A stretch of 56,886 bases of DNA from Chloroflexota bacterium (GTDB lineage Bacteria; Chloroflexota; Anaerolineae; 4572-78; J111). The notes under the pieces were generated by a model. The model was not told where the DNA came from. It saw only the letters and a list, made by a program, of their open reading frames with translations, and made no database searches. Within the stretch, counting starts at the first letter, position 1. Each line of letters starts with the position of its first letter. The translations under genes were made by a program, and so were the position numbers. Shown here one piece after another: positions 1 through 56,886 of the stretch. Location of the stretch: positions 1-56,886 of the forward strand of contig BOKF01000052.1 in the NCBI GenBank assembly GCA_016860845.1. The letters are read 5' to 3'.

Positions 1-127
1 AGGACCATCTACCGTGACGGTCGTCCCGGAGTATTCGCCGGCCAGGGCTTTCTCCAGTTCTCCCCCAGGCATAGCCGTCAACGCCCCGGCCGCTGCCGGC
101 GCTTCTCCCATCGCTTCCTCCGTCGCT
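1..127. repeat. 127-bp direct repeat, copy 1 (contig edge)
   Basis: Bases 1-127 are identical to 1327-1453; the match breaks at base 128 versus 1454. The offset is 1326 bases, an exact multiple of three, so both copies are read in the same frame of the solute-binding protein. The match starts at the first base of the window and is exactly 127 long, a common de Bruijn k-mer size. Confidence 0.95.
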
Positions 128-1677
128 TCCTCCGTCGCTTCACCTTCGGGGGCGGCCTGACCAACAGCACCCTTGGGCCAGGAGGCGTCAATTTCTTGGA
201 GGACGGTATCGAGATTGGATTGGCCGCTGACATAGTCGGTGATGCCGGTCCAGAAGGAGCCGGAGCCGACTTCGCCGGGCATCATATCGGAGCCGTCAAA
301 GCGGAAGCTGGTGGCCTGCTGGACCAACTCGGCGATGCCGCGTTCCAGGTCCACGCCGTACATTTCGGGGGTAGCGGTCTGATGAGCCGCCAGAGCGCCG
401 CCGTTCTGCAACCAACCGCCCGCGGACTGGGGCGTGGTGAAGTACTCCATCAGCGCCCGGACTTCGGGCCGGTCGTTGAACATGGCCATGATGTCGCCGG
501 CGACGAGGAAGGGCTTGCCATACTGCTCGTCGACGGGAGGCAGGTAGAAGAAGTCGTAATCCACGCCGGCCTCAGCGCCTTCGGGGAAGAAACCGGTGAT
601 GAAGTTGCCCTGCTTGTGCAGCCAGCACTTGGGCGGGTCCTCGAACATCGGTGCAGGCGCGTCGCCAAAGAAGGTCGAGACGATGCCGTCGGTGCCGCCG
701 AAGACATAGTCAGGATTGAGCCAGATCTCACTCCAGGTTTCGATGGCCTTTTTGACTTCGGGTGAGGAGAACTTCAACTCGCCGCGGACCCACTTGTCAT
801 AGTTCTCCAGGGAAGTGGTGCGGAGCATCATCTCTTCGGTCCAGTCGGTGGCCGGCCAGCCGGTGGCGGCCTGGGACTCAATGCCGATGCACCAGGCGGT
901 GTCGCCGTCGTCGGCAATGGTCTGGGTCAGGGCCAGCAACTCCTCCCAGGTCTGGGGGATTTCGTAACCAGCCGCCTCAAAGTCGTCCTTGGGATACCAG
1001 ACCAGGCTCTTGCCGTTGAAGCGATGCCAGACGCCAGCGGTCTGGCCTTCGATCTGGGCCATATCCAGCCAGCTCTGGTTGTACTGCTGGCTCAACCACT
1101 CCTCGCTCATCCAGGTGGTTGGGTCCACGATCTTGCCCTGCCGGACAAAGTTGGCTAACAAGCCCGGCTGGGGAAAGTCGGCGATGTCGGGCGCGTCGCC
1201 GGCATCCACAGCGATGGAGACCCGGCCTTCGAACTCCTTGTCGCCAATGTAGTTGACGGTGATGCCGGTCGCTTCTTCAAAGGCTTTCATTGACTCGGCG
1301 AAGAACAGGTCGTCCGGGTTGGTGAAAGGACCATCTACCGTGACGGTCGTCCCGGAGTATTCGCCGGCCAGGGCTTTCTCCAGTTCTCCCCCAGGCATAG
1401 CCGTCAACGCCCCGGCCGCTGCCGGCGCTTCTCCCATCGCTTCCTCCGTCGCTGAAGGCGCTTCCGTAGCGGCTGCTTCTTCTGTCACCGCTGGCGCTTC
1501 TGTAGCTTCCGGAGCGGCTGCTTCTTCAGTTGCTGCCGGAGCCGGAGCGGCCGGTTCTTCGGTGGCGGCTGGCTTTTCAGCCGCTGGCTCGGCAGGGGGC
1601 GTAGGCGTACCGGCACAGGCAGCGACTAAGGTCATTACGACCAACAAAGTTAGCCAGAACCATAAGTTCTTTTTCAT
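1..1677 (-). CDS. Sugar ABC transporter substrate-binding lipoprotein, partial, with apparent in-frame second domain
   Basis: Extracellular solute-binding lipoprotein of the carbohydrate-uptake (family 1) type, captured outside the membrane for an ABC importer whose permeases are not in the window. The frame is open from ATG 1677 to base 1 (559 codons, no stop). A signal peptide ends in the lipobox LVAAC with Cys21, followed by an Ala/Glu/Thr/Pro-rich linker to about residue 75 and a full binding domain (residues about 90-490, with stretches such as VNYIGDKEFEGRVSIAVDAG). A strong AAAGGAGG precedes the start. Instead of stopping after DASWPKGAVGQ, the protein continues through another acidic linker into an exact repeat of the domain's beginning (GELEKALAGEYSGTTVTVDG) and leaves the window. 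It is either a tandem two-domain protein or an assembly effect. The LacI gene lies upstream on the same strand. Confidence 0.85.
   Translation of the reverse strand, partial: MKKNLWFWLTLLVVMTLVAACAGTPTPPAEPAAEKPAATEEPAAPAPAATEEAAAPEATEAPAVTEEAAATEAPSATEEAMGEAPAAAGALTAMPGGELEKALAGEYSGTTVTVDGPFTNPDDLFFAESMKAFEEATGITVNYIGDKEFEGRVSIAVDAGDAPDIADFPQPGLLANFVRQGKIVDPTTWMSEEWLSQQYNQSWLDMAQIEGQTAGVWHRFNGKSLVWYPKDDFEAAGYEIPQTWEELLALTQTIADDGDTAWCIGIESQAATGWPATDWTEEMMLRTTSLENYDKWVRGELKFSSPEVKKAIETWSEIWLNPDYVFGGTDGIVSTFFGDAPAPMFEDPPKCWLHKQGNFITGFFPEGAEAGVDYDFFYLPPVDEQYGKPFLVAGDIMAMFNDRPEVRALMEYFTTPQSAGGWLQNGGALAAHQTATPEMYGVDLERGIAELVQQATSFRFDGSDMMPGEVGSGSFWTGITDYVSGQSNLDTVLQEIDASWPKGAVGQAAPEGEATEEATEEAMGEAPAAAGALTAMPGGELEKALAGEYSGTTVTVDGP
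1327..1453. repeat. 127-bp direct repeat, copy 2
   Basis: Internal copy of bases 1-127. It encodes the end of the Ala/Glu/Thr linker and the first residues of the binding domain of the solute-binding protein. Confidence 0.95.
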
Positions 1678-1799
1678 GGTTTTGTCTTTCCTCCTTTAAG
1701 AAAGTAAAAAATTTGATAAACATAAAAATCTGAACAACAAATCTGAAGATGAGGTTTTTGTTACCACCTCCTTTCAAATGCCGAAAGTCTTCGACAAGT

Positions 1800-2852
1800 C
1801 TACTTAGATGTAACGGAAGACGGAAGACGCCCTACGGTATGCCTTTCAATGTCCTGTGGGGGCGCAGTTGTCTGGCGAATAACGAGTTCAGTGGGCAGTT
1901 GAAGTTGGGTCGGGGAGGTGTCCTTGTTTTCAATGACGTCGAGCAGCAGTTCTACACCTTGTACACCCGACTGGAAGAGGTGTTGTCTAATCGTGGTCAA
2001 CTGAGCAAAATGGGCCAGTTCAATATCGTCGTAGCCTATCACCGACAAATCACCCGGCACGTTTAAGTTTAGCTCACGGGCTGCGTCTAAAACGCCGAGA
2101 GCAAATTCATCGCTATAAGCAAAAATGGCCGTGGGACGGTCGGGCAAGTTGAGTAATTCAAGAGCCATACAGCGCCCACTGGCCCGGCTGTGTTCATTCT
2201 GGCGGAGATACTCGGGCCGCACCGGCAGCCCGGCCAGTTCGTGGGCCTGGCAATAGCCTAAATAGCGGTTACGGCTGAAGGCCCCAAAAGGATCATCCAG
2301 GTAATCGCTGATGTAGCCAATTTTTTGATGGCCCAGGCTGATCAGATGTTCAACAGCGGTCTGGGCGGCGGCGACATCATCTACCGATATAGAGGATAGG
2401 ACGGGGTGAGCCGTTTCAACTAAAACGGTGGGGATCTTCTCCTGAGAGATGCGGCGCACGTCTTCTTCGCTGAGGTTCATCGAGAAGATCAATAAACCAT
2501 CAACCCGGCCCCGCCGGGGGACCGTTTGCAGAACTTTGTTACGTTGGGCGACTGTTTCGATAGTAAAGAGGCTAATGTCGTAGTCACTGCTGGCAATCAC
2601 CGACATGACGCCGCGCAGTCGTTCTACCTGGGAGGAACCGGTGAAGAAGGGAATAAGAATGCCAAGGGTGTGGGTTTTACCCATGGACAGCCGCCGACCG
2701 CTGGGGTTAGGGACAAAATCCAATTCGGCAATGGCCGTTAAAACCTTTTGCCGGGTTGTTTCATTAACGGGGCGACTATTATTGATGACGCTAGAAACTG
2801 TGCCGATACCAACGCCCGCGCGTTTGGCTACATCGTGAATCGTCGTTGGCAC
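1800..2852 (-). CDS. LacI-family transcriptional regulator
   Basis: DNA-binding sugar-responsive repressor of the LacI/GalR family, 350 residues (usual about 340). The N-terminal helix-turn-helix is TIHDVAKRAGVGIGTVSSVI with the hinge region around residues 45-60 (NPSGRRLSMGKT). The rest is the periplasmic-binding-protein-like effector domain with typical LacI segments such as VIGYDDIELAHFAQLTTIRQ. The start is GTG at 2852 with AGAGG about nine bases upstream. It has its own near-consensus promoter with twin palindromes directly downstream, suggesting autorepression. It lies just upstream of the sugar-binding lipoprotein on the same strand, so that transport operon is the probable target. The effector sugar is unknown. 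Confidence 0.93.
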   Translation of the reverse strand: MPTTIHDVAKRAGVGIGTVSSVINNSRPVNETTRQKVLTAIAELDFVPNPSGRRLSMGKTHTLGILIPFFTGSSQVERLRGVMSVIASSDYDISLFTIETVAQRNKVLQTVPRRGRVDGLLIFSMNLSEEDVRRISQEKIPTVLVETAHPVLSSISVDDVAAAQTAVEHLISLGHQKIGYISDYLDDPFGAFSRNRYLGYCQAHELAGLPVRPEYLRQNEHSRASGRCMALELLNLPDRPTAIFAYSDEFALGVLDAARELNLNVPGDLSVIGYDDIELAHFAQLTTIRQHLFQSGVQGVELLLDVIENKDTSPTQLQLPTELVIRQTTAPPQDIERHTVGRLPSSVTSK

Positions 2853-2894
2853 AAGCTAAACCTCTTTGTCTTACAAAAACCGCCATTGTTTTTC

Positions 2895-2919
2895 GGAAAC
2901 GTTTCCCGGAAGCGTTTCC
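2895..2919. promoter_or_regulatory. Twin LacI-type operators
   Basis: Two adjacent 12-base palindromes, GGAAACGTTTCC (2895-2906) and GGAAGCGTTTCC (2908-2919), lie immediately downstream of the -10 box of the LacI gene. The central CG with flanking AA/TT is the classical LacI-family operator form. Their position over the transcription start implies repression by steric block, probably autoregulatory. Confidence 0.8.
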
Positions 2920-2948
2920 ATTATACCACGGTACTATTGCTTTGTCAA
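2920..2948 (-). promoter_or_regulatory. Promoter of first LacI gene
   Basis: On the minus strand, TTGACA (2943-2948) and TATAAT (2920-2925) are separated by exactly 17 bases: a consensus sigma-70-type promoter. The start point would fall inside the twin operators. Confidence 0.88.
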
Positions 2949-2998
2949 GAGTTTTGGAAAAAACCTGCTTTCAAATTTAGTCCTGCTGATTCTGTTCC

Positions 2999-4045
2999 TT
3001 ACCCTTGGCAGAGCAAGCCTGCTCCGCATGACTGCCTAACCATCAGTTCGGCTGATAAAAAGGCCTGCTGTTCAACTAACTTTTTGCCTTCAATCAGGTC
3101 AATTAGCATCTCCCCCCCCCGTCGTCCCTGTTCAATGGCCGACAGGCGAATGGTGGTTAAAGCGGGAGCAACGAAACGGGCCATGGGTACATCGTCGAAA
3201 CCGACGATTGCCATATCTTCTGGAATAGACAAATGAGAATCGCGGATCGCTGCCATCGCTCCAAAAGCGACGACATCACTGGCTACAAACACGGCCGTGG
3301 GTCTGGGCTTGACGGTTAGCAGAGTTTGCATGGCCCGGTAACCACTCTCCATGTCAAAATCGCCATACTGGATGAGGTCTTCCTCTTCGTCTAGACGCGC
3401 CTGGCGCAAAGCCTGGCGATAACCAAGCAAGCGGTCGGCGGCGCTGGTGTAAGCCAGCGGCCCGTTCGTGATGCAGGCAATCCGTTGGTGGCCCAACTTC
3501 ACCAGATGAGCTACTGCGCGATGGGCGGCGGCTTGGTTGTCCACATCAACAAAACAAACTGGGGCGCCCCTCAGCCGGCCCAGCAATACGGTTGGGAAGC
3601 CATCGGCAATCAGGGCGGGCAACTGCATATCGTCGGAGCGTGGGCCGGAAAGTAAAATTCCATCAATGCGGTTAGAGCGAACCAGGTGAGTGTAGGCATC
3701 GGGCTGGCTAACATCTTCGACCGACTCGAGCAGCACCCGAAAGCCCCGTTCATGGCCGGCTTCGCTCAGGCCATAAATTACTTGATGAATGTAGGCATCT
3801 ATCATGAGGTGATTGGCAGGCTGGCAGATGATCAGGCCGAGGATGTGGGTGCGGCCACTGGCCAGGGAACGCGCCGCTGCATCGGGGACATAGCCGAGGT
3901 CACGCGCAGCTTGCAAAACCCGTTGGCGAGTTTCTTCGCTGATCTGTGCGCTCTCTACCTCGTTGAGGACAAAGGAAACAGTGGTGCGCGAAACACCAGC
4001 GCGTTTGGCTACTTCATGGCTGGTAATTCGACGTTTAGACGGCAT
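2999..4045 (-). CDS. LacI-family transcriptional regulator
   Basis: Second LacI/GalR repressor, 348 residues. The helix-turn-helix is near the N-terminus (ITSHEVAKRAGVSRTTVSFV), the hinge is near DAAARSLASGRTH, and the effector domain includes VGFDDVPMARFVAPALTTIR close to the C-terminus. The start is ATG 4045. It is transcribed towards the first LacI gene but has its own promoter and a different palindrome (TAACACGTGTTA, twice), so it likely controls a separate set of genes besides itself. The effector is not evident from sequence. Confidence 0.93.
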   Translation of the reverse strand: MPSKRRITSHEVAKRAGVSRTTVSFVLNEVESAQISEETRQRVLQAARDLGYVPDAAARSLASGRTHILGLIICQPANHLMIDAYIHQVIYGLSEAGHERGFRVLLESVEDVSQPDAYTHLVRSNRIDGILLSGPRSDDMQLPALIADGFPTVLLGRLRGAPVCFVDVDNQAAAHRAVAHLVKLGHQRIACITNGPLAYTSAADRLLGYRQALRQARLDEEEDLIQYGDFDMESGYRAMQTLLTVKPRPTAVFVASDVVAFGAMAAIRDSHLSIPEDMAIVGFDDVPMARFVAPALTTIRLSAIEQGRRGGEMLIDLIEGKKLVEQQAFLSAELMVRQSCGAGLLCQG

Positions 4046-4076
4046 GGCCTATCCCGTTTCAACCCTGAAACAAGAC

Positions 4077-4101
4077 TAACACGTGTTACTAACACGTGTT
4101 A
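4077..4101. promoter_or_regulatory. Twin palindromic operators
   Basis: Two identical 12-base palindromes TAACACGTGTTA (4077-4088 and 4090-4101), one base apart, lie just downstream of the -10 box of the second LacI gene. The layout is the same as at the first LacI gene, with a different sequence, as expected for a private operator. Confidence 0.85.
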
Positions 4102-4104
4102 AGG

Positions 4105-4133
4105 AGTATAAGCGCGCTCAGCCCTTTTGTCAA
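4105..4133 (-). promoter_or_regulatory. Promoter of second LacI gene
   Basis: Minus-strand TTGACA (4128-4133) and TATACT (4105-4110) with a 17-base spacer, followed directly by the twin palindromes. Confidence 0.87.
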
Positions 4134-4220
4134 GAATCCTTATTTTTCCCAAAAAATTAGCGGCTGGTTTACACTTGAGCTTCTCGCAGCCAACGTAGGG
4201 ATTCCGTATAGTAGAAAAGG

Positions 4221-4249
4221 TTGACAACTGCTGCTGAGAGGGCTATACT
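4221..4249 (+). promoter_or_regulatory. Promoter of candidate small RNA / SWIM gene leader
   Basis: Plus-strand TTGACA (4221-4226) and TATACT (4244-4249) with a 17-base spacer. Transcription would start near 4256, about 170 bases upstream of the SWIM gene and 130 bases upstream of a terminator-like hairpin. Confidence 0.85.
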
Positions 4250-4255
4250 CATGCG

Positions 4256-4386
4256 TAACTATCAATGAGCGCCGCCAGAGTTGGCAGCCAGGAGATAGAC
4301 CAATTATGAGTGTAATTCGTCTCTCCCAACTAAACATTCCACAGCAAAAAACACCTTAACGCCGCAGGGCGCAGGTGTTTTTTGCT
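4256..4386 (+). ncRNA. Candidate structured small RNA or attenuated leader
   Basis: No reading frame worth calling lies between the promoter at 4221-4249 and the hairpin at 4344-4385. The RNA can fold into a long stem at 4275-4331: AGTTG with CAACT, GGAGA with TCTCC, GAC with GTC and AATTA with TAATT, capped by TGAGTG. This is followed by the terminator-like hairpin. That gives an RNA of about 130 nt. It could be a free small RNA, or a leader that sets read-through into the SWIM gene, which has no other obvious promoter. No known RNA family was recognised. Confidence 0.5.
4344..4385 (+). terminator. Intrinsic terminator-like hairpin
   Basis: A perfect 13-base inverted repeat GCAAAAAACACCT / AGGTGTTTTTTGC encloses an inner CGCC-GCAG-GGCG hairpin. 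The T-rich arm makes it a plausible terminator in either direction. Confidence 0.75.
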
Positions 4387-4423
4387 TTAAATAATAAATA
4401 CCAATACATAGGAGGTTAGTTTT

Positions 4424-4678
4424 ATGGACTCGGCGATGATTGGAAAAATTGAAAAAGCTATATTATATGCCCAGGAACCGGAGCGTGTTACCTTTGAGGA
4501 ATTCAAGGTAACCTTTAATGGTGATCATAAGCAGCATAAAATCAGTTACGAGGGTGGACATTGGCGGTGTGATTGCAGCTTTTTTCAAACTCGCGGAGTT
4601 TGTTCTCACGTGATGACGCTCGAGCGTTTGCTCATTGGCTCGGTCAAGCCGGCTGAAGCGGTGCCGATGCCCGCTTAA
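4424..4678 (+). CDS. SWIM zinc-finger domain protein
   Basis: Small 84-residue protein that is essentially one SWIM zinc finger, a fold used for nucleic-acid or protein binding. The metal ligands are visible in CDCSFFQTRGVCSHV: Cys-x-Cys, eight residues, Cys-x-His. A strong AGGAGG lies seven bases before ATG 4424. It stands alone between a terminator-like hairpin on each side. SWIM fingers often occur in larger proteins (helicases, recombination factors, transposases); a free-standing one points to a small regulatory or accessory nucleic-acid-binding protein. The exact role is unknown. Confidence 0.85.
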   Translation: MDSAMIGKIEKAILYAQEPERVTFEEFKVTFNGDHKQHKISYEGGHWRCDCSFFQTRGVCSHVMTLERLLIGSVKPAEAVPMPA

Positions 4679-4700
4679 AAATTGAATAAAAATTTTTGTA

Positions 4701-4731
4701 AAAGCCGCTGCTTCTGGCAGCGGCTTTTTTT
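4701..4731 (+). terminator. Intrinsic terminator after SWIM gene
   Basis: An 11-base stem AAAGCCGCTGC / GCAGCGGCTTT with loop TTCTG is followed by a T run. It ends the SWIM transcript 23 bases after the stop codon. Confidence 0.9.
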
Positions 4732-4789
4732 ATCTCTATCATCCTGGTTGACCTGTAACCTGTTTATTTTGTCTGAATCCCTGGCCGAT

Positions 4790-4805
4790 GGTACAATGTC
4801 ATTTA
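4790..4805 (+). promoter_or_regulatory. Extended -10 promoter, probably leaderless
   Basis: TACAAT (4792-4797) is preceded by TG plus one base, an extended -10 element, with a weak TTTGTC 18 bases upstream. ATG 4805 lies seven bases after the -10 box, where transcription would start, so the mRNA would have no leader. Confidence 0.55.
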
Positions 4806-5902
4806 TGCTGAAGAACTGGAAGTTCTGGGTAGGCGCCGGTGTGAGCGCCTTTTTTGTTATGCTGGCTTTGCGGGGCCTGGATTTAGGGCAGGTATGGAAA
4901 GATATCCAGGGAGCCAACTATTGGTGGTTGCTGCCAGGAGTGGTAGCATATTTTATCGGCGTTTGGGCGCGTACCTGGCGCTGGCATTATTTGCTGCGCC
5001 CGATTAAACCCATTCCCTTAAAGGCGATGTGGCCGGTTGTAGTCATTGGCTACATGGGCAACAATGTCTATCCCTTCCGGGCGGGTGAGGTCATTCGCGC
5101 CTATGTTTTGAAAAAAAAGGAAGGCGTGAGCATAAGCGCCAGCATTGCCACCGTCCTGGTTGAGCGTATTTTTGATGGCCTGGTGATGCTGCTGTTTGTG
5201 TTTGTGGCCCTGCCCATTGCCCCCGGATTACCCGGCTGGCTGCGGGAAATTGTCATTTTTGCCAGTCTAGCTTTTCTGGGAGCATTAATTCTCTTTTTTG
5301 GCATGGCGGCCCTGCCCGAAAGGAGTCGCAACCTTTATCATTGGGCCATTAACCGCTTTGTGCCCGTTGCCCTCCAGCCAAAAATAGTGGCGCTGGCCGA
5401 CCGCTTTATGGAAGGATTGGGCAGCCTGACCCGCCTTCAAGACGTGTTGATGGTTTTTTTTACTTCACTAATTATCTGGCTGTTGGAGACGCTTAAATAT
5501 TGGTTTGTCATGCACGCTTTCAATTTTTCGGTTAGTTTTTTTGCCTTGATGTTAATGAACGGCGTGGTCAACCTGGCTACAACTTTGCCCTCGGCTCCCG
5601 GCTATATTGGGACCTTTGATGGTCCCGGTATCGAGGTTTTGAAAGTGTTTGGAGTTAATCCAACCGTTGCTGCGGCGTATACGCTGGTGCTCCACGCCGC
5701 TCTGTGGCTGCCTATAACCCTCCTGGGCTTTTGGTATATGGCCAAAGAAAGTCTTGGCTGGGGCGATTTTAGTAAGGCCGTCGAAGAGTCACGCCACGAG
5801 CCGGAAGACCCCAAATCCTTGCCAAAAACAAATTCAGCTCAAATTTCACGTTCACCTAACTTATCTACCGAAGGCAAGCCCCCTACCTTAAGAAGAGGGT
5901 GA
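4805..5902 (+). CDS. Lysylphosphatidylglycerol synthase-type integral membrane protein
   Basis: Polytopic inner-membrane protein of the LPG-synthase transmembrane / UPF0104 family, about 365 residues. Hydrophobic helices run from residue 5 to about 320. Family hallmarks visible are the RTWRWHYLLRP stretch, GYMGNNVYPFRAGEVIRAYVL, VERIFDGLVML and the C-terminal LPSAPGYIGTFDGPG. The soluble C-terminal tail is hydrophilic. Family members flip or synthesise lipids or lipid-linked sugars; the aminoacyltransferase half of MprF is absent, so a flippase-like or glycolipid role is more likely. ATG 4805 is chosen over upstream starts because those lie inside the terminator or the -10 box. An FAD oxidoreductase follows after 19 bases, probably co-transcribed. 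Confidence 0.85.
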   Translation: MLKNWKFWVGAGVSAFFVMLALRGLDLGQVWKDIQGANYWWLLPGVVAYFIGVWARTWRWHYLLRPIKPIPLKAMWPVVVIGYMGNNVYPFRAGEVIRAYVLKKKEGVSISASIATVLVERIFDGLVMLLFVFVALPIAPGLPGWLREIVIFASLAFLGALILFFGMAALPERSRNLYHWAINRFVPVALQPKIVALADRFMEGLGSLTRLQDVLMVFFTSLIIWLLETLKYWFVMHAFNFSVSFFALMLMNGVVNLATTLPSAPGYIGTFDGPGIEVLKVFGVNPTVAAAYTLVLHAALWLPITLLGFWYMAKESLGWGDFSKAVEESRHEPEDPKSLPKTNSAQISRSPNLSTEGKPPTLRRG

Positions 5903-5921
5903 TCCTTATCCAGAGGAGTTC

Positions 5922-7238
5922 ATGAAAGTTGCAATTATTGGGGCCGGGGTGGCCGGTCTTTCAGCCGCTTATGATCTGGCTGGAGCCGGTCATACAGTGA
6001 CTGTTTTTGAGGCGGCCAGCTACACCGGCGGGCTGGCTGCCGGTTTCAAATCGGCGCGGTGGGCCTGGCATTTAGAGCATTTCTACCATCACTGGTTTGA
6101 GTCGGATGATGATGTGCTCAACCTGATTAAAGAAATTGGCGCAAGTGACAAGGTTTTCTTTCCCCGCCCCATCACTTCCATTTATGCTGACGGCAAAGTT
6201 TACCCCTTCGACAGCCCCCTGCGCATGCTGCTCTTCCCCAGACTGCCGCTGATCCCTAAATTACGCTTTGGCCTGGTTGGGCTTTATTTACGCTTAACCA
6301 AAAATTGGCAGGCTTTGGAAAAAGAAACGGCCCACCAGTGGCTCACCCGGACTATGGGTGAAACAGCTTACAAAGTTTTGTGGGAACCGTTGTTGGTGGG
6401 CAAATTCGGCGATTATTACCGAGAAGTCAATATGGCCTGGTTTTGGGCGCGAATTCACAAACGCAGTTATCGCCTGGGTTATTTTGAAGGGGGATTCCAG
6501 GGCTTTGTAGACATCCTGACCCGTAAGGTTGAGGAACGTGACGCGGAGATTCGCCTTAATGTGGCCACCACCGGGATCACTGCCCAGCCGGATGGCTGTT
6601 TTCGGGTCCAATTTACTGCTGCACCTCATGTGGATGGGGAGAAGGAAGAGGCGGATAGTGAAACCTTCGATCGGGTCTTGTTGACCGTCTCTCCGGAATT
6701 GGTAAGCCGCCTGGCCCCTGACCTGCCCCAGGCTTACCTGGCCTCCTTAAAAGAACTCAAATCAATGGGGGCGGTCGTAGCGGTTTTGGCTCTTAAGCAT
6801 AAACTCACCGACCAGCATTATTGGATTAACTTACCCAAGGAAGAGGGTTTTCCTTTTCTGGCGTTGGTCGAGCACACCAACTTTATTGATTCCCGTCACT
6901 ATGACGGCGACCACATTGTCTATTGCGGTGATTATTTGCCGCCCGAGCATGAATATTTTTCGCTATCCAAAGAAGAACTGCTGGCTCGTTTTCTCCCCAG
7001 CCTGGTCCGCTTTAACGCCAAATTTGATCCCAGTTGGGTTAAAGAAAGCTGGCTTTTTCGAGCCAAATATGCTCAACCTGTGCCCCCGGTCAACCACAGC
7101 GCCAACATCCCTCCCCTGGAAACACCCATCCCTGGCCTGTATTGGGCCAGCATGAGCCAGGTTTACCCGTGGGATCGCGGCACTAATTATGCGGTCGAAA
7201 TTGGGCGGCGGGCCGCCCGGTTGATGCTTGAATCTTAA
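5922..7238 (+). CDS. NAD(P)/FAD-dependent oxidoreductase, amine oxidase / protoporphyrinogen oxidase-like
   Basis: Flavoenzyme of 438 residues. The N-terminal Rossmann motif GAGVAGLSAAYDLAGAGHTV (residues about 8-27) binds the FAD ADP moiety, followed by VFEAASYTGGLAAG as in amine oxidases, phytoene desaturases and UDP-galactopyranose mutases. The C-terminal FAD-closing segment is GLYWASMSQVYPWDRGTNYA. GAGGAG sits shortly before ATG 5922. It follows the LPG-synthase-like membrane protein closely and precedes UDP-glucose dehydrogenase, so lipid or sugar-polymer modification is a reasonable guess. The substrate cannot be named from sequence. Confidence 0.85.
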   Translation: MKVAIIGAGVAGLSAAYDLAGAGHTVTVFEAASYTGGLAAGFKSARWAWHLEHFYHHWFESDDDVLNLIKEIGASDKVFFPRPITSIYADGKVYPFDSPLRMLLFPRLPLIPKLRFGLVGLYLRLTKNWQALEKETAHQWLTRTMGETAYKVLWEPLLVGKFGDYYREVNMAWFWARIHKRSYRLGYFEGGFQGFVDILTRKVEERDAEIRLNVATTGITAQPDGCFRVQFTAAPHVDGEKEEADSETFDRVLLTVSPELVSRLAPDLPQAYLASLKELKSMGAVVAVLALKHKLTDQHYWINLPKEEGFPFLALVEHTNFIDSRHYDGDHIVYCGDYLPPEHEYFSLSKEELLARFLPSLVRFNAKFDPSWVKESWLFRAKYAQPVPPVNHSANIPPLETPIPGLYWASMSQVYPWDRGTNYAVEIGRRAARLMLES

Positions 7239-7374
7239 CCGCTCAGATGCAATCCACTGAGCAGGCTCGTGCTAAAGTATCGTCTCTGCGGAACTTTTTG
7301 CTGGCTATGAGTACTTTCTCTAACCATTTTCTAACTACTTTCACATTCACTTCCTACTTTTCTGGATTAGATTG

Positions 7375-7380
7375 TATAAT
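7375..7380 (+). promoter_or_regulatory. Possible -10 box of ugd
   Basis: TATAAT about 100 bases before the ugd start codon. No convincing -35 box is present. The 100-base leader has no recognised motif. Confidence 0.4.
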
Positions 7381-7481
7381 AGGGATTGAGCTAATCCAAC
7401 CAACCCCAACACGGCGGGGTATCGGCCCGAAGCAGGCTAAACCCGCACCATATCTGTTTTTACCATAGAAAGGGATCACTC

Positions 7482-8792
7482 ATGCGCAATATTACCGTTA
7501 TAGGCACGGGCTACGTCGGCTTGGTTACCGGCACCGGTTTTGCCGATTTAGGCAACAGAGTTTGCTGCTTGGATATTGACGAAAACAAAATAGAGATGCT
7601 TAAGGCGGGCGAGGTGCCAATTTTTGAACCCGGCCTGCAAGAGATGATTCATCGCAATGTCCAGGCCAATCGCCTGTTTTTTACAACCAGTTACGAAGAG
7701 GCGCTCTCCCAGGCTGAGTTTGTTTTTATTGCCGTCGGCACACCCGAAGGCGTTGATGGCGAAGCTGATCTCAAATATGTGGGCCAGGCTGCCAAAACTG
7801 TGGCCAAAACAATGCGGCGTCCTTTGATCATTGTCAACAAAAGCACGGTGCCGGTCGGCACGGGCGACTGGGTGGCTGATATTATCCGCACGAACCAGCC
7901 GGAACCCATTGATTTTGCCGTCGTCTCCAACCCCGAATTTCTGCGCGAAGGTTCGGCCATCCTCGATTTCACCGCTCCCGACCGGATTGTGCTGGGTTCG
8001 CTTAACAAAGAGGCGGCCAATAAAGTGGCCGAGCTGTACCTGAGCCTGCGCTCGCGCATAATTATCACCGATTTGCGTACCGCCGAAATGATCAAGTATG
8101 CCTCCAACGCCTTTCTGGCCACCCGTATCTCCTTCATTAACGAAATCGCTAACATTTGTGAACGTTTGGGCGCGGATGTCAAGGAGGTAGCTACCGGCAT
8201 GGGCTACGATAAGCGCATCGGTCACTATTTTTTGGACGCCGGGGTGGGCTATGGCGGCTCCTGTTTCCCCAAGGATGTCAAAGCCCTGGCTCACATGGCG
8301 ACGACCCATGGCAACCATCCCCAACTGCTCAAAGCGGTAATGGACATCAACCAGTACCAGCGTATTCATGTCATCCAAAAGCTGCGCGACCTGTTAGGAC
8401 AGCGCCTTAACGGTAAAGTGATTGGGCTGCTGGGACTGGCCTTCAAACCCAATACCGACGATATGCGCGAAGCCCCTGCGTCAGAAATTGCCCGCGCCCT
8501 GCTGCGCGAAAATGCCATCGTCAAGGGCTACGACCCCGAAGCGATGAATGTGGCCGCCAAAATGTTGTCCAATTTGCAACTGGCCGAAGATGCGTATGAT
8601 CTGGCTAAAGATTGCGATGCGCTGATTTTATTGACCGAGTGGAATGAATTTAAAAATCTGGACATGCCTCGGATTAGAGAATTAATGCGCCAACCCATCT
8701 TTATTGATGGCCGCAACCTGTACGAGCCTGATCTAATGACCCGTTGTGGCTTTATTTATCGCGGCGTGGGCCGGGGCTATCAGACTTCTTAA
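7482..8792 (+). CDS. ugd: UDP-glucose 6-dehydrogenase
   Basis: Cytoplasmic NAD-dependent enzyme that oxidises UDP-glucose to UDP-glucuronate, a precursor of acidic polysaccharides; 436 residues, the normal length. The N-terminal NAD-binding motif is [17 protein letters not shown]. The central domain has the catalytic Cys at about residue 261 in [10 protein letters not shown], with the family's Lys near [17 protein letters not shown]. The C-terminal UDP-binding domain contains [16 protein letters not shown]. Start ATG 7482 follows AAAGGGATCA. Its neighbours (flavoenzyme, LPG-synthase-like protein) fit an envelope polysaccharide or glycolipid context. A closely related UDP-sugar dehydrogenase activity (for example on UDP-N-acetyl sugars) cannot be excluded. 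Confidence 0.93.
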
Positions 8793-8833
8793 AGCACGGT
8801 CTTGTCCCCTAATCCTGTCCTGCCTTTAAGAGA

Positions 8834-8855
8834 CTTCGACTCAGCCAAGTCGAAG
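8834..8855. repeat. Short palindrome
   Basis: Eight-base inverted repeat CTTCGACT / AGTCGAAG around loop CAGCCA between ugd and its terminator. It is an isolated hairpin of unknown role. Confidence 0.6.
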
Positions 8856-8889
8856 GATCAGTTTGGTTACAAGGTGGCGCTGATAGGAT

Positions 8890-8920
8890 AAAAGGCATGG
8901 TGCTTTGCCATGCCTTTTAT
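8890..8920 (+). terminator. Intrinsic terminator after ugd
   Basis: Perfect 11-base stem AAAAGGCATGG / CCATGCCTTTT with loop TGCTTTG. It separates ugd from the DUF711 gene. Confidence 0.85.
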
Positions 8921-8958
8921 CGTATGATAGAGGTTAATCCACTGCTCTGGAAATTCGC

Positions 8959-10197
8959 ATGAAGATTCGGTCTGTCACTGCATTCACTAACGTCACTTGG
9001 CCGCTTGACGAAGGTACTATCGCTGGGATAGCGCGCTTTCTGACCGATGCCCGCCTGCGCTTTGGGGAGGCCGGCATCGAAGTTCAAACGGTTCGCCTGG
9101 CAACCCCCCCATTTCTGGATGTCATCGGCGATCCTGATCCCGCAGTGTTGGTCGAGTTTGCTCGCACCCTGGAAGAATTGGCCACCAAATATAAAATTGA
9201 TTATGTCTCTATCGGCCCAGTTGTCGCCACCACACCGCTGGCGCTGCTCATGTCTATTCACGCCCTGCCGGAATTGATTGCCCAGACGGAAAAAATTTTC
9301 TCCGGGGTTCTTTTTGCCGCCGATAATAGTGGTCTCAATCTGGCGGCAGCCCATGCTTTTGCCCAGACGGTTTCCAAAGTGGCCCAGACCACGCCCAATG
9401 GCTTTGGTAATCTCCGTCTGGCGGCGCTGGCTAACGTACCCTCCGGCGTGCCCTTTTTCCCGGCGGCGTATCACCAGGGCGGCTCTGTTTATTTTGCCAT
9501 TGCCACCGAAGCCGCCGACCTGGCGGTGAACGCTTTCAACCGCGCCCGCTCGCTCACCGAGGCCCGCAAGCGGCTGCTCCTGGCTATCGAAGCTGCCGCC
9601 GCCGAAATCCTGGAGGTGGTAGATGGCCTGGTAGACGACCATCAGTGGCGGTTTAAAGGGATAGATTTCTCGCTGGCCCCCTTTCCCGATCAGGCGAGAA
9701 GCATTGCCGCTGCCATTGAAAGCCTGGGGGTAGATGCTTTTGGCGGCAGCGGCACGGTCTTTGCCACTGCCTTCCTGACCCAGGCTATTCGTCAAGCAAA
9801 TATTCCCCACACCGGTTTCTCCGGGGTGATGCTGCCCGTGCTGGAAGACGAAATCTTGGCCCAACGCGCCGCCGAAGGCCGCTTCAGTGTCAACGATTTG
9901 CTGCTCTATTCGGCGGTCTGCGGGACCGGACTTGATACTGTGCCTATTCCCGGCACAACCAGCCCCGACGAAATAGCGGCAATTTTTCTAGACCTGGCGA
10001 CTCTGGCCGTGGCCCTGAACAAACCGCTCACTGCCCGGCTGATGCCCATCCCCGGCCTGGCCGTCGGCGAAAAAGTCGCATTTGACTTTGAGTACTTTGC
10101 CAGCAGCCGGGTTCTGCCGGTTAAAAACCTGGGCGCGGCCCGACTTTTTCAGAAAAGTTCCTTCTTTAGCCTGACCTCTAACAAGCCCCGTCACTAA
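8959..10197 (+). CDS. DUF711 / UPF0210 family protein
   Basis: Conserved cytoplasmic protein of 412 residues in the DUF711 (UPF0210) family. It begins MKIRSVTAFTNVTWP, the family's typical opening, and carries the conserved glycine-rich segment FGGSGTVFATAFLTQAI (around residues 258-275), GFSGVMLPVLED and CGTGLDTVPIPG near the C-terminus. Members are often about 400-450 residues; some lineages group them with pyruvate formate-lyase-like folds, but no reaction is established. It lies after a terminator, apparently as a single-gene unit, and ends convergently with the phosphomutase-like gene. No function is assigned here. Confidence 0.75.
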   Translation: MKIRSVTAFTNVTWPLDEGTIAGIARFLTDARLRFGEAGIEVQTVRLATPPFLDVIGDPDPAVLVEFARTLEELATKYKIDYVSIGPVVATTPLALLMSIHALPELIAQTEKIFSGVLFAADNSGLNLAAAHAFAQTVSKVAQTTPNGFGNLRLAALANVPSGVPFFPAAYHQGGSVYFAIATEAADLAVNAFNRARSLTEARKRLLLAIEAAAAEILEVVDGLVDDHQWRFKGIDFSLAPFPDQARSIAAAIESLGVDAFGGSGTVFATAFLTQAIRQANIPHTGFSGVMLPVLEDEILAQRAAEGRFSVNDLLLYSAVCGTGLDTVPIPGTTSPDEIAAIFLDLATLAVALNKPLTARLMPIPGLAVGEKVAFDFEYFASSRVLPVKNLGAARLFQKSSFFSLTSNKPRH

Positions 10198-10399
10198 TTA
10201 TCATCCGCACCATAACCTTGTGGTCTGGAATGAGCCAAGCAGAAAGTACATGCTCACTTTTGATGGTTGTGGTTATATAACCGCAACCTACCTTCAACCG
10301 ACTTCAGTCGGCCTGGGGAGGTGACGGAGGTATTTCTGTCACCACCAAAAAAAATCCAGTGAGGATGGGTTATGGTTTCAAAACCATAACCAGCATAAA
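10198..10399. other. Convergent intergenic spacer with four hairpins
   Basis: Between two converging genes. It holds a 24-base near-perfect palindrome (10265-10288, GGTTGTGGTTAT against ATAACCGCAACC), CCGACT/AGTCGG (10298-10311), GGTGAC/GTCACC (10320-10342) and an 11-base stem GGTTATGGTTT / AAACCATAACC (10368-10391). None has a clear T tract, though one or more may stop transcription from either side. Confidence 0.6.
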
Positions 10400-11323
10400 T
10401 TAAGATGTGGTTTTATTTAGATAAGCTAAAATGGCGGGTTTAATATCCACGAGAGAATGTAACCCGGGAATCATCTGCTGAAATCCGGCCCCGGCCAGGA
10501 GGGTCAGGCTGGGGTTGGTGGTGTGTTTAGACGTGGTCCAGTCCTCAAAATTGCCGTGATCGCTGACTACCATGAGCAACGAATTAGCCTCATCTAACTG
10601 CTCCAAAACCCCGGCCAAAAAGTCGTCGAGCATCCCCAGCATCCTGAGCGATTCCGCGCGCTCCATTCTATGCCCCAACAGGTCCGAGTACCAGAACTCA
10701 AAAAAGGTCAGGGTGTGCTCACCGGCCAGCGCGGCCAACTGCGCACCGGCCTGTCGAACCGTGAGCGGCGGCAGGCTGAAATCAGGTTCCGGCCAAAAAT
10801 CGTTGCTGAACAAAGCCGAAACTGCCCGGCCCTGGCGCAAATCCTCGCCGCTGCGCAGCTTGAGCTTGGCCAAAAAAGCAGCCTGGGTATTAGCGCTCAA
10901 GCGGCCCTTGCCCCGCTGCACCCGGTCCAAAAAGCGGGCCGGATAGGCATTAGCATAGGCCACCGGCTGGTCGGCCTGGATTAATTCTTTAAAGATGCTT
11001 TCCTGGGCCAGCATGTCGCGCAGCATCGGGTTGGGATACGGACCATAATGTTCGCCCAGCGCCGCCGGAGCGTTGCGCCCGGTTAAAATCGTGGTCTGTC
11101 CTGTCGCCGATTGGGGCAGACCCGCCACGCCCAACTGCGCATCCAGCCCTAACAAGACTGCCTGTTCAGTCATTGTGCCGGCGGCCTCGCGGGTCAGGTG
11201 GGATATGCCCAACAGACTGCTCAACGTGGGCAGCTTGACGTGCATAAATGGGTTGGCCTCAGGGTCCGCATCCCCGAGGCCAACCCCGTCCAGAAAGATG
11301 ACTATGATGCGCTTCATTACCAT
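10400..11323 (-). CDS. Phosphomutase-like metalloenzyme (alkaline phosphatase superfamily)
   Basis: Protein of 307 residues from the metalloenzyme superfamily that includes phosphopentomutase and cofactor-independent phosphoglycerate mutase. The N-terminal metal site is IIVIFLDGVGLGDADPEANP (Asp near residue 10), and the second cluster is VVSDHGNFEDWTTSKHTTNP (about 255-275) with the Asp-His and distal His ligands. It is shorter than gpmI and lacks its inserted domain, so the substrate is uncertain. Two in-frame ATGs exist (11323 and 11317), neither with a clear ribosome-binding site. The gene lies downstream of the O-methyltransferase, separated by a heptamer palindrome. Confidence 0.75.
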   Translation of the reverse strand: MVMKRIIVIFLDGVGLGDADPEANPFMHVKLPTLSSLLGISHLTREAAGTMTEQAVLLGLDAQLGVAGLPQSATGQTTILTGRNAPAALGEHYGPYPNPMLRDMLAQESIFKELIQADQPVAYANAYPARFLDRVQRGKGRLSANTQAAFLAKLKLRSGEDLRQGRAVSALFSNDFWPEPDFSLPPLTVRQAGAQLAALAGEHTLTFFEFWYSDLLGHRMERAESLRMLGMLDDFLAGVLEQLDEANSLLMVVSDHGNFEDWTTSKHTTNPSLTLLAGAGFQQMIPGLHSLVDIKPAILAYLNKTTS

Positions 11324-11339
11324 TTCAGGTGGTAGATAA

Positions 11340-11415
11340 CGGGGAGTAGGGAGTAAGGAGTAGGAAGTAGGATCGCTAATACCCCTACTCCTTACTCCCT
11401 ACTTCTTACTCCCTA
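11340..11415. repeat. Heptamer-word palindrome (AGTAGGG type)
   Basis: The left half is about four 7-base words of the form AGTAGGG / AGTAAGG / AGTAGGA. After about 10 bases the right half is the reverse complement (CCTACTC, CTTACTC). It spans the gap between O-methyltransferase and phosphomutase and reaches into the O-methyltransferase stop codon. Confidence 0.85.
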
Positions 11416-11964
11416 TTCAGAAATCTTAACCGTAATCTCCAATCCCTGCCCCACCGGCACAGTGACACTCTCCAGGTTAGGGTGGTTTTGGACGTAGGTG
11501 GTGTAATCGGACAGGTCGTTTTCGTGCGCGACCACTTTATCGGCCACCACCATCGAGCCGATATTCATCCGCTTGTAAACGACATCAAAATAAGTTTCGT
11601 ACTGGCCGTAATCGCCGTCAATAAAGAGCAGGTCAACCGGCTCGCTGCGCTGGCGGAGCAGCTCGCGCGCATCGCCGACCAAAACCTCGACTGATTCGGC
11701 CAGGTTGGCTTTGGCCAGGTTGGCTCGGGTTTCCGCGGCTTTAGCGGGGTCAATTTCACAGGTAATCACCTGGCCGCCGGTCACTGAGGCGGCGTAGGCC
11801 AGCCAGAGGGTAGAGTAGCCAGGCCCGCTGCCAACTTCCACAATGGTTTTGGCTTTGTTGGAAATGGCTAAAATTGACAAAAACTTGGCCGAGTCAGGGT
11901 CCATGATCAATTTGGCGGCTCGCAGCTCCAGTTCGGCCAGCGTATCGAATAATTCTTGTTCCAT
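11413..11964 (-). CDS. O-methyltransferase, class I SAM-dependent
   Basis: Soluble 183-residue methyltransferase related to the catechol/caffeoyl-CoA O-methyltransferase family (methyltransf_3). SAM-binding motif I is IVEVGSGPGYSTLWLAYAA (around residues 40-58), the acidic residue of motif II is in VITCEIDPAKA, and FIDGDYGQYETYFDVV gives the Asp of the metal site. GAGGAG is present upstream of ATG 11964. It follows the nuo operon but is separated from nuoN by a terminator, so it is likely transcribed separately. The substrate is unknown; the short length fits small O-methyltransferases acting on hydroxylated aromatic or related compounds. Confidence 0.85.
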   Translation of the reverse strand: MEQELFDTLAELELRAAKLIMDPDSAKFLSILAISNKAKTIVEVGSGPGYSTLWLAYAASVTGGQVITCEIDPAKAAETRANLAKANLAESVEVLVGDARELLRQRSEPVDLLFIDGDYGQYETYFDVVYKRMNIGSMVVADKVVAHENDLSDYTTYVQNHPNLESVTVPVGQGLEITVKISE

Positions 11965-11980
11965 AGTAAACTCCTCGAAG

Positions 11981-12016
11981 ACAGTAGCCAGTAGTCAGTA
12001 GCCAGTAGTCAGATAG
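11981..12016. repeat. Heptamer-word repeat (CAGTAGC/CAGTAGT type)
   Basis: Five consecutive 7-base words alternating CAGTAGC and CAGTAGT. The complementary half is poor, making this one of the one-sided members. It sits between nuoN and the O-methyltransferase. Confidence 0.8.
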
Positions 12017-12060
12017 TTACTATGACCTTGCGGCTCTGCTACCCGGCTATCTTGTAATAG

Positions 12061-12087
12061 ATAAAAAAGGCCGGGAGTCCCGGCCTC
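12061..12087 (-). terminator. Intrinsic terminator of the nuo operon
   Basis: On the minus strand, the stem AGGCCGGG / CCCGGCCT (loop ACT) is followed by six T residues, 24 bases after the nuoN stop. Confidence 0.88.
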
Positions 12088-12110
12088 TGTCATAAAGACC
12101 ACCGCTAATT

Positions 12111-13604
12111 TTAGAAATTCGCGGCTAATATCTGGGCCGAGTTGTTGGCCAGGTCAATGAAGGGTTGGCCATATAGGGCGATCAACAGGGTCATTGCCAG
12201 CGTCAGCGCGACCAGGCCACCCATCACCAGGCCGGGACGAATGGGTGACTCGTCCGGCCCCTGGGCAAAAAAGACCAGCCGGGCTACCCCAAAGTAGTAG
12301 TAAACAGAGATGACGCTGTTGAGAATACCAATCCCTGCCAGCACGTAAAGTCCCTGGTTAATGGCCGCCCCAAAGACAAACAACTTGCCCATAAAGCCGC
12401 CCGTCGGGGGGATGCCGATGAGGGAGAGGAAGAAAATCAGCAGGGCAATGCTCAAAAAAGGCGAGCGGCGGATCAGGCCGGTGTAGTCGGAGATGTTGGC
12501 CGTCCCCATTTTATTTTCCAGGATAATGGCGACGGTAAAGACGCCCAGGTTGGTGAAGAGATAGGCAAAGAGATAGAGCAGAATGCCGTTGACCCCGTCA
12601 AAGCTGCCGCTGGATTGGCTATTCCATGCAGCCAGGCCAATCAGCATGTAGCCGGCCTGGGCAATACTGGAGTAAGCCAGCATCCGTTTCATATTGGTTT
12701 GCCACAGGGCTATCAGGTTGCCAACCGTCATCGTCAGGATGGCAATCAGGGAGAGGATTACGGTCCAATTGACACTGTAAGCCGGCAGGGCCACGGTGAA
12801 GACCCGGATGAGTACGGCAATCCCGGCGGCCTTCGGACCCACCGAGAGGAAGGCTGTGACCGGGGTCGGCGCGCCCTCATAGGCGTCGGGCGACCACTGG
12901 TGGAAGGGGACCAGGGCAATTTTGAAGCCAAAGCCGGTCAAAATCATCACGACCGTCCCGACCACCAGCAGCGGGCTGACCGGGGCGTCAGACAAGGTGC
13001 TGGCAATGGTGGCCAGGTCAACGCTGCCGGTGAGACCGTACAGCAGGGAAAAGCCGTACAACATCACCCCGGAAGCAACGGCCCCGTAGAGGAAATATTT
13101 AAGGGCGGCTTCGGTGGAGCGATTATCCTGGCGGAGGTAGCCGGTCAAGACATAGCTGGTGATGGAGAGAAATTCGAGGGCCAGGTAAATCATAATCAGG
13201 TTAGTGGCGGCCGAGAGCAGCATCAGGCTCAGACCGGCCAGCATGGTCAAGATGTAAAATTCACCTCGGAACGGGGTGCGGGCGTTGATGTACTCTACGG
13301 CGCTTAGACCGACCAGGGCAATGGTCAGCGTGGACAGCACTTTGAAGAACAGGGCCATTGTATCCACGGCCAGCATCGGCACAAAGTTCCCGGCGTCGGT
13401 GGCGATGCCGTAAGTATTGCTGGCGGCTCCGGCCCACCAGATATACATTGTCGCTGCCAGGGCGAGGATCGAGCCGGCAACCGCCAGCCAGGGCAAAATC
13501 ACGCCGCTTCTCTGGTCACCTTTCCAGAGAATATCCAGGGTGAGCAGGGCAAAAGCGACAAGGGTGATGATAATTTCCGGTAAAAGCAGCAGTACATCGT
13601 TCAA
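12111..13604 (-). CDS. nuoN: NADH-quinone oxidoreductase subunit N
   Basis: Antiporter-like proton-pumping subunit of complex I in the cytoplasmic membrane, about 497 residues with some 14 helices. Characteristic stretches are LEFLSITSYVLTGYLR (with the conserved Glu), FKIALVPFHQWSPDAYEGAP with its functional Lys, MKRMLAYSSIAQAGYML and FFLSLIGIPPTGGFMGKLFVF. The start is placed at TTG 13604 because AGGAGG lies six bases upstream; a longer frame from 13640 would include that ribosome-binding site in the protein. It is the last gene of nuoAHJKLMN. Confidence 0.95.
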   Translation of the reverse strand: MNDVLLLLPEIIITLVAFALLTLDILWKGDQRSGVILPWLAVAGSILALAATMYIWWAGAASNTYGIATDAGNFVPMLAVDTMALFFKVLSTLTIALVGLSAVEYINARTPFRGEFYILTMLAGLSLMLLSAATNLIMIYLALEFLSITSYVLTGYLRQDNRSTEAALKYFLYGAVASGVMLYGFSLLYGLTGSVDLATIASTLSDAPVSPLLVVGTVVMILTGFGFKIALVPFHQWSPDAYEGAPTPVTAFLSVGPKAAGIAVLIRVFTVALPAYSVNWTVILSLIAILTMTVGNLIALWQTNMKRMLAYSSIAQAGYMLIGLAAWNSQSSGSFDGVNGILLYLFAYLFTNLGVFTVAIILENKMGTANISDYTGLIRRSPFLSIALLIFFLSLIGIPPTGGFMGKLFVFGAAINQGLYVLAGIGILNSVISVYYYFGVARLVFFAQGPDESPIRPGLVMGGLVALTLAMTLLIALYGQPFIDLANNSAQILAANF

Positions 13605-13621
13605 GGTTAACCTCCTGCGGT

Positions 13622-13660
13622 TAACGTAGGTGTAGGTCAAGCTTAAGTTTGACCTACTTA
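13622..13660. repeat. Palindromic spacer between nuoM and nuoN
   Basis: GTAGGTGTAGGTCAAG faces TTTGACCTACTTA around the centre CTTAAG: a short member of the word-palindrome set, with repeated GTAGGT words. Confidence 0.65.
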
Positions 13661-13661
13661 A

Positions 13662-15227
<1,566 letters not shown>

Positions 15228-15250
15228 CAGGATTGCTTCTCCTTCAAAAA

Positions 15251-15284
15251 TAGTAGACAGTAGTCGGTAGACAGTAGACAGGGA
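15251..15284. repeat. Heptamer-word repeat (GTAGACA type)
   Basis: Four to five 7-base words (GTAGACA, GTAGTCG) in the nuoL-nuoM gap, without a clear complementary half. Confidence 0.75.
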
Positions 15285-15305
15285 TAGTACATTCCTTATC
15301 TTGTC

Positions 15306-17639
15306 CTACGAAGTCGGTAGCGAAGCCACGCCGGCGGCCCCGCCCGTCCACAGCAGCAGGTACAGGCCCACTAAAATCAAGAGGCCGACCACCAAAATCA
15401 ATAGGTAATTCTGGGCGCGGCCCGTTTGGAGCAGCCGCAGTTGGCCGCCGAAGCGGTTGAAGGCTTCGGGAATACCGTTGACAAAATAGCCGTCAACGCC
15501 GTACTTATCAAAGGCGGCGGTGCCGTCGGCCAGCAGGTTGGTGAAGCGGCCAAAGAAATTGACAATCGGGTTGATGACCCAGTCGTAATCAAATTTGGCG
15601 GAGAGAGTCGCCAGCGCCATCACCGGGTAGATGATCAAGCCCCGGTAAACTTCGTCGAAGTAATATTTGTTTCTCAAAATGGTGAAGATGGGTTTGCCGA
15701 TGACCGGGATGGTTTCGATGGGGTCCAGTTCTTCAGCCGTCTGCCGCTGGGAGTAGAGCCACCAGCCAAAGGCAAAGGAAACCAGCCCCAACAGAGTTGA
15801 GGTGATGGCGACACTGGCCGTGAAAGGCACAGCTTCAAAAACCAGCCCCGGCGTAGCTTCTTCAGCCAATAGATGGACTTCCCCGGCAAAGCCGTGCAGC
15901 CACCCGCCGATCAGCGGGCCGATAACCGGAAAATCTGCGGGTACGTTGATAAAGCCAAGAAAAACAGCGAAGACGGCCAGCACAACCAAGGGCATGGTCA
16001 TGCGCCAGCCAGGCTCGGCGGCGTGTTCGGCTAAACTGGTGCGCGGCCGGCCAAAGAAAACCAGCCCAATTTGGCGGCCCATGTAGAAGGCTGTGAAAAT
16101 TGCGCCGACCGTCCCGGCGATGTAGACCCAAAAGGCCAGGGAGTCGGAGCGATGGATAAATGCTTCCGCTAAGATTTCGTCCTTGCTCCAGAAACCGGCA
16201 AAGGGGAAAATACCGACCAACGCCAGCGTGCCCATCAGATAAGCCCAGAAGCTGGTTTTCATCTTGTCGTAGAGCGCACCCATATTGCGCATATCCTGCG
16301 GGTCGGGGTGGGCTGGATGCGCGTGCGCGTCGTGGTGCTCGTCGTGCGTGTCGGAGTGATGCTCATCGTGATGCCCATGCGCGTCGTGGCCGTGAGCGTG
16401 TGTGGCGTGAATCTCATGCTCCATGGCGTGGATGATCGAGCCGGAGCCCATAAACAACAGCGCCTTGAAAAAGGAATGGGTCAGCAGGTGAAAGACCCCC
16501 GCCAGAAACCCCCCCAGGCCGAGGGCCATCATCATATAGCCCAACTGGCTGATGGTCGAGTAGGCCAGCACCCGCTTGACATCATACTGGGCCACGCCGA
16601 TGGTTGCCCCCATTACCGCCGTGATCGCGCCGATAATGGCCACCCACTGCAAGGCCGGGCTGTGTTCCATCGTGGCAAAAAGGGGCAGCATGCGGGCTAC
16701 CAGGTAGACCCCGGCGGAAACCATCGTTGCCGCGTGGATGAGGGCGGAGACGGGCGTCGGGCCTTCCATCGCATCGGGCAGCCAGACGTGCAGCGGGAAC
16801 TGGGCGCTTTTACCGACGGCTCCGCCAAAGATAAGCAGGGCGCTCAAGGTGGCGACCGGAATGCCCCACAGCGTCACTTCGGTCAGGTGTTCCAGCATGT
16901 CCGGGGCAAAAATCTCGCGGAAATTCACCGTGCCGGCGGCGCTCCACAGGATCATCATCCCGGCAAAAAGCAGTACATCGCCGATACGGGTGGTCATAAA
17001 GGCTTTGAGGGCGGCCAGCTTGGGTGGGATTTTGTCCGGCCCGGCGTAGCGCCAGAAGGTCAGTGTCTGCCACCAGTTGCGCGGCTTTTCGACCTTGTCG
17101 GTGTCGGGATAGGTCTTCTCGAACCAGAAGCCGATGAGCAGGTAAGAACACAAGCCCATGATTTCCCAGGAGATGAAGAGCAGCAACAGATTGTCGGCAA
17201 TGACCAGCGCGAGCATCCCGGCGGCGAAGAGGGAGACGTAGGCGAAGAAGCGGGAGTAACGGCCAAATTCGGCTTCGTAGCCTTCCATGTACTCGGAAGC
17301 ATAGATGAAGATGAGGGTGCAGACAAAGGGGACCATGAAGAGCATGGCGGCGGTGAAGCCGTCTACGGCAAAGCCGGTGTTAAAGACGCTGGTGCCGGCC
17401 GGGATCCATTCAACAGGTAGACTCCAGCCGTCAATGTGAAGGCCGTGATGAGCGTCGGCCATATACGCGCCGATGGTGTTAAAAACGATGGCCCAGGAAT
17501 GGATGGTAGACAGGATAATAGCGGCAATGGCCAGACCAGCGCTGCCCTTTTTGCTGCGGTTCAAGCCGAGGATAATGGCGGCAAAGGCAATCAGGGGATA
17601 GACCGGGATGAGCCAGATAAAATCAAAGAGAAAGTTCAT
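15306..17639 (-). CDS. nuoL: NADH-quinone oxidoreductase subunit L with His-rich loop
   Basis: Largest proton-pumping subunit of complex I, 777 residues (usual 610-700), carrying the antiporter-like core and a long amphipathic helix that ties the membrane arm together. Conserved stretches are LLLLFISWEIMGLCSYLLIG, FPLHVWLPDAMEGPTPVSAL and KRVLAYSTISQLGYMMMALG. It is longer than usual because of a cytoplasmic or periplasmic loop at about residues 405-450 that contains 16 histidines in some 40 residues, mixed with Asp and Glu. Histidine-rich loops bind divalent metals in other membrane proteins; here that is inference. ATG 17639 has only a weak ribosome-binding site. Confidence 0.95.
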   Translation of the reverse strand: MNFLFDFIWLIPVYPLIAFAAIILGLNRSKKGSAGLAIAAIILSTIHSWAIVFNTIGAYMADAHHGLHIDGWSLPVEWIPAGTSVFNTGFAVDGFTAAMLFMVPFVCTLIFIYASEYMEGYEAEFGRYSRFFAYVSLFAAGMLALVIADNLLLLFISWEIMGLCSYLLIGFWFEKTYPDTDKVEKPRNWWQTLTFWRYAGPDKIPPKLAALKAFMTTRIGDVLLFAGMMILWSAAGTVNFREIFAPDMLEHLTEVTLWGIPVATLSALLIFGGAVGKSAQFPLHVWLPDAMEGPTPVSALIHAATMVSAGVYLVARMLPLFATMEHSPALQWVAIIGAITAVMGATIGVAQYDVKRVLAYSTISQLGYMMMALGLGGFLAGVFHLLTHSFFKALLFMGSGSIIHAMEHEIHATHAHGHDAHGHHDEHHSDTHDEHHDAHAHPAHPDPQDMRNMGALYDKMKTSFWAYLMGTLALVGIFPFAGFWSKDEILAEAFIHRSDSLAFWVYIAGTVGAIFTAFYMGRQIGLVFFGRPRTSLAEHAAEPGWRMTMPLVVLAVFAVFLGFINVPADFPVIGPLIGGWLHGFAGEVHLLAEEATPGLVFEAVPFTASVAITSTLLGLVSFAFGWWLYSQRQTAEELDPIETIPVIGKPIFTILRNKYYFDEVYRGLIIYPVMALATLSAKFDYDWVINPIVNFFGRFTNLLADGTAAFDKYGVDGYFVNGIPEAFNRFGGQLRLLQTGRAQNYLLILVVGLLILVGLYLLLWTGGAAGVASLPTS

Positions 17640-17652
17640 GGTTAATTAACCT

Positions 17653-17709
17653 GTGATACGTGATCGTGATGCGTAATACGTAAAGAACCTCCTCACGTAT
17701 CACGCATTA
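17653..17709. repeat. Heptamer-word palindrome (GATGCGT type)
   Basis: Words GATACGT, GATGCGT and AATACGT on the left, with the complement CACGTATCACGCATTA on the right. It fills the nuoK-nuoL gap. The same words recur at 28484-28554. Confidence 0.82.
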
Positions 17710-17711
17710 GC

Positions 17712-18026
17712 TTAATTTTTAAGAATATCCAACTCTTCGACTACGACCGAGTAGCGGCGGCGGTAAACCGCAATCACAATCGCCAGGCCAACCGCGGCCT
17801 CAGCCGCAGCGACGGTGATGACGATGATTGCAAAAATCTGTCCGGCCACGTCGTTGGGGGCAATGTAGCGCCAGAAGGCAACCAGGTTGATATTGACGGC
17901 GTTCAGAATCAACTCCACGCCCATCAAAATAGCAATGGCGTTTTTGCGGGTGAGCGCCCCGTATACGCCGATGCTAAAGAGGGCCGCCGAAACGGTCAAC
18001 CACCACGATAGAGGAATAGCTGTCAT
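17712..18026 (-). CDS. nuoK: NADH-quinone oxidoreductase subunit K
   Basis: Small membrane subunit of complex I, 104 residues with three helices, homologous to MrpC. The two membrane glutamates of the family are seen in MGVELILNAVNINLVAFWR and in the AAEAAVGLAIVIAVYRRR segment. GGAGAG precedes ATG 18026. It is part of nuoAHJKLMN. Confidence 0.95.
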   Translation of the reverse strand: MTAIPLSWWLTVSAALFSIGVYGALTRKNAIAILMGVELILNAVNINLVAFWRYIAPNDVAGQIFAIIVITVAAAEAAVGLAIVIAVYRRRYSVVVEELDILKN

Positions 18027-18049
18027 ACTTTGCTCTCTCCAATTTTTAT

Positions 18050-18136
18050 GGAAGGCTGGAGGGTTGGAAGATTGGAAGACTAAACTTCGCCGGTCTTCGA
18101 GCCGAAGGCCCCCTATGGGCAGCCTTCCAATCGTCC
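18050..18136. repeat. Octamer-word palindrome (GGAAGGCT type)
   Basis: The left half is four 8-base words (GGAAGGCT, GGAGGGTT and variants); the right half is GCCTTCCAATCGTCC. It lies in the nuoJ-nuoK gap, with an inner 25-base segment that can itself pair (CGGTCTTCGAG/CCGAAGG area). Confidence 0.8.
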
Positions 18137-18143
18137 ATTATCT

Positions 18144-18683
18144 TCACTCCGCCGCAGTTTTTTCACGGGCTAAGATAACTGCCCCAATCAAGGCCACCGA
18201 CAGGAGCACGCCGACGACTTCAAAGGGGATGAGATAACTGCCCAGAAAGGCCAGGCCCAACTGCCCGACGACATCAGCGCCAGGTTCGGCGTCGCTGACC
18301 GGCCAGTTGATGGAACCGACGACGGCCAGCAAGATCACAAACAGGGCTAAAACCACCGGCGCCGCCACCCACCACTGGTGGTTAGCCTGGCTCTGGCTGG
18401 CGTCCATCACCCGGCGCGAGAACATGATGGCAAACAGGATCAGCACGGCGATCGCCCCAACGTAAACAAATAACTGGACGACTGCCAAGAAGCCCGCGCT
18501 GAGCAGCACGTAATAGCCGCTGACGCCAAAAAAGGATAGAATCAGGTAGAGGGCACTGTGGAACAAATTCCTGCTGGTGACCACTCCCAGCGCCCCGCCA
18601 ATCGTACAGAGGGTCATTACCCAAAAGACAATCTGGATCAGCGGTATTTGCGATGGATCGAAGGTTGTTGGATCAAATGGCAT
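18144..18683 (-). CDS. nuoJ: NADH-quinone oxidoreductase subunit J
   Basis: Membrane subunit of complex I with five helices, about 179 residues. The conserved region is AVVQLFVYVGAIAVLILFAIM, and the C-terminal helix is GVLLSVALIGAVILAREK. ATG 18683 is preferred over a TTG two codons upstream because AGAGG is placed correctly for it. Gene order H-J without I between them is unusual; most operons place nuoI there. Confidence 0.94.
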   Translation of the reverse strand: MPFDPTTFDPSQIPLIQIVFWVMTLCTIGGALGVVTSRNLFHSALYLILSFFGVSGYYVLLSAGFLAVVQLFVYVGAIAVLILFAIMFSRRVMDASQSQANHQWWVAAPVVLALFVILLAVVGSINWPVSDAEPGADVVGQLGLAFLGSYLIPFEVVGVLLSVALIGAVILAREKTAAE

Positions 18684-18695
18684 AAGCAAACCTCT

Positions 18696-18760
18696 CGGTA
18701 GGGAGTAGGTAGTAGGGAATAAGATTTTTTCCTTACTTCTTACTCCTTACTCCCTACTCC
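18696..18760. repeat. Heptamer-word palindrome (GTAGGGA type)
   Basis: Left words GTAGGGA, GTAGGTA and GTAGGGA; right half CTTACTCC, CTTACTCCC. It lies in the nuoH-nuoJ gap and shares words with 11340-11415. Confidence 0.85.
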
Positions 18761-18766
18761 ATTTTC

Positions 18767-20014
18767 TTACTTTCCACTGGCGGCCACCGGCTCGACGGCG
18801 GTGACGGCGCGCAGCCCTTTGCTGCGGCTGCGGCGGGCGGCATTGGACACGATGGCAACGGCAATGGCGGCAATCAGTACATTTACCGCCAGGAGCGCGA
18901 CCACCTCACCGGCATAGCCCAAGCCACTCAAGGGACCGGGTTCAACCGGAATGGCGGCGTTGCTGCCGGGCGCAAAGAATCGAACAACTATGGCCACGCC
19001 GATCATCAGGGCCAGTGACAGCGGCACCAGAAACTTCCAACCAAAATCAAGCAGGTGGTCAATCCGAAAGCGTGGCAGCGTTCCCCGGAACCACATCAGA
19101 ATAAAGACAAAGAAGAAGACTTTGAGGGTGAGGGCAATAAACCCGAGGATTGGCCCAATCGGCCCGGGCAGCGCGGCAACATTGATAAAGGGGATCTGCC
19201 AGCCGCCTAAGAACAGGACCGAGCAGAAGAAGGACAAGGCGAACATATGGACATATTCAGCAATCATGAACATGCCAAATTTGATGCCACTGTATTCGGT
19301 ATGGAAGCCGGCCACAAGCTCCGACTCGGCCTCGATCAAGTCGAAGGGAGAGCGGCCAGTTTCGGCGATCCCCGCCAGGAAGAAAATAAGGAAAACAACC
19401 GGCAGGGAAACGATATACCACATCCCGCTTTGAGCCTCGGTAATGTCGGCCATTGACATCGAACCGGTGACCATTGTTACTGTAATCAGGGCCATAATCA
19501 TCGGGATTTCGTAGGTCAACAACATGGCCACTACCCGAAATGCGCCAAGCAGGGCATACTTATTGTTAGAGGCCCAGCCGCCCATCAAAATAGATAGCGT
19601 TCCGAGGCCCCCGACAGCCACAATATACAAGACGGCGACATTGAGATCCGACCCAACAAAGCCCGGCGCAAAAGGAATGACGGCGAAGGTCATAATCGCC
19701 GAGATCATGGCCAGGCCAGGCGCAATGTTATAAACAATACGGTCGGCAGCAGCGGGAGTGATGTCCTCTTTGGTGAACATCTTGATCATATCGGCCACGG
19801 CCTGCAGCAAACCAAACGGTCCGGCCCGGTTTGGCCCAATCCGGTCTTGAATGCGGGCAATAATTTTGCGCTCCAGCCAGGTCAGGATAATTAGCATGGC
19901 CGGAGCCACTACTGCCACAATGCTGGCCAGGACAAGGTGCATAATGAAGCGGGCCACCCCTTCATTGACCAGGGGGATATTCAAGCTGACAATCCAATTA
20001 ATAATCTCTTGCAT
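18767..20014 (-). CDS. nuoH: NADH-quinone oxidoreductase subunit H
   Basis: Heel subunit of complex I, linking the peripheral and membrane arms and lining the quinone chamber; about 415 residues, eight helices. Signatures are ERKIIARIQDRIGPNRAGPF near residue 55, LLQAVADMIKMFTKEDITP, and the acidic loop GRSPFDLIEAESELVAGFHT. MWFRGTLPRFRIDHLLDFGW is the conserved C-terminal motif. ATG 20014 is chosen because GGGAG lies upstream; an upstream TTG (20029) would put this site in the coding frame. The C-terminus is extended by about 60 residues with an extra hydrophobic segment. Confidence 0.95.
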   Translation of the reverse strand: MQEIINWIVSLNIPLVNEGVARFIMHLVLASIVAVVAPAMLIILTWLERKIIARIQDRIGPNRAGPFGLLQAVADMIKMFTKEDITPAAADRIVYNIAPGLAMISAIMTFAVIPFAPGFVGSDLNVAVLYIVAVGGLGTLSILMGGWASNNKYALLGAFRVVAMLLTYEIPMIMALITVTMVTGSMSMADITEAQSGMWYIVSLPVVFLIFFLAGIAETGRSPFDLIEAESELVAGFHTEYSGIKFGMFMIAEYVHMFALSFFCSVLFLGGWQIPFINVAALPGPIGPILGFIALTLKVFFFVFILMWFRGTLPRFRIDHLLDFGWKFLVPLSLALMIGVAIVVRFFAPGSNAAIPVEPGPLSGLGYAGEVVALLAVNVLIAAIAVAIVSNAARRSRSKGLRAVTAVEPVAASGK

Positions 20015-20032
20015 TAATTCATCTCCCAAAGG

Positions 20033-20118
20033 GACAGAAGACAGTAGATAGAGGATAGAGGATAGAAGATAGAGTATTGTCTTCTATCTACCATCTTCAA
20101 TCCACTATCTTCTGTCTT
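20033..20118. repeat. Heptamer-word palindrome (GATAGAG type)
   Basis: Left half of GATAGAG, GATAGAA and GTAGATA words; right half CTTCTATC, CCACTATCTTCTG. It fills the nuoA-nuoH gap. Confidence 0.85.
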
Positions 20119-20119
20119 A

Positions 20120-20476
20120 CTACCACCACTGCATCGCACCTTTACGCCAGGCGTACAGCAGGCCATCAAACAAAAGCACGATAAAAACCGTTGCCCAAAT
20201 GAGCGTATAGAGCGGCAACTGGTTTAAGGCTACGGCAAAGGGGAACAAAAAGACCGCTTCGACATCGAAAACCACAAAGATGATGGCATAAATGTAGTAC
20301 TGGGCCTTAAACTGCACCCAGGTATCGCCGATGGTTTCAATGCCCGACTCGTATGTTTCTTGTTTGGCTGGATTTGGCTTTTTGGGCCGGAGCGCCCAGG
20401 CCATGATGAGGGTGACGATGGGGATAGTCAGCGTGATGAACCCCAGTACGCCGATAAACTCGAAGTCCTTTAGCAC
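20120..20476 (-). CDS. nuoA: NADH-quinone oxidoreductase subunit A
   Basis: Membrane subunit of complex I, 118 residues with three helices. The family motif KQETYESGIETIGDTWVQFK and the FVVFDVEAVFLFPFAVAL helix with its acidic pair are clear. GTG start at 20476, preceded by GGAGGAGG. It is the first gene of the operon. The next gene is nuoH, not nuoB, so the hydrophilic-arm genes must lie elsewhere if the complex is complete. Confidence 0.95.
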   Translation of the reverse strand: MLKDFEFIGVLGFITLTIPIVTLIMAWALRPKKPNPAKQETYESGIETIGDTWVQFKAQYYIYAIIFVVFDVEAVFLFPFAVALNQLPLYTLIWATVFIVLLFDGLLYAWRKGAMQWW

Positions 20477-20519
20477 AGCAGTCCTCCTCCTTGAAGCAAG
20501 CCGCCTTTTGAGCGGAACG

Positions 20520-20547
20520 ATTATAACATGCTTCGATACGTAAACAA
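20520..20547 (-). promoter_or_regulatory. Promoter of the nuo operon
   Basis: Minus-strand TATAAT (20520-20525) with an upstream TG (extended -10), and TTGTTT (20542-20547) 16 bases away. It lies 44 bases before nuoA. Confidence 0.7.
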
Positions 20548-20682
20548 AATCCTCATCTTATGTGAATCGCAGGGACGGCAAAATCATAACACAATTTGTC
20601 TTAATGGAAAAATCAACTTGTTCTATTTATCACAACAAATTGGCGGCGAAAAACTCCATTCGCCCGACTCTGGCGGCGGTGG

Positions 20683-20688
20683 TATAAT
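20683..20688 (+). promoter_or_regulatory. -10 box upstream of femAB-like gene
   Basis: TATAAT 23 bases before the GTG start; the -35 region is weak. It is divergent from the nuo promoter. Confidence 0.55.
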
Positions 20689-20711
20689 CTCGCCACTATG
20701 GAGCAGAAAAA

Positions 20712-21779
20712 GTGACCAACCTGCCCTCCTCCAACCTTCCACCTCTGCATGCTTCCGCCTTGCCAACTCCGGCAGCCCAGTGGGACTCCCGCCTGCTGGC
20801 TCGTCACGGCCACTTGCTGCAAAGCTGGGCTTGGGGTGAATTGAAAAGTCGTTTCGGTTGGTCAGCCGTGCAACTGTATGCACCCGGAGGCGATACTGCT
20901 GCGCAAATCCTCTTTCGCCGCCTGCCCCTGGGGTTAACCCTGGCCTACATTCCTAAAGGCCCTGTGCTTGACTGGACAAATAGTGAGCAATCCCGCGCTT
21001 TTTTTGCTGCCCTCCACGCCGAGGCCAGAAAGCGGCGAGCTATTCTCCTCAAAGTCGAACCCAATCTCTGGAGTCCAGACTTTAGTTTGGACTCCCCCGG
21101 GATTGAAGCCGCCGCCAACTTCCTGAGAACGTCCGGCTTCACTTCCGCCGATGCCATCCAGCCCCGTACCTCGCTGGTAATTGACCTCAGCGGCGATGAG
21201 GCGGCAATTTTAGCGGCGATGAAACAAAAGACCCGTTACAATATTCGCCTGGCCGAAAAAAAGGGCGTCACCGTTCGCCAGGGAGGGCCCGAGGATGTAA
21301 CGATCTTTTACCAACTGGCCCAAATTACCGCCGCCCGTGACAGTTTCGGCGTCCACAGCCTCGACTATTTCCGGGCTGCCTATGACCTTTTTGCGCCGGG
21401 TCGCTGTGCTCTATTCCTGGCCGAATTCGAGGGCCGACCCCTGGCTGCTTTGATGGCTTTCAGTTTTGGCCGGGAAGCTTACTATTTCTACGGCGCTTCA
21501 GCTAATAAGCAGCGCAACCTGATGGCCCCCTACCTGCTCCAATGGGAAGCGATCCGTTGGGCCAAAAGCCAGGGCTGCACCCGCTACGATTTGTGGGGCA
21601 TCCCTGACGCCGATCCTGTCACCCTGGAAGCCGAGTTTGAATATCGCCACGATAACTTATGGGGTGTTTACCGCTTCAAGCGCGGCTTCGGCGGGCAGTG
21701 GGTGCAGAGCATCGGCGCGTTTGATTACGTCTACAATCCACTGCTGTACCAGTTTTATGAGCTGATCCGGCGACGCTAA
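20712..21779 (+). CDS. FemAB-like peptidyltransferase, GNAT fold
   Basis: Protein of 355 residues in the FemAB/FemX family, which transfers amino acids from aminoacyl-tRNA to peptidoglycan precursors in the cytoplasm. Family features include WGELKSRFGW near the N-terminus, KTRYNIRLAEKKGVTVRQG (about 172-190) and YDLWGIPDADPVTLEAEFE close to the C-terminal GVYRFKRGFGG. Start GTG 20712 has GGAG eight bases upstream. Residues about 120-128 are encoded by a repeat-type palindrome (21070-21095). Co-occurrence elsewhere in the window with transglutaminases and a PBP supports a wall role, but related proteins act on other substrates. Confidence 0.85.
   Translation: MTNLPSSNLPPLHASALPTPAAQWDSRLLARHGHLLQSWAWGELKSRFGWSAVQLYAPGGDTAAQILFRRLPLGLTLAYIPKGPVLDWTNSEQSRAFFAALHAEARKRRAILLKVEPNLWSPDFSLDSPGIEAAANFLRTSGFTSADAIQPRTSLVIDLSGDEAAILAAMKQKTRYNIRLAEKKGVTVRQGGPEDVTIFYQLAQITAARDSFGVHSLDYFRAAYDLFAPGRCALFLAEFEGRPLAALMAFSFGREAYYFYGASANKQRNLMAPYLLQWEAIRWAKSQGCTRYDLWGIPDADPVTLEAEFEYRHDNLWGVYRFKRGFGGQWVQSIGAFDYVYNPLLYQFYELIRRR
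21070..21095. repeat. GGAGTCCAGACT palindrome inside femAB-like gene
   Basis: Left arm GGAGTCCAGACT, loop TT, right arm AGTTTGGACTCC (one G-T pair). The same core (GGAGTCC, CCAGACT/AGTCTGG) recurs at 56000-56046. Here it is translated, in frame. Confidence 0.75.
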
Positions 21780-21787
21780 CTTGATTA

Positions 21788-21859
21788 GGAAGGCTGGATA
21801 GTGGGAGGATTGGGGTGTTCTTTTGCCTGTCATCCAGCCTTCCAATCCTCCATTTCTTC
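21788..21859. repeat. Octamer-word palindrome (GGAAGGCT type)
   Basis: Left words GGAAGGCT, GGATAGTG and GGAGGATT; right half CATCCAGCCTTCC, AATCCTCC. It lies between the femAB-like gene and the hrcA promoter. Confidence 0.85.
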
Positions 21860-21875
21860 ATCTTTCCATTTTCGT

Positions 21876-21904
21876 TTGACTTGACCCCCACTTTATGGTA
21901 TGAT
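21876..21904 (+). promoter_or_regulatory. Promoter of hrcA operon
   Basis: TTGACT (21876-21881), 17-base spacer, TATGAT (21899-21904). The predicted start (about 21911) is just upstream of the CIRCE element. Confidence 0.85.
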
Positions 21905-21917
21905 TCCGGGCATATTT

Positions 21918-21944
21918 TTAGCACTCGCAAGGGTAGAGTGCTAA
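21918..21944. promoter_or_regulatory. CIRCE operator
   Basis: TTAGCACTC, nine bases, GAGTGCTAA: an exact match to the CIRCE consensus bound by HrcA. It lies between the promoter and hrcA, so the cluster represses itself until heat stress titrates HrcA. Confidence 0.97.
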
Positions 21945-21960
21945 AGGGCGATTAACAACA

Positions 21961-23001
21961 ATGGCTGACAACCTTTTATCTGAGCGACAACAGATAGTTT
22001 TGCGCTTGGTGGTGCAGGAGTACATCAAATCCGCCGTACCGGTCAGCTCTAAAACAATAACGGAAGATTACCCGATTGGGGTCAGCTCGGCGACGATCCG
22101 CAACGAAATGGCGGTGTTGGAGGAAAAGGGCTTCCTGATGCAGCCCCATACCTCTGCCGGGCGCATCCCGACCGAAGTGGGCTACCGTTATTTTGTCGAA
22201 AAGTTGATGGAAAAGGCTGACTTGCCCCTTGAAGAGCAGCGCATGATCAGCCACCAATTCCATCAGTCTCGGCTGGAGCTAGACCAGTGGCTGCGCCTGA
22301 GCGCGGCGGTTTTGGCTCGCACCTCGCACAACGCCTCCCTGGTTACAGCGCCCAAAAGCGAGCGCTGTTATTTGAAGCATGTCGAACTGATCTCTCTACA
22401 CGAGAATTTGATGCTGCTCATTTTGGTCCTGCAAGGGGGGACGCTCAAACAGCAAATTCTGGAACTCGACTCACCGGCTGACCAGGATGAGCTGGGTCCC
22501 CTGGCGCGACAACTGAGCGATTTGTGGGCCGGGTTGGACACGCAAGAGGTGGCCGCCACAACCACTACCTTGACCGGGCTGGCTGCTACCGTGGGTGAAG
22601 TAGCCGTAGATACGATGCGGCGTATTGACGCCCGCCGCAGCAGCGACATTTATCACGATGGTCTGCTCAACTCACTCACCCAGCCGGAGTTTAGACATCG
22701 TGAGGGTGTCCAGCAGGTTATTCGTGCTCTGGAAGAGCGCCAGTTGGTCGAGCAATTGGTGGGCGAGGCGTTGCAGCGCGGCGGGGTTCAGATTATTATC
22801 GGCGGCGAGGGTAAATGGGAAGAACTGTCGGAAGTCGGTATTGTTCTGGCCCGTTATGGCATTGACGACACCGTCGCCGGGGCCATGGGGGTCTTGGGTC
22901 CGGTGCGCATGGCTTATGGGCGGGCCGTTTCCGTCGTGAAATATATGTCGTATTTGATGAGTGACTTGATAAGCGACCTGTACGGGTACAAGAATCAGTA
23001 G
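21961..23001 (+). CDS. hrcA: Heat-inducible transcription repressor HrcA
   Basis: Repressor of class I heat-shock genes, 346 residues. The N-terminal winged helix (LSERQQIVLRLVVQEYIKSA to SSATIRNEMAVLEEKGFL) binds CIRCE; HTSAGRIPTEVGYRYFV is a family signature. The C-terminal GAF-like domain ends with GVLGPVRMAYGRAVSVVKYM, also typical. ATG 21961 has little of a ribosome-binding site, because the leader is occupied by CIRCE. It is first in hrcA-grpE-dnaK-dnaJ. The last eight codons are copied again 92 bases downstream. Confidence 0.96.
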   Translation: MADNLLSERQQIVLRLVVQEYIKSAVPVSSKTITEDYPIGVSSATIRNEMAVLEEKGFLMQPHTSAGRIPTEVGYRYFVEKLMEKADLPLEEQRMISHQFHQSRLELDQWLRLSAAVLARTSHNASLVTAPKSERCYLKHVELISLHENLMLLILVLQGGTLKQQILELDSPADQDELGPLARQLSDLWAGLDTQEVAATTTTLTGLAATVGEVAVDTMRRIDARRSSDIYHDGLLNSLTQPEFRHREGVQQVIRALEERQLVEQLVGEALQRGGVQIIIGGEGKWEELSEVGIVLARYGIDDTVAGAMGVLGPVRMAYGRAVSVVKYMSYLMSDLISDLYGYKNQ

Positions 23002-23159
23002 CATAGTAACCAGTAATCAGTAGTCAGAAAAATATCTGGATGCTGCTTACTGACTACTTCTTTTAGGACCTGTACGGGTATAAGAATCAGTAGGGTAGTA
23101 GCCAGTGGTCAGAAAAAGAATATCTGACTACTGATTACTGACTACTGACTACTTTTTTT
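22975..23159. repeat. Tandem duplication of hrcA tail plus heptamer hairpin
   Basis: Unit 1 (22975-23066) holds the last codons of hrcA and a palindrome of CAGTAAC/CAGTAAT/CAGTAGT words. Unit 2 (23067-23159) repeats the hrcA tail (27 bases, one mismatch: GACCTGTACGGGTA..AGAATCAGTAG) and another CAGTAGC/GACTACT palindrome. The hairpin halves have diverged more than the coding tail. Confidence 0.88.
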
Positions 23160-23171
23160 AGGAGGTAGCTT

Positions 23172-23771
23172 GTGGCAAAAAAGAAACAGAAAGAGCAAGT
23201 GATGGGCGAACCCATCCTGGAGAAAGAACCCGTTGTCGAAAAAGAGGCCGAAATTGCCTCTAGCGACAACGGCACGGTCAAAGAGGTCGAAGTGACCAGC
23301 GCCCAAGCGCCAAGCCTGGAACAGCAACTGGAACAGGCGCAGCAAGAGGCCACCCAAAATTTGGATAGGTGGCAGCGGGCGGCAGCCGAACTGGCCAATT
23401 ATAAAAGACGCCAGGAAGAGCAACAAAAGTTGCAGCGTGACATGATTAAAGCCGATGTGCTGCAAGGTGTCATTAGTGCCCTGGACGACATGGACCTGGC
23501 CTTTCAAAACGTGCCTCCCCAACTCGACGGCCAGCTTGTCGGCTGGGTCGAAGGGTTTCGCTTGGTCCAGCGTAAATTGGATAAAATACTGGAAGACCAG
23601 GGGGTCAGTTCAATCAGCACCGCCGGGGCTTTTGACCCCAACTTGCACGAGGCGGTCAGCCACGAAGACAGCCCCGACCATGAGGAAGGCCAGATTATCG
23701 CCGAGCTGCGCAAGGGTTATCAAATCGGCAGCCGGGTCATCCGGCCGGCTTTGGTGCGGGTGGCAAAGTAG
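23172..23771 (+). CDS. grpE: Nucleotide exchange factor GrpE
   Basis: Cochaperone that releases ADP from DnaK, 199 residues. An acidic, Lys/Glu-rich N-terminal 45 residues lead into the long dimerising coiled coil (about 50-100; ANYKRRQEEQQKLQRDMI). The C-terminal beta domain contains FDPNLHEAVSHEDSPDHEEG and ends GYQIGSRVIRPALVRVAK, as in the family. GTG start with AGGAGG seven bases upstream. It is separated from hrcA by the duplicated heptamer element and from dnaK by an octamer palindrome. Confidence 0.96.
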   Translation: MAKKKQKEQVMGEPILEKEPVVEKEAEIASSDNGTVKEVEVTSAQAPSLEQQLEQAQQEATQNLDRWQRAAAELANYKRRQEEQQKLQRDMIKADVLQGVISALDDMDLAFQNVPPQLDGQLVGWVEGFRLVQRKLDKILEDQGVSSISTAGAFDPNLHEAVSHEDSPDHEEGQIIAELRKGYQIGSRVIRPALVRVAK

Positions 23772-23777
23772 AGGAAG

Positions 23778-23838
23778 AATGGAGAATTGGAAGGCTGGTA
23801 GATTGTAGGAAACCAGCCTTCCAGCCTTCCAACCTTCC
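23778..23838. repeat. Octamer-word palindrome (GGAAGGCT type)
   Basis: ATTGGAAGGCTGGTAG faces ACCAGCCTTCC, AGCCTTCC, AACCTTCC. It lies in the grpE-dnaK gap. Confidence 0.85.
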
Positions 23839-23893
23839 GACTTTTTAGTATTCTCTATCATCTTTTTAGCATCAATTACAGGAGTACCAGATT

Positions 23894-25798
23894 ATGGCAA
23901 AAATTCTAGGCATTGACCTGGGTACAACAAACTCGGCTATGGCCGTGATGGAAGGCGGCGAGCCGACGATTATTCCCAATGCGGAAGGCAACCGGACCAC
24001 CCCCTCCATCGTGGCGGTTAACCCAAAAACGGGAGAGCGCATGGTCGGCCAGGTAGCCAAACGCCAGGCAGTGACCAACCCCAAAAATACCATTTTCTCG
24101 GTCAAGCGCTTTATGGGCCGCAAATACAAAGACCCAGAAGTGCAGCGCGCTCTCAAGCACATTCCCTATGAAGTGAAAGAAGCGCCCAATGGCGATATCC
24201 GGGTCGTGATGGGCGGCAAAGATTACTCCGCGCCGGAAATCAGCGCCATGATCCTGCAAAAACTCAAGGATGACGCCGAAGCCTACCTGGGCGAAAAAAT
24301 TACCCAGGCCGTTATCACCGTGCCGGCCTATTTCAACGACAGCCAGCGCCAGGCAACCAAAGACGCCGGTAAAATCGCCGGGTTAGAAGTGCTGCGCATC
24401 ATCAACGAGCCAACCGCTTCCTCTCTGGCCTACGGCCTGGACAAGAAAAGTGACGAGCATATCGCCGTGTACGATTTGGGCGGTGGGACTTTTGATATTT
24501 CCATTCTCGATGTGGGCGATGGGGTTTTTGAAGTCCGCTCCACCAACGGCGACACCTTCCTGGGTGGCGACGACTTCGACCAGAAGATTATTGATCACAT
24601 TGCCGACGAGTTCAAAAAACAAGAAGGCATTGACCTGCGCACGGATACCCAGGCGCTGCAGCGCCTGAAAGAGGCGGCGGAAAAAGCCAAAATTGAACTC
24701 TCAACCACCCAGCAGACCGAAATCAACCTGCCCTTCATCACCGCCGATGCGTCCGGCCCCAAGCACCTGACCATGAACCTGAACCGCTCCAAGTTGGAGC
24801 AGCTCACCGACGATCTGATCACTCGCTCGTTGGAACCGTGCCGCTCGGCCTTGCGGGATGCCAAGACAAGCACCGATAAAATTGACGAAGTCGTGCTGGT
24901 CGGCGGTCAAACCCGTATGCCGGCGGTGCAGGAAGCGGTGCGCAAACTCTTTGGCAAAGAGCCGCACAAGGGCGTTAACCCAGATGAGGTGGTGGCCGTA
25001 GGCGCGGCCATCCAGGCCGGGGTGTTGGGCGGCGATGTTAAGGATGTGCTCCTGCTCGACGTGACCCCCTTGACCCTGAGCATCGAAACGTTGGGCCGGG
25101 TGGCCACCCCGCTGATCGAGCGTAACACGACTATTCCGACTAAAAAGAGCCAGATTTTCTCGACCGCTTCCGACAACCAGACCCAGGTCGAGATTCACGT
25201 CGTTCAGGGCGAGCGGCCCATGGTCGAGGACAACAAAAGCCTGGGTAAATTCATCTTGGATGGCATTCCTCCCGCGCCGCGCGGTGTGCCCCAAATTGAA
25301 GTCACCTTTGATATTGACGCCAACGGCATTTTGCACGTTACCGCCCAGGATAAGGCGACCGGCAAAGAGCAGCGCATGCAAATTATGCCTTCCAGCGGCC
25401 TGAGCGACAGCGAAATAGAGAAGATGGTCAAAGACGCCGAACGGCATCAGGAAGAGGATGCCCAGCGCAAGAGCCACATCGAAGCTCGCAACCATGCTGA
25501 CACCCTGGTCTTTGCCGCCGAGAAGACCCTGCGCGAGCAGGGTGAGCATATCAGCGACGGCCTCAAGAGTGAGATTGAAGGCAAGATCGAGGCGGTCAAG
25601 AAGGCGTTGGAAAAGGACGATCTTGAAACCATCAAGAGCAGCGCCGATGATTTAGGCCAGACCCTGCAAAAGATAGGCCAGGAAATGTACGGGGCTGCCG
25701 GCGGGGCCGCGCCAGGGGGTCAAACCCCCGGCAGTGAGGGTGGTCAAGGCCCGTGTGATGAAGATGTTGTTGAAGGTGAATTTAGCGAAGCAAGTTAA
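23894..25798 (+). CDS. dnaK: Molecular chaperone DnaK (Hsp70)
   Basis: ATP-dependent chaperone, 634 residues. The nucleotide-binding domain (1 to about 380) has [46 protein letters not shown] and [13 protein letters not shown]. The interdomain linker [18 protein letters not shown] leads to the substrate-binding domain and helical lid. The C-terminus is Gly-rich and ends in the acidic [13 protein letters not shown], close to the usual EEVD-like tail. GGAG lies upstream of ATG 23894. It depends on the CIRCE promoter upstream of hrcA; no second CIRCE is present. Confidence 0.98.
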
Positions 25799-25858
25799 AG
25801 TAGCAGGGTAGCAGGTAGCAAGGTAGTACATTTTGTCTGCTACCTTGCTACTTTGTTA
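25799..25858. repeat. Heptamer-word palindrome (GTAGCAG type)
   Basis: Left words GTAGCAG, GTAGCAA and GGTAGTA; right half CTGCTACC, TTGCTAC. It lies in the dnaK-dnaJ gap. Confidence 0.85.
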
Positions 25859-25874
25859 CATGTGACAGGTTCCT

Positions 25875-27014
25875 ATGAGCAACAAACGCGACTACTACGA
25901 AGTGCTGGGCGTAGGCAAAGGTTCTTCACCCGAAGAAATCAAAAAAGCCTATCGCCAGATGGCTCGCAAGTATCACCCCGATGTTAACAAAGAGCCGGAT
26001 GCCGAGGACCGCTTCAAAGAAGTCAACGAGGCTTACGAGATTCTCTCCGACGAGCAGAAGCGGACCATGTACGATCGTTTCGGTCACGCCGGTGTCGGCG
26101 GAGCGGGTGGCTTTGGCGGCTTCCAGGATTTTGGCGGGTTTCGCGACCCCTTTGAAATTTTTGAAGAGGTGTTTGGCGGCCTGGGCGGATTCGGGCGGAG
26201 TCGCCGCCAGCGGGGCGGCCCGCGGCGGGGCGCAGACCTGCGCTACGAGATGACCCTGGAATTTGAAGAAGCCGTCTTTGGCCTGGAAAAAGAGATCGAA
26301 GTGCCGCGTCAGGAGACCTGTAATACGTGTAATGGCAGCGGCGTCGAACCCGGCACCTCGCCCATCCGCTGCCCGGAGTGCAACGGGACAGGTGAAATTC
26401 GGCGGCAGACCGGCTTTTTTATCAATATCGGCACCTGCCCCCGCTGTCAGGGCCGGGGTGAAATCATTACCAGTCCCTGCCGGGAGTGCCGGGGCCAGGG
26501 GCGGATTGTTAAAACGCGCCGCCTGTCGGTTAAAGTGCCCGCCGGGGTAGACAATGGTACCCAGATTCGCCTGTCGGGTGAAGGGGAAAGCGGCGCGCTG
26601 GGCGGCCCGCCGGGCAATCTGTATGTGGTGATCCGGGTCAAGCCCCATGTCTATTTCCGCCGTAATGAAGATACTATTCATCTGGAGCTGGCCATTAACA
26701 TTACCCAGGCGGCGTTGGGGGATGAAGTTGAAGTGCCAACCCTGGATGGCAAAGAGATGATGAACATCCCGGCAGGTACGCAAACCGGCGACACCATCCG
26801 GCTGCGCGGTAAAGGTGTGCCCCGCCTCCGCCGCGACGGCAGCAATATAGGCCGGGGCGACCAGATTGTCACCTTGCAAGTTCGCACCCCAACCAACCTG
26901 ACCAAAGAGCAACGTCATCTGCTGCTGGAGTTGGGCAAAACTCTCGACCGCGAGGTTATCCCCCAAAAGGAAAAGAGCTTTTTCGACCGCATCCGCGACG
27001 CATTGGGAATGTAA
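25875..27014 (+). CDS. dnaJ: Molecular chaperone DnaJ (Hsp40)
   Basis: Type I cochaperone that stimulates DnaK ATPase, 379 residues. The J domain at the N-terminus has the HPD triad in [20 protein letters not shown] Gly/Phe-rich linker (about 75-120) is followed by the zinc domain with four CxxCxGxG repeats ([32 protein letters not shown]), then the two beta-barrel substrate-binding domains. It is the last gene of the heat-shock cluster and is followed by a terminator at 27105. Confidence 0.97.
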
Positions 27015-27104
27015 ACCGCTACCGACCGGAGACCGCTGACCGCCATAGAGTTATTAACAAGTTAGCGGCCTGAGTCGTTAGCCTATACTTTTTGAGTTAA
27101 TAGT

Positions 27105-27132
27105 AAGCTACAGGGCAACCTGTAGCTTTTTT
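27105..27132 (+). terminator. Intrinsic terminator of the heat-shock operon
   Basis: Stem AAGCTACAGG / CCTGTAGCTT, tetraloop GCAA, then a T run. Confidence 0.9.
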
Positions 27133-27490
27133 ATTGGTTCAAGATGGATTTCAAGGAGTTGGCGTATTGCCGCCCATGGCCCGATGCTTCAGCGTCGGGC
27201 TGAGAGGACAATGGACGCTGAAGCGCTCTAAAAAAGCCAATTTTAGCCCAACCGGGCTTAGCTTTTTCAGCACGATGGCTTCAGCCTCGTGCTCCTGACT
27301 CGCCTTTCCTCCGATACTTTCCCCCTATCTTTGGTCAGATGACTAAAGTGAGTAAAAAATGAGCACTTTTTGGTCTGGAAAATGAACATTCCTTTGAGAT
27401 AAACTGGGCGCATAGACAACTGGCAGCACACTGGCGATCTTATTAGAAACAACAGAGAGTAGACATTTTTCCCCCGGTCTACTTCTGGCT
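27133..27490. other. Gene-free spacer with hairpins
   Basis: No credible gene. GCTTCAGCGTC (27186-27196) pairs with GACGCTGAAGC (27214-27224); further complementary segments are AAAAAGCC/GGGCTTAGCTTTTT nearby and GCACGA/TCGTGC around 27272-27294. These may be decayed repeats. The promoter of the cupin pair should lie near 27380-27480, but no clear -35/-10 pair is visible. Confidence 0.55.
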
Positions 27491-27509
27491 CTTTTATAGG
27501 GAGGTAGCT

Positions 27510-27878
27510 ATGAGAGTGACCACTAAAGCAGAAATTGCCGAACCGTTTTTGGCCCCGCTGGGCGAGATCATTTATGAATTAATTGGCAGCCCTCCTGAAG
27601 CCGGTGGAACGACTAAACATAGTTTCGCCCACGCCCTGGTTCCTCCTGGTAAATTATCTCCCCGTCATTACCACAAAGTCTCCGAAGAAACCTATTACAT
27701 TCTCAAAGGTAAAGCGACAATGGTGATTGACGACCATCACTTTACCCTGTCACCCGGTCAATCCTGCCTGATTATGCCGGGCGAAGTGCATCAGGTTTTT
27801 AATAAGGAAACCGAAGACCTTGAATTTTTAGTCGTCTGTGCTCCGCCCTGGACGGCGGATGACTTTTTTGAAATATAA
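27510..27878 (+). CDS. Cupin domain protein
   Basis: Single-domain cupin of 122 residues. The metal-binding motif 1 is HYHKVSEETYYILKGKATMV (His, His, Glu ligands) and motif 2 is LSPGQSCLIMPGEVHQVFN (His). Such small beta barrels can be isomerases, dioxygenases or sugar-binding proteins; no specific substrate is evident. GGGAGG precedes ATG 27510. The next gene, 34 bases downstream, is also a cupin of different sequence, so the two probably form one transcription unit. Confidence 0.85.
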   Translation: MRVTTKAEIAEPFLAPLGEIIYELIGSPPEAGGTTKHSFAHALVPPGKLSPRHYHKVSEETYYILKGKATMVIDDHHFTLSPGQSCLIMPGEVHQVFNKETEDLEFLVVCAPPWTADDFFEI

Positions 27879-27912
27879 GTATCGTCTACTATTTTCGAAG
27901 GAGACATAATCA

Positions 27913-28314
27913 ATGACGATGGACCCAAAACAACCCATAAGTGGGGTCAAGTTAGTCCGGCCCGAAGAGCGGATTATGGCGGCGGCTCAGACGGCGGGGA
28001 TGATTCGTGAGGAGGCCATCCAAACGGATCACCTCTGGGTAGGTATTGCTCGGACCAAGCCGGGCAACATCTCCAACTGGCATCACCACGGCGATTGGGA
28101 AACGGTGGCCTATGTCATAGAAGGCGCCTGCCGCCTGGAGTTCGGCCACGGTGGTCGTGAAGCTGTCGTGGGCCAACCCGGCGACTACATCTACATCCCC
28201 AAAGGGGAAATTCACCGCGAGTCAAACCCCGCCGAGGGAGAGCAAGCTTTGGTTATTGTCCGCTTCGGCGGCGGTCCGGTGGTAATTAACGTTGATGGGC
28301 CAATGGCTGGCTAA
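27913..28314 (+). CDS. Cupin domain protein
   Basis: Second cupin, 133 residues, only distantly like its neighbour. Motif 1 is NWHHHGDWETVAYVIEGACR with three consecutive histidines, and motif 2 is GQPGDYIYIPKGEIHRESN. GGAG is located before ATG 27913. The likely partner is the preceding cupin. Function is unassigned. Confidence 0.85.
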   Translation: MTMDPKQPISGVKLVRPEERIMAAAQTAGMIREEAIQTDHLWVGIARTKPGNISNWHHHGDWETVAYVIEGACRLEFGHGGREAVVGQPGDYIYIPKGEIHRESNPAEGEQALVIVRFGGGPVVINVDGPMAG

Positions 28315-28483
28315 ATAAAACAGAACAATTATCTGGTATATCCGCATAGGGACAATGTAGGTTGGTGCTGGGTTCTCAGAACAAAGCAGCCAATTTTTCG
28401 ACCTGCCTCGTCCCTGCCATTTCGCAATAATATGGGTCTTAGGCAGTTCCAAGATTTAAATCATCCAATTGTTCTCACCGGCT

Positions 28484-28554
28484 TGATGCGTGATATGTGA
28501 TGCGTAAGAAATCTTGCCTGGAAACCATCACGCATCACGCATTACGTATCACGG
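28484..28554. repeat. Heptamer-word palindrome (GATGCGT type)
   Basis: Left words GATGCGT, GATATGT and GATGCGT; right half ATCACGC, ATCACGC, ATTACGT. It uses the same words as the nuoK-nuoL element 11 kb away, upstream of the cNMP-binding gene. Confidence 0.85.
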
Positions 28555-28613
28555 ACTTTGGATAATTACTTTCTTGGAGTTGCCTTATTTAGACGATACC
28601 GGGGAATTAAACT

Positions 28614-31600
28614 ATGTCTTATATCGAATTATTAAAAAAAGCGCCAATTTTGCAGGGACTCTCAACCGAACAACTGGAAGAGCTGGTAGCTACCAACCAG
28701 ATTGTCACCTACCAGCGCCGTGAGGTTGTTTTTGAGGAGAATAGCTGGGGGCGTGAAATATATATCGTGCTGGAAGGTGAAGTTGCCGTTGAGGTTGATC
28801 CGGCCAAGCTTGGTACCGTTGAAAAAGGCTCGACTCAATTACGCGTCATCCGCACCTTTGGCCCCGGCGAGTCATTTGGCGAGGTTGCCGTTGTCGGCAA
28901 ATATCCCCGTGAGGCAACGATTATCGCCACCCAGGATGATACTAAACTCATGATTATTCCTCCCCAGATATTTGACAATGTCCTGCAGGCCCAGATCATT
29001 ATGCACAATATCACCCGCGACCTGTCTGACAAATTGCGCGGCAGCAATACGCGCCTGATCCAAAGCATGCTGTCCAGCTATTTTCTGACAGCCCTGGTTG
29101 AACAACTCGCCACCCAGGCTCGTGACTGTAACCCGATCATTCCCCTGGAAAAACTCGTGGTCATTCGCAGCCCGGAGAATTTTATCCTCTCCGGCCCGGG
29201 GCGTCTGTTACCCCAGATCCCGGAGAAGGAAGCCCTGGAAATCTCTTTTTTCGTCGAGTCAACCATTCTGCAGCGCCTGATCGGCCCCGGCGAACCGTCC
29301 GGCGCGGTGGCTTTTAATGCGCTGTTCTCGATTATCCGGTCAGGCCAGATTTCCGACCGCATTGCCGAGGCGTCCTGCCGCTATGAATTAAAACCGGGCG
29401 CTGACCGGCGCACCGGCAAATTGATGGTCTGGAAAACCATAGACGACTTCACCCGCCCCTACACCCTGGAATGGCAGATCAAGGGGACGCGCTACGATGA
29501 AGCCAGTCGAACCACCACGGCCAGCCTGTTCCTTTATATCTACACCGACGAGGAGACATCAACCCACAGCCGGGCCAGGCAAATCATTGCCAATATTGCT
29601 ATGCCGGTGCAAAAGTACATTTACGACACGCTGCCGCAGAAGGAGCTGGACAAATCCAGGCTGCGGGTCATCATTATTCATCACCGCTCCCACGAAACCG
29701 CCCGGACCCTGCAAACCATTCAAGAACTCGGCTACCAGATTGATACCTTCATCGGCATTCCCTACGGCGATGTGAATTGGGATTACATTACTATGTTAGA
29801 CCACGCCTCCAACCACAATTACATGTCGCTCAAGCTGGTCACCCATCCCACCGAGCCGACCCAATACCTGTTTGATTTCAAGCAGTCTTCATTTTTGGAG
29901 ACCCAAACCGAGCAAGATATTGCTGACCTCTATGCCAACCCGGCCGTCACCGGCGATTATCTCACCGCCATGCAAGCCCTGGCCGAATACCGGCTGGCCC
30001 AGGCGCTGCAGAAATGCCGCGAGCAGGGAGAACGGTTGATTGTGTACGAGGATGGAGGCTATATCGTCGCCAAGATTTATGAGATTTATAAAAACAGCCA
30101 GCATCCCCGCCACGCCCTGGTCAAGACGGCGGTAGATGAAGGGTTGATTGTGGGGGTGGTCGAGGTGACGGTGGCCGGTGAGCGCAAAAATCTGCAAATG
30201 ATTAAGGAGAATCAGGGCCTGGCCCTTTTGCCGGTGCTGTCGAACGCCCGCAGCGACATCAAAGCTGTTTTTGAAGCGATGGGCGTGGGTGAAGCGGTCA
30301 TCCACGCTGCAGCCACCTCCTTTGGCCGTTTGGGCCTGCCCACCTTTCAAACCCGCCGGATCGCCGTGGTTGGCGGCAATGGCGCCATTGGGACCCGGCT
30401 GGTGGAACAACTGACCATGCTCCACAACAGCACCGCCAATGTTTTTGCGGTTGACATTTCCGACCGCTCGTTCGCCCTGGAGATAGACCACGCGACCTTA
30501 CCTTACGCTGCAACCCGGCTCAAGTATCGCTCGCTGCCGCGCTATGTCATCGCCGATGATTGTTTGCCCGTCATCCTGAACCGTCCGTACAGCGACCGAG
30601 TTTTCCAGCCCGATTATCCAGCCATCGAGCAGGCTATCCAGACCTTTCTGGCGAATCATCATGCTTATCAGGAGCTGGCCCTGACCAACAGCTATCCCCT
30701 GCCGGAAGAAGAGCTGCACGGGTTGTGGCAGAACGTTGCCCGGCAGTCGGGCTACCAGCAATTCGAGGCTATCCCCCTGCCGGACAATCGCGGGGTGCGC
30801 TATTGCCTGCGCCAGGGCCACAGCCAGAAAGCAGTCACGTTATTGGCTGAGTCCACCATGCTCACTTTCAACAATGTGTCACGCCCTATCCGCAACGGCG
30901 TTGATACAATCATCGGCAGTACCGGCTATCCTATTTTTAGCGCTAAGAATTTGGACGACTTTTTTGCCCGCCGGAACAAGTCAAACCGGGCCGACGAACT
31001 GGCCCTGATCAGCGCCTCCTCCAAGGATTACGAATTTCGCCGGGCCATAGATTTTTTGAATAGTTTGCTGAAGCTCCAGACCAATGCGCCTATTCCGGCC
31101 GAAGTCCGCCTCGGCTGGTTTGCCGACTTTTACAAAGAGGGCATGAGCTTCCTGCAAGGCGAGGATTTTGGTCCTCTGCAAAACCTGTTGGCCGCGCCTC
31201 TCACGGAAGAGACGATTCCAGCCTTCATCCGCGCTGAGCCAGCCCTAGCCGAAGCGATGGGCCTGAGCGGCAGCAACCGGGCGGAATGGCCCGAGCGTCT
31301 GGCCGATTTTATTGCCGACAAAATTCGTAAAAATGTAACCATCCGTAAAGAGATCCGGCCCGATATTGGCTCCATCTATCACCTCGTCGTCAACGGACAG
31401 GCCAAGCGGGTAGTTATCCTGGCCGATGGCCTGGTTGTCAATTTCTTTGCCCGGCACGAGAAGGGCGTCAAAACCGAGTACATTGACCCGATTGTGACCA
31501 TGCAGGTCTTAAGCCTGGTCAAGCTGTCCACCACTCCGATAACGCCCGGCTTATACAAAATGGACGTTCACCTGCGCCCCGAAGATATGGCCGTTTTTTG

Positions 31601-31643
31601 GGCTGCTATTAACGACTACTGCTGCCCCCTGGCGCTGAACTAA
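28614..31643 (+). CDS. cNMP-binding domain fused to S-adenosylhomocysteine-hydrolase-like NAD-binding protein
   Basis: Unusual 1009-residue soluble protein. Residues about 1-140 form a cyclic-nucleotide-binding domain; its phosphate-binding cassette reads FGEVAVVGKYPREATIIA, with the Glu and Arg needed for ligand binding. After a segment without clear relatives (150-340), residues about 345-640 follow the layout of AdoHcy hydrolase: VYEDGGYIV resembles the DDGGD region, VVEVTVAGERKN the EETTTG region, LLPVLSNARSDIKAVFEAMG the N-D-x-x-K-x-x-F region. The Rossmann motif VVGGNGAIGTRLV comes next. VDTIIGSTGYPIFSAKNLDDF follows further on. This alignment is by eye. The catalytic residues are only partly conserved, so enzyme activity is uncertain. 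It heads a four-gene group of unknown purpose. Confidence 0.7.
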   Translation: MSYIELLKKAPILQGLSTEQLEELVATNQIVTYQRREVVFEENSWGREIYIVLEGEVAVEVDPAKLGTVEKGSTQLRVIRTFGPGESFGEVAVVGKYPREATIIATQDDTKLMIIPPQIFDNVLQAQIIMHNITRDLSDKLRGSNTRLIQSMLSSYFLTALVEQLATQARDCNPIIPLEKLVVIRSPENFILSGPGRLLPQIPEKEALEISFFVESTILQRLIGPGEPSGAVAFNALFSIIRSGQISDRIAEASCRYELKPGADRRTGKLMVWKTIDDFTRPYTLEWQIKGTRYDEASRTTTASLFLYIYTDEETSTHSRARQIIANIAMPVQKYIYDTLPQKELDKSRLRVIIIHHRSHETARTLQTIQELGYQIDTFIGIPYGDVNWDYITMLDHASNHNYMSLKLVTHPTEPTQYLFDFKQSSFLETQTEQDIADLYANPAVTGDYLTAMQALAEYRLAQALQKCREQGERLIVYEDGGYIVAKIYEIYKNSQHPRHALVKTAVDEGLIVGVVEVTVAGERKNLQMIKENQGLALLPVLSNARSDIKAVFEAMGVGEAVIHAAATSFGRLGLPTFQTRRIAVVGGNGAIGTRLVEQLTMLHNSTANVFAVDISDRSFALEIDHATLPYAATRLKYRSLPRYVIADDCLPVILNRPYSDRVFQPDYPAIEQAIQTFLANHHAYQELALTNSYPLPEEELHGLWQNVARQSGYQQFEAIPLPDNRGVRYCLRQGHSQKAVTLLAESTMLTFNNVSRPIRNGVDTIIGSTGYPIFSAKNLDDFFARRNKSNRADELALISASSKDYEFRRAIDFLNSLLKLQTNAPIPAEVRLGWFADFYKEGMSFLQGEDFGPLQNLLAAPLTEETIPAFIRAEPALAEAMGLSGSNRAEWPERLADFIADKIRKNVTIRKEIRPDIGSIYHLVVNGQAKRVVILADGLVVNFFARHEKGVKTEYIDPIVTMQVLSLVKLSTTPITPGLYKMDVHLRPEDMAVFWAAINDYCCPLALN

Positions 31644-31648
31644 ATTGA

Positions 31649-31678
31649 GGGAGTGCAAAAGTCATCGCTTTTGCACTC
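31649..31678. repeat. GGAGTGCAAAAG palindrome
   Basis: Perfect 12-base stem GGAGTGCAAAAG / CTTTTGCACTCC, loop TCATCG, just after the cNMP gene. Related sequence occurs at 31739-31795 (GGAGTCCAAAGC ... GGTTTGCACTCC) and 55525-55546. Without a T tract it is not an obvious terminator. Confidence 0.75.
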
Positions 31679-31738
31679 CATAAAACTACTTTTTGAGGAG
31701 TGTTCACGAACCTGTGGTACGCCACCAAGGATGAAAAT

Positions 31739-31795
31739 GGAGTCCAAAGCTTGCTTTGGTTTATTGGCACGCAAGCGCAAGGTTTGCACTCCAGG
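31739..31795. repeat. Second GGAGTnCAAA palindrome
   Basis: GGAGTCCAAAGCTTGCTTTGG followed by GCGCAAGGTTTGCACTCC. The ends repeat the arms of the palindrome at 31649-31678, forming a nested hairpin directly upstream of the membrane-protein gene. Confidence 0.6.
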
Positions 31796-31821
31796 TTTAT
31801 TTACGAGGAGAGATAATCTGT

Positions 31822-32568
31822 ATGGCCCCACGAACCGCCACCTTAGCCAGATCAGCGGTTGAATCAGGGTTAAACCGGATTCATTGGCTGTTGCTGGTGC
31901 AATCGGTAGATGTTATCCTGGTTTCAATCAACCGCCTCAGCACCCTGACCACCGGCTACGTGGCCGCCAATGAATTTCTGCGCTGGGTGGATTTGCTCAA
32001 CATGCTGGTCTTGCCCCTCATCAGCATGGTTGCCTTTTACTTGTTGAAAAAGCAAGTCGAATACGACAGCCCGGCCCGCGAAGGGCCCTGGCACCTGGCC
32101 CTCAATCTAACTTTTATGATCGGTGTTTATCTCCTGGCGGCCAGCTATGGGACTCACGAGGTGACGAATTATCTCCATGTCCGCTTCTGCCTCGATGACG
32201 AAGCCAGTGCTCTTTGCCGCATTATCATTTTTAATGACGACGAATTTTCCCACTGGGTCTTCTTTACCGGCTTTGTTATGGTCAATGCCGCCCTGATGTT
32301 TCTGCAAATTCTCTTTCCTTACCGGGGACAGATGACTCGGCGAGACTGGATTTTCCTGGTAAGCAACGGCTTATTTATCGCCCTGGGCATTTTTGCCAAC
32401 CTGGCCTTCGAGGAAATTGGGCTGGACCTGTACGTGGTCGCCATCCTGACCGTATTGTCTCTGGCCCTATTTTGGCGGCGCGGGCCGCAGCCGTTGATTA
32501 TTTATTACGCTACGGCCTACATGCTGGGCCTCGTTGCCACTGCAATTTACAAAGGGGGGGCAGGCTAA
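31822..32568 (+). CDS. Multi-pass membrane protein, unknown function
   Basis: Integral membrane protein of about 248 residues with six or seven hydrophobic segments (about 20-40, 60-85, 100-120, 150-175, 180-200, 205-235). Polar, possibly functional residues cluster in YGTHEVTNYLHVRFCLDDE and FNDDEFSHWVFFTG between helices. No family was recognised. ATG 31822 follows GAGGAGAG; longer frames begin upstream in hairpin DNA and were discarded. It lies two bases from the next gene, so both are surely co-transcribed, and it probably works with the SRPBCC protein. Confidence 0.75.
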   Translation: MAPRTATLARSAVESGLNRIHWLLLVQSVDVILVSINRLSTLTTGYVAANEFLRWVDLLNMLVLPLISMVAFYLLKKQVEYDSPAREGPWHLALNLTFMIGVYLLAASYGTHEVTNYLHVRFCLDDEASALCRIIIFNDDEFSHWVFFTGFVMVNAALMFLQILFPYRGQMTRRDWIFLVSNGLFIALGIFANLAFEEIGLDLYVVAILTVLSLALFWRRGPQPLIIYYATAYMLGLVATAIYKGGAG

Positions 32569-32570
32569 GA

Positions 32571-33185
32571 ATGACCGGCAATGACTACCACTTCATCACT
32601 TACTGGCGAGTACCGGGTACAATCCAGGAAATTTTTGAAATCATTGCCAATGCATCCGACCTGGTGCGGTGGTGGCCTTCGGTTTATCTGGACGTGCAGC
32701 AGTTGCAGCCGGGCGATGAGTCAGGCGTAGGCAAAGTTGTCAGGCTTTACACCAAGGGCTGGCTGCCCTACACCCTGCGTTGGCAATTCCGTGTCACCGA
32801 GGCTCGTGTTCCCCACGGGTTTACCCTGGAAGCGTGGGGTGACTTTGTGGGGCGGGGTGTGTGGACGTTTGAGCAGGAGGGGCCGTGGGTCAACATTACC
32901 TATGATTGGCGTATTCGAGCCGACAAGCCGCTGCTGCGCTACCTCTCTTTTTTATTCAAGCCCCTCTTTGCGGCCAATCATCGCTGGGCCATGGCCCGGG
33001 GCGAGGAGAGTTTGCGGCTGGAACTGGCCCGCCGCCACGCCCGCACCCTAGAGGAGCGAGAGCAGCTTCCTCCCCCTCCCGGCCCGACGACTACTTCACC
33101 CATCCCGTTGTTGCTGTTGAGCGCCGCCATTATCGTGGCTGGCGCAGCTCTGGTTTATTTTCTGCGGCGGAAATCAAGCGATTAA
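32571..33185 (+). CDS. SRPBCC-fold protein with C-terminal membrane anchor
   Basis: About 204 residues. The first 150 fit the SRPBCC (START/polyketide-cyclase-like) hydrophobic-ligand-binding fold: YWRVPGTIQEIFEIIANASD at the start, then DLVRWWPSVYLDV, GDFVGRGVWTFEQEGPWVNI and a long C-terminal helix MARGEESLRLELARRH. A Pro-rich linker leads to one transmembrane helix (PLLLLSAAIIVAGAALVYF) and a short basic tail, anchoring the domain at the membrane. ATG 32571 overlaps nearly with the upstream stop. A lipid-like ligand is plausible but not shown. Confidence 0.82.
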   Translation: MTGNDYHFITYWRVPGTIQEIFEIIANASDLVRWWPSVYLDVQQLQPGDESGVGKVVRLYTKGWLPYTLRWQFRVTEARVPHGFTLEAWGDFVGRGVWTFEQEGPWVNITYDWRIRADKPLLRYLSFLFKPLFAANHRWAMARGEESLRLELARRHARTLEEREQLPPPPGPTTTSPIPLLLLSAAIIVAGAALVYFLRRKSSD

Positions 33186-33234
33186 AGGAGCCGTCACAAG
33201 GTATCATACACAACCGCTAACGAAACTATCTTCC

Positions 33235-33263
33235 GGCGGTCGACGGTCAGCCGTCGGCGGTCT
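33235..33263. repeat. Heptamer-word repeat (CGGCGGT type)
   Basis: Four 7-base words CGGCGGT, CGACGGT, CAGCCGT and CGGCGGT upstream of the broken gene; partly self-complementary (ACGGTCAGCCGT). Confidence 0.65.
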
Positions 33264-33280
33264 ACTTATGAAGGAGATTT

Positions 33281-33916
33281 ATGCAGCAACTGAACCAAGC
33301 TGTTGCTCGAGGCACAGCGAATGGTCGTCTTTCAACACCAAACCTTAATTTGATAGAATCAGCCGAGGCAAAAATTGAGACGGCCCTGGCTGTGCTGAAA
33401 CAGGATCGCCGGCGCGGCCTGGCCATGCTGAATGATCTTTTTCGCGCGGGGACGACTCCCACCCCACCTCTCGACGGGCGCTACATGGGCAAACTCGTCG
33501 CGCTCGACATCGTACCGGGTCTAACCTAGGTGATGCAGATGATTGTCAACGCCTGGCTGCCGTGGCAGGGCAAAACCTTCGACGCCGCTCAAGGTCGGGG
33601 CGACAACATCTTTACCCGCGACTCGCTGACCCTGGTCCACATCTACTGGCCCCTCTATCGCGGCTACATGGACGACGGCTCCCGGACCTACCGGGCCTTT
33701 GCCTTCCAGACGTATACTGCCCCCGGCCTGGCCGACCCCGACCGGCAGGTGCTCAAAATTTATTACGACCGGCCGGACAACCCGCGCCTTTCCATTCGCC
33801 GCATTCTGGATGAATTGGTACAGGTGGAAGATGGCTTTTACCTGGGCAAGGCTCATCTGAAATGGTGGTGGGGCACGTGGCAGTTAGTGGCTTATTTTTC
33901 GTTGCGCCGGGGTTAA
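33281..33916 (+). pseudogene. Conserved protein gene interrupted by an in-frame amber codon
   Basis: Two open frames, 33281-33529 and 33530-33916, are in the same reading phase and separated only by TAG at 33527-33529. Joined, they give about 211 residues: a helical N-terminus (residues 20-55) and a beta-rich remainder with LDGRYMGKLVALDIVPGLT before the stop and MIVNAWLPWQGKTFDAAQGR directly after it. GGTAG-free context and a normal GGAG before ATG 33281 suggest the gene was intact until recently. The change is probably CAG to TAG, one base, and could also be a sequencing error. Family unknown; the gene follows the SRPBCC gene on the same strand. Confidence 0.78.
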
Positions 33917-33920
33917 TGAA

Positions 33921-33955
33921 AAGGGGCAAGTCCGTGGGACCTGCCCCTTCTTTTT
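33921..33955. terminator. Terminator between convergent genes
   Basis: Stem AAGGGGCA-A-GTCC / GGAC-C-TGCCCCTT with loop GTG and T tail on the plus strand. The T tail overlaps the gpmI stop codon. Confidence 0.88.
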
Positions 33956-35489
33956 ATCGCCGGATCAGCGATTTACATGTCATTTGGGGAGGTGGTTCGA
34001 TCTCCAGCAGTTCCAGTACCGTTGGCGCTACATTCCCCAGGATGCCGTTAGCAAAACGCCAGCTTGGTTTTTGCTGGGCTACATAGATAAAGGGCACTAA
34101 ATTGGTGGTATGGGCCGTGTGCGGTTTGCCGGTATCATAATCCAACATCTGGTCCGAGTTCCCGTGATCGGCAGTGACCAGGGCAGCGCCGCCCATGCTG
34201 ACCGTCGCTTCAACTACCTGCCGGACGCAGTTATCTACCGTTTCTGCGGCGATGATCGCTTTGTCCAAAAAGCCGGTGTGCCCAACCATATCGGGGTTGG
34301 CAAAGTTAACCAGCACAAACGTATACTGGCCTGATTTAATTGCTTCGACGACCTTCTCGGTGATACCGGCCGCGCTCATTTCCGGCTGCAAATCATAGGT
34401 GGCCACTTTGGGCGAAGGAACCAGCACCCGATCCTCACCCTCAAAGGGAACCTCACGCCCCCCATTGAAAAAGTAGGTTACGTGGGCATACTTCTCGGTT
34501 TCGGCGGAGTGAAACTGTTTGTGGCCCAGTTTCGACAATGTTTCGGCCAGGCCATTGGTCGGTTCGGGAATCTCAAAGGCGAAGTCCGGTAATTGACCAT
34601 CATAATACTGCATAAAGGTGGTCATTTTCAGACCTTTTAACCCGCCGCCTTGCCGCTCAAAACCCGTGAAACTGGGTTCGACCAGCGCCTGGGTCATTTG
34701 CCTGGCCCGGTCCGCTCTAAAGTTAAAGAAAATGACGGCGTCGTTGTCGTTGATGGTTGCAATTGCCGCTCCTCGATCGTTGACCAGCACGACCGGAATG
34801 ACAAATTCGTCATTCACCCCCTCGGCGTAAGAAGCCTGGATAGCCTCGGCGGCGCTGTGGGCCTGCCTGCCCTGCCCATAAACCATCGCGTCGTAGCCTA
34901 ATTTGACCCGTTCCCAACGCTTGTCCCGGTCCATCGAGTAGTAGCGCCCGGCGACGGTGGCAATCTGTCCTACCCCAATCTTGTCCAACTGGGCCTCAAG
35001 CTGGCTCAAGTAGTCGGCCCCGCTGCGGGGGGGGGTATCGCGCCCATCCAGAATGGCATGGACAAAGACTCGTGATAAGTTTTTACGTTTGGCCATTTTT
35101 AGCAGAGCGTAGAGATGCTCTTGATGACTGTGGACTCCGCCATCGGACAGCAGGCCGATTAAGTGGAGCGCGCTGTTGCGGTTAAGCGCGGACTGCATCG
35201 TTTCATTCAGGGCCGGGTTTTCAAAAAACGCCTCGCTCTCGATTAAATCGTTGATATAGGTCAAATCCTGCGGCACAATCCGTCCCGCCCCCAGGTTCAT
35301 GTGCCCAACTTCCGAGTTGCCCATCTGCCCAATCGGCAGCCCCACGGCCCGACCCGAAGCCTCCAGGGTAGCGCTGGGCCAGTTGTTCCAGATGTAATCA
35401 AAATAAGGGGTATTGGCCAGGGCAATCGCGTTGAAATCTTTGCGGGGGTTCAACCCCCAGCCGTCCATAATAACTAATGTGACTAACAT
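33954..35489 (-). CDS. gpmI: 2,3-bisphosphoglycerate-independent phosphoglycerate mutase
   Basis: Glycolytic enzyme interconverting 3- and 2-phosphoglycerate, manganese-dependent, cytoplasmic; 511 residues, the normal length. The first metal ligand is in LVIMDGWGLNP, the phosphoserine nucleophile is Ser59 in QMGNSEVGHMNLGAGR, and the second metal cluster is LVTADHGNSDQMLDYDTG followed by PHTAHTTNLVP. The start at ATG 35489 is preferred over an upstream frame beginning at 35528 because AAGGA is correctly placed and the core begins there. It lies between a plus-strand pseudogene (shared terminator) and the ATPase gene, which has its own terminator. Confidence 0.96.
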   Translation of the reverse strand: MLVTLVIMDGWGLNPRKDFNAIALANTPYFDYIWNNWPSATLEASGRAVGLPIGQMGNSEVGHMNLGAGRIVPQDLTYINDLIESEAFFENPALNETMQSALNRNSALHLIGLLSDGGVHSHQEHLYALLKMAKRKNLSRVFVHAILDGRDTPPRSGADYLSQLEAQLDKIGVGQIATVAGRYYSMDRDKRWERVKLGYDAMVYGQGRQAHSAAEAIQASYAEGVNDEFVIPVVLVNDRGAAIATINDNDAVIFFNFRADRARQMTQALVEPSFTGFERQGGGLKGLKMTTFMQYYDGQLPDFAFEIPEPTNGLAETLSKLGHKQFHSAETEKYAHVTYFFNGGREVPFEGEDRVLVPSPKVATYDLQPEMSAAGITEKVVEAIKSGQYTFVLVNFANPDMVGHTGFLDKAIIAAETVDNCVRQVVEATVSMGGAALVTADHGNSDQMLDYDTGKPHTAHTTNLVPFIYVAQQKPSWRFANGILGNVAPTVLELLEIEPPPQMTCKSLIRR

Positions 35490-35582
35490 AAAAGAATTCC
35501 TTTTAAGGAGTGGATATTTGTAACCCATCTTTACTCATCTTTATAATACTCCAACATCAAAAACCAGGGAAAATTACGCGCT

Positions 35583-35619
35583 AAAAAACCAAAAGGGGGA
35601 AGCCCGTGAGCTTCCCCCT
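35583..35619 (-). terminator. Intrinsic terminator of the ABC ATPase gene
   Basis: Minus-strand stem AGGGGGAAGC / GCTTCCCCCT followed by TTTTGGTTTTTT, about 37 bases after the stop codon. Confidence 0.88.
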
Positions 35620-35655
35620 CCAAAAACCGTAACTTTTGTTTTGCCCTGTCTCGGA

Positions 35656-36774
35656 TTAGTCGTGCGGCGTAGCGATATTTTTCTCGGTGGTCCGGTCAAA
35701 AATATGCACTTTTTCGGCGTTGAAAGACATTTGTACTTTGTCGCCGGGGCGCAGGTCGGCACGGGGGTCAACCCGGGCAATGAAGCTCTGATCATTGTTA
35801 GTGACCAGGTAGACAAAGATTTCGTTGCCCATCAATTCGGTCACGTCTACGGTTGCCTCGATCAACTGCTCGGTGATGCCGGCCGGTTTGTAGCGCGGGT
35901 GGTGGATGTCTTCGGGGCGCACGCCAAAAATAACTTCACGGCCAATACTCTTCTGCCCCAACTGTTCCACCTCGTCCTTTTGCAGGCGAATCCGCACCCC
36001 GCCGGAGTCGGCATACATCTCATCCAACGTGCCGGTGATGGTGCCGCTAAAGAAGTTCATTGAAGGGGAGCCAATGAAACCCGCCACAAAAATATTCCCC
36101 GGATGGTCATACAAATGCTGGGGCGTGTCAACCTGCTGCAGCACGCCGTCTTTCATAACGCAGATGCGGTCGGCCATGGTCAGGGCCTCCACCTGGTCGT
36201 GGGTCACATAAATAAAGGTGGTGCCCAGGCGTTGGTGCAGCTTGGAAATTTCGGCGCGGGTTTGGACACGCAGCTTGGCGTCGAGGTTCGACAACGGCTC
36301 GTCAAACAGGAAAACGGCGGGGTCGCGCACAATAGCCCGGCCCAGCGCCACGCGCTGCCGCTGGCCACCGGACATCTGCTTGGGTTTGCGATCTAACAAC
36401 TGGGTAATGCCCAGAATTTTAGCCGCTTCCTGAACGCGCTTGTCAATTTCGGCTTTGGGCGTTTTGCGCAGCTTTAAGCCAAAGGCCATGTTGTCATACA
36501 CCGTCATATGGGGATAGAGCGCATAGCTTTGGAAGACCATAGCGATGTCGCGGTCCTTGGGCGGCACATCGTTGACGACCCGGTCGCCAATGTAAATGTT
36601 GCCCGAGGTGATTTCTTCCAGCCCGGCCAGGCAGCGCAGTGCGGTAGATTTACCACAGCCCGACGGCCCAACCAGCACCAGAAACTCCTTGTCGGGGATT
36701 TCCAGGTTGAGATTGTTCACCCCAACCACGTCACCCCAGGCTTTGGTCATATTTTCATAAACTACTTTGGCCAT
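35656..36774 (-). CDS. Sugar ABC transporter ATP-binding protein, MalK/UgpC/MsmX type
   Basis: ATPase energising carbohydrate import, about 372 residues. Walker A is GPSGCGKST, the Q loop is near MVFQSYALYPHM, the signature is MSGGQRQRVALGRA, Walker B is VFLFDEPLSNLD, and the switch His is in YVTHDQVEAL. The C-terminal 130 residues are the TOBE-containing regulatory domain of MalK-like proteins. GAGGAGG precedes ATG 36774; an upstream TTG frame was discarded. No permease genes are adjacent, so it may be a shared ATPase serving several importers, possibly including the binding protein at the left edge. A LacI gene lies directly upstream on the same strand. Confidence 0.93.
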   Translation of the reverse strand: MAKVVYENMTKAWGDVVGVNNLNLEIPDKEFLVLVGPSGCGKSTALRCLAGLEEITSGNIYIGDRVVNDVPPKDRDIAMVFQSYALYPHMTVYDNMAFGLKLRKTPKAEIDKRVQEAAKILGITQLLDRKPKQMSGGQRQRVALGRAIVRDPAVFLFDEPLSNLDAKLRVQTRAEISKLHQRLGTTFIYVTHDQVEALTMADRICVMKDGVLQQVDTPQHLYDHPGNIFVAGFIGSPSMNFFSGTITGTLDEMYADSGGVRIRLQKDEVEQLGQKSIGREVIFGVRPEDIHHPRYKPAGITEQLIEATVDVTELMGNEIFVYLVTNNDQSFIARVDPRADLRPGDKVQMSFNAEKVHIFDRTTEKNIATPHD

Positions 36775-36800
36775 TTTATTTGCTTTGCCTCCTCGCAATG

Positions 36801-36815
36801 TAAAGTTTAACTTTA
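36801..36815. promoter_or_regulatory. Palindrome upstream of the ATPase gene
   Basis: TAAAGTTTAACTTTA, a 15-base palindrome with one unpaired centre, 27 bases before the ATPase start. It is a possible operator for the neighbouring LacI protein. Confidence 0.45.
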
Positions 36816-36892
36816 TGACTCCAGGTTCCTTAACGCAGTTTGGGGCCTGGAATTATGGCTACGCTGGCGGGGGTTCCAACGTAGAGGGTCAC

Positions 36893-37897
36893 CTATAACC
36901 ACAAAGCCAAATCGCTGGATTGGCGAATTACCAAGGATGGCCTGATGACAACCTGCTCGTTCTCCAACTTTTCCCCTTGCAGCCGGCTAATCAGCATCCG
37001 GCAGGCTTGCTGGCCCAAGCCGTAAGTAGGCCGGTGAATTGTGGTCAAGGGCGGTTGGGCATACTCGGTCAGTAAAATATCCCCATAGCCGGTTATCGCC
37101 AGGTCTTGCCCAATCTCCAGCCCCTGATCCTGAGCGGCGGCCATCACTCCCAGAGCTACGACATCGTCGGCGGCGATAATCGCCGTAGGAGCTTCGGTCT
37201 TGCTCAGGAGGGTTTGTCCGGCACGATAGCCGTCACGCTGGCTAAAATCGCTTTCCTCCAGAAAATCCTCGTTAATCGGCAAGTGGGCCTGGCGCATAGC
37301 CCGTTGAAACCCGGTCAGGAATTCCGATGAAAAAAACAGGTCGGTCGGCGTGTTGACCAGAGCAATTCGCTCGTGCCCCTGCTGGGCCAGGTGTTCCACC
37401 AGCAAAGCGGCCGCCTCGGCGGCCTCCTCGAATACGGTTAGAAAATTACCTGATAAATTAGTGGCCCCAACCACAGCAAAGGGGAATTTTTTTTCAAGGA
37501 GCAGTTCAATGCGGCTGTCACGCCAACGAGGGCGAGCTATAATCACCCCATCAACCCGGCGGCTGTTCACTAAACGCAAGTAAGCCCACTGTTCTTCGGG
37601 GCCGGGCGCGCAAGTAGACACTAATAAGTCAAATTCACGCTCGGCGGCGGTAGCCGCAATCCCGGCCAGGAGTTCGCTGTAGTAAGGATCAGAATTACGG
37701 GGTGAAAGAGCCGGCAGAATTAACCCCAGGGTGTTGGTGGGCGCATAGCCCATCTCTCGCGCTACTTGCTTGATATACTCGCGGGTTTCTTCGCTGATGT
37801 CGTCGTAATTATTTAAAGCCCTGGAAACAGCAGCCACCGACTTGCCGACGGCTACAGCGATATCTTTGAGGGTGACTTCCTCCTTCCTTGGGGACAT
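36893..37897 (-). CDS. LacI-family transcriptional regulator
   Basis: Third LacI/GalR repressor, about 334 residues from ATG 37897. The helix-turn-helix is VTLKDIAVAVGKSVAAVSRA, followed by LNNYDDISEETREYIKQVAR. The effector domain ends with GYGDILLTEYAQPPLTTIHR and SLVIRQSSDLALWL. A longer frame opens with TTG at 37930, but that codon coincides with the predicted transcription start, so it is unlikely; a GTG at 37909 is another option. It probably controls the sugar ATPase gene immediately downstream and itself. Confidence 0.92.
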   Translation of the reverse strand: MSPRKEEVTLKDIAVAVGKSVAAVSRALNNYDDISEETREYIKQVAREMGYAPTNTLGLILPALSPRNSDPYYSELLAGIAATAAEREFDLLVSTCAPGPEEQWAYLRLVNSRRVDGVIIARPRWRDSRIELLLEKKFPFAVVGATNLSGNFLTVFEEAAEAAALLVEHLAQQGHERIALVNTPTDLFFSSEFLTGFQRAMRQAHLPINEDFLEESDFSQRDGYRAGQTLLSKTEAPTAIIAADDVVALGVMAAAQDQGLEIGQDLAITGYGDILLTEYAQPPLTTIHRPTYGLGQQACRMLISRLQGEKLENEQVVIRPSLVIRQSSDLALWL

Positions 37898-37916
37898 TCG
37901 TTCGCTCACACTGAAA

Positions 37917-37959
37917 TGATTAAGTTGCAACCCGATTATATACTAAATTGATTAAGTTG
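37917..37959. promoter_or_regulatory. Paired direct repeats at third LacI promoter
   Basis: TGATTAAGTTG occurs at 37917-37927 and 37949-37959, 32 bases apart (about three helical turns), flanking the -10 box and touching the -35 box: likely operator pair. Confidence 0.7.
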
Positions 37960-37963
37960 TCAA
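37935..37963 (-). promoter_or_regulatory. Promoter of third LacI gene
   Basis: Minus-strand TTGACA (37958-37963), 17 bases, TATAAT (37935-37940). Confidence 0.87.
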
Positions 37964-37987
37964 GTGTAAAAAATTCCGAAAGGAATA

Positions 37988-38018
37988 AAAAAACCCTGTG
38001 TCAACCACAGGGTTTTTT
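37988..38018 (-). terminator. Intrinsic terminator of the ncRNA unit
   Basis: Stem AAAAAACCCTGTG / CACAGGGTTTTTT, loop of five; works on either strand, and on the minus strand ends the candidate RNA before the LacI promoter. Confidence 0.9.
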
Positions 38019-38156
38019 AGCTAAAAATATTGGATCTGTTCTTTAATAATAGGTGTTTTACTATTAAAGATGCTGTCCCTTAGACTGGTCGGAGATAAAG
38101 TGCTGTTTTCGCCAGCGCGCGTCGGCCCAATCTACTTGTTCGTTGGCCCGTTTTTG

Positions 38157-38204
38157 CTACTTTTTATCTCCGACTAGCCGAGGCAGTTCCCAGTCTGGCA
38201 CCAC
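38157..38204 (-). CDS. Possible 15-residue small ORF in candidate ncRNA
   Basis: GTG at 38204 follows AAAGGAGG with eight bases between, an ideal ribosome-binding site. The frame reads VVPDWELPRLVGDKK and ends at TAG 38157-38159. Part of it (GTCGGAGATAAA) forms one arm of the 11-base stem, so translation would compete with RNA folding, as in leader peptides. A second GTG follows immediately. Confidence 0.35.
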   Translation of the reverse strand: MVPDWELPRLVGDKK

Positions 38205-38258
38205 GATAGGGACCTCCTTTCAGCTACTACAGAACCGTACTTCGATTCTGTTGGTACT

Positions 38259-38287
38259 ATGTTACCACGCTTATGGATGCGAGTCAA
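38259..38287 (-). promoter_or_regulatory. Promoter of the candidate ncRNA
   Basis: Minus-strand TTGACT (38282-38287), 17 bases, TAACAT (38259-38264) with an upstream TG (extended -10). Confidence 0.7.
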
Positions 38288-38335
38288 GAGGCTTTTTTAT
38301 TTGTTACTCTACGATTACCCAACGCTGAGGGGTAG

Positions 38336-38434
38336 AAGACGGGAAGGCTGGAGGACTGGAAGGTTGGAAAGTTTCTGTGACCGATCCTCCAACCTTCCAA
38401 CCTTCCCCGCTTCCATTTCTTTCACCCTTCCAAT
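38336..38434. repeat. Octamer-word palindrome (GGAAGGCT type)
   Basis: Left words GGAAGGCT, GGAGGACT and GGAAGGTT; right half CCTCCAACC, TTCCAACC, TTCCCCGC. It lies upstream of the DUF58 promoter. Confidence 0.85.
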
Positions 38435-38447
38435 CTGCCATTGCTCG

Positions 38448-38463
38448 TGATATACTGACACTA
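38448..38463 (+). promoter_or_regulatory. Extended -10 promoter, leaderless DUF58 gene
   Basis: TGA-TATACT (38448-38456) is followed after six bases by ATG 38463, so the transcription start should coincide with the start codon. Confidence 0.65.
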
Positions 38464-39764
38464 TGAACATTTCGCCTGCGCCTCGCTTAAGACTTAATAC
38501 TCGCCTGCTGCCGCTATTGATCGGGCTGCTGGTGGTAGCACAACTGGTTGTTCCTTTCCGGGGCTGGGTTATCATGTTGGTTGGCCTGGGCGGTGGCTGG
38601 CTGATTAGCTATCTCTGGGCGCGTTCGCTGGCCCAAAATTTGCGTTTCACCCGCGAAACCCGTTTTGGCTGGGCCCAGGTCGGCGATCGGTTGGAAGAGC
38701 GCTTTACTTTGATTAATCGCGGCCTGGCCCCCGCCCTGTGGGTTGAAGTGATTGACCATTCCACCATGCCTAATTATGAGGTTAGCCGGGTGACTGGCGT
38801 CGGCGGCGAGTCTATGAACCGCTGGCAGACCCACAGCATTTGCCAGCGGCGCGGCCTCTTTACCCTGGGTCCAACCACACTCCACACCGGCGACCCTTTC
38901 GGTTTGTACACCGTAACCCTGCCCTATACCCATCTGGCCACCCTGACGGTAACACCGCCGGTCGTGCCTTTGCCGACAATTGAAATCGCGCCGGGTGGGC
39001 GGGTCGGCGAGGGGCGGCCGCGGGCCAATACCCTGGAGCGCACCGTCAGCGCGGCCAGTGCGCGGGAGTATGTCCCCGGCGATACCTTAAACTGGATTCA
39101 CTGGCCCACTTCGGCCCGCCGAAACTCCCTGTTTGTGCGTCTCTTTGACAGCACTCCCTCCGGCGACTGGTGGATTTTTCTCGATCTGGACCAACATGTC
39201 CAGGTAGCCCACGCTGAAACTGCCACTGAGGAACATGGCGTCATCCTGGCCGCTTCCCTGGCCGACCAGGGCTTGCGTTGGGGACGCGCCGTTGGCCTGG
39301 TCACCCACGGTGAGACGCTCGCCTGGCTGCCACCGCAACCTGGCGACGGCCAGCGTCAAGAAATCTTACGGACCCTGGCCCTGGCGCATCCCGGCCCGCG
39401 CTCCCTGGGGGAACTGCTGGCCAGGGTCCGGCCCGTCTTTGGGCAGCAGGCCAGCCTGATTATCATTACCCCGGCCGTCTCCGGCGATTGGGTCGAGGCG
39501 CTCTTGCCGCTGCTCCGGCGCGGGGCGGTGGCAACCGTGTTGCTGCTGGACCCTGTCTCTTTTGGCGGAGTGGGTGACGCCAGCACGACCCTGGCCCTGC
39601 TGGCGAATCTGGGCGTTACTCGCTATCTCATCACTCCCGACCTGCTTGACCGGCCCGAAGCTCGCCCCGGCCAGCAGGGAAATTGGGAGTGGCGGATCAT
39701 GCCGACAGGCCGGGCTGTTGCCGTTCGCCGGCCGGGAGATACCCCCTGGCAGGCCCTGGCATGA
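38463..39764 (+). CDS. DUF58 domain protein
   Basis: Membrane-associated protein of 433 residues. Two N-terminal hydrophobic helices (residues about 15-55) precede a cytoplasmic part with the DUF58 signature REYVPGDTLNWIHWPTSARR and the following LFVRLFDSTPSGDWWIFLDL, which begins a von Willebrand A-like fold. DUF58 genes usually sit beside MoxR ATPases and transglutaminase genes; here the transglutaminase follows with a four-base ATGA overlap, and no MoxR is in the window. A role in assembling or modifying surface proteins is inferred from this pairing. Confidence 0.88.
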   Translation: MNISPAPRLRLNTRLLPLLIGLLVVAQLVVPFRGWVIMLVGLGGGWLISYLWARSLAQNLRFTRETRFGWAQVGDRLEERFTLINRGLAPALWVEVIDHSTMPNYEVSRVTGVGGESMNRWQTHSICQRRGLFTLGPTTLHTGDPFGLYTVTLPYTHLATLTVTPPVVPLPTIEIAPGGRVGEGRPRANTLERTVSAASAREYVPGDTLNWIHWPTSARRNSLFVRLFDSTPSGDWWIFLDLDQHVQVAHAETATEEHGVILAASLADQGLRWGRAVGLVTHGETLAWLPPQPGDGQRQEILRTLALAHPGPRSLGELLARVRPVFGQQASLIIITPAVSGDWVEALLPLLRRGAVATVLLLDPVSFGGVGDASTTLALLANLGVTRYLITPDLLDRPEARPGQQGNWEWRIMPTGRAVAVRRPGDTPWQALA

Positions 39765-42124
39765 TCCAAAAACTGCTCCTCGGCTTATCAGCCTGGTTGG
39801 ACAACGACCCCAGCCCGGGACGCTTGCTGGCGCTCGCTCTGCTTCTAGCCGCCCTGAACAGCGTGGCTTTGGGCCTGGCCAGTGTGGTCCACAGCCTGGA
39901 GATTGGTTTGCTGCTGCTCCTTGTTATTCTGGGGGGAGGGGTCGGCTGGAGATTGGCGGCGTCACCCTGGCCTGGCTGGCTGGCCGGCAGTATCGCCGTT
40001 CTGGCCGGGGGCAGTATCACGGTGCTGCAGGTAGGCCGCCTGAGCCAGGCAGCGTTGATCTTACTCGGGCGGCTGCTAAGCGTGACCTGGCAGGTGATAC
40101 GCTGGCCGGCGGACGGCCCGCCCCATATCACCCCGCTCCGGCTGGCTTTGGCCGAATTCGCGAGCGGGATAAGCACGCTGCTAAGGCGTTTGTTTGACTG
40201 GCTGCTGGGCCTGACCACCGGCGAGCCGGTCTTCGACCCGGTGGCCGTGGCGCTGGTGTGGGGACTGGCCCTGTGGGCTGTGGCCGCCTGGGCCGGTTGG
40301 ACGGTGCGCCGCCGCGACCAGGCCCTGCTGGGCCTGCTGCCTGCCGGGGCTCTACTGGTTATCAGTATGGCCTACGGCGCGGGAAACTTCGCCTTTCTAC
40401 TGCTGCTGGTCGGCCTGGCCTGGCTGCTGCTGGCCGTGGTAAATTACACGGCTCGGGAGCGGTACTGGGAGGCGGCCGGGATTGACTTTGCCCTCGATAT
40501 CCGCGTCGAGATGACCTTCACCGTCATCTGGTTAGCCGCGGCGCTGGCTGTGCTGGCCCACATCACGCCCGTACTCTCAATCCAGCAGGTCGCCCAAACA
40601 GCCCAGCGTTTGATTTGGGCGGAGCCTCTTGGAGCCGGACCGGTGGCCCGGTCTCTGGGCTTGCAGCCCCAACCCGGCCCGCCAACACTTTTCGACAAGG
40701 TGCGAGTCGGCGGCCTGCCGCGACAACACCTGCTCGGCTCCGGGCCGGAACTGTCGGAGCAGGTCGCGCTGATCGTGCGCCCGGATGAGTTTAACCCTGA
40801 GGCTAACCAGGCCCGTTACTGGCGCAGTCTCACTTATGACCGGTATACCGGCCGGGGCTGGTTGACCAGCCGGACGGAGGCCGTTAATTATGACGCGGGT
40901 GAAGCGGTTCAGCCGGAAACCCGTGAGGTCTTGAAGAACTCACGAGTTTTGACCCTGCGCCAGCAAATTCGACTCGCCGGCGATGGGGGTGGGCTGCTTT
41001 ACACAGCCGGAACGCTGGTCACGGTGGATCAACCCTACGAGGTTGCCTGGCGCAGGTCCGGGGACGCCTTTGGGGCAACGATCGAAGCGGCGGCATATAG
41101 CGTCGTTTCAACCGCGCCGGTGGTAGACGAGGCCGGGCTGCGTCAGGCCGGCAGCCGCTACCCCACGTGGGTGCAGCAGCGTTACCTAACCCTGCCGGAA
41201 ACGGTTCCGGTGCGGGTGCTGGCCCTGGCCCGCGATTTGACGGCGACTGCCCCCACGCCTTATGACCGGGCGCGGGCCGTCGAAACCTATCTGCGCACCT
41301 TTCCCTACAGTCTGAACCTGCCCACCCCACCCGCCGGCCGGGATGTGGCCGATTATTTTCTGTTTGAGCTGCGGCGCGGCTACTGCGATTATTATGCGAC
41401 GGCGATGGTCGTGCTGGCGCGAGCCGCCGGGCTGCCCGCCCGGCTGGTGGTCGGCTATGCCGGCGGCCTGCCCGATCCGGCCAAGGCTCGTTACTTGGTG
41501 ACCGAGGCCAACGCCCACGCCTGGCCGGAGGTCTATTTCCCCGGTTACGGCTGGATCGAGTTTGAGCCCACGGCCGCCCTCTCGCCGCGGGAGCGCCCGG
41601 CAGCGCCGTTTCTGCCCCCACCGTTCGAGCCGGAATCTATTCCACCGGCTTTTGCGGCCACGCCTCCGGCCCACTCGGCCCGCTGGATATGGGGGCTGGT
41701 CGTGGGAGCGGCCGGGCTGGCCTTGAGCGGCGCGGCCGGGCTGGCGGCCGATACCTGGCGGTTGCGCCGGGTGGCCCCGGCTATGACGGTGGCGCGGCTG
41801 TACCGGCGCTTGCAGCGGTTCGGTTCCTGGTTGGCCCTGCCGGTGGCCGCGGGAGCGACGCCGTTCGAGTTCAGTGATGCTCTGGCCGGGCGGATCGCCA
41901 CCCTGGCTCGCGGGTCGCGCTGGGCTGACCTGCTGGCCGCCACTCCGGCGGACATCGAACGGCTGGCCGGCCTGTACGTGGACGCCGTCTACAGCGTCCA
42001 CGCCTTTGGCGAGGCCGAGCAAAGCCAGGCTATTCAGATCTGGCGGCGGCTGTGGTGGCGTTTGGGGTTGGTCCTGGTACGATTAATGGGGGAACGTCTA
42101 CGCGCTTTATTTTCTGTTGAGTAA
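39761..42124 (+). CDS. Transglutaminase-like membrane protein
   Basis: 787 residues. The N-terminal third has several helices (about 20-110, 165-260, DUF3488-like). An extracytoplasmic transglutaminase core has the catalytic Cys at about 542 in RRGYCDYYATAMVVLARAAG and His at about 586 in NAHAWPEVYFPGYGWIEFEP, where Glu replaces the usual Asp before PT. A Pro-rich stretch leads to one more helix and a C-terminal DUF4129-like domain. The start is fixed by the ATGA overlap with the DUF58 stop; longer frames run inside DUF58. It likely forms or breaks peptide bonds on the outer face of the membrane. A paralogue is at 45636-47972. Confidence 0.88.
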   Translation: MIQKLLLGLSAWLDNDPSPGRLLALALLLAALNSVALGLASVVHSLEIGLLLLLVILGGGVGWRLAASPWPGWLAGSIAVLAGGSITVLQVGRLSQAALILLGRLLSVTWQVIRWPADGPPHITPLRLALAEFASGISTLLRRLFDWLLGLTTGEPVFDPVAVALVWGLALWAVAAWAGWTVRRRDQALLGLLPAGALLVISMAYGAGNFAFLLLLVGLAWLLLAVVNYTARERYWEAAGIDFALDIRVEMTFTVIWLAAALAVLAHITPVLSIQQVAQTAQRLIWAEPLGAGPVARSLGLQPQPGPPTLFDKVRVGGLPRQHLLGSGPELSEQVALIVRPDEFNPEANQARYWRSLTYDRYTGRGWLTSRTEAVNYDAGEAVQPETREVLKNSRVLTLRQQIRLAGDGGGLLYTAGTLVTVDQPYEVAWRRSGDAFGATIEAAAYSVVSTAPVVDEAGLRQAGSRYPTWVQQRYLTLPETVPVRVLALARDLTATAPTPYDRARAVETYLRTFPYSLNLPTPPAGRDVADYFLFELRRGYCDYYATAMVVLARAAGLPARLVVGYAGGLPDPAKARYLVTEANAHAWPEVYFPGYGWIEFEPTAALSPRERPAAPFLPPPFEPESIPPAFAATPPAHSARWIWGLVVGAAGLALSGAAGLAADTWRLRRVAPAMTVARLYRRLQRFGSWLALPVAAGATPFEFSDALAGRIATLARGSRWADLLAATPADIERLAGLYVDAVYSVHAFGEAEQSQAIQIWRRLWWRLGLVLVRLMGERLRALFSVE

Positions 42125-42281
42125 AATTGCCTAAGCGCCCTGCTTCGGGTACGATAGCAGCAAAAGTGGATGGCAGGGGGTGAACGGCAAATTTGCGGGT
42201 GCTGTCTGTTATCACCCTTAACTGTGATCCTTGACGCCTGGTATTTTTATTGAATAGGGGGCTTGGAAAGGGTGGGCTAAG
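42125..42281. other. Intergenic spacer
   Basis: 157 bases with TTGACG near 42229 as a possible -35 but no good -10. Nothing else recognised. Confidence 0.4.
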
Positions 42282-43130
42282 ATGAGCGTATCGGTGTGTG
42301 TCTGCGGGTTGGGGTTGATGGGCCGGTCCATAGCGCGGCGCTTGCTGGCAGCGGGCTATCAAGTCTGCGGCTGGAATCGCTCGCTGCTGCCAACGGAACT
42401 CACCGAAGGCCTTCCTCTTAGTCCAAATCTGGCCGAGGCGGCCCAGGCCAAGGTCTGCCTGTTCACCCTGAGCGACTCAGCGGCGGTGGATGCAGTGCTG
42501 GCCCAACTGGAACCTTATCTCTCTCCCGGCCACGTCGTGATGGATATGGGCACTTCTAACCCGGCCCACTCCCGGGCGCACGCCTGGCGGCTGGCAGCCA
42601 AAGGTGTCGGTTGGGTGGACGCGCCGGTTTCGGGCGGGCCGGAGGGGGCAGCGGCAGGCAGCCTGGCCATCATGGTCGGCGGGACGGTGGCCGACTTTAC
42701 CCGGGTCCGGCCTTTTCTGGAAATGCTGGGCAGCAATGTGGTCCGGGTGGGCGGGCCAGGGGCCGGACACACCGCCAAATTGATCAACCAGTTGATTGTC
42801 GGGCTAACCATCGAAGCCGTGGCCGAAGCGCTGACCCTGGCCGAAAAGAGCGGCCTCGACCCCCAATTGCTCCAACAGGCTCTGCAAGGCGGCTTTGCCG
42901 ATTCCAAAATTCTGCAAATTCATGGCAGCCGGATGATTAATCGGGCCTACGTGCCGGGGGGGAAAGTTACCACCCAATTGAAAGATTTGCGCCTGGCGCA
43001 AGAGTTAGCCCACTCTACTTCCCTCCATCTGCCTCATCTCGAAAGCGCCATTGTACGCTATCAAGAATTAGTGGCCCAGGGTGACGGCGAACTGGACCAC
43101 TCGGCCCTGCACAAACTGCTTCAAGAATAG
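42282..43130 (+). CDS. 3-hydroxyisobutyrate dehydrogenase-like NAD(P)-dependent oxidoreductase
   Basis: Beta-hydroxyacid dehydrogenase of 282 residues. The N-terminal dinucleotide motif is CGLGLMGRSIARRLLAAGY, the substrate-binding signature is DAPVSGGPEGAAAGSLAIMV, and the catalytic Lys is in GAGHTAKLINQL. The C-terminal all-helical domain ends near residue 280. Family members reduce or oxidise short hydroxyacids such as 3-hydroxyisobutyrate, tartronate semialdehyde or glyoxylate; the exact substrate is not set by these motifs. It stands between envelope genes without an evident pathway link. Confidence 0.88.
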   Translation: MSVSVCVCGLGLMGRSIARRLLAAGYQVCGWNRSLLPTELTEGLPLSPNLAEAAQAKVCLFTLSDSAAVDAVLAQLEPYLSPGHVVMDMGTSNPAHSRAHAWRLAAKGVGWVDAPVSGGPEGAAAGSLAIMVGGTVADFTRVRPFLEMLGSNVVRVGGPGAGHTAKLINQLIVGLTIEAVAEALTLAEKSGLDPQLLQQALQGGFADSKILQIHGSRMINRAYVPGGKVTTQLKDLRLAQELAHSTSLHLPHLESAIVRYQELVAQGDGELDHSALHKLLQE

Positions 43131-43144
43131 ACCGCTGGCGGCAG

Positions 43145-44890
43145 ATGCAATACCCTTTAGGCACCGCCGAGGCGCACCTGGGACCACCAGGCGACCTTTG
43201 GCTCCGGGGCAGGCTCACCTGCCCGGAGACCGCCGAAAGAAGTCAGAATCTTCCGAAGGTGAAAAGATTGATAGTAGCTGGCTGGCGTTCCCCTTTCTTT
43301 TATGTCATCTTGACGGTTTATTTGCTGGCTGGAGTCTTATTTGCCACCTTGACGCCCGACTGGCAGGCCCCCGACGAACCAGCCCACTTCAATTACGTGC
43401 ATTTTCTATCCATCCAGAGCGGCTTTCCGGAATTGGTGAGCCGCTGCTACAACCAGGCTTACTTGGAACGGCTGAAATCGCAACGCTTTCCGCCTGAACT
43501 CCCGCTGGACACTGTTTGCTATGAGTTCCACCAGCCACCGCTGTATTACCTGCTGGCGACCCCCATTTTTATCGTAAGCGGCGGCTCCCTGCTGGCTCTG
43601 CGCTTATTCTCGGTGATACTAGGGGCCGGGGTTGTCGGTCTGGCTTACTTTATTGCCCTAACGATTTTTCCCGGCCGGATGGCAATTGCCTATGGTACCA
43701 TGGCCTTTGTCGCCTTTGTGCCGATGCACGCGGCCATGCTCGCATCTGTCAACAACGATGCCCTGGCCGAACTGATTCTGGCCGGCCTGCTGCTGCTCTT
43801 AATTCGGCGCTTGGGGGTCGAGGACCGGGCTTCCACCCGCCGCGATGTTACGCTGGGAGTGCTTCTGGGGCTGGGTTTGATTACCAAAACGACCATCTAC
43901 ATTGCCGTCCCGCTGACGGCGGTGACGTTAGGGTTGGCCGCAGTTAAAGCGGCGAGGAGGCGGGGAGGTGGAGAAGTAGACGAAATGTCGCCATCCAGGG
44001 GCGTTGAGTTTCAGCAAACTCAAAGGTGTCCGAACCGGGTAAACGGGTCGCTTCTGATTAAACAAACAGGGCTTATCTTTGGCTTGGCGTTGGTTATCGC
44101 GCTGCCGTGGTACATCCGTAACGCCGTACTCTATGGTAATTTTGACCTGCTGGGGTTGGGCCGGCACAATGCTGTGGTGGTCGGCCAACTGCGGACGGCT
44201 GATTATGTGGCCGAGGCCGGCTGGCCCACTTACCTCTATAACTTTGTGACGGTCACCTTTCAGAGCTTTTGGGGCCAGTTCGGCTGGATGGCCGTTCCTA
44301 TGAGCCAGCGAGTCTACCTGGCCTTGACTTTGCTCACCCTGGCAGCGCTGGGGGGACTGGTCGGATTTTGGACTGCCCATCTGATGGGCGTGGATTTGAG
44401 CTTTGGGAAAGACGTATCCTCATCCAGCGCACTACGCACTACGCACTACGCACCAAGCACCAAGCAGTTCCAGGCTTTGCTCTTAATGGCCCTGACCATC
44501 GGCTTGATGCTCCTTGGCTATGTCTGGTACAACCTGGAATTCGTGCAGTTTCAGGGGCGTTATCTCTTTCCGGCGCTGATACCGCTCGGTATTTTTTTCT
44601 CGATGGGGCTATCTGTTGCCTTCTCGCCGCGCTGGGCCTGGCTGCTGGCCGGGAGCCTGGCGCTGCTGGCCATGGGGTGGTTGGCGGTCACCCCGCTCCG
44701 GCAAGGGGAGATAGATAAATGGGCGCTGCTGTTAGTTGGGCTGGCCGTGGTGTTCGCGGTGGGACGAGCCTGGCTGGCGTCTCGCTGGCCGGTTCCGGCC
44801 TCCTGGCTGCTGACGGCAGTCTACGCTGGTCTGGCCGGGCTGACGCTGCTCAGCCCTTTCTGGTATATCATCCCTTATCTCTCCCCCTGA
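43145..44890 (+). CDS. Membrane glycosyltransferase, GT-C / PMT-like
   Basis: Integral membrane protein of up to 581 residues with about 11 helices. The first outer loop has the acidic motif of GT-C enzymes in DWQAPDEPAHFNYVHFL, placed just after the first helix, and WYIRNAVLYGNFDLLG later. Substrates are probably polyprenyl-phosphate sugars. Start choice is uncertain: ATG 43145 opens 38 residues unlike the family, over a strong hairpin (43202-43228); GTG 43259 (VKRLIVAGW) may be the true start. Two cytoplasmic loops (about residues 275-305 and 425-442) are encoded by palindromic or heptamer repeat DNA, an unusual feature. Confidence 0.82.
   Translation: MQYPLGTAEAHLGPPGDLWLRGRLTCPETAERSQNLPKVKRLIVAGWRSPFFYVILTVYLLAGVLFATLTPDWQAPDEPAHFNYVHFLSIQSGFPELVSRCYNQAYLERLKSQRFPPELPLDTVCYEFHQPPLYYLLATPIFIVSGGSLLALRLFSVILGAGVVGLAYFIALTIFPGRMAIAYGTMAFVAFVPMHAAMLASVNNDALAELILAGLLLLLIRRLGVEDRASTRRDVTLGVLLGLGLITKTTIYIAVPLTAVTLGLAAVKAARRRGGGEVDEMSPSRGVEFQQTQRCPNRVNGSLLIKQTGLIFGLALVIALPWYIRNAVLYGNFDLLGLGRHNAVVVGQLRTADYVAEAGWPTYLYNFVTVTFQSFWGQFGWMAVPMSQRVYLALTLLTLAALGGLVGFWTAHLMGVDLSFGKDVSSSSALRTTHYAPSTKQFQALLLMALTIGLMLLGYVWYNLEFVQFQGRYLFPALIPLGIFFSMGLSVAFSPRWAWLLAGSLALLAMGWLAVTPLRQGEIDKWALLLVGLAVVFAVGRAWLASRWPVPASWLLTAVYAGLAGLTLLSPFWYIIPYLSP
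43202..43228. repeat. GC-rich hairpin at the start of the glycosyltransferase gene
   Basis: CTCCGGGGCAGG faces CCTGCCCGGAG, loop CTCA. Located between two possible start codons; favours the later start (GTG 43259). Confidence 0.6.
44004..44023. repeat. Palindrome inside glycosyltransferase gene
   Basis: TTGAGTTT, CAGC, AAACTCAA: perfect eight-base stem translated as part of a polar loop insertion. Confidence 0.65.
44428..44467. repeat. Heptamer-word repeat inside glycosyltransferase gene
   Basis: GCACTAC three times, then AAGCACC words, in frame; encodes SALRTTHYAPSTKQ in a loop between helices. One-sided, without the complementary half. Confidence 0.8.
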
Positions 44891-44913
44891 ATGGGGGGTG
44901 GACGAGATTGAAA

Positions 44914-45525
44914 ATGGCGAAAACGAAATTTTACGTGGTTTGGACAGGCCGAAAACCGGGTATCTACCGAAGCTGGGCTGAATGCGCCGCCGAGGTGAAT
45001 GGATTTCCGGGGGCCAAGTATAAATCCTTTGAAACCGAAAGAGAGGCCAGGGAGGCTCTGGGGCAGGACTGGCAGCAACACATCGGAGTCAAACCCTCGT
45101 CCCTCAGCTTGCCGCCGGAAGTGATTGCCGATAGCTGGTCGGTGGATGCGGCCTGTGACGGCAGCCCGGGCAACCTGGAGTATCGCGGGGTGGAAACAGG
45201 CAGCGGCCGAGAACTATTTCACGTCGGCCCTATTCCCAATGGCACCAATAACCTGGGTGAGTTCCTGGCGATTGTGCATGCCCTGTCGCTGCTAAAAAAG
45301 CAAGGCAAATCAAGCCCGGTTTACTCGGATTCGCGCATTGCCCGGAACTGGGTGAAGGAGAAACAGGCCCGCTCTCAACTGCCCAGGAATGAGCAAACTG
45401 CCGAAGTTTGGGCACGGGTGGATCGAGCCTTACAGTGGCTTGAGGATAACCGCTACTCTAATGCCATCCTGGAGTGGAAAACAGAAGCGTGGGGCGAAAA
45501 CAGAGCTGATTTTGGGAGAAAATGA
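44914..45525 (+). CDS. Ribonuclease H with N-terminal viroplasmin domain
   Basis: About 203 residues. The first 50 residues match the caulimovirus viroplasmin / RNase HI N-terminal hybrid-binding domain: KFYVVWTGRKPGIYRSWAEC then VNGFPGAKYKSFETEREA. A catalytic RNase H domain follows: acidic DAACDGSPGNLEY, the Glu in NNLGEFLAIVHALSLLKK, YSDSRIARNWVK, and the final D of RADFGRK. It degrades the RNA strand of RNA-DNA hybrids. ATG 44914 is used because the longer frame (from 44719) lies inside the preceding gene and adds unrelated residues. Confidence 0.9.
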   Translation: MAKTKFYVVWTGRKPGIYRSWAECAAEVNGFPGAKYKSFETEREAREALGQDWQQHIGVKPSSLSLPPEVIADSWSVDAACDGSPGNLEYRGVETGSGRELFHVGPIPNGTNNLGEFLAIVHALSLLKKQGKSSPVYSDSRIARNWVKEKQARSQLPRNEQTAEVWARVDRALQWLEDNRYSNAILEWKTEAWGENRADFGRK

Positions 45526-45531
45526 GCTGTA

Positions 45532-45565
45532 AAAACCGCAGAGGTTTCAAAAACCTGTGCGGTTT
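45532..45565. terminator. Hairpin between converging genes
   Basis: AAACCGCAGAGGTTT / AAACCTGTGCGGTTT with one mismatch, just after the RNase H stop; likely stops transcription from both sides, though the T tail is short. Confidence 0.6.
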
Positions 45566-45635
45566 CATGCCCAAAAATTGGGACGCACTCGCTGAGTAAC
45601 TTGTCTCGGCGGTCGGTCGGAGGCTGGTCAAATTG

Positions 45636-47972
45636 TTACCAAAAATTTAGCCACCGTGGCAAGTGTCGCTTGAACACGGCTTTGACCATCTCCGGGTGGA
45701 GGCGGCGCCAGGCGAGGTCGCTTTCATAAACCATCGTCGTGGCGGAGTTAGCCCCGCTTTCCGGCCTTGAGGCAGGGGCTGGGCTAAAGAGCTGGTGCAC
45801 ATAACCATCCGTAATTAGCTCGATTTCATGCTGGCGGCTGGGCAGCCGGCGCTGCAACAGGGCGGCATGTTCATACGGGGTTTGCCAGGGACGGATCGCA
45901 GCGCCCATCCAGGCGGCGAGCTGGACCATGCGCTCATAAAGTTTGAGAAAATCCCCGGCTGGTTTGATCTGGCGCTGCCACCACAGCGCTCCTGCTGCCA
46001 GTACTGCCAGCAGGATGACCCCTAAAGTGATGCTCCCCCAACTTATAACCGAACGAGAAATGCTAATTTGAGCGCCCAGCCAGGGAATATTGAGGGTAAA
46101 AGGCAGCGACGAGACATCTGCGCTTTGTTCAAGCAGCTCCTCGTTTGGCCGTTCCGGCATTTCCCGCCGGCCGGGCATGCCATCGAGGGGAGAAGGCGAA
46201 AACGGGCCGCCGGCTGTATCAGCCGGCTCAACCGGACGGACAATGCCCGGTTGGGACGCAGTCGGTTCAAACTCGATCCAACCGTAATGGGGGAAATAAA
46301 CTTCGACCCAGGAGTGGGCATCGGCGTTGACCACATGATAGGCATTTAGCTCCGGATCGAAGGTACCCTGGGCAAAACCGACGGCAAAGCGAGCCGGAAT
46401 ATCCAGGGAGCGCAGCATCACAATCATAGCCGAGGCGTAATAGTCACAATAGGCTTCTTTGGCCTCAAAAATGATGTAATCTACGCGGTCAACGCCGGGG
46501 GGTGGGGAGGTCAGCTTTTCGTTATACTTAAGTTCGCGGCGCAGGTAGGTTTCGATAGCCCGGGCTTTGTCAAAAGCGTTGTCATAGGGACTGGTCAGCT
46601 CGTGGGCCAGGTCGCGGGTGCGCTCGGTGACGGTATCCGGCAGTTGCAGGTAACGAGCAACCCACTCAGGATAATCGCTGCCTGCTGCCTGGAGTTGGCT
46701 AATGCTGGCCTGGCTGGCTGCCGAGACGACCTGATAACTTTCGCCGCTGTCTACGGCGGTGTTGCTGCGGATGTAGGTAATATCCTCTACCCAGGGTTCG
46801 CCATTATCAGGCCAGATGGGCCGGTCCACCTGCGCCACTTGTTGGCTGGAGAGGGCATTGAAGGTAACTTTACTGGTTCGATCAAGGCCAATGACCTGGC
46901 CCATAGCATAAAGCACGGTTGCTTGGTCGCGGTAGAAGGTGTAAGTTTGGGTCACCGGTACGCGGGCCTCAAAGAGAGGCAGTGATAAGGTGTCGCCGGG
47001 ACCAAAGCCGGCGCTGTCGGAGTCGTTGTTACGCCAGCCATAGCCGCTGTATTCGTCATACACGGTGGCCCGCCAATAACGACCTGGCCCTTCAATTTTG
47101 ACGTTCATCACCGGCTCATTGGTCAGGCGGCGCGGCCCGCCCAGGTTGAGCGACGTCCCAAAGCCGTCCACAAAGCCCGTATCCTTGTAATTCAAATCGG
47201 CAAAGAGACGATTCCACTCGCCCTGAACCTCACTCCAGGAACCTTGAAATTCATCCAGCAGCCCCAAGGAGCGGGCGCTGGCAATAGGCGGCATCAGCCA
47301 AGCCAGAGCGATGACCAGGGCCGAGAAGATAAAGCCATCCCGCAGAAAGTCAAAGCTGATATCGGGCCTGAAGAAGACACCCTCAGCCCGCCACTGGGCT
47401 TCTTGCTTGAACAGGTTAAAGCGAATCGCCAGCAGCAGTGACAGCAGGATGAAAATCAGAAACCAGAAGGTGATGTCGTTGGGGGCATAGTAGAGATTGA
47501 TGAGCAGCACCAGGCCGCCTGGTACAATCGCCTGCCAAACTCGGCCCGACCGGAACAGGAACCACAGGGTCAGGTAGCCCATGCCCCACACGATGACGCC
47601 CATCTGCAGGATGAACATCATGTTGTCGTAGCTGGTGCCGCCCTGGATGGCCTGGTTGTACCAATAGTCCAGGCGGAAGACCAGATTTTGCCAGCGTTCC
47701 AGCCAGGTGTAACGCTCCGGTAACAGCCGGCTGGTAATCCAGAACGACCAGGAAACGCCGATAATAATGCTAAAAATATGGGCGATAACGCCCGGCAACA
47801 GGCTGCGAGCCAGCATCAGCCCGACGATAATTGAACCCAGGCCCACAAAAGTGACAATATTAAGACCCTCCGTCCAGCCGGTTGCGCCCACTGCCCAGGT
47901 GACGGTCATCACCAGGGCCGCAGCGAGCAGGACGACGGATTTGGAGCGGTCTACGCTGAGACGTTTATCCAT
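45636..47972 (-). CDS. Transglutaminase-like membrane protein (second copy)
   Basis: 778 residues, same architecture as the protein at 39761-42124: several N-terminal helices, an extracytoplasmic transglutaminase domain with catalytic Cys in KEAYCDYYASAMIVMLRSLD and His in NADAHSWVEVYFPHYGWIEF, again Glu in place of Asp before PT, a Pro-rich segment, one helix (residues about 650-675) and a C-terminal DUF4129-like part. It follows the penicillin-binding protein gene by 116 bases on the same strand, so it may share its transcript. This pairing supports a role in the cell envelope. Confidence 0.88.
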   Translation of the reverse strand: MDKRLSVDRSKSVVLLAAALVMTVTWAVGATGWTEGLNIVTFVGLGSIIVGLMLARSLLPGVIAHIFSIIIGVSWSFWITSRLLPERYTWLERWQNLVFRLDYWYNQAIQGGTSYDNMMFILQMGVIVWGMGYLTLWFLFRSGRVWQAIVPGGLVLLINLYYAPNDITFWFLIFILLSLLLAIRFNLFKQEAQWRAEGVFFRPDISFDFLRDGFIFSALVIALAWLMPPIASARSLGLLDEFQGSWSEVQGEWNRLFADLNYKDTGFVDGFGTSLNLGGPRRLTNEPVMNVKIEGPGRYWRATVYDEYSGYGWRNNDSDSAGFGPGDTLSLPLFEARVPVTQTYTFYRDQATVLYAMGQVIGLDRTSKVTFNALSSQQVAQVDRPIWPDNGEPWVEDITYIRSNTAVDSGESYQVVSAASQASISQLQAAGSDYPEWVARYLQLPDTVTERTRDLAHELTSPYDNAFDKARAIETYLRRELKYNEKLTSPPPGVDRVDYIIFEAKEAYCDYYASAMIVMLRSLDIPARFAVGFAQGTFDPELNAYHVVNADAHSWVEVYFPHYGWIEFEPTASQPGIVRPVEPADTAGGPFSPSPLDGMPGRREMPERPNEELLEQSADVSSLPFTLNIPWLGAQISISRSVISWGSITLGVILLAVLAAGALWWQRQIKPAGDFLKLYERMVQLAAWMGAAIRPWQTPYEHAALLQRRLPSRQHEIELITDGYVHQLFSPAPASRPESGANSATTMVYESDLAWRRLHPEMVKAVFKRHLPRWLNFW

Positions 47973-48088
47973 ACCGTTTGTTTTCCTATTCCAATTTGAT
48001 CAGTCCGTAACTATTTATTCTTAACCTAAAAGACTAAAGGAACATTAAAAATTGAGCGTGCTTTTGGGGCTAGTTGGCCTCTTTAGAG

Positions 48089-51000
48089 TTAGTTGACCGT
48101 AGGCGTCATTGTCTCCTGCACCGCCGGTCCGAGGGTGGTTGTGGGCGTCTCGGTAGGCACCTCGGGTGTAGGGGTCTCGGTGGGCAGTTCAGGAGTCGGA
48201 GTCTCAGTCGGAGTGGCGCTGGGCGGGATGGGCGTGTCGGTAGGCACTTCGGGGACAGGCGTATTGGTCGGCGGCTGGACAGTCGGCGTCTCGGTAGGGG
48301 GGACAATCGTCGGCATGACGGTCGGGGTGTCGGCCACGGGGAGCGGTGTGTCGGTGGGGGCGGGCGTCGAAGTGGCGGCGTTGTCCACCAGCACCCGGAC
48401 TTTGGCGTCAAAAGCGCCGCCGCTTTGATCGAACACGACCAGGCGCAGGGTGTAAGGTCCATTTTCTACCTGGGTCGTATCCAGCGTACCCAAAACGCCC
48501 TGCTCCACAATCTGGCTGACCGGCCCCACGGCCAAGGCAAACTCCGCCGGGTTGGTGCCTTTCCCTACCTCGATTTGATAGTGGGAAAAATTGGCCGCCG
48601 TAGCCGAGCCTTCCAGGGTAATCACGCCGCGTACTGACGCCCCATCCAGCGGGCTGGTAATCCCGGCGAAAATATTGGTCGAGGGACAGTACTGCTCCGG
48701 CGGCTGCTCAATGCCCTGGCTCATGGCCCAGGCTCGCCCATCCTCGCCTGGGTAAACCCGGAAATATTTCTCCTCGACATTGGCCCGGCAAAATTCGTTG
48801 GCCCGCAGGCCGGTGTTGCGGTCAATGGCAATCAATTGGTGAATATCATGTTCTGGACCCAATGGCGGCTGGTCCTTGAAGAAAATTTCCTTCTTGCGCT
48901 GGGGGCAGACCGGGCTGGGAATCGTGCCGGAGTCGGCGCAGATTTCCAGCTCGACGATGGTTGGCGGGCGGGTAAAGTCGCGCACCGGCAGCCCTTCGTG
49001 GGCGCGTTCCATAAAGTTATGCCAGATTGGCCCCGCCCCAGCCAGGCCGCTGACGTTAATCATCGGCGTATTATCGGCATTGCCAACCCAGACCCCGGTG
49101 ACAATATCGGGGGTAAAGCCCATGGTCCAATTATCTTTATAGTCATTGGTAGTGCCAGTTTTGGCTGCCGCGGGCCGGGAAAGGTGGAGGGCGCTGTTAG
49201 GGCCAAACGTCAGGGAGCGAGCTTCGTTGTCGGCCAGGATGTTGGTGATGAGATACGCGTGTTCCGGGCGCAGCACCTGGCGCGGCTGGGGACGGGCCGG
49301 CTCGATAACCCGGCCAAAGCTGTCGGTGATACTCAGGATAGCCGTCGGCGGAACCTGTACCCCGCCGTTAGCTATGGCCTGGTATGCGCCAGTCAGTTCC
49401 ACCAGCGGGACTTCCCCCGCGCCCAGGGTCAAAGCCAGGCCGTAATCATTGCGGGTCAGGGTCGTGATCCCCAGGCGAGCGATCATCTCCTTGAGGGTGT
49501 CCACGCCGATCACTTGCAGCGTTTTCACCGGGGGGATATTAAAAGAATTGGCCAGGGCATAGCGCAGCAGCACCGGCCCGTGAAATTTGTCGTCATAATT
49601 TTTGGGCTTGTAAACGCCGCCCGCGCCGTCGGGATACTCCACCGGCGTGTCCATGAGCAGGCTGCTGGGCGTCCAGTTCAGCCGTTCAAAAGCGGCCAGG
49701 TAGGTCAACGGCTTGATGGCTGAGCCGGGCTGGCGCGGGCTGGTGGCCAGGTTGACCTGTCCATCAATAGCCTCATCCCGGAAATCTTTGCTGCCGACCA
49801 TAGCCAGGATCTGACCGGTGCTGGTATCCATCGCCACCAATGCGCCGCTGCTTACATTGCGCCCGGCCAGGGCATCTACCTGGTTGCGCACCTCCTCTTC
49901 GGCAATGGCTTGCAGGCGGGGGTTGAGGGTGGTCTGGACACGCAGGCCGGCCTGGTAGATGTAGTCCGGCGGGACAATCTTCTCCAACTCCTGGCGCACA
50001 TAGGTGACAAAGTGCGGGGCTTGCATGGAGAAGCCAACCGGCTGGAATTGGAGTTCGGTTCGGGCGGCTTCATCAGCCTGAGCCTGGCTGATGGCCTGAG
50101 CTTCGACCATGAGCCGCAGCACGTCCGCCTGGCGGGCCTTGGCCCCTTCCGGGTTGGTGTAGGGGTCGTGGAGAGCCGGGGATTGGGGCAGGCCGGCCAG
50201 CATGCTCGCCTCGGCCAGGGTTAGGTCTTTGGCTTTTTTGCCGAAATACGTTTCTGAAGCAGCCTCGATGCCGTAGGCCAGGTTGCCGTAATAAATCTGG
50301 TTGAGGTAAATTTCCAGGATTTGCTGTTTGCTGTACTGCCGGTTAATTTCGACGGCCAGGACCGCCTCTTTGATTTTGCGGGAGAAGGACTGCTCGGTGC
50401 GCTCCTCGGGGGTCAGCAGCACGTTGCGGGCCAACTGCTGGGTAATGGTGCTGCCGCCGGAAACAATTTCGCCCTCGGTCAGGTTGTAGTAGACAGCCCG
50501 CACCACCGCAATCGGATCAACCCCCACATTGGAAAAAAAGAAACGATCTTCGGTGGCGACGGTGGCATTGATCAGGTCAGGCGAAATCTGGTCAAGCGTG
50601 ACAATCGTGCGCCGCCCGCCGCTGGGGTCAATGATTTCCCAGAGCAGGTTGCCGTCCCGGTCAAGAATTTGGGTGGTGGCAAATTGGATCCGTCGCGCCA
50701 GCAGTTCCTCGGCAGAGGGTAACTGCGAGGCAATCCAAACATAACCGACCATGCCCACGGCCAGGAGCAGCATGCCTCCGACGAGGCCCAAAATCAAGAC
50801 CGCCGCCAATAAGCGGCCGATTCCCACCCGCTTCCGTGGCGGAGGCGGCGGAGGTGCCTGAAACACGGTTGGGGCAGGGGCGTGGTAGGTAGGTTGAGCC
50901 AGTCGCGGTTGAACAGGCGGGGGGTCCCAGGCCGAGCGCCGCCGGGCAGCCGGAGCTGGTGGCTGGGGGCGGTTCGGCCTGGTATCGTGGCCAGGTTGAG

Positions 51001-51136
51001 CCGGTTTCTGCGACGAGAGCCAGGTGCGATCCGGGTCGTCAGGCCGGCGGATGGGCCGGGTCTGCTCATTATCACGATTATTGGGCGGGGTGGATCTCCC
51101 AGAGCGGTCTGTATTTGGGTCGTTAATTTCTGTCAT
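48089..51136 (-). CDS. Class A penicillin-binding protein (PBP1A family)
   Basis: Bifunctional peptidoglycan synthase, 1015 residues. A Pro/Arg-rich cytoplasmic N-terminus (1 to about 110) is followed by one transmembrane helix (about 110-137). The GT51 domain has the catalytic Glu in VATEDRFFFSNVGVDP and GGSTITQQLARN. The transpeptidase has the nucleophile motif PGSAIKPLTYL, SFN in YALANSFN and AAKTGTTNDYKDNW. The C-terminus has a beta domain and an about 90-residue Thr/Pro repeat tail (TPTPE-like units, encoded by 48100-48360). Its own promoter lies upstream with a long inverted repeat in the leader. Confidence 0.95.
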   Translation of the reverse strand: MTEINDPNTDRSGRSTPPNNRDNEQTRPIRRPDDPDRTWLSSQKPAQPGHDTRPNRPQPPAPAARRRSAWDPPPVQPRLAQPTYHAPAPTVFQAPPPPPPRKRVGIGRLLAAVLILGLVGGMLLLAVGMVGYVWIASQLPSAEELLARRIQFATTQILDRDGNLLWEIIDPSGGRRTIVTLDQISPDLINATVATEDRFFFSNVGVDPIAVVRAVYYNLTEGEIVSGGSTITQQLARNVLLTPEERTEQSFSRKIKEAVLAVEINRQYSKQQILEIYLNQIYYGNLAYGIEAASETYFGKKAKDLTLAEASMLAGLPQSPALHDPYTNPEGAKARQADVLRLMVEAQAISQAQADEAARTELQFQPVGFSMQAPHFVTYVRQELEKIVPPDYIYQAGLRVQTTLNPRLQAIAEEEVRNQVDALAGRNVSSGALVAMDTSTGQILAMVGSKDFRDEAIDGQVNLATSPRQPGSAIKPLTYLAAFERLNWTPSSLLMDTPVEYPDGAGGVYKPKNYDDKFHGPVLLRYALANSFNIPPVKTLQVIGVDTLKEMIARLGITTLTRNDYGLALTLGAGEVPLVELTGAYQAIANGGVQVPPTAILSITDSFGRVIEPARPQPRQVLRPEHAYLITNILADNEARSLTFGPNSALHLSRPAAAKTGTTNDYKDNWTMGFTPDIVTGVWVGNADNTPMINVSGLAGAGPIWHNFMERAHEGLPVRDFTRPPTIVELEICADSGTIPSPVCPQRKKEIFFKDQPPLGPEHDIHQLIAIDRNTGLRANEFCRANVEEKYFRVYPGEDGRAWAMSQGIEQPPEQYCPSTNIFAGITSPLDGASVRGVITLEGSATAANFSHYQIEVGKGTNPAEFALAVGPVSQIVEQGVLGTLDTTQVENGPYTLRLVVFDQSGGAFDAKVRVLVDNAATSTPAPTDTPLPVADTPTVMPTIVPPTETPTVQPPTNTPVPEVPTDTPIPPSATPTETPTPELPTETPTPEVPTETPTTTLGPAVQETMTPTVN

Positions 51137-51154
51137 GCCGTAACTACTGGCTAA

Positions 51155-51231
51155 AGGTGACTGGCACTTGGTTAGCCCTAAACTTTGCTGTTCTCAATGG
51201 TCTTGCCAAAGGAGAAAAGTGCCAGTCACCT
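51155..51231. repeat. 15-base inverted repeat in the PBP leader
   Basis: AGGTGACTGGCACTT (51155-51169) and its exact reverse complement (51217-51231), 47 bases apart. Both lie in the predicted 125-base mRNA leader. Confidence 0.85.
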
Positions 51232-51268
51232 GAATAGTATGTCATGCTGACTATAACACCTGCGAGGG

Positions 51269-51296
51269 ATTATAGCTTCGGGGGGCAGGGTGTCAA
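51269..51296 (-). promoter_or_regulatory. Promoter of the penicillin-binding protein gene
   Basis: Minus-strand TTGACA (51291-51296), 16 bases, TATAAT (51269-51274). Confidence 0.85.
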
Positions 51297-51301
51297 TAAA
51301 T

Positions 51302-51331
51302 AAAAAAAGGGTACAGTTTTTGACCATACCC
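51302..51331 (-). terminator. Terminator after infA
   Basis: GGGTA...TACCC stem with an inner GGT/AC pairing, then seven T residues on the minus strand, directly before the PBP promoter. Confidence 0.7.
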
Positions 51332-51377
51332 AGGATGATATGCAAGATAGAGCAGTAGAGGCTATTGTTGGGAGGAG

Positions 51378-51650
51378 TTATTCTTCTGCCATTTCATCTT
51401 CCATCGCCCGGCCGGCAGCCGTGTTGCTCTTATAGCGATAGATGATGCGCCCTCGATCCAGATCATAAAGGGACAGTTCCACCCGCACTTTGTCGCCCAA
51501 CAAAACGCGGATGTAAAATCTTCTCATTTTGCCGGACAAATAGGCCAAAACGGTGTGGCCATTTTCTAACTTAACTTTGAAGCTCGTGTTGGGCAGGGCC
51601 TCGACGATCGTCCCCTCCAACACCAGTTTCTCTTTAGTAACATCAGCCAT
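51378..51650 (-). CDS. infA: Translation initiation factor IF-1 with C-terminal extension
   Basis: OB-fold protein that binds the 30S A site, 90 residues. The core follows IF-1 closely: [20 protein letters not shown], then [18 protein letters not shown] and [14 protein letters not shown]. It has about 18 additional residues at the C-terminus ending EDEMAEE, acidic, beyond the usual 72. GGGAG precedes ATG 51650; an upstream frame is ignored. It is a single-gene unit with its own promoter and terminator, away from ribosomal protein genes, so it may be a second copy; this cannot be checked in the window. Confidence 0.93.
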
Positions 51651-51765
51651 ACAAGCTCCCTTCTCCAATTGGACTTCTATCAATAACCGAGGCGCTGACA
51701 GCCCTCGGAGTCGGTAAAAATTTAACAACCAAATGAATTTTTGGTATTTTTTGATTGACCTCCCT

Positions 51766-51794
51766 ATTTTAGCAGACAGGTATACCCTTGTCAA
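51766..51794 (-). promoter_or_regulatory. Promoter of infA
   Basis: Minus-strand TTGACA (51789-51794), 17 bases, TAAAAT (51766-51771); leader of about 110 bases. Confidence 0.8.
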
Positions 51795-51800
51795 TTAATA

Positions 51801-51863
51801 GAAGAGGGGAGAAAATGGAAAGTTGGAGGAGTGGGCGATCCACCAGCCTTCCAACCTCTCCTT
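51801..51863. repeat. Octamer-word palindrome (GGAAGGTT type)
   Basis: GGAAAGTTGGAGGAGTGG faces CCAGCCTTCCAACC; it lies between the divergent infA and surface-protein promoters. Confidence 0.75.
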
Positions 51864-51890
51864 TGAAATCCACTGAAGCAGGCCTATAAT
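51863..51890 (+). promoter_or_regulatory. Promoter of the Thr/Pro-rich protein gene
   Basis: TTGAAA (51863-51868), 16 bases, TATAAT (51885-51890); 35 bases to the start codon. Confidence 0.75.
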
Positions 51891-51931
51891 TGGCATCCCT
51901 TATCCATTACTCTGGAGCAGAAAGCGTAAAA

Positions 51932-52747
51932 ATGTCTTTACGTCTGGTACAATTCTTGATTCTGGGCGGTCTGATCGTCGTGGTGCTGGCAGTGATTGCT
52001 CTGGCTGTCTGGAGCCTCGAACCGGCCTGGCTGCCCCTCCCGCAGTTCACTGCTCAAGAAGAGGCAAGCATTACGCTGGCCCAGCCAACTCCCGTGCCGA
52101 CTTTCACCCTCACCCCCAGTCCGGTCCCGCCAACATTTACGCCCACTTCGACCTCGACGGCGACACCAACATTCACTCCCACTCAGCCCCCTACCCCAAC
52201 AAATACCGCTGAACCACTTATTGAACCTACAGTCACACCTCCTCCCCCACCACCACCGACCGGCCCACCCACACCCATAGAACTGCCAACCCCTGCTCCA
52301 TCCGCAGTGGATTTCGTCGTTGTGCAGCAGCGCATGCGCACCAACGAAGAGAACAGTGTGCTGGGCAAAGTCGCCAATAACTGTGGGGGAGATCACTCGA
52401 TTTATGTGCTGGTGGTGGATGCGGCCGGCAAGCCTCTGACCGGGGTGATTGTGGGTGACACCTACAAAAATGTGCGGGAGGCTTCGGGCAGTGCGGGGCT
52501 GGGTAAGTTAAGGATAGATTTGTGGAGCAACACCATGGCGCTGGAAGTGCAGGGAAATATTGATGGTACCCCCTACACCAGTGAGCAAACCCTGCCTCTC
52601 TCCACCCGCGACGAAGACATCCCGGCCGAATGGCTCTTTGCCGGCGGCTACTGCGGCTCCATCGCCGATTGCCAACTGCGCCAAAAAACCAACGGCCTCT
52701 GCCGGGGACATTACTCTTATGATGTCACTTTTCAGAGGGCGTGGTGA
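51932..52747 (+). CDS. Secreted or surface protein with Thr/Pro linker, unknown function
   Basis: 271 residues. One N-terminal transmembrane helix (residues about 8-28; ILGGLIVVVLAVIALAVW) anchors the protein. A linker of about 80 residues made of Thr, Pro and Ser, ending in PPPPPPP, extends outward to a C-terminal domain of about 130 residues that resembles a beta-sandwich (YVLVVDAAGKPLTGVIVGD). It has cysteines in NCGGD, GGYCGSIADCQLRQ and GLCRGHY that could form disulphides. No family assigned. ATG 51932 is supported by the promoter, which excludes the upstream frame. Confidence 0.8.
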   Translation: MSLRLVQFLILGGLIVVVLAVIALAVWSLEPAWLPLPQFTAQEEASITLAQPTPVPTFTLTPSPVPPTFTPTSTSTATPTFTPTQPPTPTNTAEPLIEPTVTPPPPPPPTGPPTPIELPTPAPSAVDFVVVQQRMRTNEENSVLGKVANNCGGDHSIYVLVVDAAGKPLTGVIVGDTYKNVREASGSAGLGKLRIDLWSNTMALEVQGNIDGTPYTSEQTLPLSTRDEDIPAEWLFAGGYCGSIADCQLRQKTNGLCRGHYSYDVTFQRAW

Positions 52748-52832
52748 GGCGAAGAGCATAGGAGCGAGGACGGGTGAGGCGAAGTGGCGAAGTGGTTCTA
52801 CGCCTCCTCGCTTCCTCGCGCCTTCGTTTCAT
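52745..52832. repeat. Octamer-word palindrome (GGCGAAGT type)
   Basis: Words GGCGAAGT and GAGCGAGG on the left; GCCTCCTC, GCTTCCTC and GCGCCTTC on the right. It fills the gap between two converging genes. Confidence 0.82.
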
Positions 52833-52833
52833 T

Positions 52834-53646
52834 TCAACCCGTTCCGTTGAAAAATTGGGCTAACTCCTCCAGAGGAATGGGCGCAGTCAAATCAATGGTC
52901 ATCGGCACGACCGAGACCATGCGGTCAACGGTCAGAATATGAATATCAGAGTCCGGCTCAAGACCGTTGTGGTTTATGTGAACCCGGTAACTAATTGCTT
53001 TTTGTTCATCCAGGCGGGTGCGTCCACTAGGGAGAGCCTGGTAGTAGCGCTGCCGGGAAACCCGGCCAACGCGCCAGGGGGTTTGGGGAGTGGCGCCAGC
53101 CGGGATGTCTATTTTGAGGAAGTCAACGCCAGGTGGGAGACCCTCGTTTAGAACTTGCCGGGCAAAATGCTGGGTGAAATAAGCGGCAACATAGAAATCA
53201 ATGTCGGTGCTGTGGCTATAATGGTATTCCTGCGGTGTCTCAAGACTTACAGCCAGGGCCGGGATGCCGGAGCAGGCCGCTTCAAGGGCAGCCCCTACAG
53301 TGCCGGAAATTGTCACCCCACTGCCCATATTTTCGCCGTAGTTGATCCCGCTGATGCACAGATCAATGGGGCGCTCGGCCAGCTCTAGTAGAGCTAATTG
53401 GACAGCCTGAGCCGGGGAAACGTCGGCCGTGTAAGCCGGGTGCGGTCCCGAATTTAATGGAATCTCGGCGGAGTAAATCGCCTTGTCCTGGGCCGGTAGA
53501 AAACTCCGCCCGGCGCTGGTGCGCTGTGTTTTGGGGGCGACAATCAGTAAATCGCTCAGATCAACCAGGGCAGTGGCCGCCGCATGCAGGCCCGGCGAGT
53601 CAATGCCGTCGTCGTTGGTTACAAGAATGAGAGGACGTTTCGTCAT
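52834..53646 (-). CDS. surE: 5'/3'-nucleotidase SurE
   Basis: Metal-dependent nucleotidase of stationary-phase survival, about 270 residues. The metal-binding N-terminus is LILVTNDDGIDSPGLHAAA; further conserved parts are AGRSFLPAQDKAIY (near SG), ISGINYGENMGSGVTISGTV and GAALEAACSGIPALAVS. AGGAG precedes ATG 53646. It stands alone, with a TATAAT box at 53679-53684 overlapping the palindrome ATCAACAGTTGAT (53668-53680), which may be an operator. Confidence 0.94.
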   Translation of the reverse strand: MTKRPLILVTNDDGIDSPGLHAAATALVDLSDLLIVAPKTQRTSAGRSFLPAQDKAIYSAEIPLNSGPHPAYTADVSPAQAVQLALLELAERPIDLCISGINYGENMGSGVTISGTVGAALEAACSGIPALAVSLETPQEYHYSHSTDIDFYVAAYFTQHFARQVLNEGLPPGVDFLKIDIPAGATPQTPWRVGRVSRQRYYQALPSGRTRLDEQKAISYRVHINHNGLEPDSDIHILTVDRMVSVVPMTIDLTAPIPLEELAQFFNGTG

Positions 53647-53667
53647 AAAGAACTCCTGATAGAAATG

Positions 53668-53684
53668 ATCAACAGTTGATTATA
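53668..53684 (-). promoter_or_regulatory. surE -10 box overlapping a palindrome
   Basis: TATAAT on the minus strand (53679-53684) abuts the 13-base palindrome ATCAACAGTTGAT. The -35 region is poor (TTCCAT, 16 bases away). Confidence 0.5.
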
Positions 53685-53754
53685 AACGGGGTTGGAAAGA
53701 ATGGAAATTCCTTGCAGAAATGACTCTTGAATGGTAAACTACCCACCCAAAGCA

Positions 53755-53826
53755 TTTACGATTTTAGATTTTGGATTTACGATTGAGTTTATTAATTCGT
53801 AAATCGTAAATAGTAAATCGTAAAGC
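53755..53826. repeat. Heptamer-word palindrome (TTTACGA type)
   Basis: TTTACGA, TTTTAGA, TTTTGGA and TTTACGA on the left; TAAATCG, TAAATAG and TAAATCG on the right. AT-rich member, between surE and dnaX. Confidence 0.88.
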
Positions 53827-53884
53827 AATCCCTTGAGGACCCTCGCCTTGTTTTTAGCTCGGCGTATAGAGGATTATTCGCTCA

Positions 53885-55513
53885 ATGGCTTCTCAAGCTC
53901 TGTATCGAAAATGGCGGTCGCAGACATTCGACGAAATTATTGGGCAGCAGCATGTGACCCAAACGCTGATCAATGCCCTGAAATTGAATCGGATTGCGCA
54001 TGCCTACCTGTTTGCCGGCCCGCGTGGCACGGGTAAGACCAGTATGGCTCGCCTCCTGGCCAAGGCGGTCAACTGCCAGGCCGAGGCGGGCGTGGAGCGG
54101 CCCTGTAATCGCTGCCGGATTTGTGTGGCCGTCAACGAAGGGCGTTTGCTGGATTTGATTGAGATTGACGCGGCCTCAAACACCGGCGTGGACGACATTC
54201 GTGACCTGCGGGACAAGGTCGGCTTTCGGCCGGGCGAGGCGCGGATTAAATTTTATATCATTGATGAAGTCCACATGCTCTCCAACTCTGCCTTCAATGC
54301 CCTGCTAAAAACGTTGGAGGAGCCGCCGGAGCATGTCATCTTTGTGCTGGCGACGACCGAACCGGAGAAAATTCCGGCGACCATCACCTCGCGCTGCCAG
54401 CGCTTTGACTTCAAACGGATCAGAGCCAGTGATGTGGCCGAACGATTGGCTTATATCGTGACTCAAGAAGGGTTCACCGCCGAGCAGGTCGCCCTGGAAT
54501 ATATTGCCCGGCAGGGCGGCGGCTCGATGCGTGATGCGATCAGCCTTCTGGATCAGCTCACCGCCTATGGGGGCCAAACAATTACGTTGGAACTGGTGCA
54601 GACGGTGCTGGGGGCAGTTGCCTCCCAATCGGTGGTAGAATTGGTCGGTGCAGTGATTACCCAAAATGTGGCGGCTGGTTTGGGTATTATCAATCAAGTA
54701 GTCAATGATGGGCTGGACCCGCGCCAGTTTGCCCGCGAGATCGTCGAATATTTACGGGCGGTGATGCTGGTCAAGTTAGGCGATGGCCAGAGGTTGTTGA
54801 ATTTGCCGGAGGAAACCCTGACGATTATCAAAACTCAGGCGGCTCAAGCTGACGCCGCCGCTATCGTCCGGGCCACGACTCTCTTTAATACAGCCCTGTT
54901 TGATTTAAAGTCGAGTTTGCTGGCGATTCCGCAACTCCCTTTGGAGCTGGCTTTTGTTGAGGCAGCTAAACCGGTGGCCTTACCTTCGCCGGTTGTAAGC
55001 GAAACGATTATTGCTGCTCCACCGCCTGCACCTAGAATTGCTGTTCCTGTGAGAGCTGAACCTGTTGCCCCAAAAATTATCTCTCCCACACCGCTGGCCC
55101 AGGTTGTTACGGGAACGGTTGAGGTGAGGAATAGCAGTGGCCTGACCGTAGAAATAGTCCAAAGTCACCTTGAGCAGATTCTCAGAGAACTGGAGTCCAA
55201 AAATAAAACGATGGCTGAAGCGCTGCGGAATCAAGCTTGGCTGTACCGAGTTGAAGGGAACGATATCCATTTTATTACCTCTGAATGGATGAAAGCCCGC
55301 TTTGAGAAGCCGCAACCTCGTAGTGCTATTCACGAGGTTTTTGGCAAAGTGTTGGGACACCCGGTTTCGGTGCATTTTGTACCTGAAAATTCCGTTTCTC
55401 TGCCTGCTGCTTCGGAAACGCCTTCAGGTGGAGGTGAGGAGCGCAAGGTTGATGAAGACTCGGAGGCGCTCATAAAGGTGGCAGAGGAGTTAGGTGGAAA
55501 AGTTGTAAAATAA
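53885..55513 (+). CDS. dnaX: DNA polymerase III subunit gamma/tau
   Basis: Clamp-loader ATPase, 542 residues. Walker A is GPRGTGKTSMARLLAK near residue 45, zinc-binding cysteines are in NCQAEAGVERPCNRCRICVA, Walker B/sensor is IIDEVHMLSNSAFNALLKTL, and the arginine finger is in TSRCQRFDFKRI. Domain III follows to about residue 360; the C-terminal part is a Pro/Val-rich linker plus the short polymerase-binding region. GAGG lies before ATG 53885. It leads the dnaX-ybaB-recR group. No frameshift slip signal was noticed. Confidence 0.96.
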   Translation: MASQALYRKWRSQTFDEIIGQQHVTQTLINALKLNRIAHAYLFAGPRGTGKTSMARLLAKAVNCQAEAGVERPCNRCRICVAVNEGRLLDLIEIDAASNTGVDDIRDLRDKVGFRPGEARIKFYIIDEVHMLSNSAFNALLKTLEEPPEHVIFVLATTEPEKIPATITSRCQRFDFKRIRASDVAERLAYIVTQEGFTAEQVALEYIARQGGGSMRDAISLLDQLTAYGGQTITLELVQTVLGAVASQSVVELVGAVITQNVAAGLGIINQVVNDGLDPRQFAREIVEYLRAVMLVKLGDGQRLLNLPEETLTIIKTQAAQADAAAIVRATTLFNTALFDLKSSLLAIPQLPLELAFVEAAKPVALPSPVVSETIIAAPPPAPRIAVPVRAEPVAPKIISPTPLAQVVTGTVEVRNSSGLTVEIVQSHLEQILRELESKNKTMAEALRNQAWLYRVEGNDIHFITSEWMKARFEKPQPRSAIHEVFGKVLGHPVSVHFVPENSVSLPAASETPSGGGEERKVDEDSEALIKVAEELGGKVVK

Positions 55514-55524
55514 TCGAATTTGGC

Positions 55525-55546
55525 AGGAGTGCAAACCTTGGTTTGC
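55525..55546. repeat. GGAGTGCAAACC palindrome
   Basis: GGAGTGCAAACC-TT-GGTTTGC: shortened relative of the palindromes at 31649-31678 and 31739-31795, in the dnaX-ybaB gap. Confidence 0.65.
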
Positions 55547-55581
55547 GATTACTCATTTGTACTTGATAAGGAGCATAAGCG

Positions 55582-55971
55582 ATGGCCAAAAGTAAAGGCA
55601 AAGGCAAAGGTTTTTCCCTCGGCCTTGGTGGAGGGGGCGGGGGTGGTTTGGGCTTGCCCGGTGGGGCGAAAGGCGGCTTGGCCGGTCAATTGCAGGCCAT
55701 GCAAAAGCAAATGCTGGAAGCCCAGGAATCTCTCGGTGAAAAAACGGTTGAAGTGACTGCCGGTGGCGGTGCAATCAAGGTTGTTATGACCGGCCATCAA
55801 AAATTGCAGTCTATCACCATTGATCCGGAAGTAGTCAATCCGGAAGATGTCGAAATGCTGCAAGATTTAATTGTAGCGGCGGTAAACGAAGCTGTCGAAG
55901 CATCGCAAAATCTGGCTGCCGACGAAATGGGAGCCATTACCGGTGGCCTTAACATTCCAGGATTGTTTTAA
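55582..55971 (+). CDS. Nucleoid-associated protein, YbaB/EbfC family
   Basis: 129-residue DNA-binding protein, usual partner of dnaX and recR. The N-terminus has about 30 extra residues, first Lys/Gly, then a run of glycines. The conserved core begins GLAGQLQAMQKQMLEAQESL and continues TVEVTAGGGAIKVVMTGHQK and IDPEVVNPEDVEMLQDLIVA. AGGAG lies upstream of ATG 55582. It likely affects nucleoid structure and repair through its dimeric tweezer fold. Confidence 0.94.
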   Translation: MAKSKGKGKGFSLGLGGGGGGGLGLPGGAKGGLAGQLQAMQKQMLEAQESLGEKTVEVTAGGGAIKVVMTGHQKLQSITIDPEVVNPEDVEMLQDLIVAAVNEAVEASQNLAADEMGAITGGLNIPGLF

Positions 55972-55998
55972 TGACTCACGTTACGCAATTTCTCCGAG

Positions 55999-56046
55999 AG
56001 GAGTCCCGAATTTATTCGGGCTTTCCCAGACTAAAGTCTGGACTCC
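55999..56046. repeat. Double-hairpin palindrome (GGAGTCC family)
   Basis: Outer GGAGTC/GACTCC encloses CCCGAAT/ATTCGGG and CCAGACT/AGTCTGG. It lies in the ybaB-recR gap and shares arms with the palindrome inside the femAB-like gene. Confidence 0.8.
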
Positions 56047-56096
56047 TGTGTAAGGTGAGTTAATGATTAAGCGTAAAACCGCAGTACGGTGAATCT

Positions 56097-56702
56097 ATGC
56101 AAGTAACTCCTGTACCAGTTTTAAAATTAATTGACGAGTTTTCACGACTGCCGGGGATTGGGCCAAAAACGGCCTCACGGCTGACCTTTTATTTGCTGCG
56201 TAACCCGGCGGATCGAGCTGTAGCATTAGCTGATGCGCTGCGCGAGCTGCATGAAAAAGTGCTCTTTTGCTCGCAATGTTTTAATATCACTGAGACCGAC
56301 CCCTGTCCGGTTTGCAGTGACGAGCATCGCAATCAAGCCATCGTCTGCGTCGTCGAGGAGCCGCTGGATGTGCTGGCAATTGAACGCACGCGAGATTATC
56401 AGGGTTTGTATCATGTGCTGCATGGCGTTATCGCTCCCGTAGAGGGGATTGGCCCGGAGGATTTGAAAATCGGCGAACTGGTGGAACGGGTGCGGAACAA
56501 AGGGGATGAGGTGCGCGAAATTATTATCGCTACTAACCCCAACCTGGAAGGCGAAGCGACCGCCATGTACATTGCCCGTCAGTTTCAGGGGGGAAATATC
56601 AAAATTACCCGTTTGGCGCGTGGCCTGCCCGTCGGGGGTGATCTGGAGTATGCCGACGAAATAACTTTGAGCCGAGCCTTAAGCGGCCGGAGCGAGATGT
56701 AA
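56097..56702 (+). CDS. recR: Recombination protein RecR
   Basis: Repair protein acting with RecF/RecO in loading RecA; 201 residues. Helix-hairpin-helix LIDEFSRLPGIGPKTASRLT at the N-terminus, zinc finger CSQCFNITETDPCPVCSD near residues 58-75, Toprim domain starting IVCVVEEPLDVLAIERT, and C-terminal Walker-like ARGLPVGGDLEYADEITLSR. It is the last gene of the dnaX group. Confidence 0.97.
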   Translation: MQVTPVPVLKLIDEFSRLPGIGPKTASRLTFYLLRNPADRAVALADALRELHEKVLFCSQCFNITETDPCPVCSDEHRNQAIVCVVEEPLDVLAIERTRDYQGLYHVLHGVIAPVEGIGPEDLKIGELVERVRNKGDEVREIIIATNPNLEGEATAMYIARQFQGGNIKITRLARGLPVGGDLEYADEITLSRALSGRSEM

Positions 56703-56886
56703 AAGCTGGAAAAGATTCATAAACCTTAAAAGCTTTCAGATTAAACAGATTCGTTATTCAGTGATCGTTCGGAGTTTGGTAAGAGAGGGCAGGAGTAAAA
56801 AATTTCCCCTACCCCCCCTTGGTTTTTAGGCGAGGAGCAGACCGAAATCAGCCCCACCCCGCCCCAAGTGGTTGCCCGTCCACGTC
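56703..56886. other. Right-end spacer
   Basis: 184 bases after recR; no gene, promoter or strong hairpin was recognised. Confidence 0.4.

Follow-up and report, generated by a model that had tools for sequence, protein, structure and literature searches.

Intergenic heptad and octad hairpins of a Chloroflexota contig and their probable kinship with small elements carrying an IVP gene

Intervening sequences (IVS) exist also without a gene, and the gene-less palindromes termed REP/REPIN are thought to be mobilised in trans by a gene with similar flanks. The IVS of 23S rRNA was termed selfish and horizontally acquired, and its IVP/S23 protein is said to lack a known function (PMC4990558). In the P6b stem-loop of the Nostoc trnL group I intron two classes of motifs are distinguished, Class I (TDNGATT) and Class II (NNTGAGT), one of which replaces the other throughout the region (PMC4476775, excerpt). 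Other heptamers are found outside the intron: two Xanthomonas genomes contain 70 and 75 convergent inverted pairs of GGGAATC (PMC4692102, excerpt), and TAACTGA is present in Beggiatoaceae, Cyanobacteria and Bacteroidetes, its spread across phyla being ascribed to no evident mechanism in the excerpted account (PMC4679880). Here, the intergenic hairpins of a stretch of 56,886 nucleotides (the window) from one contig of a Chloroflexota bacterium are compared with these systems and with two relatives, G001 and G002.

Arrays and hairpins between protein genes

Intergenic tandem arrays with a score of at least 13 were counted for each period. The window holds eight arrays of period 7, two of period 8, one each of periods 12 and 13 and five of period 14, G001 (800 kb) holds 29 of period 7, one of 8, three of 9, one of 11, ten of 14 and three each of 15 and 21, and G002 (400 kb) holds 25 of period 7, six each of 8 and 9, 13 of 14 and four of 21, together with four single counts. 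In all three the intergenic tandem repeats are dominated by period 7 (and 8), and the periodicity is stronger than in shuffled sequence, since one dinucleotide shuffle of each gave no array at any period. The repeats are thus tandem 7-mers of intergenic DNA, as heptameric STRRs are, with a period-7 excess over the zero of that one shuffle. Better gene calls combined with a looser threshold gave for G001 59 period-7 arrays in 109 kb of intergenic DNA as against 29 in the roughly 691 kb that were called coding, so that the placement is strongly, not exclusively, intergenic; in the window, the array at 44428-44466 sits within open reading frame 43268-44890.

The original prediction spoke of about 18 loci of one plan; 17 intergenic loci were counted, all placed between called protein genes and none in a 23S rRNA gene, and a scan of the window against Rfam at gathering thresholds gave no match. 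Two of the 17 lack a good second arm, i.e., the CAGTAGY array 3′ of a nuoN-type gene (11979..12054; second arm weak, fold z -2.4, IVP-arm match L102) and the GTAGACA array in the nuoM/nuoL-type gap (15248..15281; no clear second arm, z -1.35, match L108). The words and positions named earlier hold. GTAGGGA hairpins lie between two minus-strand genes (11342..11418; z -6.3, best IVP-arm match L113) and in the nuoJ/nuoH gap (18698..18760; z -5.5), where G001 and G002 have the same word, and GATGCGT hairpins lie in the nuoL/nuoK gap (17653..17709, with GATACGT; an ATTGACA hairpin in the G001 slot) and at 28485..28553 (z -4.6; no close IVP-arm match in the sample, 11.4). The octamer GGAAGGCT or near variants of it occur at five places: 18049..18136 in the nuoK/nuoJ gap (z -3.0), 23786..23844 in the grpE/dnaK gap (z -4.0) and, with GGAAGGTT, 38341..38414 in a divergent gap (z -3.5), these three matching the IVP arm L117; 21788..21851 5′ of hrcA, as GGAAGGCTGG (z -2.3; GATAGAR-type repeats in the G001 slot); and 51817..51858, a short, degenerate GGAAGGTT-type hairpin outside the 16 elements that were folded. 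The hrcA/grpE gap contains two copies, CAGTAATC at 22996..23058 (z -2.8) and CAGTAGTC at 23088..23153 (z -5.8), and the G001 gap one. The remaining hairpins are those of GATAGAG in the nuoH/nuoA gap (20033..20118; z -7.0, a GAGGCGAA-type hairpin in the G002 slot), GTAGCAG(G) in the dnaK/dnaJ gap (25800..25859; z -6.4, a nested GTAGGGA/GATAGAG hairpin in G002), the octamer GGCGAAGT in a convergent gap (52746..52826; z -4.1, GATAGAG in G001) and TTTACGA in a divergent gap (53754..53824; z -6.7, IVP-arm match L123, with a TGACCGC hairpin elsewhere in the G001 gap).

When the RNA folds of 16 window elements were compared with 200 shuffles each, 13 were unmatched by any shuffle (z from -2.8 to -7.0), the exceptions being 11979, 15248 and 21788, so that complementary ends forming a stem, as in the IVS type, are present. 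A complementary partner above the 99% level of the null was found for 36/72 arrays of G001, 25/65 of G002 and 2/12 of the window, the last figure being low partly because some hairpins were entered as a single array, both arms together.

Hairpins were also found in the syntenic gaps of the close relatives, where slots are kept and the word is often exchanged. At 17653 and 52746 the entire word differs between relatives while the flanks are about 90% identical; the slot-mates of 11342, 18698 and 20033 retain the word with few substitutions. The hairpin is present in one genome only in 36/119 gaps of sister genomes, and one clean insertion is flanked on both sides by AATG, the sole clear target-site-like repeat in the 17 printed gap alignments. 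Beyond the relatives, a search of plasmids by blastn (E up to 10) gave for the 11342 hairpin 11 records, nine of them cyanobacterial, which bears out the likeness to cyanobacterial heptameric repeats proposed before. The records for TTTACGA were partly cyanobacterial, with Borrelia as the largest genus, those for GATAGAG and CAGTAGT came from Providencia, Pantoea and others, and GATGCGT (8 records) and GGAAGGCT (3) stayed near the control (7). GATAGAR is patchy, occurring in 2/61 genomes of the phylum, G001 included.

IVP genes, their arms and the word

Complementary heptad arms also flank genes of PF05635 ("23S rRNA intervening sequence protein", IVP), a four-helix bundle, in Chloroflexota and on plasmids; the best PDB match of a Nostoc IVP is 2gsc, the Xanthomonas campestris homologue XCC0516 (E 1e-23). 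Arms were scored against 225 other small genes, whose 99th percentile is 13.8. This value was exceeded at 98/131 IVP loci of several phyla (39/46 in the first set, 44/69 in further Chloroflexota, 15/16 on plasmids), and the other 33/131 did not pass it. The arms have an autocorrelation of 0.64 at lag 7 and 0.60 at lag 14, compared with 0.24-0.35 at the other lags tested, and at the 98 armed loci the upstream arm has more G than C in 88 and less in 8. In codirectional gaps the IVP gene has the strand of both neighbours in 27 cases and the opposite one in 2, and none of the IVP genes lies in a divergent gap. Only this 27 to 2 is informative, since the overall agreement with the strand of the upstream gene (71/73) has no evidential value, convergent gaps giving it by construction. 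Convergent gaps hold 27/56 IVP loci with both neighbours called, which is above expectation and indicates that gene calls on short flanks may err. TAACTGA occurs at least three times in the flanks of three IVP genes (L151, L152, L177), and GGGAATC does so at none of the 131 loci. Four IVP genes (L102, L112, L122, L129) are flanked by two seemingly complete hairpins.

The window itself holds no IVP gene, and because of this the tie to IVP was invisible to the original prediction. A tblastn search of the window gave no hit, no hairpin in it has an IVP gene in its loop as the long form of IVS does (related elements have one, at the 98/131 armed IVP loci), and in the window and 1.2 Mb of the two relatives no intact IVP gene was found, with one weak match (E 5e-4); remnants within hairpins number none in the window, none in G001 and one, weak, in G002. 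The 1.2 Mb of G001 and G002 contain 137 strict arrays vs. no intact IVP gene, and ORF-less forms thus far outnumber full ones. Any array of period 7 or 8 was present in 7/20 genomes with IVP and 3/20 without, where a single genome supplied 14/22 arrays of the IVP side; the greater density of arrays in genomes with IVP is no more than suggestive.

The ORF-less hairpins share words with IVP arms, 71/136 loci having a word match of at least 18 as against 15% of word-permuted controls; at the low threshold of at least 12 the permuted null is high (79%). For two window words, GATGCGT and GATAGAG, the sample contains no IVP arm that comes close. The handedness of the ORF-less hairpins is that of the IVP arms in 30/33 loci that have a second arm and match clearly, three being discordant; this is the merged test, as the first one, which had no mixed word cluster, may count two arms per hairpin. 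Gene-less copies therefore share ends with a gene-bearing element, as MITEs do, the comparison covering words and handedness. The similarity of IVP proteins correlates with that of their words (rho 0.20, n=98; rho 0.18 in an independent set, n=59), each value exceeding all 1000 permutations, and arms are shared by 3-8% of pairs below a protein similarity of 0.6, 46% at 0.6-0.7 and 67% above. Identity at fourfold sites is 352/1340 (0.26) in 52 word-sharing pairs below 75% amino-acid identity and 0.23 in 97 unrelated pairs; the word is retained within IVP subfamilies although synonymous sites are almost saturated. As a nearest-neighbour rule the link is weak, the nearest protein having the best-matching arm in only 9/41 cases (median rank 7). 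Some words recur across phyla and the vocabulary is limited; among cross-phylum pairs with a protein similarity of at least 0.5, only 13% share the word. The earlier idea that architecture spreads rather than sequence stands in so far as the architecture of a slot persists through frequent changes of word between relatives, but sequence spreads too, as seen in the limited vocabulary, the fixed handedness, the cross-phylum words and the tie to IVP subfamilies.

Proposed explanation and its rivals

The window hairpins are probably ORF-less, MITE-like members of a group of small mobile elements that resemble IVS and lie outside rRNA. The full element would consist of a heptad or octad array, an IVP gene and the complementary array. 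IVP may be expressed from the transcript of the host operon, and each subfamily would recognise its word as a structured hairpin, in RNA or in single-stranded or cruciform DNA. No catalytic domain of IVP is known to us; it would insert, expand or replace hairpins at operon junctions with the help of an enzyme of the cell. The ORF-less hairpins would stay as spacers, which RNase III may excise from mRNA as it does the 23S rRNA IVS. IVP-bearing and ORF-less elements occupy identical intercistronic slots in the three cases traced: three IVP slots of G002 were followed into G001, and all three are without IVP there, two holding a hairpin of another word and one a lone array of the same word.

More tentatively, a code of protein and word may be considered, in which each IVP subfamily would have a single heptad or octad word to recognise and, acting in trans, would plant, extend or overwrite such hairpins at operon junctions without bringing a transposase or reverse transcriptase itself. 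Sister systems would pair small nucleases (PDDEXK_3, GIY-YIG) with other hairpin vocabularies. If true, the heptamer repeats of phyla such as Chloroflexota and Cyanobacteria would go back to one system, and the element would be a very small mobile one, living at operon junctions and rewriting intergenic hairpins. Heptamer repeats were so far described by themselves; joining them to the IVP/S23 protein offers a candidate role for each and a directly testable code of protein subfamily and DNA word.

The link of arm and gene can also be turned round, as IVP genes could enter hairpins already present. That IVP genes are passengers, inserted into loops whose word they recognise while another process makes the hairpins, is somewhat unlikely, yet it would account for the 137 arrays beside no intact gene, for the four IVP genes between complete-looking hairpins and for the nested hairpin of two words in G002. 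It still requires recognition of the word by IVP, however, and leaves the origin of new hairpins unexplained.

Selection might keep the hairpins between cistrons as terminators, as stabilisers of RNA or as sites for RNase III, with the word nearly irrelevant; this would agree with the strong folds and with the orientation of the gaps, since those carrying arrays are densest per kb when codirectional (0.73 in G001, 1.38 in G002), compared with convergent (0.35, 0.82) and divergent ones (0.29, 0.34). Yet only 47/311 codirectional gaps of at least 50 bases in G001 carry an array, presence differs between sister genomes in the 36/119 gaps, and neither the cross-phylum vocabulary nor the fixed handedness is predicted by structure alone, which makes this explanation improbable.

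We consider it still more doubtful that the arrays are neutral microsatellites, built by polymerase slippage at hairpins from chance seeds and diversified by point mutation with no mobile element involved. Array units do differ by point changes, arrays are present in called coding DNA too, three slot-mates retain their word, and over-representation of heptamers in bacteria was reported with slippage proposed as its source (PMC4692102, excerpt). Slippage does not predict, however, the fixed handedness, like arms at IVP genes of other phyla, the exchange of entire words at 17653 and 52746 or a link of protein and word that holds with synonymous sites nearly saturated. Mobilisation of REP/REPIN palindromes by a RAYT (Y1) transposase is hardly credible and this mover was rejected, because, although Y1_Tnp matches are present (three each in G001 and G002), inspection by eye of the best complementary flanks at eight loci, out of 11 matches, showed no heptad array, and the five of the eight above 13.8 carry other palindromes.

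The elements among known systems

REP/REPIN with RAYT differs from the present elements in its protein and in the lack of heptad arrays at the eight Y1_Tnp loci. The accessory protein Avd of diversity-generating retroelements (bAvd, PF22296) shares profile kinship with IVP: the bAvd profile gives a Nostoc IVP 35.5 bits (cut-off 40), and for the protein of locus L130 the scores are 60.1 with bAvd and 22.3 with PF05635 (cut-off 33.8). A DGR-like repeat, seen by eye, adjoins L130 only. Reverse transcriptase matches are present in 30/48 IVP genomes and 27/103 others, counted by hand and unadjusted for genome size. As a necessary partner the enzyme was rejected: G034, in spite of its 22 IVP matches, gave none, nor did the IVP-rich G024, G126, G052 and G019, and it is therefore not required, as far as these assemblies show.

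Cyanobacterial STRRs and other heptamers (TAACTGA; GGGAATC / GGGGAYT) are likewise tandem and intergenic, but the excerpted literature deals with single words separately and brings in no IVP gene (PMC4692102; PMC4679880). The P6b stem-loop of Nostoc resembles the hairpins in its stem of 7-nt motifs and in motif replacement over the whole region, and differs in being a single locus within an intron, with no IVP link reported in the excerpt (PMC4476775). The 23S rRNA IVS has small size, complementary ends that form a stem and an IVP gene in the loop (PMC4990558), whereas the present elements lie between protein genes, have heptad or octad arms of many words and are in most copies gene-less.

Heptad hairpins and their intergenic slots

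The window's hairpins of degenerate 7- or 8-base words, described in the original prediction, were borne out by Tandem Repeats Finder and by direct reading. They number 17 loci between genes, leaving aside an array at 44428 that is within a gene. Period 7 and its multiples, then 8 and 9, are prominent in intergenic DNA and absent from one shuffle per sequence. In an RNA-fold test, 13 of the 16 window elements folded better than all 200 shuffles.

The window encodes NADH dehydrogenase genes, of nuoN, M, L, K, J, H and A types as judged by Pfam and gene order, and also hrcA, grpE, dnaK, dnaJ, surE and dnaX-like genes. One genome scan gave Anaerolineales bacterium H5_CFX7 (G001, locus L001) as its closest match, H5_CFX5 (G002, locus L002) as the second and, among nine loci, four further, more distant Chloroflexota. 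G001 aligns with most of the window in two blocks of 87-93% DNA identity, and for the cluster that it has in common with G002 the identity is 74-86%. Period-7 arrays in G001 number 59 in 109 kb of intergenic DNA vs. 29 in ~691 kb of coding DNA; called coding DNA thus also contains arrays, at far lower density. Upstream of hrcA (window ~21926-21952) lies TTAGCACTC-N9-GAGTGCTAA, a match to the CIRCE heat-shock operator; G001 conserves it, and L002 and L006 do so almost fully. The tandem palindromes CGGAAACGTTTCC and ACTAACACGTGTT (2894-2919 and 4075-4101) lie 5′ of genes and differ little from their G001 counterparts; they resemble repressor operators. A CAGTAGTC hairpin is present in tandem duplicate in the hrcA/grpE gap (23002-23171) and in single copy in G001.

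Many gaps common to orthologs of the nuo and hrcA-dnaJ clusters carry hairpins, of the same or a different word; the nuoL/nuoK gap holds GATGCGT in the window and G002, ATTGACA in G001 and further words in the relatives' loci L003, L005, and L006. A strict scan, which overlooks weak arrays (e.g., the window's own 17653) and in which a pair scored as "different" (23771) may in fact share a word in degenerate form, counted same word, different words, array in one genome only and none as 4, 4, 7, and 16 for window-G001 (31 gaps), 1, 1, 8, and 2 for window-G002 (12 gaps) and 8, 8, 36, and 67 for G001-G002 (119 gaps). Arrays were present in both genomes in 8, 2, and 16 gaps, respectively, vs. 4.3, 2.7, and 8.7 expected under independence. 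At two loci, 17653 and 52746, hand reading showed that the word has clearly been exchanged between flanks ~90% identical. Codirectional gaps bear arrays at 2.5 to 4 times the density per kb of divergent ones, with convergent gaps between. In the G001 stretch 524612 a GAGATTG-type hairpin, with AATG on each side, is cleanly inserted between overlapping stop and start codons.

IVP genes bracketed by complementary arms

Window hairpins matched plasmid records, those of cyanobacteria for GTAGGGA and partly for TTTACGA. At two of four opened places the arms lie beside or around a gene annotated as "four helix bundle protein", the region being without annotation in the remaining two. This family (PF05635, "23S rRNA intervening sequence protein"; IVP) is present in 6/6 Chloroflexota relatives, 3/5 cyanobacterial plasmid records and 48 of 151 sampled Chloroflexota genomes, and in 0/14 control genomes. 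Flanks were read for 46 of the 49 loci behind 52 matches, all but L107 and two fragmentary loci on a single Nostoc plasmid. In a first test, flank complementarity at 34 of the 46 exceeded the 99th percentile for 174 other genes. Under uniform settings, against 225 other small genes, 39/46 of this first set passed, as did 44/69 further Chloroflexota loci (29 returned by the search, the other 40 taken from its longer list) and 15/16 loci on plasmids, opened from 28 tblastn records (14 cyanobacterial, one of Gemmatimonadota, one of Alphaproteobacteria). Among the 225 controls, three genes passed as well: one of PDDEXK_3, one of GIY-YIG and nuoJ, the last probably through a chance stretch. Autocorrelation of the arms is 0.64 at lag 7 and 0.60 at lag 14.

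The arrays without an IVP gene, merged to 136 loci, share words with these arms: 71 match at a score of at least 18, vs. 15% of word-permuted controls; with looser cut-offs this null is high (79% at scores of 12 or more). Of the 33 loci that have a second arm and match clearly, 30 show the handedness of the IVP-upstream arm. Three of 23 G002 IVP matches, picked as types unseen in G001, were traced there, and each slot lacked IVP, holding a CGTGTTG hairpin (L128), an ATTGACA hairpin (L123) or a lone GGAAGGTT array (L117). Among 79 arm-bearing IVP loci from Chloroflexota, 56 had both neighbors called; these neighbors were codirectional with the IVP gene in 27, codirectional against it in 2, convergent in 27 (a share that may be inflated, since genes were called on short flanks) and divergent in none. 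Several plasmid IVP genes lie inside operons, e.g., cas6-IVP-cas4 and cas10-IVP-cmr3, which, together with the orientation, fits a gene read from the host's transcript.

Relation between word and protein

Arm similarity tracks IVP protein similarity in 41 loci (rho 0.32, exceeding all 2000 permutations), in 98 loci (rho 0.20, 28 orthologous-site pairs removed) and in the 59 new loci taken by themselves (rho 0.18, 21 such pairs removed), the latter two exceeding all 1000 permutations; 33 of 131 loci were dropped for want of arms. The relation is step-like: a word is common to 3-8% of pairs below protein similarity 0.6, 46% at 0.6-0.7 and 67% above 0.7 (in the new set, 58 and 76% for the upper two classes). 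When Cyanobacteria are compared with Chloroflexota, rho is 0.13 (p ≤ 0.009), and a word is common to 13% of those pairs whose similarity is at least 0.5. Examples are TTTACGA (L084 with L123 and L100) in the 41-locus test, GAGCAGGG (L088 and L161) and TTAGC words (L205 and L202 with L135); the L084 pair scores low in the 98-locus test because another array was chosen by the arm picker. Other pairs, such as L088 with L114 and L213 with L108, run counter to the relation.

Fourfold-site identity in word-sharing pairs below 75% amino-acid identity (52 of 69) is 0.26, vs. 0.23 in unrelated pairs (0.30 for all 69 pooled); neutral DNA is thus nearly randomized, and constraint is a likelier reason for the common word than recent copying. 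We regard this as the strongest evidence for a functional tie between word and protein.

Proposed mechanism and comparison with known elements

The analysis showed bracketing of the gene by arms, words and handedness in common, constancy of the word, a preferred orientation and, in three cases, a shared slot. In the likely mechanism, the IVP protein, expressed from the mRNA of the host operon, would bind hairpins of its own word, and cellular enzymes would insert or rewrite them. By analogy with the IVS, as treated in PMC4990558, RNase III may cut the hairpins out of mRNA. Causation may run either way, from the full element to gene-less hairpins or by entry of IVP genes into hairpins. Reverse transcriptase, as far as the examined assemblies show, is not needed within the genome. 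Profile comparison relates IVP distantly to Avd, a DGR protein; L130 (G002:C5:632896-633198) gives a weak PF05635 match and encodes a bAvd-like protein, and an adjoining A-rich stretch looks, by eye, like a DGR template repeat. RAYT showed no association as a partner at the Y1_Tnp loci examined; RAYT-like genes (L011, L012, L016, L017) have their own palindromes, such as GAGTCGAGGCTTTAGCCGAG, hence REP-like elements coexist with heptad hairpins.

The IVP elements may form part of a broader class. In eight Chloroflexota genomes, PDDEXK_3 (GxxExxY-like) genes lay between complementary hairpin arms at 16 of the 19 loci tested (30 matches less fusions and fragments), with weak 9-base periodicity (0.41). 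Small GIY-YIG genes had complementary flanks in 6 of 13 scored loci (23 matches less long genes, fragments and one short-flank gene). PDDEXK_3 loci, among them G001:C1:1824751-1825086 (L284), L271, L272, and L279, have their own repeat vocabulary (CACAGATTA, ACGCGGATAA). Several GIY-YIG flanks, at loci such as G002:C1:1025040-1025261 (L313), L307, and L317, are of AGATTTCTC...GAAATGACA type, and gene-less stretches resembling it occur in the L002 counterparts of the gaps at window 18010 and 21775.

There is prior work on the small dispersed repeats of cyanobacteria. No link between heptamer repeats and IVP genes was found in searches confined to open-licence papers. Related work includes PMC4476775, PMC4990558, PMC4692102, PMC4679880, PMC8700078, and PMC10910872. 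The heptamer TAACTGA, which Beggiatoaceae and Cyanobacteria carry as an unexplained repeat (PMC4679880), is present at least three times in the regions flanking L151, L152, and L177 among the 131 IVP genes.
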